This document shows positions 1-64,000 of a stretch of 64,000 nt of DNA, in pieces. The position numbers were made by a program, and so were the translations under genes. This stretch comes from Pestalotiopsis fici W106-1 (lineage: Eukaryota > Ascomycota > Sordariomycetes > Amphisphaeriales > Sporocadaceae). Position 1 is the first letter of the stretch, and each line of letters opens with the position of its first letter. Below the pieces are notes generated by a model. The model had not been told where the DNA came from. It saw nothing but the letters and a program-made list of their open reading frames with translations, and did not search any database. The stretch is from the NCBI RefSeq assembly GCF_000516985.1, contig NW_006917094.1, positions 1,612,001 to 1,676,000 of the forward strand, read 5' to 3'.

Positions 1-503
1 TATTGGCAATTGTCGTTGTCTTCCAATAATTACTTTCTATGCTGGCGGTTCCGTGATTTACAAAATGCTCAGTTGTAGCCCCAATGAACACGGTAGTATG
101 ATATACTAAACGACGGTGTAAACCCACTATAGACCGGAACGACGGCTTTTAGTTCGCACGGATGTTGGCGCTGGATCTAGCAATGCATTGCCAGGATTCG
201 ATTAGTGATGACCCGAGTATTGACACTCCAGATCCGATTCAGCATACCCCCGCCCAAAAGCAACAGGGCTCTGGGCCAGACAGTACATCGCTTGTCCTTG
301 TGCATCCGTTTAGGCGCAGCCGCCCGACTGAAACCTTTCAGCATTTTCATCATCCCCAAAATCATAGGCAGTTGGAGAACCATACAGTACGTTGCGGTTG
401 CAGAGACTTGAACCCTTCGCCTTTTTGTTGCGTCTTACTCAGCGGACGAGGGTTTGAAGTACATTTTCTTGTTCATCGACAGAACCATCCTTCGCACATA
501 AAA
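1..503. other. Upstream region without a supported gene
   Basis: This stretch precedes the D-lactate dehydrogenase start codon. An open frame extends upstream of that start (from 162), but its residues look like untranslated leader and do not resemble a targeting peptide. I see no RNA gene and no other credible coding exon here. Confidence 0.5.
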
Positions 504-2699
504 ATGTTTCGCACAGCAAGTTTTTCGGTGCGCAAAGCTGTGTCAAGAGTTCGCCCAAGGATCTCGGAACCATTTTGGAGCCCAGCCAGCCGTGTACAAT
601 GGCGCCTAGCGTCTCTGCATGTTAAACGTGCCGGGGGCCGATCTCTGCTCCCAGGTGTTGCGCTTGGTGTTGCTGGCCTGGGTGTCGGTGGCCTGATTGT
701 CGCATCGATGACAATGGTCAAGCCAGATGTGATTGAGTACGCAAATAGAGACACCATGTTAAAGGTCTTGTGATCGTACCTGAACCTGTTCTGCATCCTA
801 TAATCTGACACTGTATGTAGGCAGCACGTGAGATCGAGACTCTACTGGGCAAAGACGGCATCAGCTATGATGAGAGCGTCATCGAGGCTCATGGCTACTC
901 TGATTGGTCTACATCCAACTCTACAGGCCGGCCCATAGCAATCGTCTATCCAGAGACTACCGAGCAAGTCTCAAGCATTGCCAAGATATGCCACCACTAT
1001 GATACACCAATGAGTGCGTTTGAAGATCTTTCGGCTGTAAGTGACTTTACTAATTTGCAACAGTTCCATTCGGCGCCGGATCCTCTGTTGAAGGCAACTT
1101 CTCTTCGCCATACAGTGGAATTTGCGTGGATTTTGTCAACATGGATAAAGTTATTGAATTTCATCCCAATGAGTATGACTTGACTAGGCCCTTCTTGTAC
1201 GAATAGGACAAACTAATTCTCATTATCGCAGCATGGATGTAGTGGTACAGCCCGGAGTCAATTGGATGAACTTGAATCAGCAAATCAAGGACAGTGGATT
1301 GTTTCTCCCACTAGATCCATCGCCTACAGCTAGTATTGGGGGTATGGTATCAACGAATTGCAGGTAGGGAACCCGAAGATACTCTCCAATCTTGTGAAAT
1401 CTAACGCAAGCAGTGGGACCAATGCCTTTCGTTACGGAACCATGAAAGATTGGGTAATCAACCTTACTGTGGTACTTGCCGATGGTCAGATTATCAGGAC
1501 CAGACATCGACCAAGAAAGACTTCGGCAGGTTATAACTTGACATCTCTGTTCGTTGGAGCTGAAGGCACATTGGGTTTCGTTACCGAAATCACCGTCAAG
1601 CTTGCTGTCATCCCGCAAGACACAAGTGTTGCTATCGTTTCTTTTCCCACAATCAAGGAAGCCGCAGAAGCTGCCACTGGCATCATTCGATCGGGACTAC
1701 AGTTGGCAGCCCTGGAGCTGATGGATGAAGTGCAAATGTCCGTCTTGAACAAGCATGGCAGTGAGGCTGTTCGGAAACGGAGATGGGATGAGAATCCCAC
1801 GTTATTTATGAAGTTCGTCCCCGCACTCTTTCAGAATGATCCAGACAAACTAAGTCGATATGTAGATTTTCCGGAACTACTGCCGCGATTGCTAGTGACA
1901 TCTCACGGGTTGAGACCATCGTCAAGCCTTTCAATGCTGGCCAGTTCTTCTTTGCCAAGACCAAGCAAGATGAGGTGGACTTATGGTCTGGCAGGAAAGA
2001 AGCTCTTTGGACGATGGTGTCTATCAAACCGGAAGGCTTTAACCTCTGGTCTACCGATGTAGCGGTCCCTATTTCTCGGCTGGCCGAGATCATTAGTGAG
2101 TAACGTGAACCAAATCATATTAGTACCTAGAAGGCTAATTCCACCAAAATAGATGCATCAAAAGAAAATGCCAGCACGCTTGGCCTTTTTAATAGCATCG
2201 TAGGTCACGTTGGCGATGGCAACTTCCATCAAGCTATCATGTACGACCCAAAGAATGAATCACAAACAAATTCAGTCGCAGCGTGCGTTCACAAGATGAT
2301 GGACCTTGCGATAGAGATGGAGGGAACTGTTTCAGTAAGTTGTAGGAAGAAGGAACAAGAACAAAATATTCAAAGCGTAATTTGACTAACGAGAGACGCA
2401 ATAGGGCGAGCATGCCATTGGTTTGGGGAAAAAGGTCAGTGCCATGTTTTGCACTCAAGTCGCACTTGGAAGCTATGCTAAAAGCCGAGACAGGCTTGTC
2501 TGGTTGACGAGTTGGGACTTGATACAATCAACTTGATGAAGACTATCAAGAAGGCAGTCGATCCCAAGTGAGTTCCCCATGGAAAGCGACTGTCATCGGT
2601 TATTGGAGAGATGGCTTATATCTTTGACCTAGATGGCTTATGAACCCCGGTAAAGTATTTGACTTGCCGAAGAATGCCAAGGCGCTCGCTGCACCCTGA
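504..2699 (+). CDS. DLD1: D-lactate dehydrogenase (cytochrome), mitochondrial FAD enzyme
   Basis: Oxidises D-lactate to pyruvate and passes electrons to cytochrome c at the inner mitochondrial membrane. Ten exons are inferred: 504-764, 821-1013, 1064-1172, 1232-1363, 1414-1812, 1866-2095, 2153-2334, 2405-2434, 2494-2567 and 2633-2699, giving 558 codons plus stop in one frame. The ATG at 504 opens an Arg/Ser-rich presequence (MFRTASFSVRKAV), followed by a hydrophobic Gly/Val segment. The FAD-binding half shows PFGAGSSVEGN, GGMVSTNC and SGTNAFRYGTMKDW. The FAD-oxidase C domain shows VGHVGDGNFH, GEHAIGLGKK and a C-terminal MNPGKVFDLP. The order and length match yeast Dld1. The apparent reading-frame break near 1813 is resolved by a 53-nt intron with a GTTCGT donor, so the gene looks intact. 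Family assignment is firm; exon borders are by eye. Confidence 0.92.
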
Positions 2700-3364
2700 C
2701 GCATTCCGCGCCCTATTATGAGCGAGATGCCTCCAAAACCCAACGAGTGCACCATTGGTGACTATAAGTCTGTTCGAGGGCACCGCTAGTGAATCCGAAG
2801 GCATGTCAGTCAATATGCGGTGTCGTTGATAATTGGAATCTGCTTGTTTGATATAGGGTCAGGATCTCATGCTATTCTAGAAAAAAGTCAATGGTGATGG
2901 GCCTTCTACACACGGGTGTGATGAGTTGGTAGCGGTGGGCGGCGGGGGTGCATGTTGGGCGGCTAGACTCGCTAACTTAGCACCATCTACCTGAACCGGA
3001 CAGCAAAAGTTCACTTCGATGAATGATTTTATCGAAACGACATGGGATGCAGAAAAGAATCAATTCATTCGATGCAACTCACCTACTTTCAATTTCATGT
3101 CGGCTGACATTAACATGCAACCCTATTCGTCCTTATTGTACACACCAGGTATGTATGACATAGTAGATCATCTCATCGGCCACCTCTATGTTCTCGGCAC
3201 CTCCAAGTATCGGCAGTGCTCCGACGGAATCATCATGCTCCACTATTGCGCAATGCCAATACTGTGTATCCGCGGGGCTTTATAGAATCGCTTCTGTGCA
3301 TGTTGCCCTCCTGCCCTCCGAGGCCGAGGCCTAAGCTCTCAATTATCATTCAACCAGCGTTCCG
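2700..3364. other. Intergenic region, no supported gene
   Basis: Contains the 3' flank of the dehydrogenase and the promoter of the next gene. A TATA-like TTTATAGAA lies near 3279, about 85 bp before the downstream start codon. A short open frame at 3019-3285 has no recognisable features and I do not call it. Confidence 0.45.
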
Positions 3365-4246
3365 ATGCATATTTTTCGGTCTATCCTGCTTCTTGTATCC
3401 TTTACCACCGCTGCCATCATGGCACTGCCGGTCACCACCAATGGGACCTACGTGGGTCCCGAAAACGGTCATCTCGTCATTGTAGGAGGAAACCTCCAGT
3501 CCGATACCATATGGCAAAAGATTATAGAGCTTGCCGGAGGACCGGATGCATCAATCGTGGTGATCCCAACGGCCGGCGGTGAGCCGACCTACAACGACAC
3601 CTTGCCCAGCGCCGCCTCTCTGCGTAAGAACGGTTCTCTAAACGTCACCGTGTTGCACACCTACGATCCAGCGGTCGCAGACACTGACGATTTTGTGGCC
3701 CCGCTCCGGGAAGCCAAGGGCGTCTACTTTGATGGCGGGCGACAGTGGCGTATTGTGGATGCCTATGCCGGGACTAAGGCCGAGCGGGCATTCCAAGCTG
3801 TACTGGATCGTGGCGGCGTCATTTCTGGATCTTCTGCTGGCGCAAGTGTACAAGCATCGTTTCTTGCACGCGGAGACACGGAGAACAATCAAATCATGAT
3901 TGGGGACCACACTGTTGGGTTTGGGTATCTCAAGAATGCTGCTATCGACCAGCACGTTCTGGTAAGGAATCGACAATTCGACATGTTCGACATTCTCAAA
4001 GTACATCCGGAGTTACTGGGTGTGGCTATTGATGAGAATACGGCACTCTTAGTTCATAAGAATGAGGCCACAGTTTTCGAAGGAACATATGTACTAATCT
4101 ACGACGGGGGCTTCTGGTCGAGAGAGGAGCTGAGCGAGCTGAAACACCTTCCGCCGCCAGAAAGTCGGTTCTACTTTCTTCGACCAGGTGATCAGTACGA
4201 TCTAGGGGAGAGGAAAGTGATTGAAACGAGTGAAACAGAGCTATAA
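3365..4246 (+). CDS. Secreted peptidase S51 / cyanophycinase-like protein
   Basis: Intronless 293-aa protein with a signal peptide (about residues 1-20, hydrophobic core ILLLVSFTTAAIMA). The fold markers of the S51 family (cyanophycinase, peptidase E) are visible: a beta-strand GHLVIVGGN near 36-43, VVIPTAGGE near 65-73, the YFDGGRQWR loop near 121-129, the nucleophile elbow GSSAGA with Ser157, and DQHVLVRNRQFDM near 195-207, where family members place catalytic or substrate residues. Bacterial cyanophycinases release beta-Asp-Arg dipeptides. Fungi do not make cyanophycin, so a secreted fungal member more likely cleaves another Asp-containing peptide or scavenges nitrogen; that is inference. 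Possible N-glycosylation sites (NGT, NDT, NGS, NVT) fit secretion. Length is normal for the family. Confidence 0.85.
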   Translation: MHIFRSILLLVSFTTAAIMALPVTTNGTYVGPENGHLVIVGGNLQSDTIWQKIIELAGGPDASIVVIPTAGGEPTYNDTLPSAASLRKNGSLNVTVLHTYDPAVADTDDFVAPLREAKGVYFDGGRQWRIVDAYAGTKAERAFQAVLDRGGVISGSSAGASVQASFLARGDTENNQIMIGDHTVGFGYLKNAAIDQHVLVRNRQFDMFDILKVHPELLGVAIDENTALLVHKNEATVFEGTYVLIYDGGFWSREELSELKHLPPPESRFYFLRPGDQYDLGERKVIETSETEL

Positions 4247-4354
4247 ATAAAAGCAGCTATGGGCGGATGTGTTGAATAAAACAGCATTATCTTATTGCGA
4301 TCAATTATAAATATTCAAGAAATGCCATTTCGAGAGAGACCCTTGTTTTGTAGG

Positions 4355-7204
4355 TCAAAGAAGTAGACTTGGATGCAGGAGGAGCTCATTGAGCTCATTG
4401 AACTCGCCACCCATAAGCATGGCGAGGGACCGAAATCTCTGCGCCAGAGCATCTCCCAAAGCAGAGGCCAAGACTCTGAACCATGGGTATACATTCATAT
4501 GTCCTTGAACAATTAGCGTCCGAGCGGCGTGCCGCCGAAAAGCCCATTTGTCCTCGATCCGAATAAGCGCCTTGAGAACATCATTTCGGTCTCCACACCT
4601 GTCGAGCAACATTGTCAAATTATCTACCTTCCCGAATCGCAACATGTTGTTGAATGCATCCGCCGGTATATCTACACGGTCGCCATACCTATCGAGCAGC
4701 AACTCGAGCTTTTTGGGGGTGGATGAATGGCAGAGAGCCCTGGTGGCGATGCTCTTGATATCGATTTGGTCGCCGTATCGATCAAGCAAGGCCTCGAGCG
4801 TGTAGAATCCCCCATGATCAATGGCTGCATAGACCATCTCAGCTGTGTATGTAATTTGGTCGCCGTATCTGTCAAGCAAAGCCTCAAGTGCCCGGAATCC
4901 TCCATGATCAATGGCTGCAAGGACCATCTCATTTGTGCATGTAATCTGGTCGCCATATCGATCAAGCAAGGCCTTGAGCGTGTAGAGTTTCCCTTGATCA
5001 ATGGCTGCACAAATCATCTCGGTTGTGCATGTAATTTGGTCGCCATATCGATCAAGCAAGCGCTCGAGCTCATTTGGCCGTGAACGAATGGCTGCAAGGA
5101 CCATCTCAGCTGTGCACGTACTTCGGTCTCTGTAACGATCAGGCAAGACCTCGAGCGCGTCGTCCGACCCTTCATGAATGGCTACGTGGATCATCTCAGC
5201 TGTGCATGTAATCTGGTCGCCATATCGATCAATCAAGTACTTAAGCGTATTTGACTTTTGACGAATGGCTTTGACGATCATCGCGTTTGTGCATGTAACT
5301 CTGTCGCCGTATTGATCGATCAATACCTTGAACTCATCAACACCTTTTTCCAAGGCTGCATTGCTAATTGCGCTATCAATCTCCAATTGGTTGCCGCGCT
5401 CAACAAGCAAAGCTCTGAAATTGTCTGGTCCGCGTTGAAAGCCCGCTTCCGCCATTGATTGAGAAATCACAAGTGATTCTCTACATGCTTCAAGCAACAG
5501 CTTGAGCGTTTTGGGGCCAGCTGTAATAGCTTCCAGGATAGATGTTTCGGTAATTTTTAGCTGGTCGCGATACGTGTCGAGAAATATTCGGAGTTTTTCT
5601 GGATAACTTCGGATGGCATCTACCAACAATGCGTCGGTGATACTGATTTGGTCGTAATGCCTACAGAGTAGCAGATCAAGTATATTCAGCCCTCTATTAT
5701 CCGCAGCAGCAATTACATCCGAACTGAGCACAACTTGTTCGCCATTATTGTGAAGGAACCGTTCGAAAACGTTGGAGCCGTTTCTAGCTGCTTCTAGTGT
5801 GAGAATCTCGGCTAATTGAATTTCGTCTTGACCTGATTCCAACATCGTATATTCAAAGTTGAAACTGTTCTCTTGTGTATGGATCTGAGAGCCTTGAATC
5901 GCGTTCTGGCCTCTTTCCTGTTCCAGATACGTAGAAAGAGATTCTGTGCTGTTCGCGGATTTTTGACCCACAACTACCTGCACGATGCCGGATTCATGCG
6001 TTAACTGCTCCTTCAGAGGAGAGTTGATGTGCCAAAGGTAACCTACGGCGGCCTCCGATAGGAATACTTGTTTGTTATGTCGGTATCTGAATTGTTTCAT
6101 GACATCCATATGTTTTCCGGGGGAAACAAACTGGTCTAAACCCATATACACCAGACTCGGAACTGTGTTTTGAAGTTCCTCGATACTTGAAGTTCTCATC
6201 GAGTTTATGGGGAAATTATCCCGACATAGATATTCGAACACATCCTTGACAACGATCATTTCGGATTTGGAGTAATCCGATCGGAAAGGTTTGTCGGAAG
6301 CAATGCCTAAAAGTGCAAAGACGCGGTCCCGAGAATCAGTAGCTTGGCTCTCTCTGAACTTCCACAAGAGGGTTGATAGATTTGGGTTCTGATTCCACCA
6401 AGAGGATTTCCTCAATGGACCAGGCATGATATCGATGATGGCTTGGCATTGGTTGCTTGGCCGGACTTGGAGCAGACTCGGTGCCAGCGCGAATACTCTT
6501 GGACTGACCCATCCATCAGTACAGCCAACTGAAGCCTTCTTGGCGTTGAATACCTCTTGTATGATCCATACTCGGTTGAACCAGTCATCATCCATCAAAG
6601 ACCTGAGTTCCCATCGTAGATCGCGGAAATGACGTCTTTTGCATATCTTGCTCCAAATGTGATGGAAGCGAGAGTCTCCATTGGGCCATTGTTCCAAAGC
6701 CTCACTAGGAACGTTTTCTTCGAAAGAATTGAGTGCGTTCATCAGGGTGCCGACATTGTCCTCGACGCGTCCGAGCCAAAAGAGAACCTGGTCAGCGCGC
6801 CTGTACACGTCACCCATGTTGTCAACTTGATGTCCCCTTTCTTGTACATTGCCCTGATCGATGCAAACAGCATCGATCCATAACATGCGATCCTTTTCAT
6901 TGAACCGTAAATGCATGAGTGCCGTATACAAGTTGTGTGTAATGGCAAGCGCCTTGCCATTTACTCGAATCGTGTGAGTCAAGCGATTATCACCCCAACA
7001 GTATGAAAGCGCTTCGTACGGAACCAGCATGTTTTCGTCAAACGATGCATTAAACATGTGGCATTCGAGTTCGCCCAAGCCTCCTCGGAGCCTCAATAAG
7101 CGAAATCCTCGTGATGCCAGGTCAATGGGCTTATACTGAAACTGAGGCTCTATTAGAGGTTCCCGCTTAAGTTCACGATAGTCAATACGGCGTATTAAGC
7201 AAAT
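4355..7204 (-). CDS. HET-domain protein with C-terminal LLDRYGDQI-type repeats, 5' end cut by a retrotransposon
   Basis: Heterokaryon-incompatibility (HET) proteins act in fungal non-self recognition and trigger cell death. The N-terminal HET domain shows YEALSYCWGD, LWIDAVCIDQ, YRRADQVLFWLG, WIIQEV and SRDRVFALLGI. The C-terminal half is about a dozen tandem repeats of roughly 33 residues with the consensus LLDRYGDQITCTAEMVLAAI. Those between about 4790 and 5240 are nearly identical at DNA level. This resembles the repeat type (LLLDRRGDxxxITEEVVKAAA) I know from fungal HET/NLR proteins. The frame is open up to the LTR edge at 7204, and typical HET leader residues (FQYKPIDLASRGFRLLRL) are encoded there. 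However, no ATG in any frame occurs between 7204 and 7058; the first in-frame ATG (7055-7057) would delete that leader. The original start therefore lay beyond 7204 and was removed by the insertion, or another promoter/start is used. Confidence 0.8.
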   Translation of the reverse strand: MCLIRRIDYRELKREPLIEPQFQYKPIDLASRGFRLLRLRGGLGELECHMFNASFDENMLVPYEALSYCWGDNRLTHTIRVNGKALAITHNLYTALMHLRFNEKDRMLWIDAVCIDQGNVQERGHQVDNMGDVYRRADQVLFWLGRVEDNVGTLMNALNSFEENVPSEALEQWPNGDSRFHHIWSKICKRRHFRDLRWELRSLMDDDWFNRVWIIQEVFNAKKASVGCTDGWVSPRVFALAPSLLQVRPSNQCQAIIDIMPGPLRKSSWWNQNPNLSTLLWKFRESQATDSRDRVFALLGIASDKPFRSDYSKSEMIVVKDVFEYLCRDNFPINSMRTSSIEELQNTVPSLVYMGLDQFVSPGKHMDVMKQFRYRHNKQVFLSEAAVGYLWHINSPLKEQLTHESGIVQVVVGQKSANSTESLSTYLEQERGQNAIQGSQIHTQENSFNFEYTMLESGQDEIQLAEILTLEAARNGSNVFERFLHNNGEQVVLSSDVIAAADNRGLNILDLLLCRHYDQISITDALLVDAIRSYPEKLRIFLDTYRDQLKITETSILEAITAGPKTLKLLLEACRESLVISQSMAEAGFQRGPDNFRALLVERGNQLEIDSAISNAALEKGVDEFKVLIDQYGDRVTCTNAMIVKAIRQKSNTLKYLIDRYGDQITCTAEMIHVAIHEGSDDALEVLPDRYRDRSTCTAEMVLAAIRSRPNELERLLDRYGDQITCTTEMICAAIDQGKLYTLKALLDRYGDQITCTNEMVLAAIDHGGFRALEALLDRYGDQITYTAEMVYAAIDHGGFYTLEALLDRYGDQIDIKSIATRALCHSSTPKKLELLLDRYGDRVDIPADAFNNMLRFGKVDNLTMLLDRCGDRNDVLKALIRIEDKWAFRRHAARTLIVQGHMNVYPWFRVLASALGDALAQRFRSLAMLMGGEFNELNELLLHPSLLL
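7200..7204. repeat. Target-site duplication, left copy (CAAAT)
   Basis: The five bases next to the left LTR read CAAAT and those after the right LTR read CAAGT. The single G/A difference is the kind RIP makes. Five bases is the usual duplication size for Ty3/gypsy integration. Confidence 0.65.
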
Positions 7205-7725
7205 TATAACGACTATACTACGGGTTTCTAAAATAAACCTGAAGTATAATAAGGGTTGGGGTTTATGCTAATAGGGAACGGTAGCTTCGAAAGAAAGTAT
7301 TAAGCAATAGGTAATTAAACTGATTTATAAATATAGTCGCTAAAGCGTATTAAATATTTCACCTATAGGTAAAATAAATGCTTAAATTAATTACTAAGGT
7401 AATAACTATTTATATAGGAAATCCTTTTATAATATATATCCATTTATTCCCTTACTGATTTCTTAATTACCCAGCCCGTAGGTAATTATTACGATATTTA
7501 TTAGTAAATATTATTAGCGTCCAGTAAATATTACTTTACTAAAAAATAATTATTACTCCGCCAAAATCGTAATTCCGTTTATAGCTACTTATAATTATAA
7601 AAGGATAATAATATATTTGCTATAAGGGTTCCTAGCCTTTGCGTTAGCTACTATTGCGCCTCCGTTATTTTTCCTATTTCTCTTAATATATTAATATTAT
7701 TTTGCAAAGGTATATATTCGTAATA
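7205..7725 (-). repeat. 3' LTR (521 bp)
   Basis: Direct repeat of 14277-14797 with many transition differences (for example gaagtataat against aaaatataat near the start). The ends, TATAAC and GTAATA on the plus strand, are RIP versions of TGTAAC and GTAACA. Just inside, the element-strand sequence AAAGAAGGGAGCTAA (about 7726-7740) is a plausible polypurine tract, fixing this copy as the 3' LTR of a minus-strand element. It is the more heavily mutated and AT-richer of the two copies. Confidence 0.9.
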
Positions 7726-7999
7726 TTAGCTCCCTTCTTTATTATCTTTTGTCCTCGAAAAACGTAAATCGTATAAATAAATCGCCGTCGCCTATTTGGT
7801 TCCTAACTAAATTATCCTTCCTATATACTTTTTTTGTAATATATGCTTACTATATCAGATTAAACTAAAAAACAGCTATCTTATTCTTTTTTAAAACGAA
7901 TTGCTTTTACGAAAAAAATTGCCGATACCGGTTACGAGACCGAAATAACGTGCATTCGTTATTTGCGTAAAAACAAGGGTTGCGTTATAAATAAAAAAT

Positions 8000-10900
8000 C
8001 GTCGCGCTACTCGCGCTATACTTAAACCGGTCGATCCTGCGACGGCACGTTCGTAGCTTCCTTTTTATCGAAACTTGCTACTTAAGAAAAGAAATTAAAT
8101 AACGAGGAAGCGGATGCGAAAGAGGCACTATTTATTCTCCAAACGCAACTATTTACTGCTTTTGGTCGCTTAGCTCGTCTCCGTCGAATAAAAAAGGTAG
8201 TAAAAAAAAAAAGTCTAAGGCATTTCGTCGGGGAATACAAAAATTAGATAAAATAAACGGGATTATTTAGCAGGAACAACGCGTTATCCAAAATTTTTAA
8301 TCCTTTAGTATCTTTAACGATTTCGATTAATCAACGCTCGGTTTTAGAAATAACTTTATAAATTTTAATCCTTTTATCGAAACTAAAAATACTAGTTAAA
8401 AGCGATATAGCCCTTAATATATTTCCTAGGTTCCTAAATATTTTTTTTAGGTAAGTAATTTTCCTATTTAACGTAGAATTAATATCTTCGTCCGACTTTC
8501 TTATAATTAATAATTTTTTCGACGTCGTAGCTTTGCTAATTTAGTTCGGTTTTTAGTATTTCGTCGACTTTAGCGTTTTTTAGTGCTAATTCGAATAATA
8601 AAATATAAAAGGTTCTATAATTTTTTATAATCTTTAGTAGCTTAAGTCGGTAATTAACATTCGAAATTTTCTTATCGATTTTAAATAATCCAAATTTTTT
8701 AAAATCGAATTTATTATTTAGTCGTTTTATCTTAATGTTTTTTCGTAAGAGGTAAACCTTATTTCCTTTCTCAAAAATTAATCCCTTAATCTTCTTCTTA
8801 TCGTATTAAAGTTTTATCTTTTATTAAATAACAATAAAGGTTTTCTAGAATTCTACTTATAAATTTTTAAGCTATTTAACGCGTAAAATAGCGTAAAATG
8901 CAAATTCTTTTCCTTTTAGTAATTCTTTAATAATATCGGGTTTATAACCGTAATTAGTATAAAAAAGTAATATTCCGATAAATTCCTTTATTGCATTATT
9001 ATATGCAAATTGTGCGAATAGCAATAATATAACCTAATTATTTTATTCGTAATTAACATAGCATCTAAAATATTCCTCGAATACCTAATTTGCTTATTTT
9101 ATTTACCCGTTAGTTTACGGATAAAAAGCCGTTAAAAGCTTATAATCGCATTTTAGCTAACTAATAAATAATTTCCAAAATTTCGATATAAAAAATTTAT
9201 CTCGGTCTAAAATAATCTCGTTTAATAATCCGTATTAGCTAGCTATCGTTCGGAAGAACGTATAGGCTAATTTTTTTATATTGCTAATTTCCTTATATAA
9301 AAAAAAAATATACGTATTTCGTAAATCGTTTTATAAATACTAGGATATTATCGTAAAAGGTCCTAATTAAAGGTTTTTCTAAAAGTGGTAATTTCACGAT
9401 AAAATCTAATGCAATAAATTTCTATATTTTATTTAGTAATAATATAGGTTGTAGTTTTTTATACTGCTTATATCGTGCTGATTTTGCCTTATTACATAAG
9501 TCGCATTTTCTAATAATATTACTAACTATTTATCGGAGGTTCGAATAGTTAAAATTCTACTAAATTCGTTTAAGGGTTTTAAAAACTCCTTAATATCCGT
9601 AAACTAATAATTCGTAGTAATCTTTAATAAGGTCTTTTCGGAGTTTATTCGGAATCTATAATTTGCCTTAATATTTAACGATATTTTCGAATTTTTTAAT
9701 TTTTAATATTAAATTATAAAATAAATTTTAGAATAATAATCGTATTATATCGACGACTTTTTTTATCCAACTTTTATTATTAATAACCCTTATAACTGCG
9801 TATAAGGTTATAATTAATACTAAATCTCCGTTATCGTTTATCAAAAAGATAATATTAATTTCCTTCGGTACTTCCTAAAAATAGTCTGGTTTTCGATTTA
9901 AAGCGTCGGCTTTTCCGTTTTCTAACCCTTTGCGATAAATGATTTTAAAATTAAAATTTACTAAAAATTCTACCTATCGAATTTATCGTTTATTAAATTC
10001 TTTATTAATAGTAAATAAGATTAAATTCTTATAATCGATATAGACTTTAATTTAGTACTTAATTCCGCTAAAATAGTATTTCTATTTTTAAAATGCTTCG
10101 ATAATAACTATAAATTCCTTATTATAAATTTAATAGTTTAATTATTTTTTCGTAAACTTCTTGCTATAAAATATAACTAGGTATAGTTTCCCGTTATTAT
10201 CTTTTTATATAAATTATCCGCCTATAGCGTAATCTAAAGCATCTATTTTAATTTCAAATTCTCGTTTTAAATCTGCTATACGTATTACGGATTCGTCCGT
10301 AATTCGTTTCTTAATTACTTCGAAGGCTTCCTGCGCTTCGGGTGTCCAGTCGAATAGTATATCCTTTTTTATTAAGTGCGTAAATAGTGCAGCGATACCT
10401 CCGAGTCCCTAAATAAATATCCGGTAAAAATTTACGAGTCCTAAAAAGGATCTAATTTTTATTACCGAAATCGGGGTAAGCTAATCCCTTATTGCTAAAA
10501 TCTTAAATAGTTCCATTTTAATTTTTCTAAAGGATATTATATATCCTACGAAAATAACTTCTTTTTTATAGAATTCGCTTTTCTTTAGGTTAACTAGCAG
10601 GTTTGCGTCCTATAGTTTCTATAATACTATTTTAACGTATTATTAGTATTCGTTAAGGTCCTTAAAATAAATAAATATATCGTCGAGGTATACTACTATA
10701 AACTTATCGAAGTATTCTTTTAAAACGTTATTAATTATATTCTAAAAGCTTGCTAATACGTTAATTAATTCGAAAGGCATAACCTTATATTCAAAATATC
10801 CGTATTTATAACGGAAAGCGGTTTTCTATTTTTCTCCCTTTTTAATACGTATTAAGCCGTACGCGTTAAGCAAATTTAGGGCTATAAACTATTAAATTTT

Positions 10901-11760
10901 ATGCAACTTATTATATAAATCTTTAATTAAAGGTAAAGGGTATCGGTTTTTAATCGTAATATCATTAAACTTGCGGTAATCGATGCAAGGTCTCCATTTG
11001 GGTTTTCTATTTTTACTTTTTTTAGGTATAAAAAGTATTAAATATTTTACGGGTAAAATAGATTCTATAATTTATTTTTTTTATAATATATCCGCTAAAT
11101 ATTCCTTTAATGCCTTTTCATACTAAGGTTTCACTAAATACGTTAATATAAAATATAATTCCTTTCCTTCCTAAAAAAGTATTTTATAATCGTATCTTAT
11201 ATGCTTTAATAATCCTATTTTTAGTACTTTACTAAATAAGTCGCTAAACTCCTAATACTTTTCTAGTACTTTAGTTTCAAATTTCGGCTTAATATATTTA
11301 GTTATAAAATAAAATCCAAATATCTTAGGGTTGCTTAAAGGTTTATTCTAGCGCTTTTTAAAAGCTAACTCTTTTCCTAATATATTTTATTAAAATTAGC
11401 CGATATTCTAATTCACTTTAAGGTTATTCGCTCGTAACCAGGGTATCCCTAAGATAATATCGTAATCCGTAATTTTTATAATATCGCACGTAAATCCTTT
11501 TTCGTAATCCTAAATATAAATTTAAATATACACAATTTTTATATTTATAATTCCGTTTCTATACGATATAGGTTCTCCATTAATAATATTAAATACATAA
11601 AACGTCTTCTTCTGCTTTTATAATATTTGCAAAGCGTTAACGATTGCTAGCGAAATAAAATTTCCTTAAGCTCCTATATCTACTAAGGCTCGTATCTTTT
11701 AGTTTATAATCTTAATCTAAATCGTAAAATATTCGTTAATATTAATGCTATTCGCGGCAT
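8000..11760 (-). pseudogene. Degenerate pol (protease, RT, RNase H, integrase) of the Ty3/gypsy element
   Basis: Reading the minus strand from 11700 downwards gives a retroviral-type aspartic protease motif in which the expected D-T-G-A reads D-I-G-A followed by a stop (TCA to TAA). RT follows, with [16 protein letters not shown] intact and MPFGLTNAPASF reading MPFELINVLASF, then the intact catalytic YLDDI. Next come an RNase H DASDYAIGG reading DALDYAIGG and an integrase zinc-binding segment with CDLC intact. Nearly all substitutions are explained by C-to-T on one strand or the other. No continuous frame survives, so no active enzyme is expected. Borders are approximate. Confidence 0.85.
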
Positions 11761-12799
11761 ATATAAACTTTTCTTCTAAGGACCATTCCTATCGCTTTAA
11801 AAATAATCCAAGTCTTTTCCTAGGCTTTTATTAATTTGCCTATTAACTCGTCGCTGCTCGGCGGCCGTATATACCTATTATTCTAATATGCTTAAAGCGT
11901 TCCTAACTCGTAAAGGTCGATTTCCGTATTATTTAGATAATTCGCCTATTTTTTTTTGTGTTTTAAGGATTTATCTTTATAATCTATTATCCCTAAAGGG
12001 CTCTTTTAGCTCCTTTATATCTTTATATTCCAAATAAGGTCGTCCTATCCCTAATAGGCTAATATCATATACGGTCTTTTCGACCGAAATAATTGGTTAA
12101 ATCATTAATAGTTAAAAATATCGTAGCGGTGCTTTTTGCGTCGTTCTAATCGCGTTATCGACTACTATCGTATAGCGAACTAAGGTTATCTTAAATTATC
12201 CTATAGCCCGTAATTCTTTAATTTATCGCTATATTTTTGCCTTATTTTTTATATAAAAGTTATATTTATCTATTATACAATTCGACTATATCCGTTTTTC
12301 CGTATCCGAATATCGCCTTAGGCCAAGGTACGTAGCAAATACGATATATCCTCGAATATCGCAATAGCTTATTTCTACCTTTCCTATAAGTCCCGCCAAA
12401 TAAAGGTAACTTATAACGGTTTTTCCTATTCTTAAAAGGAAAATTCTTTGCTAAACCTTTAATTCTAAATATTCGTCGTATCCTAAATCGATATATCCTA
12501 TCTACGCAATCTAATAGTATTATTTATGCTTAATATTAAGTCTTAGGTCGTTTCCGAAAATAGCTCCTAGGGTCCTTTTTTCCTATACCGTATCCGTGGT
12601 CTTCTAAAGGATTTTCGCAAATTATTATCCTAATCCGTACGATTCTACTGCTATAATAATATAAAAAATATCTAGCTTAATTAATCTATTTCGTCGTAGT
12701 ATAATTTCGAAAATTTCGTTATCGGAAATTTATAGCTGCCGTACTAGTCGTTATCTTTCCGGTAGTTTATCGATACTACAAATATTACTAGGTGCGTAA

Positions 12800-14260
12800 A
12801 GGTCGACTTCGCTAAAATCTTTATTACTATTATTAATATTATCGATCAATCCTTTTAACCTTATTTCCTAAACCCGGTATTCGGCCTATTATATCTAATT
12901 ATAAACTTCGTTCTTTAAAATATCCGATATTATATCGTCGTTACTATTTTATAGTTATTTTTTTAGACCAAAGGTAACGGTCCTTTTTAGGCGTATAACC
13001 GCTAAAGTTTTCCGTTCTTAAGGGTACTATCCATTATCGTCCTTACTAGATTTATGCGTTCGATAAGCGTCGTCGAAATACGCCGTCTATAAAAATAATT
13101 TATAAGGTATTTTTTCCTTTTTAGTACTATTAAATTATTTTTTGCCCTTTAGCACAAATTTAAATCTAAATCTTTTAAATTAACGACACTTATTCGCATA
13201 ATATCCTATTTTATCGCAATTATAATATTTAACCTTAAATTTATCTTTGCGCTAAGTAGCGTTAAAGTCCATTTATCCGCTATAGGTTTCGTACGAAGTT
13301 TTATTGCGTTAGTTATTTTTGGGTTACTAAACGTTTCGTTATCTACCTATATTAGCGTAATTCCGTTAATACCGTAACGTAAGGTTGCTTCCTCTTTTTT
13401 CGTTTTATCAAACGTATAACTAATTATCGATTTTAATTATAAATTCGCTATATTTCCCGAACTCCGTTAATAAATTAAAAACTTTGCTAAATTTATCCTT
13501 AATATTATTTTTAAATCCTCGGTAATAAAATATAATCCTAATATCGTCGGTACATTCTATTTTAGCAACAATACGTTTAAAATCTGCCGTATAATTAGAT
13601 ACGGATCCTTTCTGCTTAAGGTTCTCGAGTTCCTTTTTAGCTTATCGTTTTTCGTCTAAGTCCTAGAATAATAATCGAAGCGCGGCTTCGTATCTTATAT
13701 AATCCTAAAAAATATTCTAAATTTCCGCTTTACATAATTCTATCTGCTATTCGTGCTTAATTATATTTAAAAGGTAAGGTTCGAACTAAGCAAATACTCG
13801 TCCTTTAAAATAAAACGAAATATAAAATATCTTTTGCTTTTCTATTATAAACTTATTACCGTAAAAAATTTAATAAGCTCGGACTTAAGCCAAATATCTT
13901 CGGAATGCGCCGGAGGTACCGTTAAAGGCTACTAAAATACTAAGCTTAAGCTTTTCGGAATAAATTAAAGTATTAATAATATTAGCTACCCCGGTTATAG
14001 CGTTATTAAAATTTTAGAATTCCTATATAACTTATCCTATCTAGGTTTCGCGCGCGATAAAAATTGCTTTTTTATCCTTAAATGCGCGGATCTTTTTAAC
14101 TAATTCTATATATTAATCCTTAATAAGTTCGAAATCGTTTTTTTCTATTTCCTACGCGAGCAAGCGCTAAGAATATTTAAATAAAGAAAAAAAAGTTTTT
14201 CCGGTTAACGATATCCTGCTAAATATTGCTTAAGGTTTCTTTCAAAAATAACATACCTAA
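12800..14260 (-). pseudogene. Degenerate gag of the Ty3/gypsy element
   Basis: The interval between the 5' LTR and the protease has the position and AT-rich, stop-filled character of a decayed gag. The supporting motif is a CCHC zinc knuckle on the minus strand near 13183-13229 that reads YYNCDKIGYYANKCR, where CYNCGKIGHYANKCR would be expected. The first Cys, a Gly and the His are each changed by a transition. Borders are approximate. Confidence 0.7.
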
Positions 14261-14276
14261 ATAAAAATAATCAAAA

Positions 14277-14797
14277 TATAACAATTATATTACGGGTTTT
14301 TAAAATAAACCTAAAATATAATAAGGGTTAGGGTTTATGCTAATAGGGAACGGTAGCTTCGAAAAAAAGTATTAAGCAATAAGTAATTAAACTAATTTAT
14401 AAATATAATTGCTAAAGCGTATTAAATGCTTTACCTATAAGTAAGATAGATGCTTAGATTAATTACTAAAGTAATAACTATTTATATAGGAAATCCTTTT
14501 ATAATATATATCCATTTATTCCCTTACTAATTCCTTAATTACCTAGCCCGTGGATAATTATTACGATATCTATTAATAAGTATTATTGGCGTTTAATAAG
14601 TATTACTCTGCTAAGGAGTAATTATTACTCCGCTAAAATCGTAATTCCGTTTACAGCTGCCTATAGCTGTGGAGGGGTAATAACATATTTGCTATAGGGG
14701 TTCCTGGCCTTTGCGTTAGCTATTACTGCGCCTCCGTTATCTTTCCTATTTCTTTTAATATATTGGTGTTATTTTGTAAGGGTGCATATTCGTAACA
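14277..14797 (-). repeat. 5' LTR (521 bp)
   Basis: Same length as 7205-7725. It retains more G/C (for example GCTGTGGAGGGGTAATAAC near 14668) than the left copy, so the two LTRs were mutated unequally. The right edge GTAACA is intact and is followed by the CAAGT target duplication. Confidence 0.9.
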
Positions 14798-14802
14798 CAA
14801 GT
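14798..14802. repeat. Target-site duplication, right copy (CAAGT)
   Basis: Pairs with CAAAT at 7200-7204 across the element. Removing the element and one copy would place the PNP-fold gene stop codon only about 40 bp from the open HET frame on the other side. Confidence 0.65.
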
Positions 14803-14838
14803 TAGGTACAATATAATAGCATTGCACGTGTCCTTGCT

Positions 14839-15588
14839 TTAAACATTATCGCAGTATTTGGAAATGCCAGTTACAACCAGAAATGGATAGGAACACATTG
14901 TTGCTGCCTGTGTTTCGAAACAGATGATGTCTCTTTCCGCAACAATGTTCTCCAGCAGCGTTGTGTCCTCAATGCCCTGTTTTGAACTCGCAATGACACC
15001 TATCAAAGCTTGACGTAGGTGCTTGACGAAGTCTGGCTGAAATCCATTGTTGCTACTTACAACAGATCTCATTACGAGTGTGAATCTGTCCTGGCCCAGC
15101 CGCTTTTCCCAATCCTTACGGCCTTCGGGGTTCATGGCCTCCCGGACAGCCTTTACCACAGTAGCTGGTAAAGTTTGTGACGCACCAATGATGCGAATAC
15201 GTTTTTCTTTTCCTGCCTTCTCAGCATCGAGATAAATGACACCCCGCTCCATGTTTGGTGATGTACCGCCAACAACAACATCGCCCACACGAGCAATGCC
15301 CGCCCTTGGTGCGACAGCATCGCTGCTGACCAGGAATCCCGCTCGGATGGAAGGGACATGGCGCAACAGGTCTTCAATGATGTAGTCGGTGCTCTGATTC
15401 TCAGCATTTGAAGCCGGGCTTGCCATTACCACCTTGTGTTGCTCAACCCTGCCAAATGTGTACGTGACACGGCAAGTGGAGGAATAGCAGCTGACGATAT
15501 CATGATCAAAGTAGTCCCGAGCCACCGCTTGTTGGTCGGAGGAAGGAAGAACCCAGGCAATTCGATAGTCGCGCACCCCAGGGAACAT
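14839..15588 (-). CDS. Phosphorylase-superfamily (PNP/UDP-like) domain protein, apparently C-terminally short
   Basis: A 249-aa protein matching the nucleoside-phosphorylase fold used as an N-terminal domain in many fungal NLR-type proteins: DYRIAWVLPSSDQQAVARDYFD at the start, YTFGRVEQHKVVMA near 44-57, a segment PSIRAGFLVSSDAVAP where the family has a Gly-rich IRIGLMVGIGGG, IARVGDVVVGG, and the C-terminal AERDIICFETQAATM and VTGISKYCDN, equivalent to the usual FEMEAAG and RGICDYSD. Key residues differ (FETQAAT for FEMEAAG, SSDAV for GIGGG), so catalysis is doubtful. The protein stops right after the CDYSD-equivalent, about 20 residues before the domain normally ends, and no NACHT or repeat region follows. 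Its 3' end lies 41 bp from the retrotransposon, which suggests a once longer gene running into the HET gene beyond it. Confidence 0.75.
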   Translation of the reverse strand: MFPGVRDYRIAWVLPSSDQQAVARDYFDHDIVSCYSSTCRVTYTFGRVEQHKVVMASPASNAENQSTDYIIEDLLRHVPSIRAGFLVSSDAVAPRAGIARVGDVVVGGTSPNMERGVIYLDAEKAGKEKRIRIIGASQTLPATVVKAVREAMNPEGRKDWEKRLGQDRFTLVMRSVVSSNNGFQPDFVKHLRQALIGVIASSKQGIEDTTLLENIVAERDIICFETQAATMCSYPFLVVTGISKYCDNV

Positions 15589-16916
15589 TTTGGATTGCCA
15601 GAACGCGGTTCAGGGAAGCTGAAATAGTGTCGCTCTCTCATCCGAGTAAGGAGCAATATTGTGTTCTCAGGTGGGAGGACTACATGTTCATTGAAATGCG
15701 GGAAGGTATGGCATGTGTTGAGTCGAATTACGCGCACTTCAAATGTTATGTTGGCAAGGTTCATGTCTTATGATGGGCGCGGGGCTCCTTTTTGGCAGTT
15801 TTCCAACATCATCCAAGCTCGACGCCTGCGACCAACATACGCTGCGCCTTGTGCTACCCACCTCGCACCTGGCTGATACCCCTGGTGTATTGCTGCGTAT
15901 TTGTGTGGGTGACGCAAGCTCCTTACCTCTTTGACAGGTGGACAGGGTGTCAGGGTTTATTGCCACATCGGCAAAGACATATAATGGCGTAGCTATGCAT
16001 GCGTAGCCTTGATCGCAGCCAGTTGCAAGCTGTCATGCCACTACAACAATTTGACAACAAACCTGTCCAGTGACATTTTTCTACTTCACCGGCACAGCCT
16101 TATCGTGCCATGGAATGCCCACGAGCAAGAAGATATGATGGAAAGGTGAGGCGAGGGTACGGGCAAGACCTCTCAAGGTATATAAAACGTTTCTCTGTGA
16201 TGAACATGACAATTTGGTAGGTGATCAAATGAATTCGAGACGAACAGTTCTCTAGAGTCCCAGTGATCAGTAGGGAGTTGGATTGGGAAGCCCTTCCCCT
16301 AAAGAACTTCCTCGTGCGCGAACGCGAATTGAAGCTCTCCCCCGCATTCAGGAGCTAATCCCGCGAGGCTGTCTGTGTTCCGGGGTCACAAATTGCTCCA
16401 ACGTTATAGCGAGCATACCACTATATCTACAGGTTTACCTTGTAGCTACAAACGGAGCAACTCCACTACAAAGTATAGCAGTGTACCCACTGCATCTCGT
16501 CAACGTCGACTGCCAACACTCGGGCTATAATCATGCCAAGCTCGGGGTAACAGCATCCTTTCCCACTCTTCCCACGTGGAACCCATCAATTGCCCCTCAG
16601 TAAAAGTCCATCCTACTACTTACTACCACCACTACTACTATAATGCACCGGCAATGTCGCCTCCAATAATTATTGCTTGAGACATTGGGGTATAACACGG
16701 AAATGGAGTGCGCCACCCTCGCATGCATGTAGGCGCGCAAGTGTTGGGCATCCGGCTCACGATGAGGGGAAGACAAAAGTGACGGCGTCTCGTGGTGAAT
16801 GTGGTCCGGGTTTTAAAATCCGTAGCTGTTCCAAATTTCAACAAACCTTTTCGCATGCACGTTTGTTGTTCTTACTATCAATGTTAAATCTTCAATAGAC
16901 TGTACGATTTGTTACC
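15589..16916. other. Intergenic region, no supported gene
   Basis: About 1.3 kb. It holds a TATATAAAA motif near 16179 and scattered short open frames on both strands, with no motif, codon-use or splice support. The proximal part is the promoter of the MFS gene. Confidence 0.4.
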
Positions 16917-18756
16917 ATGGATAAGGAAATTGTTGAACAGCTCGAAAAGCAGTCGGATGAGGTTGGTTTAATAATGCCTTATATGGGGTATCGTTCACTG
17001 ATGCAGAAAACCATCTAACCTAGGCCGGTGGCGGCACTAGCGCCGGACCGGATACCATCACCACGGATGTCTACGACGAGGATATGAACAGAAAGCTGAA
17101 CCGCATCTTGGACTGGCGCGTCCTTCCAGTCTGTTGCTGGCTATATCTCCTCAACTTTCTCGACCGCGGCAATATTGGCAACGCCAAAGTCCTCAATGCC
17201 GAAACTCATGACGACTTGCTTAGCCAAACCGGCACGACGGCTTCCGGCTACGCCGTGACGGTGTCATTATTCTCGGTTGCGTATGCTGTCTTCGAGGTGC
17301 CATCCAATTGGATCAGTATGTACATTCGGCCTACCATCTCTCCCTGACTATGGAGTACTGCCTACCCGAGAACAAATACTGATGTCAGGATTTACAGTGA
17401 AGCATTATGTCAGACCGTCACTATGGCTCGCAATCCTCCTAGGATGTTGGGGTGCTTTGACAATTGGTTTCGGTAAGCCGTATCATCCCAACAGCCATCT
17501 TGAGATCATATCAACCCAAAACTGACGTTTCATACGATAAGCTGGAGTACATAACTATGCAACAGTCCTTGTTCTCAGACTTTTGATAGGCGTTGTAAGT
17601 ACAACCTGGATCATCAGTAGCAATAGTCAATCGCTCATGTCGCATAGTTCGAAGCAGGCTTCTTTCCTGGTGTCGTCTACTTCATCACAATATGGTATCG
17701 CCACAATGAAAGATCAATCCGCATAGCCTATGTCATCGCTTTTTGTAATCTGGCTGGCGCATTCGGTGGTGCTATCGCCTATGGTATTGGCCACATCAAT
17801 GGAGCTGCTGGACTGCAGGGATTTCGCTGGCTCTTCATAATCGAGGGCATCATCACCATGCTGAGCGTTCTGCCCACGGCTTTGATCTTGCCCGACTATC
17901 CGTCGAGGGCCCGCTTCCTCAATGAAGATCAGAAGAGGTTGGCAGTTGATAGGCTAAAGGACATGGGAGGTGGTTATAACAGGGATCACGCCACAAAGAA
18001 AGAAATTCTTCAAACATTTTTTAAACCCAGGATGTTGGCACACTATGCGGCCTATGTAAGCCAATTACCACCTACCTCGAGATCGTGCTGCTGACTTGTA
18101 ACAGATCGCAAATGTTGTCCTGCAGGGATCATTCACCTTCTACTCCCCGACCATTGTGACAGGGCTCGGCTATGCTTCTATTCAGGCCCAACTCATGACT
18201 GTGCCTCCATGGGTCGTGGGTTTCGTGGTGGCAATCTTGCTATCATACTCGGCAGACCACTTCAATGCTCGAGGTTGGCACGTTGCTGGTGCCTCCATCG
18301 CTGGCGGTATCGGGTGGGTGACGGCGGGATCTCTCCCACACGATGCGTACACAGCGAGATATGGCTGTTTGTGCCTTGCTGCCGCTGGAGCGTTTCCGTG
18401 CGCACCGGCCATGACGAACTGGGTTACGTGTAATACACCAAGCCTACTCACGTGAGTGGATTGTGTGATTGAAGCTTCCCATAAAAGGCGAAAATTGACT
18501 GACATTTCTTTGTGTTCCTAGGATACCATTCGCCATAGCCCTGCATAATTCCTGTGCGGGTATCGGTCAGATTATCGCCCAGTGGATATGGAAAACCAAC
18601 GAGGCAGCAGACGGTTATCCGACCGGAAACTATGTTTGCGCTGCGTGCAGCTTCTTCGTTGCAATCATGGCGGTGTGCCTGAGGTTCTGGTATGGTCACA
18701 TGAATCGGCATGGGACATTGGATGCTCGAGGAGAGAAAAGAGTCTGGTCATACTGA
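16917..18756 (+). CDS. MFS transporter, Dal5/allantoate-type anion:cation symporter
   Basis: Seven exons (16917-16961, 17024-17315, 17398-17472, 17542-17594, 17648-18055, 18105-18451, 18522-18756) give 484 codons plus stop in one frame. The protein is a 12-TM major-facilitator carrier of the ACS family, which imports carboxylates, allantoate, vitamins and similar organic anions. Visible markers are LDWRVLPVCCWLYLLNFLDRGNIGNAK at the start of TM1, SVAYAVFEVPSN in TM2, LLIGVFEAGFFPGVVYFITIWY in TM4-5, a central loop with LPDYPSRARFLNEDQ, and GIGQIIAQWIWKTNEA plus YPTGNY in the C-terminal half. The short acidic N terminus is split by the first intron. The substrate cannot be read from sequence, and no pathway genes adjoin it. 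Confidence 0.88.
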
Positions 18757-18882
18757 GAGGAAATTGAGTGTATAATCGATCATGGTGATGTTGTATCTCT
18801 AGGGAGCTACGGAGCTGACGGTCGGGAAGAGGGTACCGGATTGGATGAGACATTGACTGGATATGGCATCGTACAGCTCTGA

Positions 18883-19386
18883 CTAAGGATCGCTTTTCCG
18901 GCGCTCAAGATATGTTGCATCTCCTCCATAGTCGAGCAACTTCTCCGCAAGGCTTGTGTCAATAGACGGTGGTGGTAGGAAGCCGTAGCGGCCCCAGAAA
19001 GACCTAGTGCCGTAGACTGATATGAGGCACGCGCTCGGGTAGCGCTCGGCAACGATGAGGAGCTTCTTGATGGCCTGCGGAGCCAGCCCTCGTCCGCGAA
19101 AGGCAGGCAGCACGCAAACATCGTGAATATAGTACTGATCGGCGTCCCGAGCTATCTGGCCCAACAGGTGGTCCAGTTCTGGTGGTTGACGATAGCGAAT
19201 GGGGTGCGAGATGGCATATCCACTGAGCTCGCCGACCTCGTTGACCAGTCCCAGACATCCCTCGGGGAAGAGCCTTAATCGCTCAACAAAGATGTCTCTA
19301 CTCTCGGGCAATTCGGCATGTATGACTGCCATGATGCTGACAACGGCGTCGATGTCGCTAATCTTGAGCTGTCGCCAAGTAGCCAT
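18883..19386 (-). CDS. GNAT-family N-acetyltransferase
   Basis: Single-exon 167-aa protein. The acetyl-CoA binding motif A is VCVLPAFRGRGLAPQAIKKL (about 91-110), with the R-G-x-G pyrophosphate loop. Motif B follows as ISVYGTRSFWGRYGFLPPP, carrying the aromatic YGF typical of the fold. The N terminus (WRQLKISDIDAVVSIM) matches the start of the domain, so the protein is essentially only the catalytic domain. The substrate is unknown; a small-molecule amine or a protein N terminus is equally possible. The gene runs tail-to-tail with the MFS transporter, about 125 bp apart, but nothing else links them. Confidence 0.85.
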   Translation of the reverse strand: MATWRQLKISDIDAVVSIMAVIHAELPESRDIFVERLRLFPEGCLGLVNEVGELSGYAISHPIRYRQPPELDHLLGQIARDADQYYIHDVCVLPAFRGRGLAPQAIKKLLIVAERYPSACLISVYGTRSFWGRYGFLPPPSIDTSLAEKLLDYGGDATYLERRKSDP

Positions 19387-20858
19387 TGTTTCCCCACTGT
19401 CGTGAATGATCCAAGATCAGTTGCCAGTTCCCGCGACGGCGCTCTCCGTGGTTAGCCTGGGTTCAAGATTTGAGATGCGAGATTCGATAGTGAAATAACA
19501 ATGCTTGGTTTGACAATGCTTGGAGAGGAATTGAGGTCGAATGCCACACCGTTCGGCGGAAGCACCCATAATAACGCTAATTTGAGTGCTAGAACGCGTC
19601 ATGGTTATCAGAGTAGAATAGCGCTTGGGGGGGTATCTCCAGTGGGCCTTTCCTTTCGAAATGGCGCGCCTGATGCTGCGGAAAGCCAATCGTCCCCGGC
19701 TGCTTCTTGAGCGACAGGACGACATGTCAGATATTGCGCATCGACTTGACTGTCAAAACAAACGAGTTCCACCTGTGTAAGCGGCACATGCGGTGTTAGA
19801 AAATGACGTGAAGTGCGTGGTACATAGACGATTGGATGTGCTAGAAATTTAGTGTTAGCGAGAGCGCTAGAACGCGCTGGTGCATTTTCGACGTGCCCTA
19901 TACGACCAAGGTCCGACCTTCAACGGCTCTCCCACACTAACCACAGGGAACATGAATGTTGCGACTAAAGAACGATGTGAACTGAAACCTCGTGGCAAAT
20001 GATATTATACATTGGGACTGGGATCTACGAAAATGAGATTTGAGACCGCACCTGACTATTCTCCTTCTCAATAAGAAGCCTACGCCGCACATTTGTTCAT
20101 CATACTCGAGGTTGAAGTCGACTACTGATGGCATGCCCGTGGACTCTGGAATGAATGATACCGCCCTACCTACCTGCCATAGACTCTTATCAATGAGCAC
20201 AACCTTTTCAAGGTCATTCTAGACCATGAAATCCTACACCATCGGCTTCGATTGCCTTGGTACTATGGATAAATGCACCTCTGAATCTTTTGCGGATCAG
20301 TGTTTCTACTCTCGAGGCCAAGGACTAAACTGTGCGAGAAAGCAATGAGAACACACCTAGACAATTGGTTACCTGGAAGTCCGTACGATGCACTCCCGGA
20401 AATACAAGTAAAACAACCCTGAAAGAAATATTCAAGCTGACAACCTTCAGCAGCTGGCCAGACCGCTTCCCAAAGAGAAAACATATCTACCGTCGGTAAT
20501 GCGTACCCCAGGTTTCGGCAATCGAAAATGGAAATAAGGCTCCTGATTGAATCAACGCGTGATATGTTTCCGTGCTTGGCAATGAATCATGGATATATCT
20601 GGTTGGATATCGGAGGTTTGTGTACAGGTTGCTTTCAGCCGGAAAGAGGTCCAAGGCTTGGCTGTGGACTTGTGGCACACTGTCATATATGATAACAATC
20701 TACGAGGTGCAGAAAAAGCATTTGTTCAATGTCTTCCAAATATATAATATCGGAGTTGTCACGAATGAGAAGAATCTATTCTAAAAAGACGGGAACAATG
20801 GTGATGAAGGACTGTATATTCCTCCGAAGCCGTTGGGAAAGGAACCTATTGACCCAGG
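19387..20858. other. Intergenic region, no supported gene
   Basis: About 1.5 kb. Short open frames occur on both strands but none has recognisable motifs or splice structure. I see no repeat or RNA gene. Confidence 0.4.
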
Positions 20859-20866
20859 TATATAAA
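20859..20866 (+). promoter_or_regulatory. TATA box of the AA9 LPMO gene
   Basis: TATATAAA about 100 bp before the ATG at 20967, the usual spacing for strongly regulated fungal secretome genes. Confidence 0.5.
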
Positions 20867-20966
20867 CATAAACATTTGACAATCCTGATTCTGGATTTTC
20901 GGGCTCAAGCTCTTTGTCCATGAACGACTTGACTCTTGCCCTCTTTTGAACTCTGACCGACCGAAT

Positions 20967-21805
20967 ATGAAGGCCTTCATCGCTCTCACCGCCCTGCTGG
21001 CACCTCTGACCGAGGCACACTACATCTTCAACCGCCTCATTGTCAATGGTGCATCAATCGGAGGCGAATATGCCTACACGCGCAAGAACAGCAACTCTTA
21101 TAACCCAGCCTACACCAGCGAGTTGATGAACTCCAACGACCTGCGATGCAACAAGGGTGCTACGGCAGGAAGTACTCAGACTTATACCGTCAAGGCCGGT
21201 GACAAACTGGGCTTTAAGTTGTGTAAGTACAATCTATCTGCAATTGTAATATGGCAACTTCCGTATAGCCATGGGTCTCTCCATTCTACCTCTATACCTT
21301 TGGGTTGCGCTGCGGAAAGGGGCGGGTACTGGGGAGCAAGTCAAGCTGACATCTGCCAGTCAACAATGAATTCATCGAACATCCCGGCCCAGGCTTTGTC
21401 TACATCTCCAAGGCGCCCAGCTCCGTCGCCAGCTACGACGGCTCTGGCGACTGGGTCAAGGTGATGGAGACTGGCCTATGCAACCCGTCGACCCCAGGCA
21501 ACGACGCATCGTGGTGCTCCTGGCAAAAGGACCGCCTAGAGTGGACAGTCCAGAAGAACATTCCCGCCGGCGAGTACCTCGTCCGCGTCGAGCACATTGG
21601 CTTGCACGAGGCACACCAGGGCAAGGCGCAATTCTACATTGAGTGCTTCCAGCTCAAGATTGAGAGTGATGGTACCGGAACGCCGCAGCCGGCTGTCAAG
21701 ATCCCCGGTGTCTACAAGGCGACTGATCCCGGTATCGCGTTCAACAAGTGGAACAACCCAACGTCGTACACTATGCCAGGGCCAAAGGTCTGGGACGGAA
21801 ACTAA
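20967..21805 (+). CDS. Secreted AA9 lytic polysaccharide monooxygenase (former GH61)
   Basis: Two exons (20967-21222, 21360-21805) encode 233 aa. A 17-residue signal peptide ends in LTEA, so the mature protein starts with His18, the copper-binding amino-terminal histidine that is the hallmark of AA9. The second copper histidine is in EFIEHPGPGFVYIS at the start of exon 2. The axial-tyrosine region is RVEHIGLHEA followed by QFYIECFQL, the family Q-x-Y-x-x-C motif. These enzymes oxidatively cleave cellulose or related glucans. There is no carbohydrate-binding module or C-terminal linker; the protein ends soon after the catalytic domain. The in-frame codons upstream of 20967 do not start with ATG, which supports the chosen start. 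Confidence 0.93.
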
Positions 21806-22211
21806 AGACGGTATATATTATTATTATGGCTTACTAGACGTGCCTGTGAGCCATGGTAGCAGTAGTATCATGTCATGGTCCGGTATCTTAGTTTGTATGC
21901 CTCAATAAATGCATCAGAATTTTGCAGTATAATCCATATGGTTAATTCCACCTACTCTTAACCTGCCCCCGGCACACCAGGCTCTACTGACGCCCGCCGA
22001 AAATTGATTAAACGGTGACCGTATGGGGTAAGGTTGCACATCTTTAGCGATAAACCCTGACGGTAGATGCCGAAAGGCCCCCGAGCTCACTGACCCCTAG
22101 CGCCGACGAGGAATATCTTGGCGCTCTGTTCATATTGCTAAGCACAACCTAGAAGCAACAACAGTGCTCACAGCGCGTGGTGACTGTGTCAATTCCCACC
22201 AACGAATAGAA
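21806..22211. other. Intergenic region
   Basis: 3' flank of the LPMO gene and 5' flank of the methyltransferase; AATAAA near 21904 could serve as a polyadenylation signal. Nothing else seen. Confidence 0.4.
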
Positions 22212-22886
22212 ATGACTGCACAACAAGCACCAGAGAACCTGAAGCAGCGACTGAAGGAGTCTTACGATGCGATCGCTCCCAAATACAACAAATGGACTAT
22301 ACCCAAGTCTGAGCAGCGACTTCACTACCTGGACAAATTACTCGACTGTCTCAATGTCACTGAATCCCCGCATCGTTCAGTACTGGAGCTGGGCTGCGGA
22401 TGCGGGGTCCCAGTGACCCAGAGGTTATTGCAGCATGACGGATTTCGCGTGGTCGCCAACGACCTGTCTGGAGTTCAGATTAAAGAAGCACGACAAAACT
22501 TGGGTCCGGTACCCGCAGAGCGACTAGAACTGGTAGAAGGCGACATGTTTGAGCTCTCATTCCCTGAAGGATCACTGGACGCTGTCATTGGTCTCTACAG
22601 CTTGATCCATCTGCCTTGTTCCGAGCAGGATGCCATGATCAAGAAGATTGCTTCCTGGCTCAAACCGGGTGGCTATATGCTTGCAAACTTTAGCGAAGAG
22701 GCAACATCTGGTGTTGTCTACGAGGAATGGCTGGACCCGAAAGGCTGGGTTTACTGGAGCGGGCACGGCGCCGAAGGCACGGTGACCAAGGTCCGCGAGG
22801 CTGGCTTGGAAATTGTGGTTAGCGAGGTAGCCAAGGACGCAGTGAATGCATCGTTCATGTGGATTATTGGGAGAAAGCCCAATTAG
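22212..22886 (+). CDS. Class I SAM-dependent methyltransferase
   Basis: Single-exon 224-aa protein starting at the ATG at 22212; the frame continues upstream without an ATG. SAM-binding motif I is VLELGCGCGVPV (about 57-68), motif II has VVANDLSGVQIKEAR with the acidic residue after the second strand, EGDMFELSFPEGSLDAVIGLYSLIHL is the post-II/III region, and WLKPGGYMLANFS is motif III/IV. The arrangement matches methyltransferase domain 11/25 small-molecule enzymes. The substrate is unknown. It is a short stand-alone catalytic domain, not related in detail to the LaeA-type gene at 27208-56990. Confidence 0.88.
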   Translation: MTAQQAPENLKQRLKESYDAIAPKYNKWTIPKSEQRLHYLDKLLDCLNVTESPHRSVLELGCGCGVPVTQRLLQHDGFRVVANDLSGVQIKEARQNLGPVPAERLELVEGDMFELSFPEGSLDAVIGLYSLIHLPCSEQDAMIKKIASWLKPGGYMLANFSEEATSGVVYEEWLDPKGWVYWSGHGAEGTVTKVREAGLEIVVSEVAKDAVNASFMWIIGRKPN

Positions 22887-24030
22887 CTTTGTAGTTGGAA
22901 TCTCGAGATATCAATGTTAGTTGTTATGAAATGATCAGACTTGCTGCAATAACCTCGTAGGGTGCGTTATGTAACATTTCGACGGCGGTTGACGGTCTTG
23001 TACAAGCACCCAGACTGTGCGTCAAGGTTGCTTCCCACATGGAGACGTGCCTCCGTAGCCACTTGGCCTCAGGAGTATTGTTCATGTGCGAGTTCGAGTC
23101 GAGCAGATCTAACGGAAAGGGCTCCAACGTGAAGTGCATTTCATCATTGGTGCAAGTAACGTTGTATACTCGCCTAGGAACCTTACGACATACCATCCAC
23201 TAAAGGTAACATAATCTCTTGAGAGGATTGCAGTTATCTCGAAATCCAACAACGTCATGTCGCGTTGTTAAGCGATGGACCTGGCTCTTCTAAAAGTCTA
23301 GGCCAGCATTCGATTAGTGTTCCACGGATAAATTAGCTTTAAGCTTATACTAGGATTCGCAACTATATAAGTGACACCACTATCACCACCACCCCTTGTC
23401 CATAGCCGAGTCAACCTTTTAGCTCAGAGGTCCAGTCCCTCATTCCCGTCGACTAGCGGCGAATCGGTAGGTTAATGTTGTCTCAGAAATTCAGTTGCAG
23501 AGACTTTGGAAAAGATAGAAGGGATATTGAGCCAATCGGACTGAGGTATTCATAGCCAAGATATCCGATTTGGATGGTGCTACCTGAATGGTGTGTACCA
23601 AGATGCTCCCGACCCAGGTTGCGCCAGGGATTCCCCAGGATTTAATGCACCAGGCGGTAGATGTGCCGAACCACTTCTCGGGGCTCTGTGTCCGCCACAG
23701 TCACAATTGACTCCCTAGACCCTGGATCGCGAACAGGGGCCATGTTGCTTCCGCACGACTCAGAGGATTTCTCGTGTTACATATAGGGGTTATATTCAAG
23801 GGCTATGTGCAAGCAGCAAAATCATCCGCCAATCGAGCCCAACACTAGTAATTCCATCATCACTATATCGTAACCATGAAGGAGCCGACATCCGTTCTTG
23901 ATCAAGGGGAATTATGATGCTTCCTGGTCGCTCCTTTGCTGGGTGCTGGAGCATAAAAAGGTTGGTATAGTCCGAAGTCCCACCTAGTCTGAACAAGACT
24001 ATCACAAGTTCAATCCAATCATTTGCAATA
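22887..24030. other. Intergenic region, no supported gene
   Basis: About 1.1 kb with only short unsupported open frames. A TATA-like CATAAAAAGG near 23953 is about 75 bp before the next start codon and probably belongs to that gene. Confidence 0.4.
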
Positions 24031-24885
24031 ATGCCTTCCTCAAGTCAGATCATCTCCTCGCTCGCCGCCGTTGGCATTGCTTCTGTCAATGCCGCCATGG
24101 GTCCGGCGTTTAGTACTGGACCCGTGGCTGACGGCTCCTTCATCCGAGAGTCAACCTCTACATTGGTGCTCCCTGCCGCACCCAGCAACAACAATGGCAT
24201 TGCCTCTCTATGGGTTGGCATGGGTACTTCGAATGGAGATCTCATTCAATCCATCGCCGACAACTGGCAGTCCAGCACCTGGGATATCTATGCCTATACA
24301 CTCTTAAGCACTAGCCGTGAGTTACGCAGGAGTATATAATACATTTACTTTGAACATACTGACATGAGTCGTTGCTAGCCACTTCGCAGATGCCTGTGTA
24401 CGGTGATGGTTCGGCCGATGCCACTGCCAACGATCAGATTACAATGCACTGTAAGTCAAGAGAGCTCTTGTCTCACCGTCTGACTTCGCTCTATCGTCTG
24501 CTGATACTTGATCCAGACAAGTACGACGACTCCACCGCAAACTATACGCAGACGGTCACCAAGAATGGCGCCGTAGTCTCGACACTATCCACCAGCGACG
24601 GACATGCTCTCGGGTGGGGCAGCGCCATTGAGTGTGCCGAGAATAACTGCGGAACCATGCCCGCGCACAGTAAGTGCCTGATGCGACTCTACTCTGCGGA
24701 CATTTTGCTAAAACCTTCCTACAGCCTGGATCAACACCCAGATCATCATGGACGTGGCTGATCCCAACTACATCAATACACTGTACAAGGGAGCAGGCGT
24801 CACTGGTAATCTAGTGACTGCTGATGGAGGAAAGACTTGGACCGTGGATACAATCTCGATTCCTCAATTCACCTTCACCGGATAA
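24031..24885 (+). CDS. Secreted protein of unknown family (possible beta-sandwich/G1-like fold)
   Basis: Four exons (24031-24316, 24379-24450, 24517-24669, 24725-24885) give 223 codons plus stop in one frame. The N terminus is signal-peptide-like (SSQIISSLAAVGIASVNA). The mature part is Gly/Ser/Thr-rich with alternating strands: GIASLWVGMGTSNGDLIQSI, DQITMHYKYDD, YTQTVTKNGAVVSTLSTSDG, AIECAENNCGTMPAHTWINT, and a C-terminal WTVDTISIPQFTFTG. The LWVGMGTSNGDLIQSI pattern is loosely reminiscent of eqolisin (G1) or concanavalin-A-like sandwiches. I do not see the catalytic Gln/Glu pair with confidence, so no activity is assigned. Two cysteines (AECAENNCG) could form one disulfide. Extracellular location is likely. 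Confidence 0.7.
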
Positions 24886-25024
24886 AATTGAGTGTTGATT
24901 TCTAAGAATGAATGCGCAATCTTTTCCCGCGAATTATGAAATAGCCGTTTGAAAATGACAAATATCATATGCTTTGTATCCTCCAAAGTGACGTGCACAC
25001 ATGTGAAACTTGCACCCACTCAAT

Positions 25025-26411
25025 TTATGGTGACGTTCGGTGGTTTCGGAGCAACGTCAGATGAATACCTTCATTTCCAGAATCCTCTTTATTTGTTGCA
25101 ATTCCCATAGCTTTCATGATTGCCGTCCTGCTTGTTCTTGTAAATAAGATCCATGCTGAGATCACAAGGAGTGTCAATGGAATCATGGTTGCAAAATACA
25201 GCCAAAGCCACGGCGTCGCTACCGGTTCGGATTTCCAGTCAAAGAAAGTCATGCTGAAGAATGACTGCAGATAGTTCATGAGCATTGACAACCCCGACAT
25301 GAGAGATGAAACTTACGCATAGGAATGTTGGGGGCAAAAAGATCAAGGTGACGGCAGCTATTGTCTTCATTGCTGTGCTGTCCCTCATCGTGGCTTCTGC
25401 CAGCTCGATAGTAACTCTGGCGTCGCGTTGAGCGGTTAGTTGGTAGACCTTAACATCTCTCATATTAGCATCGGTCCACCTTGAGTTTTGTGGTCATTGC
25501 CCGTACCGTGGTACGACAATTCTCCATTTGCCTCGAAATGATCTCAAGAGTGTGTTCACTTGTTGAGCCTACACTCATTTGGCGCTCGACCTTGCTTTTA
25601 TGCTCGTCGATCCATGCCACTGAGATGACTTCGCGCTGCATTCCATCCATCAATTCTTTCATCGCAGTTCCTAGATGCATCTCATATTTGCATATTCTCT
25701 CAAGCTGAATGTGCTTTGTATAACAGACATGCAACTCTTGAATTAACTCTGTAAAATCATATTGCAGTACTCCACCGTTCGTTGACAACATTGATTGGAT
25801 TTCATTCATTCGGGTAGCAAAATTCGCAATGGTCCTCACACTCGCCTCAACAAGCGATTTGAGATGCTCAAGTGGAAATTGGAGCACATTAAAAAGCCCA
25901 TTAGAGTACGGCCCTTCAAAGTGGACCCGGCCGAGGCTTTCTTTTGCCTTCTCAGGATTCGTCGTGAGTAGCAATCCTGTCGACAGAATATGTCCTTCTA
26001 TTTCAAGACATTCAGGACAGTCCTTCATGGCAAAACAAACAAACACATCGCTATCGCTTGGGGTCTGAAAGTAGACGGCTGGAAAGGTCATGAGCTTTGA
26101 CTAGGCACAGCAGAAGATGTCTGACTCACAGTAGCCTGCCCATGGATTGCGTAAATCATAGCCAGCACTCCCCGCAGGATTGTGCCACGTGACCGAAAAG
26201 TCCTCTGGCGACTTCATAAAATGGTAAAGGTCCAAGTCACGCAAGTGCTCTGGTGGCCATGATTCCAAGGATTGCGACGGTGTTGACTCCAGGGACACAA
26301 TCCTAATCTGGGTGTAAGCGTTTATAGCGAAAGTGCACTGTTTTCACTCTCAAAAACTTGTGCTTACTCGATTGAAACCATTCCATTGGGCGACACCCAT
26401 TGTTCGCGCAT
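25025..26411 (-). CDS. CorA-like Mg2+ transporter-type membrane protein
   Basis: Exons, in gene order: 26368-26411, 26130-26302, 25507-26078, 25317-25448 and 25025-25264 (386 codons plus stop). The N-terminal half is soluble (SLESWPPEHLRDLDLYHFMKS, NPWAGY, then FQTPSDSDVFVCFAMK). A long helical stalk follows. Its end carries QLTAQRDARVTIELAEATMRDSTAMK, leading into TM1 (TIAAVTLIFLPPTFLCSFFS) and TM2 (WLWLYFATMIPLTLLVISAWI). This is the pattern of fungal CorA-like proteins. The GMN signature of true CorA channels is absent at the TM1 end, so ion transport is not certain. Between stalk and TM1 the frame needs an intron; 25449-25506 (58 nt, GTACGG...TTAAG) keeps frame and has a GCTAAT branch site. 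A 31-nt alternative (25449-25479) also keeps frame but is implausibly short. Confidence 0.78.
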
Positions 26412-27207
26412 GGTGCCTCAGTATGAAGAAGTTCTTGACTAGAGGCTACCGTCCTCAAAGTTGAGTACGGCGTTGGTGAGAATGGCTACGGGAATGCTAG
26501 AAATGCTTGGCAAGATTTACGGTGAGTGGCACTGGAAACACGGTTAAAGAACAGATTCCTATCCATGGACGTAATTAAATAAATGCATGTCAACATGAAG
26601 TAGGTACCTAGGGTTAGCTATATTTCGCAGTTGGGCTGCTTATAGCCGTTAGAAAGTCCCTAGGCGCTTAGCTGCAGCCTCACTGCAGCTAAGCTGGAAT
26701 GCGACTGGTGAGTCCCGGCGCTTAAACCAAGGAAGGGAAAAAGCGACATGGATGCTACATAAACCTGCATTGTCCTGGCAGCCTCAACCTACCCTGAGAA
26801 ACTCTTGTCCAACTAATGTGCAGTATGCAAAATGTTTGCAGCGAAGAAAACCTGCCACTATATGCAGGAGGTTTCAGCTGCTACTATGAATATGAATACA
26901 TAAATACTTAGACCTATAGTTGTAGATTTGTAGCTGTTAGAGTCATGGTAAATCGTGATAGGAGTTCACGAAGCGTTGTATTACCACTGTGCGAAAAAGG
27001 CAAGTTCTACTATAAACCTAACAACCAGATGGTTCACTCGCTGCCTTTCATAGCCCAACTAGCCATTCCGATGCATGCTCTCTAATTTCTCGTATTTTAA
27101 GCACAATTCATGTGAAACTGCCATTATATGATTACTGGCAATATAATATAGCTCAATTACGAATATGTCTAGGTTGTATCTCACCCTCTGAGTGGTACAG
27201 GAGGCAT
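26412..27207. other. Intergenic region, no supported gene
   Basis: About 0.8 kb, AT-rich, between the CorA-like start codon and the stop codon of the split methyltransferase. No motif, repeat or exon recognised. Confidence 0.4.
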
Positions 27208-28132
27208 TCATTCCTCATTAGGAAAGGGCTTGCGTCCGTAGACGACGTATCTGTAGTTGTTCTGGATTAGAGTATGTAAAAGTAAAATTGTCGGATAAGG
27301 ACTTACAGGGTGCCATATGGATGATTTCTGCAATCTCTCAAGTATTCGTGCGATTCTTTGACCAAGGTCTCAATCTCCTCCGCAGAGTAGCCGGCTTGGG
27401 TGAGAAATTTCCAACCCATGCCGCGAAGTCCATCGAGCAAGTTTCTGAGCTCCCACAAGCCAACCTCTTTGAGTTTCTTGTCCTGTGGCCATGGGTTGTT
27501 TGGCCATATAAAAGGCCGTTCTTGAACATCGACGACTTTGAAGAGCTTAGTTAGTCGCAGCGGTCAAGGTCACTCTTCTTCAGACTTACATCCAGTTTCT
27601 TCCAGCCACTGCTTATACTTTTGTGGCACGAGAATATCTCGGCCAACACTTGCGGCTCCGTCGATGCAGCCCTTGCACCACTTCTGAAGCGCGGAGCCTG
27701 CTTCCCATCAGTAAACCGCAGAGCCGACAGAGGTAGCACATCCTAACCTTCCCAATTAGGGCTATCGTCATTAAATTCGAGCGAGGCGTCTTGAAACTCG
27801 ATCCACCCTCCCGGATTCATGTTCTCGAAGGCGTTCTTCATGACTACGCGGGGGTCATCAAAGCAAGTCGATACCAGACGCAAGTGTACATAGTCGAACA
27901 TGATGCGATGCTCGCAAGGAAATTCACAGTTGGAGCCTGGGGGATGCGGTGCCGGGAACACCCAAGTGTCTTCGGCATCGTCCCTCTGAAAGACACAATT
28001 TGGTACATGCGGATTCTCTGGCTGGATTGCGCTCAGGTCGGTGCCAATGACATGCGATTGAGGGAACTTTTCCGCAAATTCGATAGCCCATATACCTGTC
28101 CCAGTCGCCACGTCGAGTACATATGCGGGCAC
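27208..28132 (-). pseudogene. LaeA/TAM-type methyltransferase, C-terminal half of a gene split by a 28.4-kb insertion
   Basis: Exons 27748-28132, 27590-27697, 27307-27535 and 27208-27250 run to a normal stop. They encode the SAM-binding motif VLDVATGTGIWAIEF, then VIGTDLSAIQP, FDYVHLRLV, MNPGGWIEFQD, WLEETGFVDVQERPFIWPNNPWPQD and a C-terminal VVYGRKP, all classical for the secondary-metabolism-regulator-like (LaeA family) methyltransferases of Pezizomycotina. The coding begins abruptly at Val-Pro-Ala-Tyr, with the expected first 150 or so residues missing. Those residues are found on the same strand at 56532-56990. With the CTG/CAG trinucleotide at the junction counted once, the exons of both halves sum to 1173 nt, a whole number of codons. 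As it stands the gene is interrupted; this half has no start codon of its own at the family position. Confidence 0.88.
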
Positions 28133-28135
28133 CTG
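28133..28135. repeat. Putative target-site duplication, left copy (CTG)
   Basis: CTG (CAG on the gene strand) occurs once at each junction of the 28.4-kb insert with the methyltransferase halves. Three bases can match by chance (1 in 64), so the duplication is proposed on the combined evidence of reading frame and terminal repeats. Confidence 0.5.
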
Positions 28136-28205
28136 CTATTTGACGTTTGGGAGCGGAAATTCCCTATTTCGGCCTAATTCCTCCTCGAGAGACACTGTTT
28201 TATGC
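28136..28205 (+). repeat. Left terminal inverted repeat of the 28.4-kb element
   Basis: Starts CTATTTGACG and runs through GGGAGCGGAAATTCCCTA, GGCCTAATTCCTC and CTCGAGAGACACTGTTTTA. It aligns, with a few gaps, to the reverse complement of the right end (GGAG-AAAAATTATCCTAA, TTGCCTAGTTTTC, CTCGAGAGACAGTGTTTTA). The innermost 19-bp block differs at a single base. Confidence 0.75.
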
Positions 28206-28210
28206 AGGTC

Positions 28211-28240
28211 TTATGCTGTCTTATGCTGTCTTATGCTGTT
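28211..28240 (+). repeat. 10-bp tandem repeat (TTATGCTGTC) x3
   Basis: Three consecutive TTATGCTGTC/T units just inside the left terminal repeat. They resemble the short sub-terminal iterons used as transposase-binding sites in other DNA transposons. Confidence 0.6.
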
Positions 28241-28250
28241 TTATCCTCGC

Positions 28251-28270
28251 GGAACACTGTTTCTCGAGGA
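28251..28270 (-). repeat. Third, inverted copy of the terminal core
   Basis: GGAACACTGTTTCTCGAGGA is the reverse complement of the terminal-repeat core with two or three changes. It faces the left terminus and encloses the 10-bp iterons, so the left end has a small palindromic arrangement. Confidence 0.6.
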
Positions 28271-28469
28271 ACGTGCATTGCAAATAAAAGCACTCGCATA
28301 TAATGTAGGCATAGGTATTATATTAAGGCAAGCTTTAAATTATAGAGTTCTAAAGACTTTCAAGAAACATTAGATTATACGGGACATGGCCCGTGCGTTA
28401 TCTACTGTGTATATGCTAATTGGGGTTATTTACAATTGCGTAAATACAGAGAGAGCAAGGTCCTCTCTC

Positions 28470-30112
28470 TTATCGCAGGTTCCATTTCTCAACGTCCGCC
28501 CATTGAAATGTCACCTGCTTAACCTCAGCCAGCCTAGTTAAAGTATTATTCTTCCGACTGCGCCGGCTCAGCCCTGTCTGCGACTCTTCATAGCTCCTCC
28601 ACAGCTCTGCAGTCCGGCGGATCTCGATCAGCTTGTCGCCATCGCTCCGATCTTCATGCTTCCGGACGATGTGCCCCCATAGCGCGACGACACTCTCGAA
28701 CCCCCTGATGCGAGGACAAAGATTGCATGCCAAGCTCGGCTTGTGCGCCTTCCTCTTCAGCCGAGTCACCGCGGCCCGATCGAGCGCTCCGAACCGAATG
28801 CCATGTCCCTGGCCGAACGTGAGAGGAAGCTGGTACTCTAGACTGCTGTATGGATGAAATCTCGGGCGCACTGGCGCTGGCGCTGGCGCTGGCGATGGCG
28901 ATGGCGATGGCATCCCCAGAGATTGACGCAACGCCCACACCTGGAGGAGGCATCTCTCGTATGTGGTCAAGGCTGCATGCTGCGGCAGGTTAGCGAACTC
29001 CCAGAGCGCGTGCCAGCCTGTCCTTACCTGCATCAAACAAGGCGGATCGTGTTGATCACAGCGGTCCGGAACGGCACGATTCTCGTTTCTCAGAAAGCGC
29101 GCCCGCTGGAAGCACTCGTTGCGCGCCTGGTTCACGGTGGTGGGCTCGTACACGATGTGAGAGGGTGTGATGCAGAACAGATTGTGACACAAGTGGGAGC
29201 CGTCCATGCGTTTGAAGGGGCCGCATTCCATAAAGTTGTCAAGCTCGATGCCGCTGCGAGGCCACTTACTATACCAGGCGATGGCTCTGGCCGCCGTGGT
29301 CGTGTGGTCCGAATACTTGAACATCTAAGTACGTTAGCAAGCCACCCGTGGTGAAGCCACACACGATCACATACCAGTCTGCCTGAGCTTGCCAACGGCC
29401 AATTGCTCTCGTTCAGCACATCGGCAATCTCGCGTGGTTGCAAGCCGACCCAGTCCTGTGGGCAGCTGATACAAATGCTAGATTGGCTGGCAGATGGTGA
29501 TGCTCCCCAAGCCGTAGTCAAGCCGGCGATCCACGAATCGAAGTGCTCCTTGCCTTTCTGAAGAATCCAGCACGCTGCTTTCTGCTGTGCCTGGAATACC
29601 TTGGACTGCTTCACATCGTAGCTTGGCATGTCTTCTTGGTAGCGCTCGCGGAGAATCCCACGCTGTTGCTCCCAGCGGTCGTCTTCCTGTGGAGGGTGAA
29701 CGGTTGGTGATGGAGCCATTGATGGTAAAGGGGGCGACGCTGGAAGAGGGCCAGCATCTGGCTCAGGGCACCTGGGGGGAGTTTTCGCGCCACGATCGGC
29801 CTCCAGCAAGGCTGCAACTCCCGGAAGCTGCACTGCAGAAGCCGGCACGTTGCTCAAGGCTGGCAAGCTGCCCAAGGCCGGCAATGGATGTGGAATAGCA
29901 GCCTGCCACAAAGTCTGAAGAGCTGGCGATAAGGCAGCCAGCGGTGTGGCAATAAGGGTCGGTTGATCCAATTGGTGCTGCTCTTTCAGGTGTCTCTTAA
30001 GGTTCCATCGTGTTTTGAGCACTGCGCCGCACAGCCTTCCATCAGCGTGACGCTCGTGGCACTGGTACTGGCGCGGATCTCTACTCATTATGCTCGCTGG
30101 ACTGCTGTTCAT
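28470..30112 (-). CDS. C2H2 zinc-finger protein with I-PpoI-like His-Me finger (zinc-loop) nuclease domain
   Basis: Exons 29375-30112, 29028-29324 and 28470-28979 (514 codons plus stop); the second intron (28980-29027) is 48 nt, so it can be mistaken for coding. The N terminus has a zinc finger (YQCHERHADGRLCGAVL, then RWNLKRHLKEQH), followed by a Pro-rich linker. The central domain reads GSHLCHNLFCITPSHIVYEP and VNQARNEC, matching the zinc-binding loop of I-PpoI-type endonucleases. The His of S-H-L-C (general base) and the Asn of V-N-Q-A-R (metal ligand) are both present, together with the zinc ligands C, C, H and the later C-x-x-H-x-x-x-C. A third C2H2-like finger (CNLCPRI, then GHIVRKHE) lies near the C terminus. 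An SP/AP repeat encoded by hexamers (28872-28912) separates the two. It is the gene nearest the left terminus of the element and a good candidate for DNA cleavage or end recognition; activity is inferred. Confidence 0.8.
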
Positions 30113-30537
30113 AGTCTTGAGGTGCAAAAGAGAATAGGAGACTTTGTGAGAGCGAGCAGCCTGGATCTTGTCGTCGCCCAAGGCAAACCGTCAAACAAGA
30201 ACCATCGTTTCATAGCGAGCATTGACACTCATCTTAGCACCCTGAATAAAGAGGTTCTGCCTGCGAATAAGACATATTCTGACTGCTCAGGTGTATACGG
30301 ACACCTGGGCGCGAAAGTCGATACAAGCGACCAAGCGCGACTCTGATTCCTTTGTGACATTGGGGATGGATGTCTGAGTCTCTCGGCAGCCGCGAGACTT
30401 GGTAAGGCACCTGTTTTGCTCTTGCAGGATATAATGGTCATTTTCTCCTCGAGTCGTTCGTCTAGTCTTAACCGCCATCATCCTCCAACTTCTATCACCA
30501 TCATTATCAGCACAGCCCCAATATACCAAGATTCACC
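30113..30537. other. Divergent intergenic region
   Basis: Shared 5' region of the nuclease-like gene and the small gene at 30538. Nothing further recognised. Confidence 0.4.
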
Positions 30538-31147
30538 ATGCCGATCACTCCAGAGCAGCAGGCAAATTACGACCGATGGGTCCGAACCCCATGGATCTTC
30601 GATTCATCACAAAGATTCCCTGAAGGTCCGTTCGGCGTTCCTGCAGAGGCGGTAACAAACGGCAACTGCCCTATCGGGGAATTCAAGGTTCGGAGTAAGC
30701 AATTTTTCTTTTTCCCTTTATCGATACTATGCTAACTAGAAAGTGATGTACGATGACCCTTACGCGGACGATACCTCATTCCAGCAGGGTATCACCTACG
30801 ATCTAAAGCCTGCGCGTCATGACACTATTGCCCTTGTGAAAGATTCTAAATTCTACGGCCTCCTCTCGGACTCTACAAATGGGAAAATATTGCGAGGCAC
30901 AATATGCCAATTGAACCCAAGCTGGGCAGCCAGAGTTAAAGTGACTTACAAACATAGCCGAGAGGCACTACCTGCCGATCGGTACCAAGAATGGGAAGAT
31001 GTTACTGATGCGCAGAGGGAAGAGAGGATAATCTGGCAGCAGTACCGCGGAATAGGCTTTTTATGGTTTGAGCGCATTCAGACGGACGCCGCAGAGAAGG
31101 ACGCCGCGGTGGTAAAGATGGGAGAACTTGATTTGAACAAGAGCTGA
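30538..31147 (+). CDS. Hypothetical protein (186 aa), unknown family
   Basis: Exons 30538-30694 and 30744-31147 in one frame; the 49-nt intron has a GTAAGC donor, GCTAAC branch site and AAAG acceptor. The protein is acidic, with aromatic-rich segments (NYDRWVRTPWIFDSSQRFPEGPFGVP; GITYDLKPARHDTIALVKDSKFYGLLSD; WQQYRGIGFLWFERI). I recognise no domain, signal peptide or membrane segment. It looks like a real gene because frame, splice signals and codon use agree. It is transcribed divergently from the nuclease-like gene and co-oriented with the next two genes. Confidence 0.65.
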
Positions 31148-31504
31148 AGGGTTGCTGTTGACTTTGGGCTGCTGCTGCTTTGGATCGCTGCTTGGCTTTG
31201 GGCCGCTTGACAGGGCTGCTTGATAGAGGCCTCTCTTCATATTGATATCGTCACCCAATTACCAATACAGCCTCATAAGACCGCTCCATATCTCTCATCT
31301 CCATTAAAACACAACAAGCTGGGTCGGAAAACGTGCTGCAGCATGCTGTGACGTGCTGCAGCATGCTTTGAAGCCATTTGAGCCCCCAGCATATTTTGAT
31401 TGTCCTCTAGCCAGCCGTTTCAACAATCGAAGCCATCAGTTTCAGCAGCTATTTGATTTCCCCAGACTCAAATCATTCCGCTCCTTCCTTTTCCTTCCTT
31501 CTTC
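31148..31504. other. Intergenic region with a 20-bp palindromic tandem
   Basis: No gene. Holds the ACGTGCTGCAGCATGCTKTG duplication listed separately. Confidence 0.5.
31331..31370. repeat. Palindromic 20-bp unit (ACGTGCTGCAGCATGCTKTG) x2
   Basis: Two adjacent copies of a unit containing the palindrome GCATGCTGCAGCA-type core TGCTGCAGCA. Variants recur inside the same element at 51356-51369 and three times at 56269-56318, near the right end. Confidence 0.7.
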
Positions 31505-32640
31505 ATGGCTGTAAGTCAGGCAGCCTCAAGCATCATGACTACCATCGCCGCCGCGGGTCTCATTGACCCATACGAAGTTCCCTCGTCGCCGTCGCCGTCG
31601 CCACCTCCGCCTCCGCCTCCCCGAAAGAGGGCTCGTGGAGCCATACCGAAGCCCAAACCTCCCCCCGGTACGTCTGTTAACCCATGGGAGAGGTACAAAC
31701 GGTAGCTAACGGTGACATGTAGAGCCTGCAACTGCTTGGGAAGCTGTCTGGAGCGCCTACAATGCCGTCAGACAGAAGTATCCTACACTACAATCGCGGC
31801 CAACTGCCAGAAGCGTCCGCGGTCTCCTGGACCTCCCGGTCGTGAGACCGTTACGATATGATAGACAAAGCGTTCGCAGAAGCGACTTCAACCTCCCCCC
31901 CGGCGCCCCTCAAAGTGGCAACCGCAATCTGAAAGCTGCGCTGTTGCAGGTGTCCAGTGCTGCTGCGCAGCAATCGTGTTCTCGTTGTGTGCAGCACAAG
32001 AACCTGTGGGACGTTTGTGTGGATACTGGTGAGGGCTGCTGTGCTGGTTGTTTGTGCAATGGCCAGAAGTCCAATTGCGCCTGTATGTACATCATACTCT
32101 TGCGATAATCTTAACTAACATGCAACCACAGTCCCAGATGTCCAAGATGAAGGAGGAGAAGGAGAAGGAGAAGGAGCAGAAGGACAGGAAGAAGGACAAG
32201 AAGGAGGAGAGAATGGCCTACCCTTCCTCGAAGACATCCCAGAGGAGGCCCCAGAACCACAGGTTCACGGAGGAAAGTCCTCCTTGGGGCAGGAGGCCTC
32301 TGCATCTGTCCGCCCAACGGATGCAGAGCGGCGTCTGCAGTTAGATGCCATGACGGATGTGGAGCGGGCGGACGCTCTACATAAAGCAGTGCAAGATCTT
32401 CGTCTCTTGTACGAGAGAAGAGCCCCAGAGGCCGGCAGCGACGAGGACGAGGACAAGGACACCGCCGCCCCCACCACCACCACCATCACCAACACCAACA
32501 AGACCAATGACGACGACGATGATGATATGGGAGATGATTTTGGCCGGTTTATCGGCAATGAGATCGAGGATGGCGACGCTTGTATTGAAGCAATGTTGGA
32601 TTGGGCTGCAAATGGCATGAATATGGATAGTAATGAATGA
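31505..32640 (+). CDS. DUF3716-like cysteine-motif protein with acidic C terminus
   Basis: Exons 31505-31667, 31723-32082 and 32132-32640 (343 codons plus stop). The N terminus is low complexity (SPSPSPPPPPPP then KRARGAIPKPKP, a likely nuclear signal). The middle has WEAVWSAYNAVRQKYPTLQ and SVRGLLDLPVVRPLRYD, and a cysteine motif SCSRCVQHKNLWDVCVDTG followed by CCAGCLCNGQKSNC. Its C-x2-C ... C ... C-x2-C ... C spacing is that of DUF3716, a fungal domain of unknown function. The C terminus is Gly/Glu repeats and an Asp run. No catalytic function can be inferred; a DNA- or chromatin-associated role would fit the cysteine motif and charge but is inference. Confidence 0.72.
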
Positions 32641-33739
32641 TGCATGTTCTCTGCTGTTGTCCGTCAATCAACTGTCACTTCTCATAAACATGCTGCTCGT
32701 GATATTAAGTACAACCACCACATTTCGCAGCTGTGGCATGCAGAGAACTTTTAGCAAATATACTCTGTACGCAGATGATAACCCCAGTTTCAGTGCAGAC
32801 AAAAGCATCGACTCGGAATGCATGCGGGAAAGTGTCTCGCGATCAAGGTGAGAATTTCTTTTTCCAAGTACGGAATAGAGGCGGGAAATTGGATGACGGA
32901 CAGCCAGTCCATGATTGGATTGCAAGGACTCCCTTGCCGCGAGGATGCGATCATCGACCAAGATGGCGCTGATTCACTCAACTCCTTTGCTTTCTTCGGC
33001 TTGGCTATAATTGCGATAATACGGCATGCACGGTATTTCCAATGCGGTTACTCTCAGAGAGACGCAGGCGCCTTGCATATCGTGAGGATGATAAGTGACA
33101 ATGCTTTGCTTAGGAAAAGCAAGTGACAACACAGATCCAGAATCAACTCGAGTATATGCAGTACGATTTCAAGCGGCCACATTACATGTCGCTAGGGGTA
33201 TGCCAGACAAATCACGAGATGCCAATGCCCGGATATCCTCCGGCCGGTGCGCATTGCGTGAAATTGGAGGCTGGTTACTTTTTGCAGGTAGGTATGGCTA
33301 TATTGCTGGGATTTTCTTTTTCCCCTGGCCTGTGCTGTATACGTACAAGATCGATATGCTTGCTCCAATGGTCGAAGAGATCGTGGCCGCCGCCAAGAAT
33401 TCCATCCTAATGGCTGTCATTAAGAGACTCATTCCTACCTGCCGTGAATACATGCGAGGGCATCCAAAAAGGCCGTGTTTTCTTTTTTGTCTCTTGTTAA
33501 ACAAGGCTTGGGTCGTTGATGATGAGTCCGGCTTAACAATAAGTCTAGCAAAAGAAAGCAGCCGACATGATCGAGGGACCGCGATGAGTAAAAGACGGCT
33601 ATAAGATACCCTCTTGATGCCGAATCCTGGGGACCATTACGGTCATCAAACCATCTAGCACTTGTACCTCAATCATATTGCTTTCATCTGCCCTCCCAAC
33701 ATCAGCCTGTTCGCATTCCTTGCACTTCCAAATATCACC
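32641..33739. other. Intergenic region within the element, no supported gene
   Basis: About 1.1 kb. Several overlapping open frames exist (for example 33095-33604) but none has splice signals, motifs or a consistent coding character. Confidence 0.4.
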
Positions 33740-34462
33740 ATGTCCAACTTTGACGCCCGTAACGACGCCCTCGAACGGCAGCAAGCCGTCAACGTGGCTT
33801 CTATACATGGGCCCTTCTGTCCTGGTAATCTCTGGGACTTGGGATACCAGCTTGAGTGGAGTTTCGATGCAGCAGAAGACATAGACAGTCTCCACGACGC
33901 TGTTGCGCTCGCCCAGTCCACTCTCAAGGACAACCCCAACTGGCAATCCGAACCTGATCGTTACATCATCCTGAGCTATTTCGGAAGACTCCTGCATCGC
34001 AGTTTCAACGAGACCGGGAATGCGCTCCACCTCCACACGTCCATTCACATGTTCCGGCTGGCCGTTGATGCTGATATCCCGGACAAAGCTCAGCTTGCCT
34101 TGATTTTCAGCACGATTGGGTGCGTATTTGGTGCACAATATGGCCAGACAAGGAATTTGGACGACCTCCAACAGGGTCTGGACATGTCGGTTCAAGCGGT
34201 GGACGTGGTCCCGGAAGACCACCCCACAAGTAGGATATTCTGCAGCAATATGGGGACGTTTCTCTCACGTCGCTTCCTCGCCACCAGTGACATCAAAGAC
34301 TTGGAGGATGCAGTAGATGCAGTATGGCAGGCGTTTAAGAAGATACCTCGAGGGTACCCTTCTCGAGCCCCGCTGCTTTGGCGGCTGTATAGGGAGCTGG
34401 AAAAGGCTGTGAATAAGGAGCTGCGAATAGTTGATGATGCAGAGATAGTCGAGATTGAGTGA
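33740..34462 (+). CDS. TPR-like protein, N-terminal type of fungal TPR-CHAT proteins
   Basis: Single-exon 240-aa protein starting at the ATG at 33740. It contains repeated helical units of the degenerate TPR kind seen before CHAT domains in fungi: DIDSLHDAVALAQSTLKDNP, LSYFGRLLHRSFNETGNALHLHTSIHMFRLAVDA, IFSTIGCVFGAQYGQTRNLDDLQQGLDMS, CSNMGTFLSRRFLATSDIKDLEDAVDAVWQ. The pattern (LGxxLxxRFxxTGxxxDLxxAV) is clear. It stops after about four units and has no CHAT protease or other effector domain, so it is either a short stand-alone scaffold or a truncated copy. The ending VDDAEIVEIE is acidic and seems natural. Confidence 0.72.
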   Translation: MSNFDARNDALERQQAVNVASIHGPFCPGNLWDLGYQLEWSFDAAEDIDSLHDAVALAQSTLKDNPNWQSEPDRYIILSYFGRLLHRSFNETGNALHLHTSIHMFRLAVDADIPDKAQLALIFSTIGCVFGAQYGQTRNLDDLQQGLDMSVQAVDVVPEDHPTSRIFCSNMGTFLSRRFLATSDIKDLEDAVDAVWQAFKKIPRGYPSRAPLLWRLYRELEKAVNKELRIVDDAEIVEIE

Positions 34463-35641
34463 TGGGCGAAGTATGAGGGGGAGTAACAGCGAAAGCACCA
34501 CTCGTGGATGTACTGCTAAGGATGAGGTCGGGTTTGTCTGCGATAAAAGTGTTGTTTTTGTTGATAGGTATTTTATTTTGTTGAAAACAGCTATGCATGT
34601 CAAGTCAGTTACGTATATCCAAGGTTTCACAATGCTAGGTATCCACATTTGCCCAATTCTAATCGCGATCCGATTGCTGTTTCAGCTTCTTCAACACCTT
34701 CACCTTCAACACCTTCGAGAGTCCGCTGCGACCCTATGCCTTGCCCCATCGTCACGATGGCATCATTTTTATCGCCGTCATTGAAGCAGAGAGCTTCTTG
34801 TTATCACCCGCTGAGGGTGTGTTAGCGTTTCCGCGTTCCCCACGTCCAGATGCCGATGGACGAACGGCGAATACCGTGCCCCGACCACCAGTACGTACTC
34901 GGGAGCCGAGTACACTCAACCTACCACGGTCCCACAAACTGCACAATCTATTGTCGCATCCCATTAGTAACCCATTTGGCCGAAAGATCCATCGCCAGGA
35001 CTTTCGCGCTTTACCGTCGATTCGCGTGCGGGTGAAAACCTCTAACCACCTGTTTACAACTCTCTGTTCATAACGGAGTTGGTATAGTAACCTTCGACTT
35101 CCGACATGAGTCCTTAGAGCCAGCACACCCCCTGCCATAAGCTCAAAGAAAGCGCACTGTCGGTGGAGTGAGGCTACAGGTCTCTGCAAAATCTCGTAAA
35201 TCCGTAAATCAGAAGGCCCTTTGAGCTCATCTATCCCTCGCCATTCCATACTTCGTCCTTGTCACGCACGTTAGATTGCAAGTCTCAACAGGAGTGACCT
35301 GAATAGTGAGATTCTCAGCTAACCTAGGGAGGCGCAGTCGGATTAGTTGCTCGTCACAAAGTTACATTAATCAATGTTTGCATTCAGCCGAAAACAGTCA
35401 ATTACGATGAGCTTTTGACACCAGCCAAACTCCATAAATCAACCAAACTCCAACTCCGATCTAGAACGTCAAGCAAGCCATGCCTCCCAAAGATGCAGAC
35501 CCCCAAATCAGCCAAACTCCAACTCCTGGAAATGTCAAGCAAGCCATGCCCCCCAAAGGTGCAATCCAGCACCCCTCTTCACAAGACGATATCATCACGC
35601 GCCATATACACAATCTCACCCAAGCGCTGCGAATTTCCACC
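34463..35641. other. Intergenic region within the element
   Basis: About 1.2 kb. A 165-codon minus-strand open frame at 34752-35249 is Arg-rich without motifs and I leave it uncalled. The right end carries a 63-bp duplication (see separate entry). Confidence 0.4.
35446..35572. repeat. 63-bp imperfect tandem duplication
   Basis: The segment CAAGCAAGCCATGCC with its flanks occurs at about 35472 and again at about 35535, with shared context CAAACTCCAACTC. It lies downstream of the stop codon of the large zinc-finger gene, in its probable 3' untranslated region. Confidence 0.55.
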
Positions 35642-38600
35642 TCACTGCGGACTAGGCGTGGGCCGCAATGGCAGAGCCACCTCCGCCAAGGACGTCTTCC
35701 TCGGTTTGTCTGGCGTCTTGGCCGGTGGTGAGAGCACGTCCTGAGACTCGTCTTCCCAGTTTTCCGACGTCCTGCTTCTTTTCTAGTTACGGTCAGCATG
35801 GGACCAATACTAACAAAAGCGAGTAGTGGAACTTACCCGCCGATGGGGGCGTGGTGGTGTGGCGTGCGATAAGGCCTCCCCGGTGTCACCAGCGCCACGT
35901 GTCTGAAGACCTTGAGATGTCGACGACGACGGAACGGAGGCTACCGCCTTACCTTGCTGACTCATGGAGATTCTGGGCCGGAACGGCGTCATCCTCTCAG
36001 GGATGGCATCGATCTCGGCCTGTATATCTGCAGACGGCGGCCGTTCCTCCCACGGGGGGATCTCGCCGCATTGGTGAAGTCCGCGAACCACGTCGTCCAA
36101 GAATATCTTGGAGCAAGTCTCACACCTGGAGTGGCTCTCAAGGTGCTTATCCAGGTCCTCTTTGTGGGCACATCGGAATTGACAGCCTTTGATAGTGCAA
36201 AGGGGGTGGAACATGCCCAGATGCCCTCTCTTCGTTGACGTTGAGAGGTTAGACAAATCTTTATCGCAAAGCATGCATTTTTCGCCATCCTTGCTCTTGA
36301 CGATCCACCCGAGATCCGTGTCCCTTCTCCAGTGCCCTGTGATCCCACAAGATGGATAATCTCTGGAGTCATCCTCGATCCTGCTGGTATCGATGGTCTT
36401 GGCGTCGCTTGGCCCACCCTCACTGGCGTCGCTGGGCCTATCTTCATTGGCGTTATCCTGGACTATGGTGACTTTTAGGAGTTTCTGGTGCCATTTTTGG
36501 TTATGGTCATCGAGGTCTGAGGCCTGGCCAAAGAGGCACCTACATGCGCTGCACCAGACGGTCTTATGCTGTTCCTGCATATGATTCCTGAACTGCTCCG
36601 CTACGAAAAACTGTCTCCGAAAGCCAGTCTCCTGACAAAGAAGGCACTCCAAATTCACCTCCCCGTGAGATTTGAGGTGACGAGGAAGTCTGCTCATACA
36701 GACAACGACCCCGCATTTCATACAGCGTGCAGGGCGTGAATGCTTGTGGCCCCGGTGGATGGCCTCTGCTTCGTCGCTATCGGGATACTCCATCACGATA
36801 TGGGCATGCAGGTCAATTTTGGTCAGGAATTTCAGAGTACAATTGTTGCACTCGTGATTATGGGCCTCTTTTTCGTGTCTTTTACAATTGTACTTGGCTG
36901 AACCCCCCGAAAACCCCCGCCGGCAGTATTGGCAACTCTCAGCAGCCTCAAGGATATCGTGCTCGATAAAAAGGTGAACTTGCAGCACTGATGAGGTGGT
37001 GAACGTTTTATTGCAGTGCTCATCTGGGCATTTCTGGACATTGCCGCGAAAGTGGAAAAACCGCATATGTCTGAGAAAATGTTCTGCACTCGAATACGAC
37101 TGGCCAGAATTGCACCCTTGAGGACAAACAAGATGGTTTCCCCAGTATGCCAGGCAGTCCTCGTAATCGGCCTGGTCGATTTGATTGACATCGATGCTAG
37201 CTTTATCGCCAGATTCGACACTCCGGCGAGAGTGCTGGTTTTGGTAATGTCGCGCGAGATCCCCGATAGATTGGAGGGTAGCATTGCAAGAACGGCACTG
37301 AAGTTCGTGGGACCTCGTAGGATCCAGCCACGGCTCGACATCGAGGAGTATCGACGAAGAGTACTCCTTATCCGGGGGTCGCGTAGCCCGTAGCTCGGTT
37401 TCAGGCACCGTCCAGACTCTCTTACCGAAGGCTTGGTCAATCTTCCACAACGGATGCTCACATGGGATCCGTTTGAACACCTGATCCATATGATCCCGGG
37501 TGCTCAAATGGTAGTTATAATCAGAATTGTTCGTAATCGAACAATCGATTGTAATTGAACACTTCTCCCAGTCAATATCCGTTGGGTCGAAACCCGGGTC
37601 CGTAACGGGCTTGTTAGCAAGTCCGGTATACATCACGACGCCGTGATCTGTCGATTTGCAAAACGCAGCGGAGTTAGCGTGGTGTCGCCAAGGCACTATC
37701 GGTAGACGCCGGCGGTCCACGATTGCTTCAACAGCAACTTCGCGTAGCACTGCAGGATCCGAAACGTTGCGTCCTTCGCACTTAAACTTATCGATTTTCA
37801 TTCGCAATCGAAAGCAAGTGATATTTGCTACCCAGTATAGCAACTTGGCGGCACACAGGCCGTTCTCTTGTAGACCACAAACGAGCGCCCAGAAATCACA
37901 CCCATGTATGTAGTACCCTAAGCGCGTGTTGAGCCAATCGCGGAGGTCATCCCAACTCCAGCCGAAGGCCTCTGCTGTAGCTCGTGTGAGGGGGTTAAAA
38001 GGGAAAAAGACCCAGTCCTCGGCGTTCTGGATGGTACAACATAATAAAAACTCGTCTTCTGTGAATCCGTGTTTCGCTGCAATCTTGATCAAGTTGTCCT
38101 GGAGGGTGGCAACGTCGAGGTCGTCTTCATGTCTGGCCCAGAATCGACCCTTCAGCATATTATTAGGACTTGATACTTCAAGCAGATCTCGGACGCGCTG
38201 CTTTCCGCTCGCTAGGTCGATTGGAGTTCCGGTCCTGAGCTGCTCCAGAATCGTACGACCCTTTTTCTGGTTATAGGCATAACTCCATGCCGCGTGGCGC
38301 AATTTGTGCTTGTGTTGACATTTCTGTTGCCTCTCCAATATTGCCAAATTCGTCGCAGAATTAACCAGCCACTGCATCCGTTGTAGCTTTTCCTCGGCAG
38401 AAATTATCGTATTTGCAGAAACGCGCATCATCTCGGCGGTCAATGGCAGCACTATTATCGAGTGATTGCCTTTCGCCAAATTGAGAAATGACTCGATGGG
38501 CACGATGTTCGACTCGACGTGGTAACCCAACTTGCCACTCGGCGCCACACCAAAAGGGTATACGGCGTCAATCGATATTGACGTTGGTCCTGGATCGAGT

Positions 38601-39457
38601 CGCAACAGCTTGCCAGTGTATGTCGAACGCACGCAGAACACGTCTTTATCCTGATCTGGTTTGTGAAATGAACGGAGGAGGTGGTCCGATAGTTGCTGTT
38701 TATGGTCTGCGAAGCTGTTATAGATGATTTTGGTTTTGTCGATTTTCTGGTCAAATTCAAATGATCCCTCGATATTCTTCTTGACCTTTCTGATCATCCA
38801 CTTCTCCGGAATCATGCGAATTGCAACGGCCCGGGGCGCCGGATGCGGCGGCTTCATGCTGGTGCGACCACGCTTCTTCAGCAGAGCCAGATCGATCTCA
38901 CCCTTCAACAGCTTCCTCTGAAAAATGTTATACAAACTGTCCGTTCCTTTGGATTCATGAGCGTTACCATCATCAGCGCCCGACGCAGTACCAAGTCCAA
39001 GATCAGTGGCATCAATAGTGACGAGCCCGAACTCCTGAGTTGTATCATCGTCGCCATGTAGCAACATTTCCGCCTTGATCTCATCGAGATCATCAGAGGC
39101 AAGGATGACATTCTCCTCGTAGTCGTCGTCGTCCTCATAGTCGTCGTCGTCGCCATCGTCTGGTACATCATTTGACGGGAACTCTTGAGGTCTTTCACCT
39201 TCGTCGTCATCTTCACTATTCTGGCTCTCCGTGGCAATAGCTTTGCCTTTGCCTTTCGCTCTAGAACTAAGCCTAGAGCTCGACCTCGAGCCAGCAGTAG
39301 AGGAGGCTCTGGAGGCAGCCGTAGAGCCGGTGCGGGAAGCCACTCTTGAGCCAGCGGTCGAAGCGGCTCTCGAACTAGCACCAGAGCTGGGCCCAGGTGT
39401 TGCGTTACCTCTGCTTGCACCCCTGCCCCTGCCTCTGGCACGTCGAGTTCCTGCCAT
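35642..39457 (-). CDS. Very large multi-C2H2 zinc-finger protein (1253 aa), unknown family
   Basis: Exons 35837-39457 and 35642-35782, joined by a 54-nt intron, give 1253 codons plus stop. The short last exon encodes a natural-looking tail (SENWEDESQDVLSPPAKTP). The N terminus (MAGTRRARGRGRGASRG) is followed by Ser/Arg repeats and a long acidic tract (to about residue 120). Residues 120-700 hold no domain I recognise but look globular (LARGNHSIIVLPLTAEMM-like segment; NAEDWVFFPFNPLTRATAEAFGW; YYIHGCDFWALVCGLQENGL). Roughly residues 715-1125 contain about ten C2H2-type fingers, for example LQCRSCNATLQSIGDLARHYQNQH, QKCPDEHCNKTFTTSSVLQ and VWCSACRCLFGQASDLDDH. It is the largest gene of the element and the main unassigned candidate for a DNA-binding or transposition function. 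No DDE, YR or HUH motif is evident to me. Confidence 0.8.
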
Positions 39458-39761
39458 GCCGCGATGCAAAAATATCTGAGAAAGAAGTTAGGATAAGAGT
39501 TTTGTCGGAGTGGGCGGTGGAGCTCGGGGAAGGAGAACGAACCTCAAGAGATAAGTTTTATGTTACAAGCAGGGTCAACCCAAGCTCTCTGGTATGCAGA
39601 AAGGCGCACTGAGACGGGACACTCAAGAGATGGGTCACTTTAGTATCTTTGGACAGACGATACCCAAGCATAACAGGACTTGGGCGAACAGAGATCTGCA
39701 GACACGGCAAAGTATCTCAAGCGAGTTCTCAAGTGAGTTGTCAAGTGAAGGTCTCGAGAGA

Positions 39762-39870
39762 AGTTGTCAAGTGTGAAGTTGTCAAGTGTGAAGTTGTCAA
39801 GTGTGAAGTTGTCAAGTGTGAAGTTGTCAAGTGTGAAGTTGTCAAGTGTGAAGTTGCCAAGTTGAAGTTG
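39762..39870. repeat. 15-bp tandem repeat (GTTGTCAAGTGTGAA) x7
   Basis: Six exact units and one or more degenerate ones in series, preceded by related TCAAGTGA segments from about 39718. No credible coding use. Confidence 0.85.
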
Positions 39871-40411
39871 TCAGGAGAAATGGTCAAGTGAATTTTTCAA
39901 GAGGAAAGATCTGAGATATATATACACATGTCTCTGCCTGGGGCTTCAGATGTCTCGTTGTCAAGGTCTGCGCATAGACTGCCTGTTTACGCCTGACTAT
40001 GGCTGGCTTGCTTGTCTGCGAAGATTTCCCAAGCTGCACCTCACTATACATCAATTTTTCACTCAAAACTAATTTGACTACATTATGGCTACAATACTAC
40101 ATCCAGTATTTGAGTATCATCTCACCCTCTTTACGAGATAAGATACAGAATCTCAACACAGTCACAAGTCTATTAGACATACCTTGACCTTGAAAAGAAG
40201 ACTTGATTAAGTCCCTTGTTTGTTGATGGTCTGTTCTTTTGATTGTGAGGCACTTGCAGACCGATGGATAACGGCTTTGTGAGGAGGCGAGCAATCACAC
40301 GTCTGCTGCAGCTAGGATATGTAGCCTACCTAGGTGGAGAAAAAAGACTTAGCAAATAAGACTGATGATGCTTTATTATTTTTTGTCAGGTATTTGCAGG
40401 CAGATGGATGC

Positions 40412-40465
40412 CTTTGCTGCCTTTGCTGCCTTTGCTGCCTTTGCTGCCTTTGCTGCCTTTGCTGC
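40412..40465. repeat. 9-bp tandem repeat (CTTTGCTGC) x6
   Basis: Perfect 9-bp units, which read Ala/Lys-Ala-Ala repeats in one minus-strand frame by chance. Confidence 0.85.
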
Positions 40466-41721
40466 TTGCTTCCGGCCTGGCCTCCCGATATGTTGATTTG
40501 TTTTGGGCTGGTCTGCTCTCCACTTGTGTCGTCTATCGCGGATGCCAAATAAACGTGCCAGGCTGGCGACTTGGACGTCAGAACTTGTGATATAATATGT
40601 AGTGGTAGGCCGCCAGACCGCATGGCATTTGCGAAGGCACAGCCCGCCAAGCGTCGTTTGTAATAAGCCTAGATTTCTCTGCTTAATTGGTGCTCGGTGC
40701 TTTGGCAATTCGATATATACGTATTTAGCATTCGGCGTCTGCACCTTCCCGTCCGGCATATGCACCTGGTGAATTATATTGGGAGGCTCGCTGTGAGCAA
40801 CTATAGCCAAGACAAACATCGAGACCCACCTTATGGCTTCGTGCAGCATGTCCTAGCATGTTGCGACGGATATGATGATGATAATCAGCGATTCAGAAAT
40901 GCAAATACGCTTAAAAATACGCTTATACGCACATCCGAGCCGATGAATATTATGTGGCAGAGTTGGGAAGAGACGAAGTAAAGATCTGATAGGGTAGATG
41001 TGGACTTTACAAACATGGCATTATGCCCCGAACCAATATTTCCATTCTCGCATCCGCAGCTGCAGAGTGTTTGTCTATGATTTTCTGCCACTGTTTCCTC
41101 TATGCATGTCTCCTTCAGATAGTCTCAAGCACAGTCCCTTATAGCGTATATCACCAGACTAGACTTCTGCACTTTGCCTAGGTCCTCTACTCTTGCATGC
41201 CGGAGTCCCTCGTCCCCGATCCAGGAAATCCAAGCCACGTCAGCGGCGACAGTCGTGAGAGCGACAATAATGCAGCTTCGTTTCCCATCTTCATTGGCTC
41301 ACCTGTGCGGAATGCAAACACCGAGGCAAATCTCGTATCTGTAAAGTTTCCATCGGGAGAGGCTGCACCTCTCCATTCAGGACGCAGCGACTCTGCAAGC
41401 ACGAATCCACGCTGCCAGTATAGATGCCCAAGTGTCCTTGTGACGCCGCTGACGACTTTCAGGCACGACGTCACGATCTTTCCCTGGGACTGATCAAGTG
41501 TGGCTCTGCTAGGACTCGGCATGACAAGCCATAGTACCGAGAACATAAGCAAATCACAATCACCAGAGTCATAAGAAAGCACGTTTGCAGGGCAGAATAA
41601 TGCATAATGAATTGCTTCATAATAATAGTAAACCAACACAAACCAACCGCTGAAACAAGTGCTCAGCCTACCCCCAACAAATTGCGAATATCGTTATTTC
41701 CTTCTTAGACCATTACTACTA

Positions 41722-41752
<31 letters not shown>
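41722..41752. repeat. (TGC)n microsatellite
   Basis: About ten TGC/CTG triplets in a non-coding context. Confidence 0.85.
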
Positions 41753-41753
<1 letters not shown>

Positions 41754-43544
41754 AGGCGCTAGGCGGGCGGGCGAGCTGCTGGCTCACAACTTCTTTGTGC
41801 TGGCGCATTGTCTGCGATCGAATTTAGTATCAATGATCAAGCACATTTGGATCGACCCACTTACGTCTTCACTGGCGGTGCCAGATTGGAGATCTTCCAG
41901 AAAGATCGCCACAGCCGAGCGGGCACGCGCGGGACTATGTAATGACCTCGTTAGACAATTTTGTAGCCATCACCATGCTTAAAGACCTTACACTTTGCGA
42001 CAGGGCCGGACGCTGTCGCCATGTACACATTGCCAGTAGCAATGCCTACCAACTGCGTCGAGGCAGGCGCCATCGGAGCGGCCAGCGAGAGCTTCGACGA
42101 CGCAAGCCAGGCACGGGACCCGGCGGCGCGCACCGGCGCGAGGGGGGGACGAACCGGCACCTGCACGCTGTCTGTGGTTCCGATTTATGCTGGCCAAAGG
42201 CCGGGCGCGTCGGATGCGGCGGATGCGGCGGCGGGAGGTGCGACGAGTAATTGGCATCGTGGGGTTAAAGTGCTTGTTATGTTTATTTGTACGTAATCTG
42301 CATGTTGATCAGCATTGTGTCACTTCTTGCCATTTGCCAGGCTCGAGGATGGGGGCTGGGCAGGGGGCCTTACGAGTTTGTTTGATGGTTGAAAAAGAAC
42401 AAGAGGAACCGCCAGAAGCCGCAGCGTGGAATCATTTGTTGTGTGCCCATCAATCCATTGTTTTGCAGACAATCTATTTCGTCGAGTTCGACAACTAGCT
42501 GTGGCCAATAGATGAAGCTCAAAGCACCCTATTCGTTTCAGATATAATGATGGTTCGCATAGTCTTCACGAGGATTTGGTTTTTGAAGAGATGATCAAGC
42601 GACGCAAAGGCACCCATCTCGATCAAGTGTGCGAATGCTGGCATGACAGCTCAGGTGACAGTAATGCAGAATTTGAGTGGAGTATGGTTTGGATGGTCAA
42701 TTAGAAAGCAGAGTGGAAAGTACGAATGGTAAACGTGTTGAGTAATATTGCGATGGAGAGCCAAGAGCAAAGAGTTATTTGCATCCCCATCACTTTCATT
42801 TTACAGAGTCAATAGTAAACAGCTATTTGATTAAAGAGTTTGAATAAGGTGTCCTGGAATCAGACTATCGCATCGGATGCTCATCTTTACAAGCTTCGTA
42901 CCCCGGCAGCATCCTTCCTAGCCAGCTTGATAATCCTCTCGCCAATCCGTTCGATTCACCCACTCCTCAGAAATAAAGACCTGTCTCGTCGAGGATCATA
43001 CTGCCTAGCGTTCTGTGAGTAGACCCCCCTCTTCGAAGATAAGGTGTCCTGGAATCAAGACACCACAACCAAAATTGGCCGTCTTAACAAGTTTGGTTCC
43101 ACCAGTAGACTCGTTGACCGTTAATATATTTGCGAAGGGGGCTGGACAGTATGTCCTGAATTTTGGTCTCCGAGAACCACTCTTGAGGTTTAAAAACCTC
43201 TAGGAGCACAGCCGGCACGTTTGAGGTCCCCCCACATTCACTCCAAGCTCAGCATTGGGATGGTGATTCGAAGACTGAGATCATCTTCTGATAAATAAAC
43301 AGCCCGGATCTACGGAACTGTAGCAGAAGAACAATCTCTTAAAGTCGTCGGGGGCGGACTCCCATCGTCGCATATGGCAACCCAGGTTCGTGGCGCCCAT
43401 GCGTGCATAGTCATGCACTTCATCATCCACTTGGGCCTTTGTTGGATACAAAGTCTTGAAATCCGGTGCTCGGCTACAGGCTGGAAGAGCCGAGGTGACA
43501 TTGCTCATGGAAGCAATATCAAAGCCCATCAATTATAGCTGCAG

Positions 43545-44710
43545 TCACGGTCGTGGCTGCTGTATGCTGGATATCTGTGATGGGTGGACGTAGGTGGACC
43601 ATTGGAAAGGCTGGCTTGTGGGAGGGCCGGTGTGCTCCAGGGGGTCTGTTGTCCTTAAACACGACGACATTTTCGAATCAGCCTGCTCGAATTTTGTTTG
43701 GATATCGCCCCGTTCCGCAACTATGAGCTTTTTTGCTCTTTGTAGTAAACTCAATTGATGCGGGTATGTGTTGGAAGCGGCCTTCGATCTCTTCGACTGC
43801 TGGTCCCGCGCCTCAAGCTCCTTGCCCTTATTGTGATACTCGAGTTGATACTTGTATCTCCAGAACAGACCTTCAACAACCTTATGCATAGAATCCATGG
43901 CAGGCTGTTGTGCCGGGCATATTGCTTTTAAAGCCGGCATGGTGCTGTTGCTTGGACTAGAAGGACGGGACGCAGCTGGTTTAGAGGTACCTGGAGAGTC
44001 AAGGTTATTGAAGAACTTTTGCTGGCCATATGCAAATATTGCGTGGCGATGACATAGAGGGCTTACCTGTTATATAGGTCGCTAACTCTGAGAGCCTTAG
44101 ATCCACAGTCCACAGTCGTGGCTGCCTTATGAGGGATGGCGTCGCAAGTCGTCGAGTTCTACTCATCTTTGGCGTCGAGCTCTGCTTAATATTAGTATCA
44201 GTCAAAGTTTTGGAAAAGGATAAGACTCACTTGTACACTGTCGAGAAAACCCCAAGTCTTGTCCGGTTCTCATAACAGATATCCGTAATAACAGGCTGAG
44301 GAGCTGAAGACGCAGGCTGGAGGCGCGGAGAGGTCGTCCGCACCGTCTGGGGTTGCGCACCTGCGCGCATATAAGTCTCGCCGCAGCAAATCTGCTGCGA
44401 CTCTGGTTGGTGACTGTCGTCGCCAGAGATTTCTGCCATCATCTGGATGAACAGGTGGCTGTAGGGCTTGCCGTGATGGGCATCACAATGGGCGCCTTCG
44501 GTCGAACGGGAGAGCCATCGACAGCCTTTGTCGGCGGCTGCTGGTTGGGAGAGACTTTTACTTAGAGCAGCGGGCATGGCCTTAAAGAAGCCAAAGATGC
44601 TCGGCCATGCCCGCTTCTTGTCTTCCTCTTCCTTCAGCTACTCCTACTGTCTCAGCGCTCTCAGCCATTCTCTCGGACTTCACGCTCGGCGTGGGCCCGG
44701 ATCTTGGCAT
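43545..44710 (-). CDS. Hypothetical nuclear-type protein with coiled-coil C terminus
   Basis: Exons 44684-44710, 44231-44637, 44067-44161 and 43545-43990 sum to 325 codons in one frame. The first exon border (GTGAAG donor) is the weakest; the gene could also start at the ATG at 44577. The N-terminal part reads LKEEEDKKRAWPSIFGFFKAM and a Cys/His-rich stretch KGCRWLSRSTEGAHCDAHH. The C-terminal part is helical and charged (VVEGLFWRYKYQLEYHNKGKELEARDQQ, then LLQRAKKLIVAERGDIQTKFEQADSKM). No domain is recognised. The region upstream (44707-45010) consists of about 105-bp tandem units that each contain a GTAAGY donor and a CTAAG acceptor on this strand, so additional small 5' exons are possible. 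Confidence 0.55.
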
Positions 44711-45010
44711 CTTAGTATCATCTCCAGGTGACACGATATTTCTTATTAGGAAGGCTTACCTAGTGTGGCAGGCGTCATGCCACTGGTGCTGAGGGAGGAG
44801 CAATGCTGTGCTTCGCGTCTTAGCATCATCTCTCAGTGGAGGGTATGGTAGCTGTGATGGCTTACTGTGGCAGGCGTCATGCCACTGGTGGTGAGGGAGG
44901 TGCTTCGCGTCTTAGCATTATCGTCTTATCATCATCTCTAAATGGTAGGTATGATATCAGGATGACTTACTATGGCAGGCGTCATGCCACTGGTGCTGAG
45001 TAACATGGGT
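44707..45010 (-). repeat. About 105-bp tandem repeat with exon-intron-like units, x3
   Basis: TGGCAGGCGTCATGCCACTGG recurs near 44766, 44868 and 44973. On the minus strand each unit reads a short open segment (AGTGGCATGACGCCTGCCA), a GTAAGY donor, an intron-like stretch of about 50 nt with GATGATNCTAAG, and the next open segment. Two of the units would be in-frame 36- and 45-nt exons. Confidence 0.65.
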
Positions 45011-47026
45011 GAAAGGTGCCAAAGCCGTCAAGTCCTCGAGCTCGAGCACTAACTAAGGGTCAGAGGTGGAGGTACAAAGCGTCGAAGATGATGATGGCTT
45101 CTGTACCAAAACGAGTCCTACTCGCTCCACGAAAGGGGCTATCAGATATTATGGGCAAGTATGACCTATATATAAAAAGAATTGTGAAAGCTGAAAGAGT
45201 TGTAGCCAGCCACAGCTATGTAGGTTGGTCTTGGTGTTTAGCCATGAGGAAGCATTGGAGATGTGGGAAGAAAGGTAAATGGAGTTGTGATGATGGGGAA
45301 AAGATGTGAGAGAAGGATTTGGAATTAGAGAGGAGGGGAGAGGTATAAATAGAAGTCAGGTATAGTACGTACCTCATTGATTGTACGCGTGTAAATGTAG
45401 CATCTCCAAGTCCAACAAATGCCAAGCAGGATCAAGGCGGAGCGACCTGCCTGGTCCCGATGCCAATGCCAAACATGAAAACACAAACACTGCAAACACT
45501 GCAAGTCTGCCAATCAGCCGCGACTAGCCTGCGGAAAGCTTGGCTGGAGCAATCAAGACTCTGTAAAAGGTTTATCTCTGTCGCTTTGTGAAAATAGATG
45601 CTATTTGTGCCAGCTTCGTTTTCATCCATCTCATTCAGCTCGATCGGAGTAGAGCAACCTGCAATTATACAACCAGTCGGGGTATGTCTCTGGCTGGAGC
45701 AAAAAAGATTGAGGTCAAGCAACATCTTATTTCTCTAGCTTTGCCGGAGATCAGACTGTGTAACCGCGGTCAAGATGGAATCACACCGGATGAGAGAAAG
45801 TGAGGCGACTAGGCAGCTTGGCGGGTCGAGCTCGATGGAATCAAATGGCCACGTGGTCGGGGAATTCGACCCCGATGGCAACAAGCAGAGAGATGTCATC
45901 ATCAACAGGGGGACTTATTGCATATAGCCGCGAATTCATGCTACGGGCCGGTACAGATACGTACCCTGATGATCTGATCGGCTTTAATAATCGCCGATGC
46001 TGATGAATCTGTCGAGTGGAACAGCAGAATGGCAAGAAGGGGTACCTATGTATGCTGAGACCAAAGACTCCAACTCAGCTTCCGATTGAGGTACGCCAGT
46101 GGTGACTTGACGTTCGAGCGCGCAAAAAGAGTTTTATCTTTTTAAAAGCATCTGGAATATTTAAAACTTGAAATTAAACCTGGCGCGCTAACAACTAGAC
46201 TATGGTGCCAAATTTAATCATCGCCAAATATGTCGTCGCTGTGTCACAGCTTCGGTCCTACGAGGCCGGCATGAAATATTTGCCGGCCGCCGAAATATCC
46301 GCCCAAAGGCTATTCTATAATAGAAAGATATAGAAGATGAAACTTATAATTGTTGCCCCTATATAAGCGCCGAAAAGCGACGACATTTCAACGACTCGGA
46401 AGAGTTCTAGATCTGAAAACGACGATTAACTACCGGATGCTCCACGGTATGAAAATCGGGGTTGTGCCTTGAGCAAGCATTCCCGGATGATCTAGTCTCG
46501 ACCAGTCAATGCGGCTCGTCAGCTGGAAATCGACATCGTGAATCCTCGGAATCACACAGAACTCCTTTAGGCAGTGGGGTCGGGTCGGATGGGTTTAAAT
46601 TCCCTAAGTTCTTCACGAAGGCTCTGTTACGATTCTACGACGTTCCCCTTCGGGCTGGAGCAGAGATGGTTGACATCCGGGAGTATGTCCGGTACCTATT
46701 ACCAGTAGTAGTGTACCACACGACGTCGATCAACTTTTTGACCTTTTGCTATTTCGATATTCACAATTAGATATGCCGTAATAAGACCGTCAAGTACAAA
46801 TATTGCTTTGTCAAATAGTCTCATGTTACTTTAAAGGTTTGATCTTCCGAGATCTCAAGTTCTGAGATTTCGACAAATGTAGCAAAGACTCCCAATTCCG
46901 ATCAATCCCAGAGCGCAACCGTAAACCGCCCAAACTCGACGATGATATTCAATTTCCAATTGCTCCAACCACGAGTTGCTCGGCGTGTGTGATTTGAGCT
47001 CAAGCCCAGCTAGACAGCTGACTACT
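45011..47026. other. Intergenic region within the element
   Basis: About 2 kb without a supported gene. Open frames are short, on both strands, and without motifs. Confidence 0.4.
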
Positions 47027-48014
47027 CTACTCTGTCTTTGCACGCTTTGTGGCAGAGCCTTGTCCCGGCTGCGCCTCCCGTTCTCTCTTGCCTGGCGTGA
47101 CTGAGTTGTTCTTGGGATCAGACGAAGGTGGGGGCGATGCAGCGCCGACGGCCGGCTCAGGACGACGAGCGGCGTTGGCGCCGCGACGGACCTCTTTGGC
47201 CTTTCTCTTCCTTATGAAGGACCAGAGAGTGGTGTCGTCGGAAGAGGAGGATCCAGTGTCAGCCTGTCGTGGATCAGAGGCATCCAGGGCGGTCTTGCCA
47301 CCCTGGAAGATGGAAGCAGACCGATCATCCAAGGTGAGACCAACGATTTGTGCCGGCGGGGAGGAGTTTGTTTGTTGTCCATGGTGGGAAGGGGTGGCAG
47401 GCAGTCCGACGGGGTCCGAGCTGCTCTCGTCGCCCTCTGATCCCGACTCTGTCGTGTCGTCTGGGCCAAGAACCCTGTAGGGTGGTGTCTCTTGTTTGAC
47501 CTCTTTGTCGCCTTCCGAGCCCGAGTCTGTCGTGTCGCCGGCGCCGGTGATCTTGTGGGGCGAAGCTTCTCGCTTAATAGCGTGGTCGTCATCTGCAGAC
47601 TCAATTTTACATTGACCTTTCTTAATGCGCTCGGACAGATGCTGCGAGGTGTTAGTTGCAGTCCGCAGTACGGTGGGCGCGACTTGCCTTGAGATGTCCT
47701 TCCGTCAGCTGGCGAACCGTCACGGGCTCCCACGGGACGTCGCCGGCTTCGCAGATGTTCTTTACCCGCTGAACAGGGTCTAGAAGGCGGGCCACCTGTT
47801 CGACTTCTTCTGGATACTCATCTGGGTCAATGCCGTAGCAGAACATGGCCATTCTGGCTGCGCGAGTGAACCTCGCGGCGGCGTGGTTGGACTCGTTGGC
47901 CTGGGGCAGCCCCAGCCACTTGGAGGCCGCAAGGATGTCATTGCCATGGCAAAGGGCGTCTGCCCATAGGAGGCACATTGGCGGTGGGCCTGGTAGAGAG
48001 GTAGCCGGAGGCAT
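47027..48014 (-). CDS. Hypothetical protein with disordered charged C terminus; GC-AG intron
   Basis: Exons 47688-48014 and 47027-47641 (313 codons plus stop). The intron 47642-47687 begins GCAAGT, has CTAAC and ends CAG, so it is a GC-AG intron. Reading with it yields one long coherent protein, while treating the gap as coding breaks the frame. The N-terminal ~110 residues are probably folded (LWADALCHGNDILAASKWLGL; RFTRAARMAMFCYGIDPDEYPEEVEQVARLL). The rest is disordered: two acidic DTTxSGSEGD repeats, then a basic tail (RKRKAKEVRRG; KREREAQPGQGSATKRAK) with nuclear-localisation character. Function unknown. First of a series of similar-style genes in the right half of the element. Confidence 0.68.
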
Positions 48015-49086
48015 TGTGAGCCTTTGGTCTGATCAGAGCACAAACGAGGCGAGATTAGAGAGGATGTGTGGTCAGAAACCGATAAGCCGGGCGGTGTCAG
48101 AAGAGGCAGTGGAAATAATGAGAGTTTAAATACAGTTATGACTCCGAAAGGAAGACAAGCAGAGCGATCGGGACCTGCCTGCCGTTGGATGTCCCTGGGC
48201 GTAGAGCGCTGGGTGCTCCTTTGAGTCGCCTTTGGCCATGTGACTATGTATCGAATGGCAGATAAACAAAGCTGTGTGGTCAATTAGGGCAGAGTAGTCC
48301 AGGTTGTGAAGTGCCATGTTTGACACCAAGACATGCAGCTTGCGCAGCTGTAAGTGCTCGGGCTATCATCTTCCAAACCACACTGCAGCGCTGCTTTGAT
48401 CACTGGGCTTTTGCGGTTGAGCAAAGTGTGATGTCGTGGGATGATATCAAAAGCGATGGGACAAGAGATCACACAAAAGGGGCTTTCAAGGTGGGAAGAA
48501 TTGGATGGGCGAGATCAATCGAAAAGAGAACAAGACCGAATCTACAAACGCGCGTCCCGCTATAGCTTCAAGGCATCCACATCCGACAGGAGTGTGTATA
48601 AGCAATGGAGTGAAGACATGTCAGGCTCTGATATAGTCAGACCCGGCAGCTCCGGGCTGGCAAAGCAGCATGCAAGATCCCTTGTTGTCTTTGACCTCCT
48701 GTCGAGCACCAGAGAGATAGATAACAGCTTGACGCATAGGAAACGTTGCATGGTAAGAACTATTCAATAAGGAGATGTCAGGCAGCAAAGTAGAATTAAG
48801 CATGCAAATAGATGGGATGCAGGGCCATTCCCGTCCGACCGAAAGCCTTGCTTAGGCTTATTCATAGGCTACATCTCCACCTCGCGGTGTCTTCGTTCTT
48901 CTTGTTTGGCCTGTATGCAAAAATGAAATCCCCAAAGTCAAAGCGAATACCACTGTCTTGTCTATCCACCTTTTGTTTTTCCTCCCACTTAGATGCCGGT
49001 ACTTGATCCGGCCCGAAGGAAGATGAGGTTCTCTCGAGCAGGATCGTAGCTGGAGCGGCGGGCGCGTCGAGGCGAGATTATTGGCC
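48015..49086. other. Intergenic region within the element
   Basis: About 1.1 kb; no supported gene, repeat or RNA. Confidence 0.4.
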
Positions 49087-49659
49087 CTACTTTCTCTCGA
49101 AGCCGTCGTCCCCGAGCTCGAAGCCGTTCTTCTCGAGTCTGTCCGCCAAATCGGCCAGAACCTCCTGTATATTGGTCATCTTGCTGTTGACCGCGACGAA
49201 TTGGGTGCTCGCGAGGTGGTAGTCTTTGAATGCCTGATCGAACTCGGCTTTGAGTCGCTCGTGCTCGCTATGGGCCAACTCGAGCTGTTGGCGAGCGATG
49301 TCGAGGTCGGACTCGCACCTCTTGAGATCTCGGTAGAGTCCATTCGCAATAGACTGCTGTACTTCTAAGGCCATCTTCTCCATATTGTTCTTTCTGCCTT
49401 GATCGCCAGGGTTGTTCGTCGTGGCCGAGCTGCCAGCCTGGGCGGGTGCGGCGCGACCATCTGTTGAACCTGCCATGTTGCCGGAGGGGCCGTTAGGGGA
49501 AGAAATACGCTGGTCATCTTGGCGCTGCTTGTCGCTTGCGGCCTGAGGGCTTTCGTCTGGCTGCTTCTCCATTGGCTTGCGGACGATGAGCTCGCCGTCA
49601 GCCCGGGGTGACCCATCAGGATCAGGAGTAGGCGAGTGGTGGGATGAGCTGGACTGCAT
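49087..49659 (-). CDS. Hypothetical protein, disordered N terminus and coiled-coil C terminus
   Basis: Single-exon 190-aa protein. Residues 1-90 are Ser/Pro/Gln/Asp-rich and disordered. Residues 95-190 form a long heptad-like helix (MEKMALEVQQSIANGLYRDL, then CESDLDIARQQLELAHSEHERL, then VNSKMTNIQEVLADLADRLE). No domain, signal peptide or membrane segment. Likely an oligomerising scaffold; function unknown. Same strand and style as the genes at 47027, 50116, 51455 and 52817. Confidence 0.6.
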   Translation of the reverse strand: MQSSSSHHSPTPDPDGSPRADGELIVRKPMEKQPDESPQAASDKQRQDDQRISSPNGPSGNMAGSTDGRAAPAQAGSSATTNNPGDQGRKNNMEKMALEVQQSIANGLYRDLKRCESDLDIARQQLELAHSEHERLKAEFDQAFKDYHLASTQFVAVNSKMTNIQEVLADLADRLEKNGFELGDDGFERK

Positions 49660-50115
49660 GGCGTCTTTTTGAGAGGTAGATTAAAGCTTGTCCGATAGGG
49701 AATGATCGCGAGCGCAGAGGGTATTGCCAGATGGTGGCGATGAATCTTGAGCGGAGTCCCGGAAAGCTGAGATGCTGCCGCGGGGAGTAGAAAAGGTGAA
49801 GACGTGGAAGAGCTTCTTTACAAACGACAGACGGAAACGAGGCCTTGTCACGGATATTTCTTTTTCCAGGTAAAAAGTATTACATCGGTGGTGTGTACTT
49901 TGTAGACATGTCACTTACAACGTGCCGCGGTCGACGGGTCCCAGCATTAGTCTACGCACACCCTGGCGCTGGCCTCAAGCGATATGCAAAAATTATCTCT
50001 GCCTTTCTGTAATTGCTTATGGATCGAAATGTTGGAATGAATCTATCAAAGAGGGCAGAATAGCCGTAGTGGCCTGTGGGGTATTATACACGTAACAATC
50101 ACCCCTTTTAACTTA
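49660..50115. other. Intergenic region within the element
   Basis: About 450 bp between two coiled-coil genes; nothing recognised. Confidence 0.4.
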
Positions 50116-50760
50116 TCAAAAACCACGTAACATATGGGCGCACTCGCTCAGCAAGCGCAAAAGGCTATTCATACGAGCAGAGTTATGCTCTTCCATCATT
50201 TCCACGGCTTGGAGCCTTTCCTTGATCTCGACCAGATCGTCTTTGAGACCTTGTATTTGATGTTGCTCCACCGCTTCGAGCCTTTCATCGATCTGGGCCA
50301 GATTGTCTGCGAGATCCTGCGCTTGACGTTGCTCCACCGCTTGAAGCCTTGCGTCGAAATCAAATAGACCGTCTTCGAAATCATATGCTGGATATTGCTC
50401 CACCGCTTGGAGCCTTGCGTTGAAATTAACCAGATCGTCTTTGAGATCCTGTGCTTGATGTCGCTCTAGCGTTTGAAATCGCTCCACCGTCTGTAGCCTT
50501 TCGTTGATCTGGACTAGATTGTCTGTGAGATCCTGTGCTTGATATTGCTCCACTGCTTGGAGCCTTGCGTCGAAATCAACCAGATCGTCATGGCGATCCT
50601 GTGCTTGATGTCGCTCTCGCGTTTGAAATCGCTCCACCGTCTGTAGCCTTTCGTCGAAATCAACCAGATCGTTTTGAAATGATTGGGTATCGAGTCCGTC
50701 AATGCCGTTATTGCTCCGGATCCCGCCCTCCTCTCTCTTTAGGTGCTCAGGCGCATCCAT
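50116..50760 (-). CDS. Coiled-coil protein built from tandem ~30-residue repeats
   Basis: Single-exon 214-aa protein from the ATG at 50760. After a short start (MDAPEHLKREEGGIRS) the protein is about six repeats of the type DLVDFDARLQAVEQYQAQDL, nearly 100% helical with heptad spacing, ending in NSLLRLLSECAHMLRGF. The DNA repeats (roughly 90 bp) are highly similar, so the array expanded recently or is kept homogeneous. The heptads suggest a parallel coiled-coil rod. No known family recognised; low-complexity coiled coils give misleading similarity hits, so I assign no function. Confidence 0.65.
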   Translation of the reverse strand: MDAPEHLKREEGGIRSNNGIDGLDTQSFQNDLVDFDERLQTVERFQTRERHQAQDRHDDLVDFDARLQAVEQYQAQDLTDNLVQINERLQTVERFQTLERHQAQDLKDDLVNFNARLQAVEQYPAYDFEDGLFDFDARLQAVEQRQAQDLADNLAQIDERLEAVEQHQIQGLKDDLVEIKERLQAVEMMEEHNSARMNSLLRLLSECAHMLRGF

Positions 50761-51454
50761 ATTGAGGAGTTTGCGCAACAAGTGATGCTCAAAATGCTTA
50801 TGCAGGCAATCGGAGAAGGGTAACTGAATGATAGGCTAGAAGAACGAGCTGGAGGAAGATGGAAAGAGAAAATCAAAAAGCGTTGGCTTCCTTTTCGTTC
50901 GAACGGCCTCGTTTGTTAAGATGAATGAGGTTATGGTAAGTGAAGTGATTGATTAGTTGGTTGAATATCTGTACGTATTTATAGGAGTAGGGAGAGGTAT
51001 ATATATATATATATTTTATAGTGGAGCATGAAGCCCGAAATCCGGGCTCCTATTTCAACATCATTTGCCAAATCTATGCTCCCCACGCATTTATTGTCGT
51101 TTGCTGTTGCGTAAAGAAGGCCAAAATATTATGATAATGTATTTTGCCGAAGATTGGGGGAAAATCACGGGACTATGCGCGGGCGACGGATCTGAGCATT
51201 AGTCTTCATGTATGCATGCTGGCTTTGGCCTCAAGATGTAGGTGACCCCTCGTATGCTCTATTGTAACACACTATGCCGCTCTCAAGTATGGTAAATCTA
51301 TGGAGAATTGTCGCCGTCTATCCAGAATCGCCCGACATGGTAGAGGCGTAGAGTACATGCTGCAGCATGGTGGTGAGCTTGCCAGCAAGTCCCACACAGC
51401 CTGTCTTCAACCTTTGTAATCTTCTCCACCGGTCTATCCTCTCGCATGTCCAAC
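50761..51454. other. Intergenic region with (TA)n and a palindromic motif
   Basis: No supported gene. A (TA)n run lies at about 50998-51012, and the CATGCTGCAGCATGG palindrome at about 51356. Confidence 0.45.
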
Positions 51455-52477
51455 TTAGATGGCGTCGCCCTCTTCGTCTTCAGCAGAGGCGCTGCGGCGA
51501 CGTCGCTTGTTGCTATCGGAACGGGAGATCTGCTTTCCTCTGAAGAGGTCCATGGCGTTTTGAATAGTCGCTAGGGCATCCTCAGGGCGGGCCGCGCTGG
51601 GAGTGGTCGGGGTGCGCGGCGAGCTCAAGAGGCCGCTCAGGACGTGCGCCGGACCAGAAGCGTCGCTTTTGGCGCTGCCGGATGCCTTGGGTACAATGGT
51701 CAAAGTTCGATGTCGTCGGCCAAAGGTGGGGGACGTCATCTCTTGATCGCCGGATTTCTTGGGCTGCAGAATCTTTCTCACGGCTGAGATGGGCGACGAG
51801 ACTGGCTTCTTCTCGACCTCACGAACAGCGGGGCTCCCCCTGGTGCTTCTGGTTGCACGTACAGGTCGCTGTCTCTCCTCGTCCTCCCTAGCGACGCGGG
51901 CTCTTTCGTCCGCGATGCTCTCCAGCAGTACGAGAAGATTCTATCAGAGTTAGAGAGACTGGAGAACAGCGGAGCGTGTTCGTGCACATACATCCATGTA
52001 GGTCTTGACGTGACCTTCGAGGCTCACTTGACTGCCTTGTTGGGCGCCCGAGACTTGGTATCTCGCGGACGATGTCGTCGCGAAAATCTTGACGAGCGTC
52101 TGGAAGGTGGTGCCGTCCCGGCGATAGTCAAGGCCGTACGAGACCATATTCAGAATCGCCTTTGCTTCGTTTGGGGTAATGGAGCTCGCTGTGAGCTCTG
52201 GCATACCCAGCAAGATCAGGGTCTGCCTCATGTCCTTTGTATTGGCATTCATACAATAGCCAACGGTATACGGAGGCGGGCTCCGAATATAGAGCTGGAA
52301 ACTGTGGTTGGTATTCTGCATTTTGGACCTGGGGAGGAGCTTGGTATTAGTTGCTCGGGAATGTATCTTTGATGATCGTGGAGCTGGAGTGCGTAGTCCT
52401 TGAGGTGGCGGCAATCCTAGACGCCGGCGTGGCCCTTTAATAGGCAGACGACTGCGCGTTTGAGAATATTCAGGCAT
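51455..52477 (-). CDS. Hypothetical protein with basic, disordered C-terminal half
   Basis: Exons 51992-52477 and 51455-51940, separated by a 51-nt intron (GTATGT, CTAAC, TAG), 323 codons plus stop from the outer ATG. The ATG at 52321 (MQNTNHSF) is an equally good start, because the preceding residues look like leader. The N-terminal region is probably folded (KDMRQTLILLGMPELTASS, then NEAKAILNMVSYGLDYRRDG). The C-terminal half is disordered, Ser/Pro/Arg-rich, with a possible nuclear signal NKRRRRSASAEDEE. Function unknown. Part of the right-half series. Confidence 0.62.
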
Positions 52478-52816
52478 TAAGAATCAAGATGTCTCGGTTG
52501 CAGCTGGCCTGAGCATGGCTCTTAGCATCAAGGAACCGGTTTGCGGGAGATGGCAGCCAGGCTGCCAGATCACCGGCACGACTTGGGTTGGATCCAGGAT
52601 GCTCAACTACGTTTGTTCTGCCACCTATGCACGCGTGGAAGGATGCCTTATGTGGGTGCTCTCAATGCAGACTACGGACAAAGGTGCTTTCGAGCGTTGC
52701 CACGTACTTTGGATTTCAAACAAATATCTGAATTCTACAACTTTGCATAGGTACATGGATGGAGAGCCCTTCCACCTCAGCCTAGGCCCTTCCTTCGCGG
52801 TGCATTATCCTCGGTG

Positions 52817-53614
52817 CTAAGCGGTGTCGTCTCTGAGGAGCTCCTGGAAGATCTCTCTGATCCTGTCAAAACGATCGGCCTCTGTCACCTGGCGCCGCTG
52901 GACGCCGTAGATGTCGCCCTCCCATTCGTCGAGCTCGTTCTCTAGCTCGCGGACAAGTATGAGAGAGGATGACGTCGAGATCTCTGAGACTGGTGTCTCC
53001 GGACGGCCCCTGCCTCGGCGGTGCCTGTTGCGGCGGTCTGCACTGGGCAGAAGAACGGCGAGAGACTGGACGAATGCGCCCAGCGCCTCCAGCACTTTGG
53101 CTTGGTTTGCGTCCCTGTCTGTTGAAAATCGAGAATCCTGTGACAGAGATGCGGTCGAGTTCCGCTTGTTGTGGCGGCGTATACGGCGGAGTCCCCCACG
53201 CGATCTGGTGCCTCGCGACGTTCTGCTCAGTGTGCTCTCGGCATCTTCCTCGACTAGCCGGATGTGCTCTAGGATGCGCTGCATGGTGCCGCTCTTGTGC
53301 TCCTTGAGCTGTGGGTGTGGATGCTCGGGGACTTCGTTGTCGTTGGCGTAGTCCAGCATCTCTTTCTGAGTTCCCTTGCAGAGCATGATGACGGTGCCGA
53401 GGTATCTTGTTTGGGTGCCTGGCTCGAGCTCAGCCCAGTGCATGAAGATGCGTGCGATCAGTTCCGCCTTGTAGGGGCTGTTGCCGATCTTCTGGGTAAC
53501 TATGCCCAGGGGCGCCGCGACGTTCTCGAGCTGTCTGACCGTCATGGAGAAGATGTTAGGGAAGACGTCAGGGATCTCCGCCTCCTCGGTAGTATTGAGC
53601 TGGCCTCGTGTCAT
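52817..53614 (-). CDS. Hypothetical protein with SAP-like motif and basic region
   Basis: Single-exon 265-aa protein. Residues about 22-60 read SMTVRQLENVAAPLGI and SPYKAELIARIFMHW, close to a SAP motif (two helices with the K-A-E-L-I-x-R-I pattern that binds DNA). A basic, Arg-rich stretch (SRGTRSRGGLRRIRRHNKR, about 135-153) and an acidic helical C terminus (VRELENELDEWEGDIYG) follow. The SAP assignment is by eye and moderate. A nuclear DNA-binding role would fit. Same strand and spacing as its neighbours. Confidence 0.65.
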   Translation of the reverse strand: MTRGQLNTTEEAEIPDVFPNIFSMTVRQLENVAAPLGIVTQKIGNSPYKAELIARIFMHWAELEPGTQTRYLGTVIMLCKGTQKEMLDYANDNEVPEHPHPQLKEHKSGTMQRILEHIRLVEEDAESTLSRTSRGTRSRGGLRRIRRHNKRNSTASLSQDSRFSTDRDANQAKVLEALGAFVQSLAVLLPSADRRNRHRRGRGRPETPVSEISTSSSLILVRELENELDEWEGDIYGVQRRQVTEADRFDRIREIFQELLRDDTA

Positions 53615-55167
53615 TTTGGCGAGTTAGGAATGCAGAGCAGGTGCTGGGCGATGAGTGAAGAATGTGCAAGGACATCAGAGGGCTTGAAGGCTCCCGGGAC
53701 GCGGGCCTGGTGCTTGGGCTTCTCTCATACTACTTCTACCTCGCATCATAAAGACTGGCGTAATGCCATCTTTCCGGTCTGATACCAGTGTGTCTGATGC
53801 TTGTCCAAGATCACGACGCTGCTGTCTCACGAAGCTGAACTATAGTGCTATTAGCACTGTGCGATCCCGGCGTGTCTTGAAATCATGTATTCAACTTTTC
53901 TACACCACTCGCGGCTGCGGGCGCAAGGCTGGCCAGGCCCTGAGTCCGATCACGCGCCATGTTGAGCAATGGGGTTGGCCAGACCTTCTTGCTCGCCATG
54001 TGCAGTGATGACAGCTGCAGTGTTTACGACTAAGCTACTGGATGTCCGCCTGCGCCATGCTGTGACCATTTATCTCCAGCCCGAGACATGAATGCCGCTG
54101 GCGGTACTCCTCAACTACGCAGGTGCCGCTGATGACGCTCCTCGTCTTTGCCTTACCCCTCAAATTCGCCTGATTCGTTTGTTTGGTTGTTTTCTGCCCT
54201 GGAAGCGAGTGGGAGGAATGGCGCTATGTCCGGGACAGCATGCGCAGTCCCGATCTCCTTCCAGCCCGGCCCGGCGCATGGCTAGCGCAGATGCCCAATG
54301 GCCAAGGCGGTGAAGCCAGGGTGGTGGCCTGTGTCGAGAAGCTCTCTGGCGTGATTTGGCCAGGACAAACGACAGTGAGAGTGGCGATGGTCGCAGGCTG
54401 AGGGCGGTGTGATGGGTCTTGGGGATATTTTTCTCCGTTGAGCCTTCCAACAAATCCAGGTGTGTTCAGCCGACGTGCATCGTATCGCTCCCACCAATGA
54501 TGCGGGAGTCTCTCCCCGGGCTTCATGCGGCTTGCCGTGGATATTGTGGGGTGGTGAGCGCCGGCGTGTGCTGCTGCGCTTTGGTGTTCTGTTTTGGTCC
54601 CCCCCATCGGCGGACTCACGATCTCCAGGTTGATCAGGCCTGGAAAATGTAAGTGTCGTGGGCGACTGGACTTTGGGAATGCAAATCTTCATCGGCTGGC
54701 CGGGCCCAAGGGGGAAAGGGGGAAATGGTTTTTTTCATAAGAACAGCACCGTATTCAGGACATGGCTTGGGCTTGTTGATGTGCCTGGGTTGATAACTTG
54801 GCCGCGATCACGTATGGAATCATCTGGGTCGCTCCACAGTGGTCTCGCAACTGCGACCAGAGACATGGAGCACCGAGACCAACTGATACAGCCTCAATCA
54901 AATGCTTTGACGTGACGTTGGGCCCAGCTTCTAACATCGCCGTCAAAGGGTGTCTTCCTCAGCCTGACTTGCTGTTCGGCCGTGACGCTTTTCGCCTGCC
55001 GGATGACGCCTGCGCTTGAGTGGTCCTCGCCGCCTGCCTGATCTCTGTTGCCTGTGTTGATCTTTGCTTCATCCTGTGCTCCTGATCTCTCTGTAACCTT
55101 GACACATTCCACCAAGCTGAGCAGCATCTTGAGCATTCAGCCTGCATCTTGATCGTCGCACGTAAAC
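53615..55167. other. Intergenic region within the element
   Basis: About 1.55 kb. Overlapping open frames at 54160-54692 are GC-rich artefacts without motifs. The right part is the promoter of the gene at 55168. Confidence 0.4.
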
Positions 55168-56134
55168 ATGTCCTCCAGCACTCCCACCGCCCAGACGCTG
55201 GAGAAGCGTTTCGTGGGCACCTGGTGGCAAGATACCGTCGCGGTACTTCGCAAGGCCAACGAGGACCGAAAATTGCCCGTCAACTTCGATAATGGCAGGG
55301 CCCTCCTGAAGGCCCAGCTGATTGCTGTGCGGGGCTTGTACGAGATGGAGTTCAAATGGGAGGACCTGGAGCGCCTCTTTGACTTGGCCTCTGTCCTCGC
55401 CGACGCGGACATGACGTACATGGCCACGTACCTCGAGCAGCTGATCGGCGTTGGCAAGGCCTCGTACAAGGCCAGAGGAGATTACATGACACACATCTTC
55501 GAGTTTGCCAAGGGCTGCAAGGATCTGAGTACCCTGCCATCTGTCAAGAACAAGAAGGGCGAGACCGTCGGTCCGGTTTCCGCTGACGACCAGGTAAGTT
55601 TGCCAAGCCTCCGCAGAGGCTTTTGCTGACGTTGGGCAGGGCCTCACCGGACCCGGCGCAGACGACCAAACTCAGCCGGACAAGATGAGCATAGACATCC
55701 CGTCGCCGCTCCGAAAGCCCGAGGGCGCTCAGGCCGGCCCCAGCGGCGCCTGGTCTCAGGCTGCGCCGCGCCAGCCCTTCGACAGGACCGCCGGCGGCCA
55801 AGCCAAGCAGTTCTTTGGCTCGCAGAGCAAGAAAGACGACAAGTTGGTCCTTGAGAAGACAGTCGAGTTCGTAACGCTCGTCACCAAGCTCATGCCGGAG
55901 GAGTTCGACGGAACCGAGAATGCCCGTCAGGTTGCCCTCATTGAGAAGTACAAGCCAGCCATCGCCAATCGCCTGACGGCCATCGATGAGCAGAGGGAAG
56001 AGCTTCAAGTCCAGTTGGACGAGCTGGGCAGGAACTTTGAGCAGGTCACCGAGGCCTTCAGTCAGCTGAAGGTGGACCAGGACAAGCTAGCCGACTTTCT
56101 TGGTCGCGCAGGACTTGATGTTAGAACCTTTTGA
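55168..56134 (+). CDS. Hypothetical helical protein, last gene before the right terminus
   Basis: Exons 55168-55593 and 55640-56134; the 46-nt intron has a GTAAGT donor. 306 codons plus stop. The N-terminal ~120 residues are helical with aromatic residues (EKRFVGTWWQDTVAVLRKAN; GLYEMEFKWEDLERLFDLAS; YMATYLEQLIGVGKASYKAR). The middle is disordered. The C-terminal ~100 residues are a charged helix and coiled coil (VLEKTVEFVTLVTKLMPEEF; QVQLDELGRNFEQVTEAFSQ). The only plus-strand gene of the right half, transcribed towards the right terminal repeat about 330 bp away. No family recognised. Confidence 0.68.
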
Positions 56135-56268
56135 GGGCGTGAACTGGATAATAGGCTTGATGAGGTCCTGATCAATGTAACCGAGAGATGATAGACTGAC
56201 ACAGAGGTGCTTACCTACATAATCTGTTGATAACTGCATTATTGACTTCGGCTTTTAAGGTGGAAAAT

Positions 56269-56318
56269 GTGCTGTAGCATATTTGAATGCTAAAGCATGT
56301 TTGAATGCTGTAGCATGT
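56269..56318. repeat. Cluster of three TGCTGTAGCATG-type palindromes
   Basis: GTGCTGTAGCAT, ATGCTAAAGCAT and ATGCTGTAGCATG occur within 50 bp, about 200 bp inside the right terminus. They are variants of the 31331-31370 unit. Confidence 0.6.
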
Positions 56319-56462
56319 TAAATCAAGGTAGTAATTACAATTGAATATCGAGTCTCGAGTACGATAATATATGCAAACTGCTGGTAAACCAATGCAAGCT
56401 GATCATAAGACAGGTGCACGGACGGCGCTAAGCCCAATTAGGCTAGCTTTATGCAGGTTTCA

Positions 56463-56528
56463 CAAGTAAAACACTGTCTCTCGAGGAAAACTAGGCAAAA
56501 TTAGGATAATTTTTCTCCTTTTGTTGAA
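56463..56528 (-). repeat. Right terminal inverted repeat of the 28.4-kb element
   Basis: The reverse complement starts TTCAACAAAAGGAGAAAAAT and reaches CTCGAGAGACAGTGTTTTAC. It aligns with the left terminus as described there. CTG at 56529-56531 follows immediately. Confidence 0.75.
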
Positions 56529-56531
56529 CTG
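56529..56531. repeat. Putative target-site duplication, right copy (CTG)
   Basis: Matches CTG at 28133-28135; counting it once restores the methyltransferase reading frame. Confidence 0.5.
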
Positions 56532-56990
56532 TAAGGGTGCAAGACCGTGCCACCCGTCCAGAAGGAGTGTCAACAGGTGATGCTGAAGATCTAAACGGTC
56601 CTGCTCAGCCTTTGATTGATCAACTTAGCATGCGAACTTCATGGTGTAGGCAATGGTACGAACAGCATCGTTGGGGAAATAATATTTTCCATCCTTGTAA
56701 CCGTGGTACAATCTACCCGAATCCCCAAGCACCGAGTTGGGATCAATGACGGATAACCCACCTGGGGTACGGCCTAATGACGCATTGACTTGTTCGTTGG
56801 CCTGAACAGCAAAGTCAGGATCGGTTGTCGCTCTCTCCAAATACGCAAACTCTCGAAGTATAGGGTCCACCTGGGGAATGGATTCGCTGTACAAACGAAT
56901 CGGTGGCCGTAGCATGGCGTGGGTATACGACACGTTTTCTACCACTACACTTTCGGCGCGATCCCGACCATTCTGGCCAGCCGGAGACAT
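56532..56990 (-). pseudogene. LaeA/TAM-type methyltransferase, N-terminal half of the split gene
   Basis: Exons 56664-56990 and 56532-56609 with a 54-nt intron (GTTCGT donor). The ATG at 56990 opens MSPAGQNGRDRAE, and the frame runs through PPIRLYSESIPQVDPILREF to the family hallmark SGRLYHGYKDGKYYFPNDA. After the intron it continues as AEQDRLDLQHHLLTLLLDGW and HGLAPLQ, exactly where LaeA-family proteins lead into the SAM-binding V-L-D-x-G-T-G-T-G strand. Coding stops making sense at that point and the right terminal repeat of the 28.4-kb element begins. The missing remainder is at 27208-28132. Without splicing into that half, transcription would run into the element and meet a stop within about 25 codons. 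Confidence 0.86.
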
Positions 56991-57954
56991 TATGCGTCGA
57001 TTCCAACGGGCTAATCGCAAATGATTTCCTTCCCGCAGTCTGATTAGGTTCGATTCAAAGATATGGTGTATTTCGATTCGCGAGTGCGGTGATTAAAAGA
57101 CATGCGGTTGCGAAGAGGGGTTGCGTGATTTCAAATTTCAACTGTGGTGCCATATAATCCTTGCTTGTTCCATGTTGTTATCCATTCTGTCGGGTCAGGG
57201 CGACCCAATCAGCACCGTCAGTGCTATCATGTCGAATTCAGACAAGTGGAATATCCTAGGGTGGGCCTTCACGATATCAATACCTTTTATGTCGATCGAA
57301 ACGTATCTTGAAGCTTCGTCATTAGTCTCTCGTGTGTTTTATCGTCGATTGATACTCCATTGCAATCCAGTCCTCATGTTTTGCGAATCATTTAGTGTCG
57401 TTCGGAACGGTGCAAAACCGAAAGACCCAACGTCATTCTTTCAACACACGCTCAGCTTTCGTTTACTTCGATGCACGGGATCCAGCTGCATTCGTGTAGT
57501 CGTCTACCAGCAGTGACTGATTTCATGTGTACCTTCTCAGATGGCCTTTCGTCATTGTTGAAGAACGAAGAACAGCGCTGAATTGTTATGGTAAGTAGAA
57601 TAGACGCGCAACCTCGTCGCTGGTCTGTTCGTTGCGGCTTTGAAAGCACAAAGCAAGGCTGGGCCCATGAAATTTGTCTTGATTGGATGGCCAAGTCTTG
57701 CCCCTTTTCAGGCAGCGATAACAAGCTGCGGCTCTACGTGACACAGACCCTTCAGCCGTACTGGAAGGCGGGGAAGCATGCACCTAGATGAGGGGAGGAG
57801 CATGCAGCGAAAAGAAATCTTACACCCCCTCTCATCATCCTAACTGTTGGCACAATCGCTCCCACCTTGGCCCTGTCAGCACCTTTCTGGCAATCACGTG
57901 CCAAAACTAAGAAATGAATCAACACTGAGCCTTCGCCGGAGTATTCCTGTTGCT
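56991..57954. other. Intergenic region, no supported gene
   Basis: Divergent promoter region between the N-terminal methyltransferase half and the HET gene. An open frame at 57121-57516 (+) with one hydrophobic stretch has no ATG-proximal support or homology I recognise. Confidence 0.4.
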
Positions 57955-60285
57955 ATGGACGTGGACGCACGGGACCAGGAATCTGATGGTGATACTGCCT
58001 CGGTTGTCGAGTCCTGCTCTATTTGTCGGCGCCTATGGGGGCTACTGACCAAGGCAGGCTCTGGCAGAGAGAAGATACCGATAGAAGACTTGATCGATCA
58101 GAAGCCGTGCAATCATCATGATCCATTCATATCATTTCTGATAGGAGAGATGCATTCTCCTAATGACACACGGAGAATGCCCGAAGTACTCGTTACTTCA
58201 CGTGATGGAGAGGGCGGACAGATGAAACGAGTACGAATACCTCGGCAATTCGGCCAGCGGCTTGAGGCATGGCAGTACCTGTTCGTCGAAACGTCAACCG
58301 AGACCCAAGTCGTATGCCGTGGACGTGAGCTTGATAGTGATTGGGTGGAAGTCGAGGTACTTCGTCATTGGATACAGGAATGTGTGTCGAAGCATGGCGA
58401 TTTATGTTGCAACCCATTTAAAATCCAACACACTCATCCTGCCTGGCTGATAGATGTCGTCAACAACTGTTTGGTCCCCGGAGATGGAGTCGTCAACTAT
58501 GTCGCATTGAGCTACAGATGGGGCAGTACATCGTTTCTCCAGACCGAACTAAGCATATTGAATGAAATTCAGCAACCAGGAGCCCTCTTGCAGCCCAAAT
58601 TTGCAAATTTTGTTTCACCGATGATCCAGTATGCCGCAAAGCTAATAAACGTGCTGGGTGAGCGTTATCTTTGGGCTGATGCATTGTGCATTGTCCAGAA
58701 TGACAGTGAACATTCCAAGCAACAATTGTTGTTCAGTACGTATTTCAGTTTTCTATACCAAAGCTTTTGGACAATGACCCATCAAATGTCTTGAGCAAAA
58801 CACCCACAGAAAGTGGGAATTCGACAATACAATGTCGACCAAATTTGGCTGAGAACAACGCTAACATATCATACTGCAGTGGGAGCCATCTATGCTTCGG
58901 CGAAGTTTACAATTGTTGCGACAGATGGAGATGCTAATCACGGAATTCCTGGACTGAGGGGTATCTCGCAGTCACGAAACCTGCGCCAAGATGTCTTCTC
59001 TTTTGGAAGAGAAAATAAAATCATTTTGCGCGATCTGCCTCTGCTCTACAATGCTGGGGGGTGGGAGGTTAAGGAGAGCTCGCCATATTTTAGTCGCGCC
59101 TGGACTTTTCAAGAATTTTTTCTTTCAAAAAGACGTCTGATTATTGGAAACAAACAGTTCCATTGGAGTTGTTCTACTGCAACTTGCCATGAAGAACTTC
59201 TTGGCAGAGATTCAAATTCGCACGACACGACAGCAAAGTTTCAGACGCCAGATATAGTTTCCGGAAACCCAAACTTCGATGAGCTTGTTCCTTTGTTCCG
59301 GGAATACATTTCCAGGGATCTCACATTTCCCGGAGATGCCTTGGCAGGCGCTAGTGGCTTGATTTCGATACTGGCCCGTTCTTTCGTGGGAGGATTCATT
59401 TACGGCCTTCCGGAAATGCGCTTTGAGTCTGCCTTGATGTGGTATGGTCAGCCCAAGGGCACGAAAAGACGCATCCACTCGGGGCAAGATCATTCTATCC
59501 TTCCGGGGTCGCAGCTTCCATCCTGGTCATGGTTAGGCTGGCAAACTTCGTATCTCGAATTTATAGATGAGAACTCTGGGGAGCTGTATGACGACCGTCC
59601 TATCATAATTCGCATCACCCAATGGTACAGCCATGAGACTTCTAACTCGAGCACAAAGTTTGCAATTCGATCAACGCTTCTACACCGTGGAAGAGATTCC
59701 CCGGGAAACGATCTCGATGATCAATCTGCACTTGCGCAGGGATGGGAGAAAGAAGAGTTCGACCCGCAGAAGCATAGTAACAAGCCAGACGGTCATGAAC
59801 AAGGACTTCTCAAACGTGGCAACTTTGTTTATAAACATTCAAGACTGCCTGGAAAACTATTTTGGTTCCCATTTCCTCTAGCTGATTTCACTGAGAGCTC
59901 CAACATGAACGAGCGACCGCAGCATCCATTCTTATCCTGCAAAACAAGACGTGGATGGTTTCGAGCCAAAAGAAAGTCCTACCACCTGTCCATTCTGGGA
60001 ATCACTGGCGATCGTGTTGGGAACGTTTGGGCGGATTCTTTGGAATCTCGGTCTGCATTCATGGAAATGATCAATGTGGAGCTTGTCGCCATTTGTCTAC
60101 GGAGATATCCTCGGAATGAAGCCAATGAAGGTGATATTATCGAGAATCCGCAGTTCATGGAGAAATATTGTGTCTTGTGGATCGAATGGATTGGAGGTGT
60201 CGCGTATCGGAAAGGTAATGGACGGGTTGACAAGCTGGTCTGGGAAAGCCACGATTTAAAAGAAGTGGACTTGGTACTAGGCTGA
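57955..60285 (+). CDS. HET-domain protein (Tol/Het-6-like single-domain type)
   Basis: Exons 57955-58735 and 58880-60285 (728 codons plus stop). The ATG at 57955 (MDVDARDQESDGD) is the first of the frame. The N-terminal region has a CSICRRLW motif typical of this HET subclass. The HET domain shows VNYVALSYRWG near 180, ERYLWADALCIVQND near 245, the exon junction giving MGAIYASAKFTIVATDG, and then GIPGL, SSPYFSRAWTFQEFFLSKR and PSWSWLGW. The central blocks needed for incompatibility-type cell death are all present, so the gene looks intact. The C-terminal ~300 residues are variable. HET genes of this type without NACHT or repeats are numerous in filamentous ascomycetes; the individual trigger cannot be inferred. 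The gene starts about 1 kb right of the split methyltransferase. Confidence 0.9.
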
Positions 60286-60440
60286 ATCATAGTGAGCAAT
60301 GCAGCACTATCTGGTATTGTTTATTCGACACGTTTTTTGGTTGCTGCTGGTACTTAGAAAGAACAATACCTGTTTTTGATCTGATTATTCGAGTCTAGGT
60401 AATTCTCGCAGTGAAGTCTCCTTTCTCATATGCAAATTCA

Positions 60441-61566
60441 TTACAGCTGTGCATTCTCGATACGCCGACCAGTCTCATCAAACCGTATCTGCTTGCCACT
60501 AACCAACGCCTCCTGCAGCGCGGCGCCAATCTCCACCGCCTTGACGGCATTGTTCAACTGGAGCGGCAACGGCTTGTTATCCAGACACGCCTCTGCAAAC
60601 TCGTTGGCCTCGGTCACAAAGGCCATTTCGAAGCGATCGTAATAGTGCGCCGGCACATCGCGCGTGATGCCGCCGGGGTGGTAGTACTGCACCAGGTTCT
60701 GCGCCAGGTGCGCGTTCACCGAGAGCTTGCCCTCGGTGCCAATGACCTCGGTCGTGTCTTCCTGGCCGTGGGCCATCATGCGCGAGCAGTAGTAATACGC
60801 AATCTGACCGCTCCAAAATTCGACAATGCCGACGGCATTGTCAAAGTCATTGTATTTCTTTAGCGCGGGCTGGACGGCTGTGACACCATACGCCGACACG
60901 CTCTTGGGCACGATCTCGTCGCCAAAGAACCACAGGGTCAGGTCGATATCGTGAACGGCCATGTCGACAAAGACGCCGCCCGACCACGCAGCGTAGGCCA
61001 CGTAAAATCCCGAGGGGTCGTTCTTGTCGCACGTCTGGCTGCGCAGGATGGTGGGCCGGCCGATGGCGCCTTGTGCCGACTTGGCGTAGGCGTCTCTGTA
61101 GGAGGAGTCGAAGCGTCGAGAGAAGCCGCACATGACCTTGAGATGAGGCTTGGCTTTGGCGGCATTGATGACGTCCCGGCACTGCAAGGAGAGTGTTAGA
61201 AGGATATTATGGACGTTTCGGTAGTTGGTGTGTGCTTACAATGTCTAGACTCGTCGACAGTGGCTTTTCACAGAGAACATGCAAGTTCTTCTCCATGGCC
61301 TGGATTGACTCTTCGGCATGGACCGAAGTGGCAGTGCCAATGACCACGGCCATGATTCCCGGATGTTGAAGCATCTGTTTATAGTCCGTGTACACCGTCA
61401 CGCCATAGGGTTCCAGGTTCTCCTTTGCCCATTGCTGCTCGGTGGGATCTGGGGTAAAGGCAGCAACCAACTCAGCTCTTGGTGTTCTGTGCAAAAAGTT
61501 CAGGGCATGTCGCTTGCCCATGCGGCCGAGGCCAGCTGCGCCAATCTTGAGCTTTTGAGGTGCCAT
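60441..61566 (-). CDS. Gfo/Idh/MocA-family oxidoreductase (inositol 2-dehydrogenase-like)
   Basis: Exons 61240-61566 and 60441-61181 (355 codons plus stop). The Rossmann N terminus reads KIGAAGLGRMGKRHALNF, followed by AVVIGTATSVHAEESI and the signature CEKPLS, whose Lys is catalytic in the family. The C-terminal alpha/beta domain has GFSRRFDSSYRDAYAK, GGVFVDMAVHDIDLTLWFFG (with the D-x-x-x-H-D motif holding the catalytic Asp and His) and the ending of about the usual length. NAD(P)-dependent oxidation of myo- or scyllo-inositol, or a related sugar, is the likely reaction; the exact substrate cannot be read. It is divergent from the inositol-type transporter at 62633, which supports a polyol pathway. 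A TATATAAG element lies on the minus strand near 61640, about 70 bp upstream. Confidence 0.9.
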
Positions 61567-62632
61567 TGTGATAGAGAAGGAGAGATGATGAATATGGTTT
61601 TCTTAGAACATCAACACAGGCTGGAAGGTTTGCCCTTATATAGGCAAAGACACGACACCGTCCAGAGGCAATTCGAGTTTCGTTTTGTACTTCGTACTGG
61701 ACCCCATTCTGCGAGTACTGAGAATATAATCGGCGGTCTTGGTAGAACTGAATGAACAATGTATAATCGCGGACCACGATTTACTCGAACGAAGCCGGAG
61801 ATCGGCAGACAAGACGCTCTTGAATGCGGTCACGAATCGCCGAGACTAGCCTAGGCCCCGCCTGAATTTTTGGGTCATGATCGTTCATGATGCATAATAC
61901 TTGGACATTATGGTGGAGGCGTAAGAATGTTCACGATGCGAGCAATGATGATGCTAGATGCATGTATACTGAAACAAACATTGCCGACGTGCTAGAGGCA
62001 TGTTGTCTGCATATAGTCACTCGGCGATAGGAAATCCCTGCGCGAAATGGCAAATGGGGTAGGAGTTTCCGGCGGCTCCTGTTGGCGCTGACCAGCTGAG
62101 AGGTTCGCTAGCGTCCAGGGCCGGAAATACTTGCCGTACTTGCAGAACAGGCAACAAAAACCCGACACCCACTTAACAATGCGACTCAGGCACGTTCACA
62201 TTGACGAATGATGGCCCGGACCAGTGCCTGGTATCTCCAGGCTAGGAATAGCCTCATTCTAATGTAATCCGGGGTTGCAATACCTGGGGAAAATCTGGGG
62301 CGCCGACGCGGGGGAGGGGATCTAGAGGAGAGTTATTCGCTGGCCAGCGCTGGATTCTGACCGTTAGCGTGATGCGCTGCCCTGTCCGGCAGTCCTTGGC
62401 TATATCCAAGACGCCTCGAGAGTGATGCAATAAACTATATCAGAGGACCCAAGCGGCGCTTCGTGCCTCTCCTACTACTCCTTGTTGAACTTTAATCTGA
62501 TAACTGGTAGACTCGCACGCAAGCTCGGCGATAAGGAACACTTGACGACGCTGTCCTCGTTACCGTTCATCTATATAAACTGTTGAAGTAAACCGCCATC
62601 TAGGATAACGGGATTTTCCCTCACTGCCGTTC
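61567..62632. promoter_or_regulatory. Shared divergent promoter region (oxidoreductase / transporter)
   Basis: About 1.07 kb with no gene. TATA elements are visible on both sides: TATATAAG (minus) near 61640 and TATATAAA near 62572, about 57 bp before the transporter ATG. The spacing and head-to-head arrangement suggest co-regulation. I could not identify the regulator site. Confidence 0.5.
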
Positions 62633-64000
62633 ATGGCCAGCCCCGCAAACTTTCTTCTTGAATTCTACAGTAACAAGGTCCGATCAATCAGAATGGCATC
62701 CAACGCCGAAGCCCCGAACCTCAAAGTCGAGACCAAGGAGGCAGAGTCTTCACAACACATTGAAGACCAAGATGCCCTCGACGCCAGTGTCAAAATTGCC
62801 GAGCACCGACAGCTCGAGGAGATTGAGGATACGCAGCCCGGACCGTTTGTTTGGCTCTGCGCATCCGCTGCCGCGATTGGCGGTATGCTCTTTGGCTACG
62901 ATACGGGTGTCATCTCGGGCGTCCTCGTCGTCATTGGCTCCGACTTGGACGGGCGGCCGTTGACATCCAACGAAAAAGAACTCATCACGGCTCTATGTGC
63001 CGCGGGAGCCTTGGTAGGTGCCATCATAGCCGGTATCACTGCCGATAAATATGGTAGAAGACCTGCCATCTGGTTTGCCAGTGTCTTGTTTACTGCTGGG
63101 GCTCTTGTCCAAGCACTCTCGTATTCTATCATCCAAATGTGCATTGGTCGATTTCTAATCGGCCTGGGTGTGGGTTCAGCTTCAATGGTATGTAGAAGTT
63201 CAATTTCTGGGTGTACCCTTTCCCCTATTGAGCACACATTCTTGATTGATAGGTTCTAACGCTCTCAAATCAGATTGTACCTGTTTACATTGCAGAACTG
63301 TCACCTGCCAGATACCGTGGCCGGATGATCTCGGTAGACATGATATTCCTGGGCACCGGCTCGATCCTCGCATACGCATTTGCCGCTGCATTCACAAACG
63401 TAGCGCACGGTTGGCGATACATGGTGGGCGTAGGTGGCATCATCTCCATCATTCTCGGCGTCCTGCTCTTCTGGTGCCCAGAGTCGCCTCGTCAACTCAT
63501 GTTCCATGGCCGCCGGGCCGATTGTGAAAGAGTACTGCGTCTAATCTACCCCCATGCCACCGAACGAAACGTCGAAAATAAAATGATATCCTTGGAGCTT
63601 GGAGTCATGCAGGCAAAGGCCCTGTCTGAGGAGATCTCACTGCGAACGGCTACCAAAAATATCTTCAAAGTGCCTGCAAACTTGCGAGCTGTCACTGCAG
63701 CATGTGGTTTGAGTATGTACCCATTTATTGTTCATGTCGAAGACTGTCCATTTTTCAAGCTCCATAAACGTCTCTCCGTCTATGGTCCACACCAAGCATT
63801 TATGAATCCGCTAATGCTTATACCCTTAGTGTTCTTTCAACAAATATGCGGGTTTAATACCATGATGTACTACTCGAGCACGCTGTTTGCTATAGTCGGA
63901 TTCGAAAACCCCGTGGCCGTTGGTACCATTATCGCTGCCGTAAACTGGATATTCACAGTGGTATCCATCATCTTCATAGATCGCATCGGGCGACGTCGAA
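62633..64000 (+). CDS. MFS sugar/myo-inositol transporter (ITR-like), 3' partial
   Basis: Exons 62633-63187, 63274-63712 and 63830 to the window end. Either the ATG at 62633 or that at 62693 (MASNAEAPN) could start it; the second gives the more typical acidic cytoplasmic N terminus. Hallmarks of the sugar-porter family: GGMLFGYDTGVISGVLVVIG in TM1, GITADKYGRRPAI between TM2 and TM3, GRFLIGLGVGSASM, VPVYIAELSPARYRGRM after the first intron, CPESPRQL, then FFQQICGFNTMMYYSSTLF (TM7) and DRIGRRR at the window end. The N-terminal and TM7 patterns are closest to myo-inositol transporters. The neighbouring Gfo/Idh/MocA gene supports this. The last TM segments are outside the window. Confidence 0.9.

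What the first reader, a model, noticed from the sequence alone, without database searches (positions are those of the whole stretch)
27208..56990. A LaeA-type methyltransferase gene is split in two by a single 28.4-kb insertion
Two minus-strand fragments each lack exactly what the other has: N half 56532-56990 ends at HGLAPLQ; C half 27208-28132 begins at VPAYVLDVATGTG. Order and strand are correct. With the repeated CTG/CAG counted once, the predicted exons add up to 391 codons, and the joined residues match the family. The 28,393 bp between (28136-56528) therefore behave as one insertion. This is the main anomaly of the window: a 12-gene block that I cannot assign to any known element class.
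Basis: partly seen in the sequence, partly recalled or inferred. Interest (0 to 1): 0.87.

Follow-up and report, generated by a model that had tools for sequence, protein, structure and literature searches.

The report
Giant fungal transposon splitting a methyltransferase
A 28.4-kilobase mobile element has landed inside a fungal methyltransferase gene; no known transposase or giant-transposon recombinase was found in it, but it carries a homing-endonuclease-type DNA-cutting gene, relatives of which sit at many other places in the same genome.

Summary
Confirmed and extended. A Methyltransf_23 (LaeA-like) gene on the minus strand is split by one insertion, 28136-56528. A second full-length copy (C3:4629996-4667101) has the same two ends but other flanks, so these are element ends, not an assembly join. 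Both copies abut the octamer CCTTACAG (minus strand) and share imperfect terminal inverted repeats. The C3 copy is RIP-mutated (6,629 of 7,059 mismatches C>T/G>A; 1.5% other differences); the window copy is not. Two RIPped, diverged loci (C5, C1) keep the order of core genes. At Pfam sensitivity the insert has one informative domain, an I-PpoI-type His-Cys-box (His-Me finger) nuclease, whose 11 catalytic/zinc residues are kept in 15 of 15 aligned sequences covering them (window included). No Starship captain (DUF3435), DDE transposase, integrase or polymerase was detected. A 1,225-residue C2H2-type protein is the other large core gene. Nuclease relatives lie at about 14 loci in this genome; nine show two nuclease matches on one strand, 24-33 kb apart. 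Best reading: a captain-less giant element, probably of an undescribed superfamily, using the nuclease and/or the zinc-finger protein to move. The mobilising enzyme is not proven.

The parts
28136..56528 (.). the inserted mobile element, 28,393 bp
   Evidence: same two ends in the copy at C3:4629996-4667101, other flanks
27208..28132 (-).
   Evidence: Methyltransf_23 E 3.2e-16; paralogue matches within 27306-28135
56532..56990 (-).
   Evidence: paralogue matches within 56658-56882 and genome hits
28133..28135 (+). CTG, left copy of possible 3-bp target duplication
   Evidence: sequence; not duplicated at the C3 copy
56529..56536 (+). CTGTAAGG (CCTTACAG on minus): octamer next to both copies; starts with the right CTG
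   Evidence: 5 occurrences on both strands in the 264,000 bases examined, two of them these junctions
28157..28202 (+). left terminal inverted repeat (includes TCCTCGAGAGACACTGTTTTA)
   Evidence: local score 45 against a maximum of 26 in 1,977 control pairs; core motif 4 times in the genome at up to 2 mismatches, all at the ends of the two copies
56467..56512 (-). right terminal inverted repeat
28473..30112 (-). nuclease gene: C2H2 finger + I-PpoI-type His-Cys-box (His-Me) domain; exons about 30112-29372 and 29324-28473
   Evidence: PF05551 E 1.2e-14; 15 homologues; exon map
30472..34459 (+). plus-strand ORFs (30472-30735, 30740-31144, 31716-32105 with weak DUF3716 E 0.003 below cut-off, 33659-34459 TPR-like by eye): cargo, no relatives seen in C5/C1
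35813..39487 (-). 1,225-aa ORF (first ATG at residue 11): conserved N-terminal domain of unknown fold + about 8 C2H2-type fingers (below Pfam cut-off)
49090..49680 (-). core gene, coiled-coil-like, unknown function
   Evidence: conserved in C5 and C1
50119..50835 (-). repetitive coiled-coil-like ORF, not seen in C5/C1
   Evidence: DUF7518 28.1 bits, cut-off 27; repeats D1
51953..52483 (-). core gene of unknown function
52820..53623 (-). core gene of unknown function, 268 aa
   Evidence: 4 matches in the genome: window, C3, C1, C5
55153..56131 (+). core gene of unknown function, two overlapping ORFs (probably exons); found in window, C3, C5, not in C1

Best explanation
Shown: the insert is one copy of a 28.4-kb multi-gene mobile element with imperfect terminal inverted repeats, inserted once, at a CCTTACAG site inside a methyltransferase gene. 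Shown at Pfam sensitivity: no recognisable Starship captain, DDE transposase, integrase or polymerase. Inferred mechanism: it moves as a discrete unit whose ends are recognised through the inverted repeats, probably by the C2H2-type fingers of the 1,225-aa protein, while the I-PpoI-type nuclease, or an unrecognised catalytic domain in the 1,225-aa protein, makes the target cut. Inferred history: the C3 copy was mutated by RIP in a past sexual cycle; the window copy, un-RIPped and differing by only 1.5% outside RIP-type changes, arrived or survived without meeting it in such a cycle, for example by recent introgression or horizontal transfer.
For: Same ends at two loci with different flanks. 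Inverted repeats far above control, their core only at the two copies. RIP context: CA 78%, CT 54%, CC 26%, CG 18% changed; 430 of 28,146 aligned positions differ otherwise; TA/AT index 0.64 for the window insert against 1.27 for C3. Core genes in the same order in C5 and C1; 0 hits for shuffled ORFs. C5 AT-rich block about 27 kb, close to the element's length. Six-frame scan of the insert: PF05551 only. Nuclease: S97 H98 C100 C105 H110 E114 N119 C125 C132 H134 C138 the same in 15 of 15 rows that cover them, window included. Nuclease relatives at about 14 loci, nine in pairs 24.3-32.9 kb apart.
Against: No gene is shown to catalyse movement. The 3-bp repeat is absent at the C3 copy. The shared octamer could have been carried from one site to the other rather than chosen twice, and no clear copy of it was seen at the edges of the C5 block. 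Ends of the C5 and C1 relatives were not found and the window's inverted repeats are not detectable there. The large zinc-finger gene occurs alone, un-RIPped, at C7, so it may be a host or cargo gene, and it does not match at the nine paired-nuclease loci. The structure model of its domain was useless (pLDDT 31). The six-frame scan did not re-find the DUF7518 match, so it is less sensitive than ORF-wise scans, which covered 18 ORFs of the insert.
Confidence: 0.6

Rival explanations
1. A captain-less Starship derivative, mobilised in trans by a DUF3435 recombinase elsewhere in the genome.
For: Size, inverted repeats, short direct repeat and a TTAC-containing insertion site resemble Starships (passages of one paper: TIRs in 18/20, DRs of 2-12 bp in 19/20, sites such as TTACA(N5)AAT). 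The genome has three DUF3435 matches.
Against: None of the three lies in the insert or at the C3, C5, C1, C7 or C8 relatives; no DUF3435 in the six-frame scan and no significant match of a captain-like ORF of this genome to the insert; the inverted-repeat core occurs only at the two copies at up to two mismatches, so it is not shared with a captain-bearing element at that level.
Confidence: 0.15
2. A TIR transposon whose DDE-type transposase has diverged beyond Pfam, hidden in the N-terminal domain of the 1,225-aa protein; the nuclease is an accessory, as in KolobokP.
For: Inverted repeats; long conserved domain next to C2H2-type fingers; KolobokP shows that a DDE transposon can carry an I-PpoI-type nuclease (PMC9587614, abstract and passages).
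Against: No Pfam transposase in six frames; no fold obtained; no TTAA duplication; no direct repeats of 20 bases or more joining the two ends.
Confidence: 0.2
3. An integrated virus or virus-like element (Polinton-like).
For: Length, many small genes, inverted repeats.
Against: No polymerase, integrase, packaging ATPase, protease or capsid family in Pfam; eight ORFs without PHROGs match; no relative in viral contigs for three queries.
Confidence: 0.04
4. Assembly artefact or two unrelated pseudogene fragments.
For: None found.
Against: Second copy with the same ends; complementary, non-overlapping halves.
Confidence: 0.01

Closest known systems
Starship giant transposons of Pezizomycotina
   Same: tens of kb, many genes, single-event insertion, inverted repeats near the ends, TTAC-containing insertion site (Starship features from passages)
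   Different: no DUF3435 captain gene detected in the insert or at its C3, C5, C1, C7 and C8 relatives
KolobokP transposons (PMC9587614)
   Same: inverted repeats plus an I-PpoI-type His-Me finger nuclease
   Different: here 28 kb, fungal, no DDE transposase found, no long terminal direct repeats, no TTAA duplication; KolobokP was reported from seven animal phyla
I-PpoI and group I intron His-Cys-box endonucleases
   Same: catalytic and zinc-binding residues of the motif kept
   Different: here in a larger protein with C2H2 fingers, encoded by a multi-gene element
Polintons/Mavericks (features recalled)
   Same: multi-gene element with inverted repeats, similar length
   Different: no polymerase B, integrase, ATPase, protease or capsid detected at Pfam sensitivity

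Membership tests
Starship | DUF3435 tyrosine recombinase (captain) at the 5' end | tested here: not met
   family search of the genome gives 3 matches, none in the insert or its C3, C5, C1, C7, C8 relatives; six-frame Pfam scan negative; hhalign of the 1,225-aa protein with the genome's own captain-like ORF, probability 1.6%
Starship | short flanking direct repeats | tested here: inconclusive
   CAG at the window copy, none of 3 bp at the C3 copy
Starship | inverted repeats near the ends (usual, not universal) | tested here: met
KolobokP | DDE transposase | tested here: not met
   no transposase family in Pfam, six frames; a diverged one is not excluded
KolobokP | long terminal direct repeats and TTAA target duplication | tested here: not met
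   no direct repeats of 20 bases or more joining the two ends; flanks CTG, not TTAA
KolobokP | I-PpoI-type nuclease | tested here: met
His-Cys-box (I-PpoI-type) nucleases | H98, H110, N119 and the zinc ligands of the motif | tested here: met
   present in the window; same in 15 of 15 covering rows, window included
His-Cys-box (I-PpoI-type) nucleases | sequence-specific double-strand cleavage | not testable with these tools
   needs purified protein
Polinton/Maverick | polymerase B, integrase, capsid genes (recalled) | tested here: not met
   Pfam sensitivity only
Methyltransf_23 / LaeA-like methyltransferases (interrupted gene) | Methyltransf_23 domain | tested here: met
   E 3.2e-16

The most novel reading that the evidence does not exclude
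A superfamily of giant fungal elements, separate from Starships, whose constant gene is an I-PpoI-type nuclease fused to C2H2 fingers; the nuclease takes the place of a recombinase, cutting a semi-specific site and letting repair install a 25-33-kb multi-gene unit. The window element is its freshest member, the only stop-free nuclease match among about 14 loci in one genome.
Probability: 0.3. Interest if true: 0.9.

Novelty: new variant of a known kind. Interest (0 to 1): 0.72.

Why it matters
Giant cargo-carrying transposons in these fungi are found through one gene, the DUF3435 captain, in the one paper whose method I saw. An element of the same size class with clean ends and no detectable captain would be missed that way, and here nuclease relatives occupy about 14 loci in a single genome. 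If the nuclease is the mobiliser, a homing-type enzyme would be driving a 28-kb multi-gene unit. The un-RIPped copy beside a RIPped sister copy also bears on when and how it arrived.

Tried and rejected
Captain hidden in the 1,225-aa protein: no invariant HxxR in its N-terminal domain (one at residue 752, in the finger part), hhalign probability 1.6%, tblastn of the captain-like ORF to the insert E 1.6 at best; rejected at this sensitivity, but the alignment has only 3 rows. Structure of residues 150-730: two-row alignment, pLDDT 31, not used. Structure of the nuclease exon: mean pLDDT 64, not used. Fold searches: none run. Relatives in viral contigs: none for three queries. More homologues of the large protein: one only, P0001, in two searches, the second scoring only the 7,982 candidates sharing most words. 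Ends of the C5 and C1 relatives: not found; a strong C5 'inverted repeat' (score 102, shuffles 37-46.5, same pair uncomplemented 67) lies in GC-rich flank and was judged composition-driven; no clear CTGTAAGG at the C5 edges. A second nuclease gene in the window insert: none by motif or by tblastn with a B-type piece. The PF05551 profile itself finds only two places in the genome, the window and a weak one at C3:5362879; the other nuclease loci were found with the protein. The semi-palindromic look of the insertion site was noticed by eye and not counted.

Literature: ten searches listed no description of such an element; the library is open-licence PMC only. Papers: PMC12153272, passages; PMC9587614, abstract and passages; PMC9281073 and PMC3158057, passages, not relevant; others only as search listings.
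Full report
The observation. The window lies in a 51.7-Mb genome of 20 contigs at C4:1612001-1676000; it is fungal by its content (HET and AA9 domains; RIP; fungal nuclease homologues). The two minus-strand fragments belong to one Methyltransf_23 gene. Of 8 paralogue loci from the same genome, two (L003, L007) match both fragments with different, non-overlapping residues, four match only the C part and two neither. L007, a single open frame, matches the N part with residues 98-155 and the C part from residue 181 on, and reads LAPLPRAPRLALDVATGTG where the window has LAPLQ at one edge and VPAYVLDVATGTG at the other. A genome search with the N part gives 9 matches; the 8 besides itself are 39-67% identical.

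One insertion. A DNA search with the left end of the insert finds C3:4629996 onward, the match beginning at query base 4, i.e. window 28136. C3:4629996-4667101 covers the whole insert in order, interrupted by an extra stretch of about 8.6 kb at C3:4632238-4640793. Beyond the ends the flanks differ, except that the right edge of both copies continues with CTGTAAGG, i.e. CCTTACAG on the minus strand; outside the left edge both have CAC (GTG on minus), directly at C3 and after the CTG in the window. In the window the octamer lies in host coding sequence, since the LAPL that it helps to encode is kept in L007; so it is either a preferred site or was carried to C3. It occurs 5 times on both strands in the 264,000 bases examined, two of these being the junctions, and was not clearly seen at the C5 edges. 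CAG is repeated at the window copy and not at C3.

Ends. An imperfect inverted repeat of about 46 bp lies close inside both ends (28157-28202 and 56467-56512). Its score of 45 compares with a maximum of 26 in 1,977 control pairs from the insert. Its core occurs four times in the genome with up to two mismatches, at the ends of the two copies. The left end also has three TCTTATGCTG repeats and an inverted copy of part of the core.

RIP and age. Of 7,059 mismatches between the two copies, 430 are not C>T or G>A on the window-to-C3 reading, 1.53% of 28,146 aligned positions. Changed fractions are CA 3,115 of 4,007, CT 2,018 of 3,742, CC 903 of 3,468 and CG 593 of 3,359, the pattern of RIP. The window copy is unaffected (TA/AT 0.64, flanks 0.70 and 0.58; C3 1.27). 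The two copies therefore probably did not pass a RIP-competent cycle together at high similarity; recent arrival by introgression or transfer is one explanation, a long asexual period another.

Relatives in the genome. The 1,225-aa protein has matches at C3, C7, C8, C5 and C1. Of 241 ORFs of 60 aa or more in the insert, 7 (six genes) match the C5 region and 4 (three genes) match the fetched C1 region at E 1e-4, against 0 for shuffled ORFs in each of four regions; C7 and C8 match only the zinc-finger gene and ORFs antisense to it. The C1 matches of the zinc-finger gene and of gene 52820-53623 come from the whole-genome searches; the 55 gene was not found at C1. The order nuclease - zinc finger - 49 - 52 - 53 (- 55 in C5) is kept, with the nuclease inverted in C5 and C1 and the 49 gene inverted in C5. 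Gene 52820-53623 has four matches in the genome: window, C3, C5, C1. Gene 51953-52483 also has fragments at C6:2322795-2323351. The C5 relative is an AT-rich block of about 27 kb between GC-normal flanks.

What it encodes. Eighteen ORFs of the insert were scanned one by one: above Pfam cut-offs are PF05551 (E 1.2e-14) in the nuclease ORF and DUF7518 (28.1 bits, cut-off 27) in the repetitive coiled-coil-like ORF 50119-50835; all else is below cut-off. A six-frame scan of the whole insert at E 0.01 lists PF05551 alone; as it did not re-find DUF7518, it is the less sensitive of the two. Eight ORFs have no PHROGs match. DUF3435 is found three times in the genome, which shows that the search works, but not in the insert or at its C3, C5, C1, C7 and C8 relatives. 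The nuclease aligns with I-PpoI over SHLCHN..C..P.H...E....N..RN.C; the conserved residues named in PMC9587614 (S97, H98, H110, E114, N119), and the zinc ligands as numbered from recall, are the same in 15 of 15 rows that cover them, i.e. the window and 14 homologues, one of 16 rows being too short. Seven of the 15 homologues bear an organism name: Hypoxylon, Xylaria, Pestalotiopsis (91% over 35% of the query), Pyrenodesmia, Seirophora, Blastenia and Oculimacula. The host is perhaps near Pestalotiopsis; this is a weak inference.

A wider class. A whole-genome search with the nuclease exon gives 29 matches, at 14 loci by my count; 28 of the 29 contain TAG/TAA stops, the window's being the exception (30 candidates scored, so a lower bound). 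The Pfam profile alone finds only the window and one further weak place, C3:5362879. Nine loci have two matches on one strand, the weaker one upstream of the stronger one by 24.3-32.9 kb in all nine; random placement of the same numbers gives a mean of 0.022 such pairs and at most 2 in 2,000 trials (the split into stronger and weaker matches was made by me after seeing the table). One upstream member, read from 252 bases, is a degraded nuclease domain with RIP-type changes. The window element has a single nuclease gene by motif. I could not fetch these loci, so whether they share ends or other genes with the window element is open; the zinc-finger protein does not match there.

Mechanism. Discrete ends with inverted repeats at two loci argue for an enzyme that recognises the ends. 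Candidates encoded by the core are the nuclease and the 1,225-aa C2H2-type protein, whose N-terminal domain has many invariant residues across three sequences but no known fold, no invariant HxxR, and no similarity to a captain-like ORF of this genome. The nuclease-plus-zinc-finger model is my choice at moderate confidence; a hidden DDE transposase or a captain acting in trans remain possible.

Comparison with the known. It works like a giant cargo transposon, but it fails the captain test for Starships and the DDE and long-direct-repeat tests for KolobokP. Ten literature searches listed no description, in an open-licence library only.

Noticed in passing
G000 C8, C3, C9, C10, C19, C4, C7, C2: Nine loci with two stop-containing His-Me nuclease matches on one strand 24-33 kb apart: probably further giant elements.
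   Followed up: partly
L029:1992-6101 (C7:302 kb, minus): Un-RIPped 1,369-aa open frame of the zinc-finger protein with a ubiquitin-like N-terminal stretch (by eye) and no other element genes within C7:290001-330000; possibly a host gene derived from the element.
   Followed up: partly
C3:4632238-4640793: AT-rich stretch of about 8.6 kb inside the C3 copy: a nested insertion.
   Followed up: no
window 7500-14500: AT-rich block (GC 0.28, TA/AT 1.25): probably another RIPped repeat.
   Followed up: partly
window 4358-7096 and 57847-60282: HET-domain genes on both sides of the split gene; the right one has its HET domain divided between two ORFs.
   Followed up: no
C6:2322795-2323351: Two fragments similar to gene 51953-52483, one 82% identical and without stops, away from the other element genes.
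   Followed up: no
C3:6026617-6027783: A strong DUF3435 captain-like match (E 3.8e-66), so the genome may also hold a true Starship.
   Followed up: no
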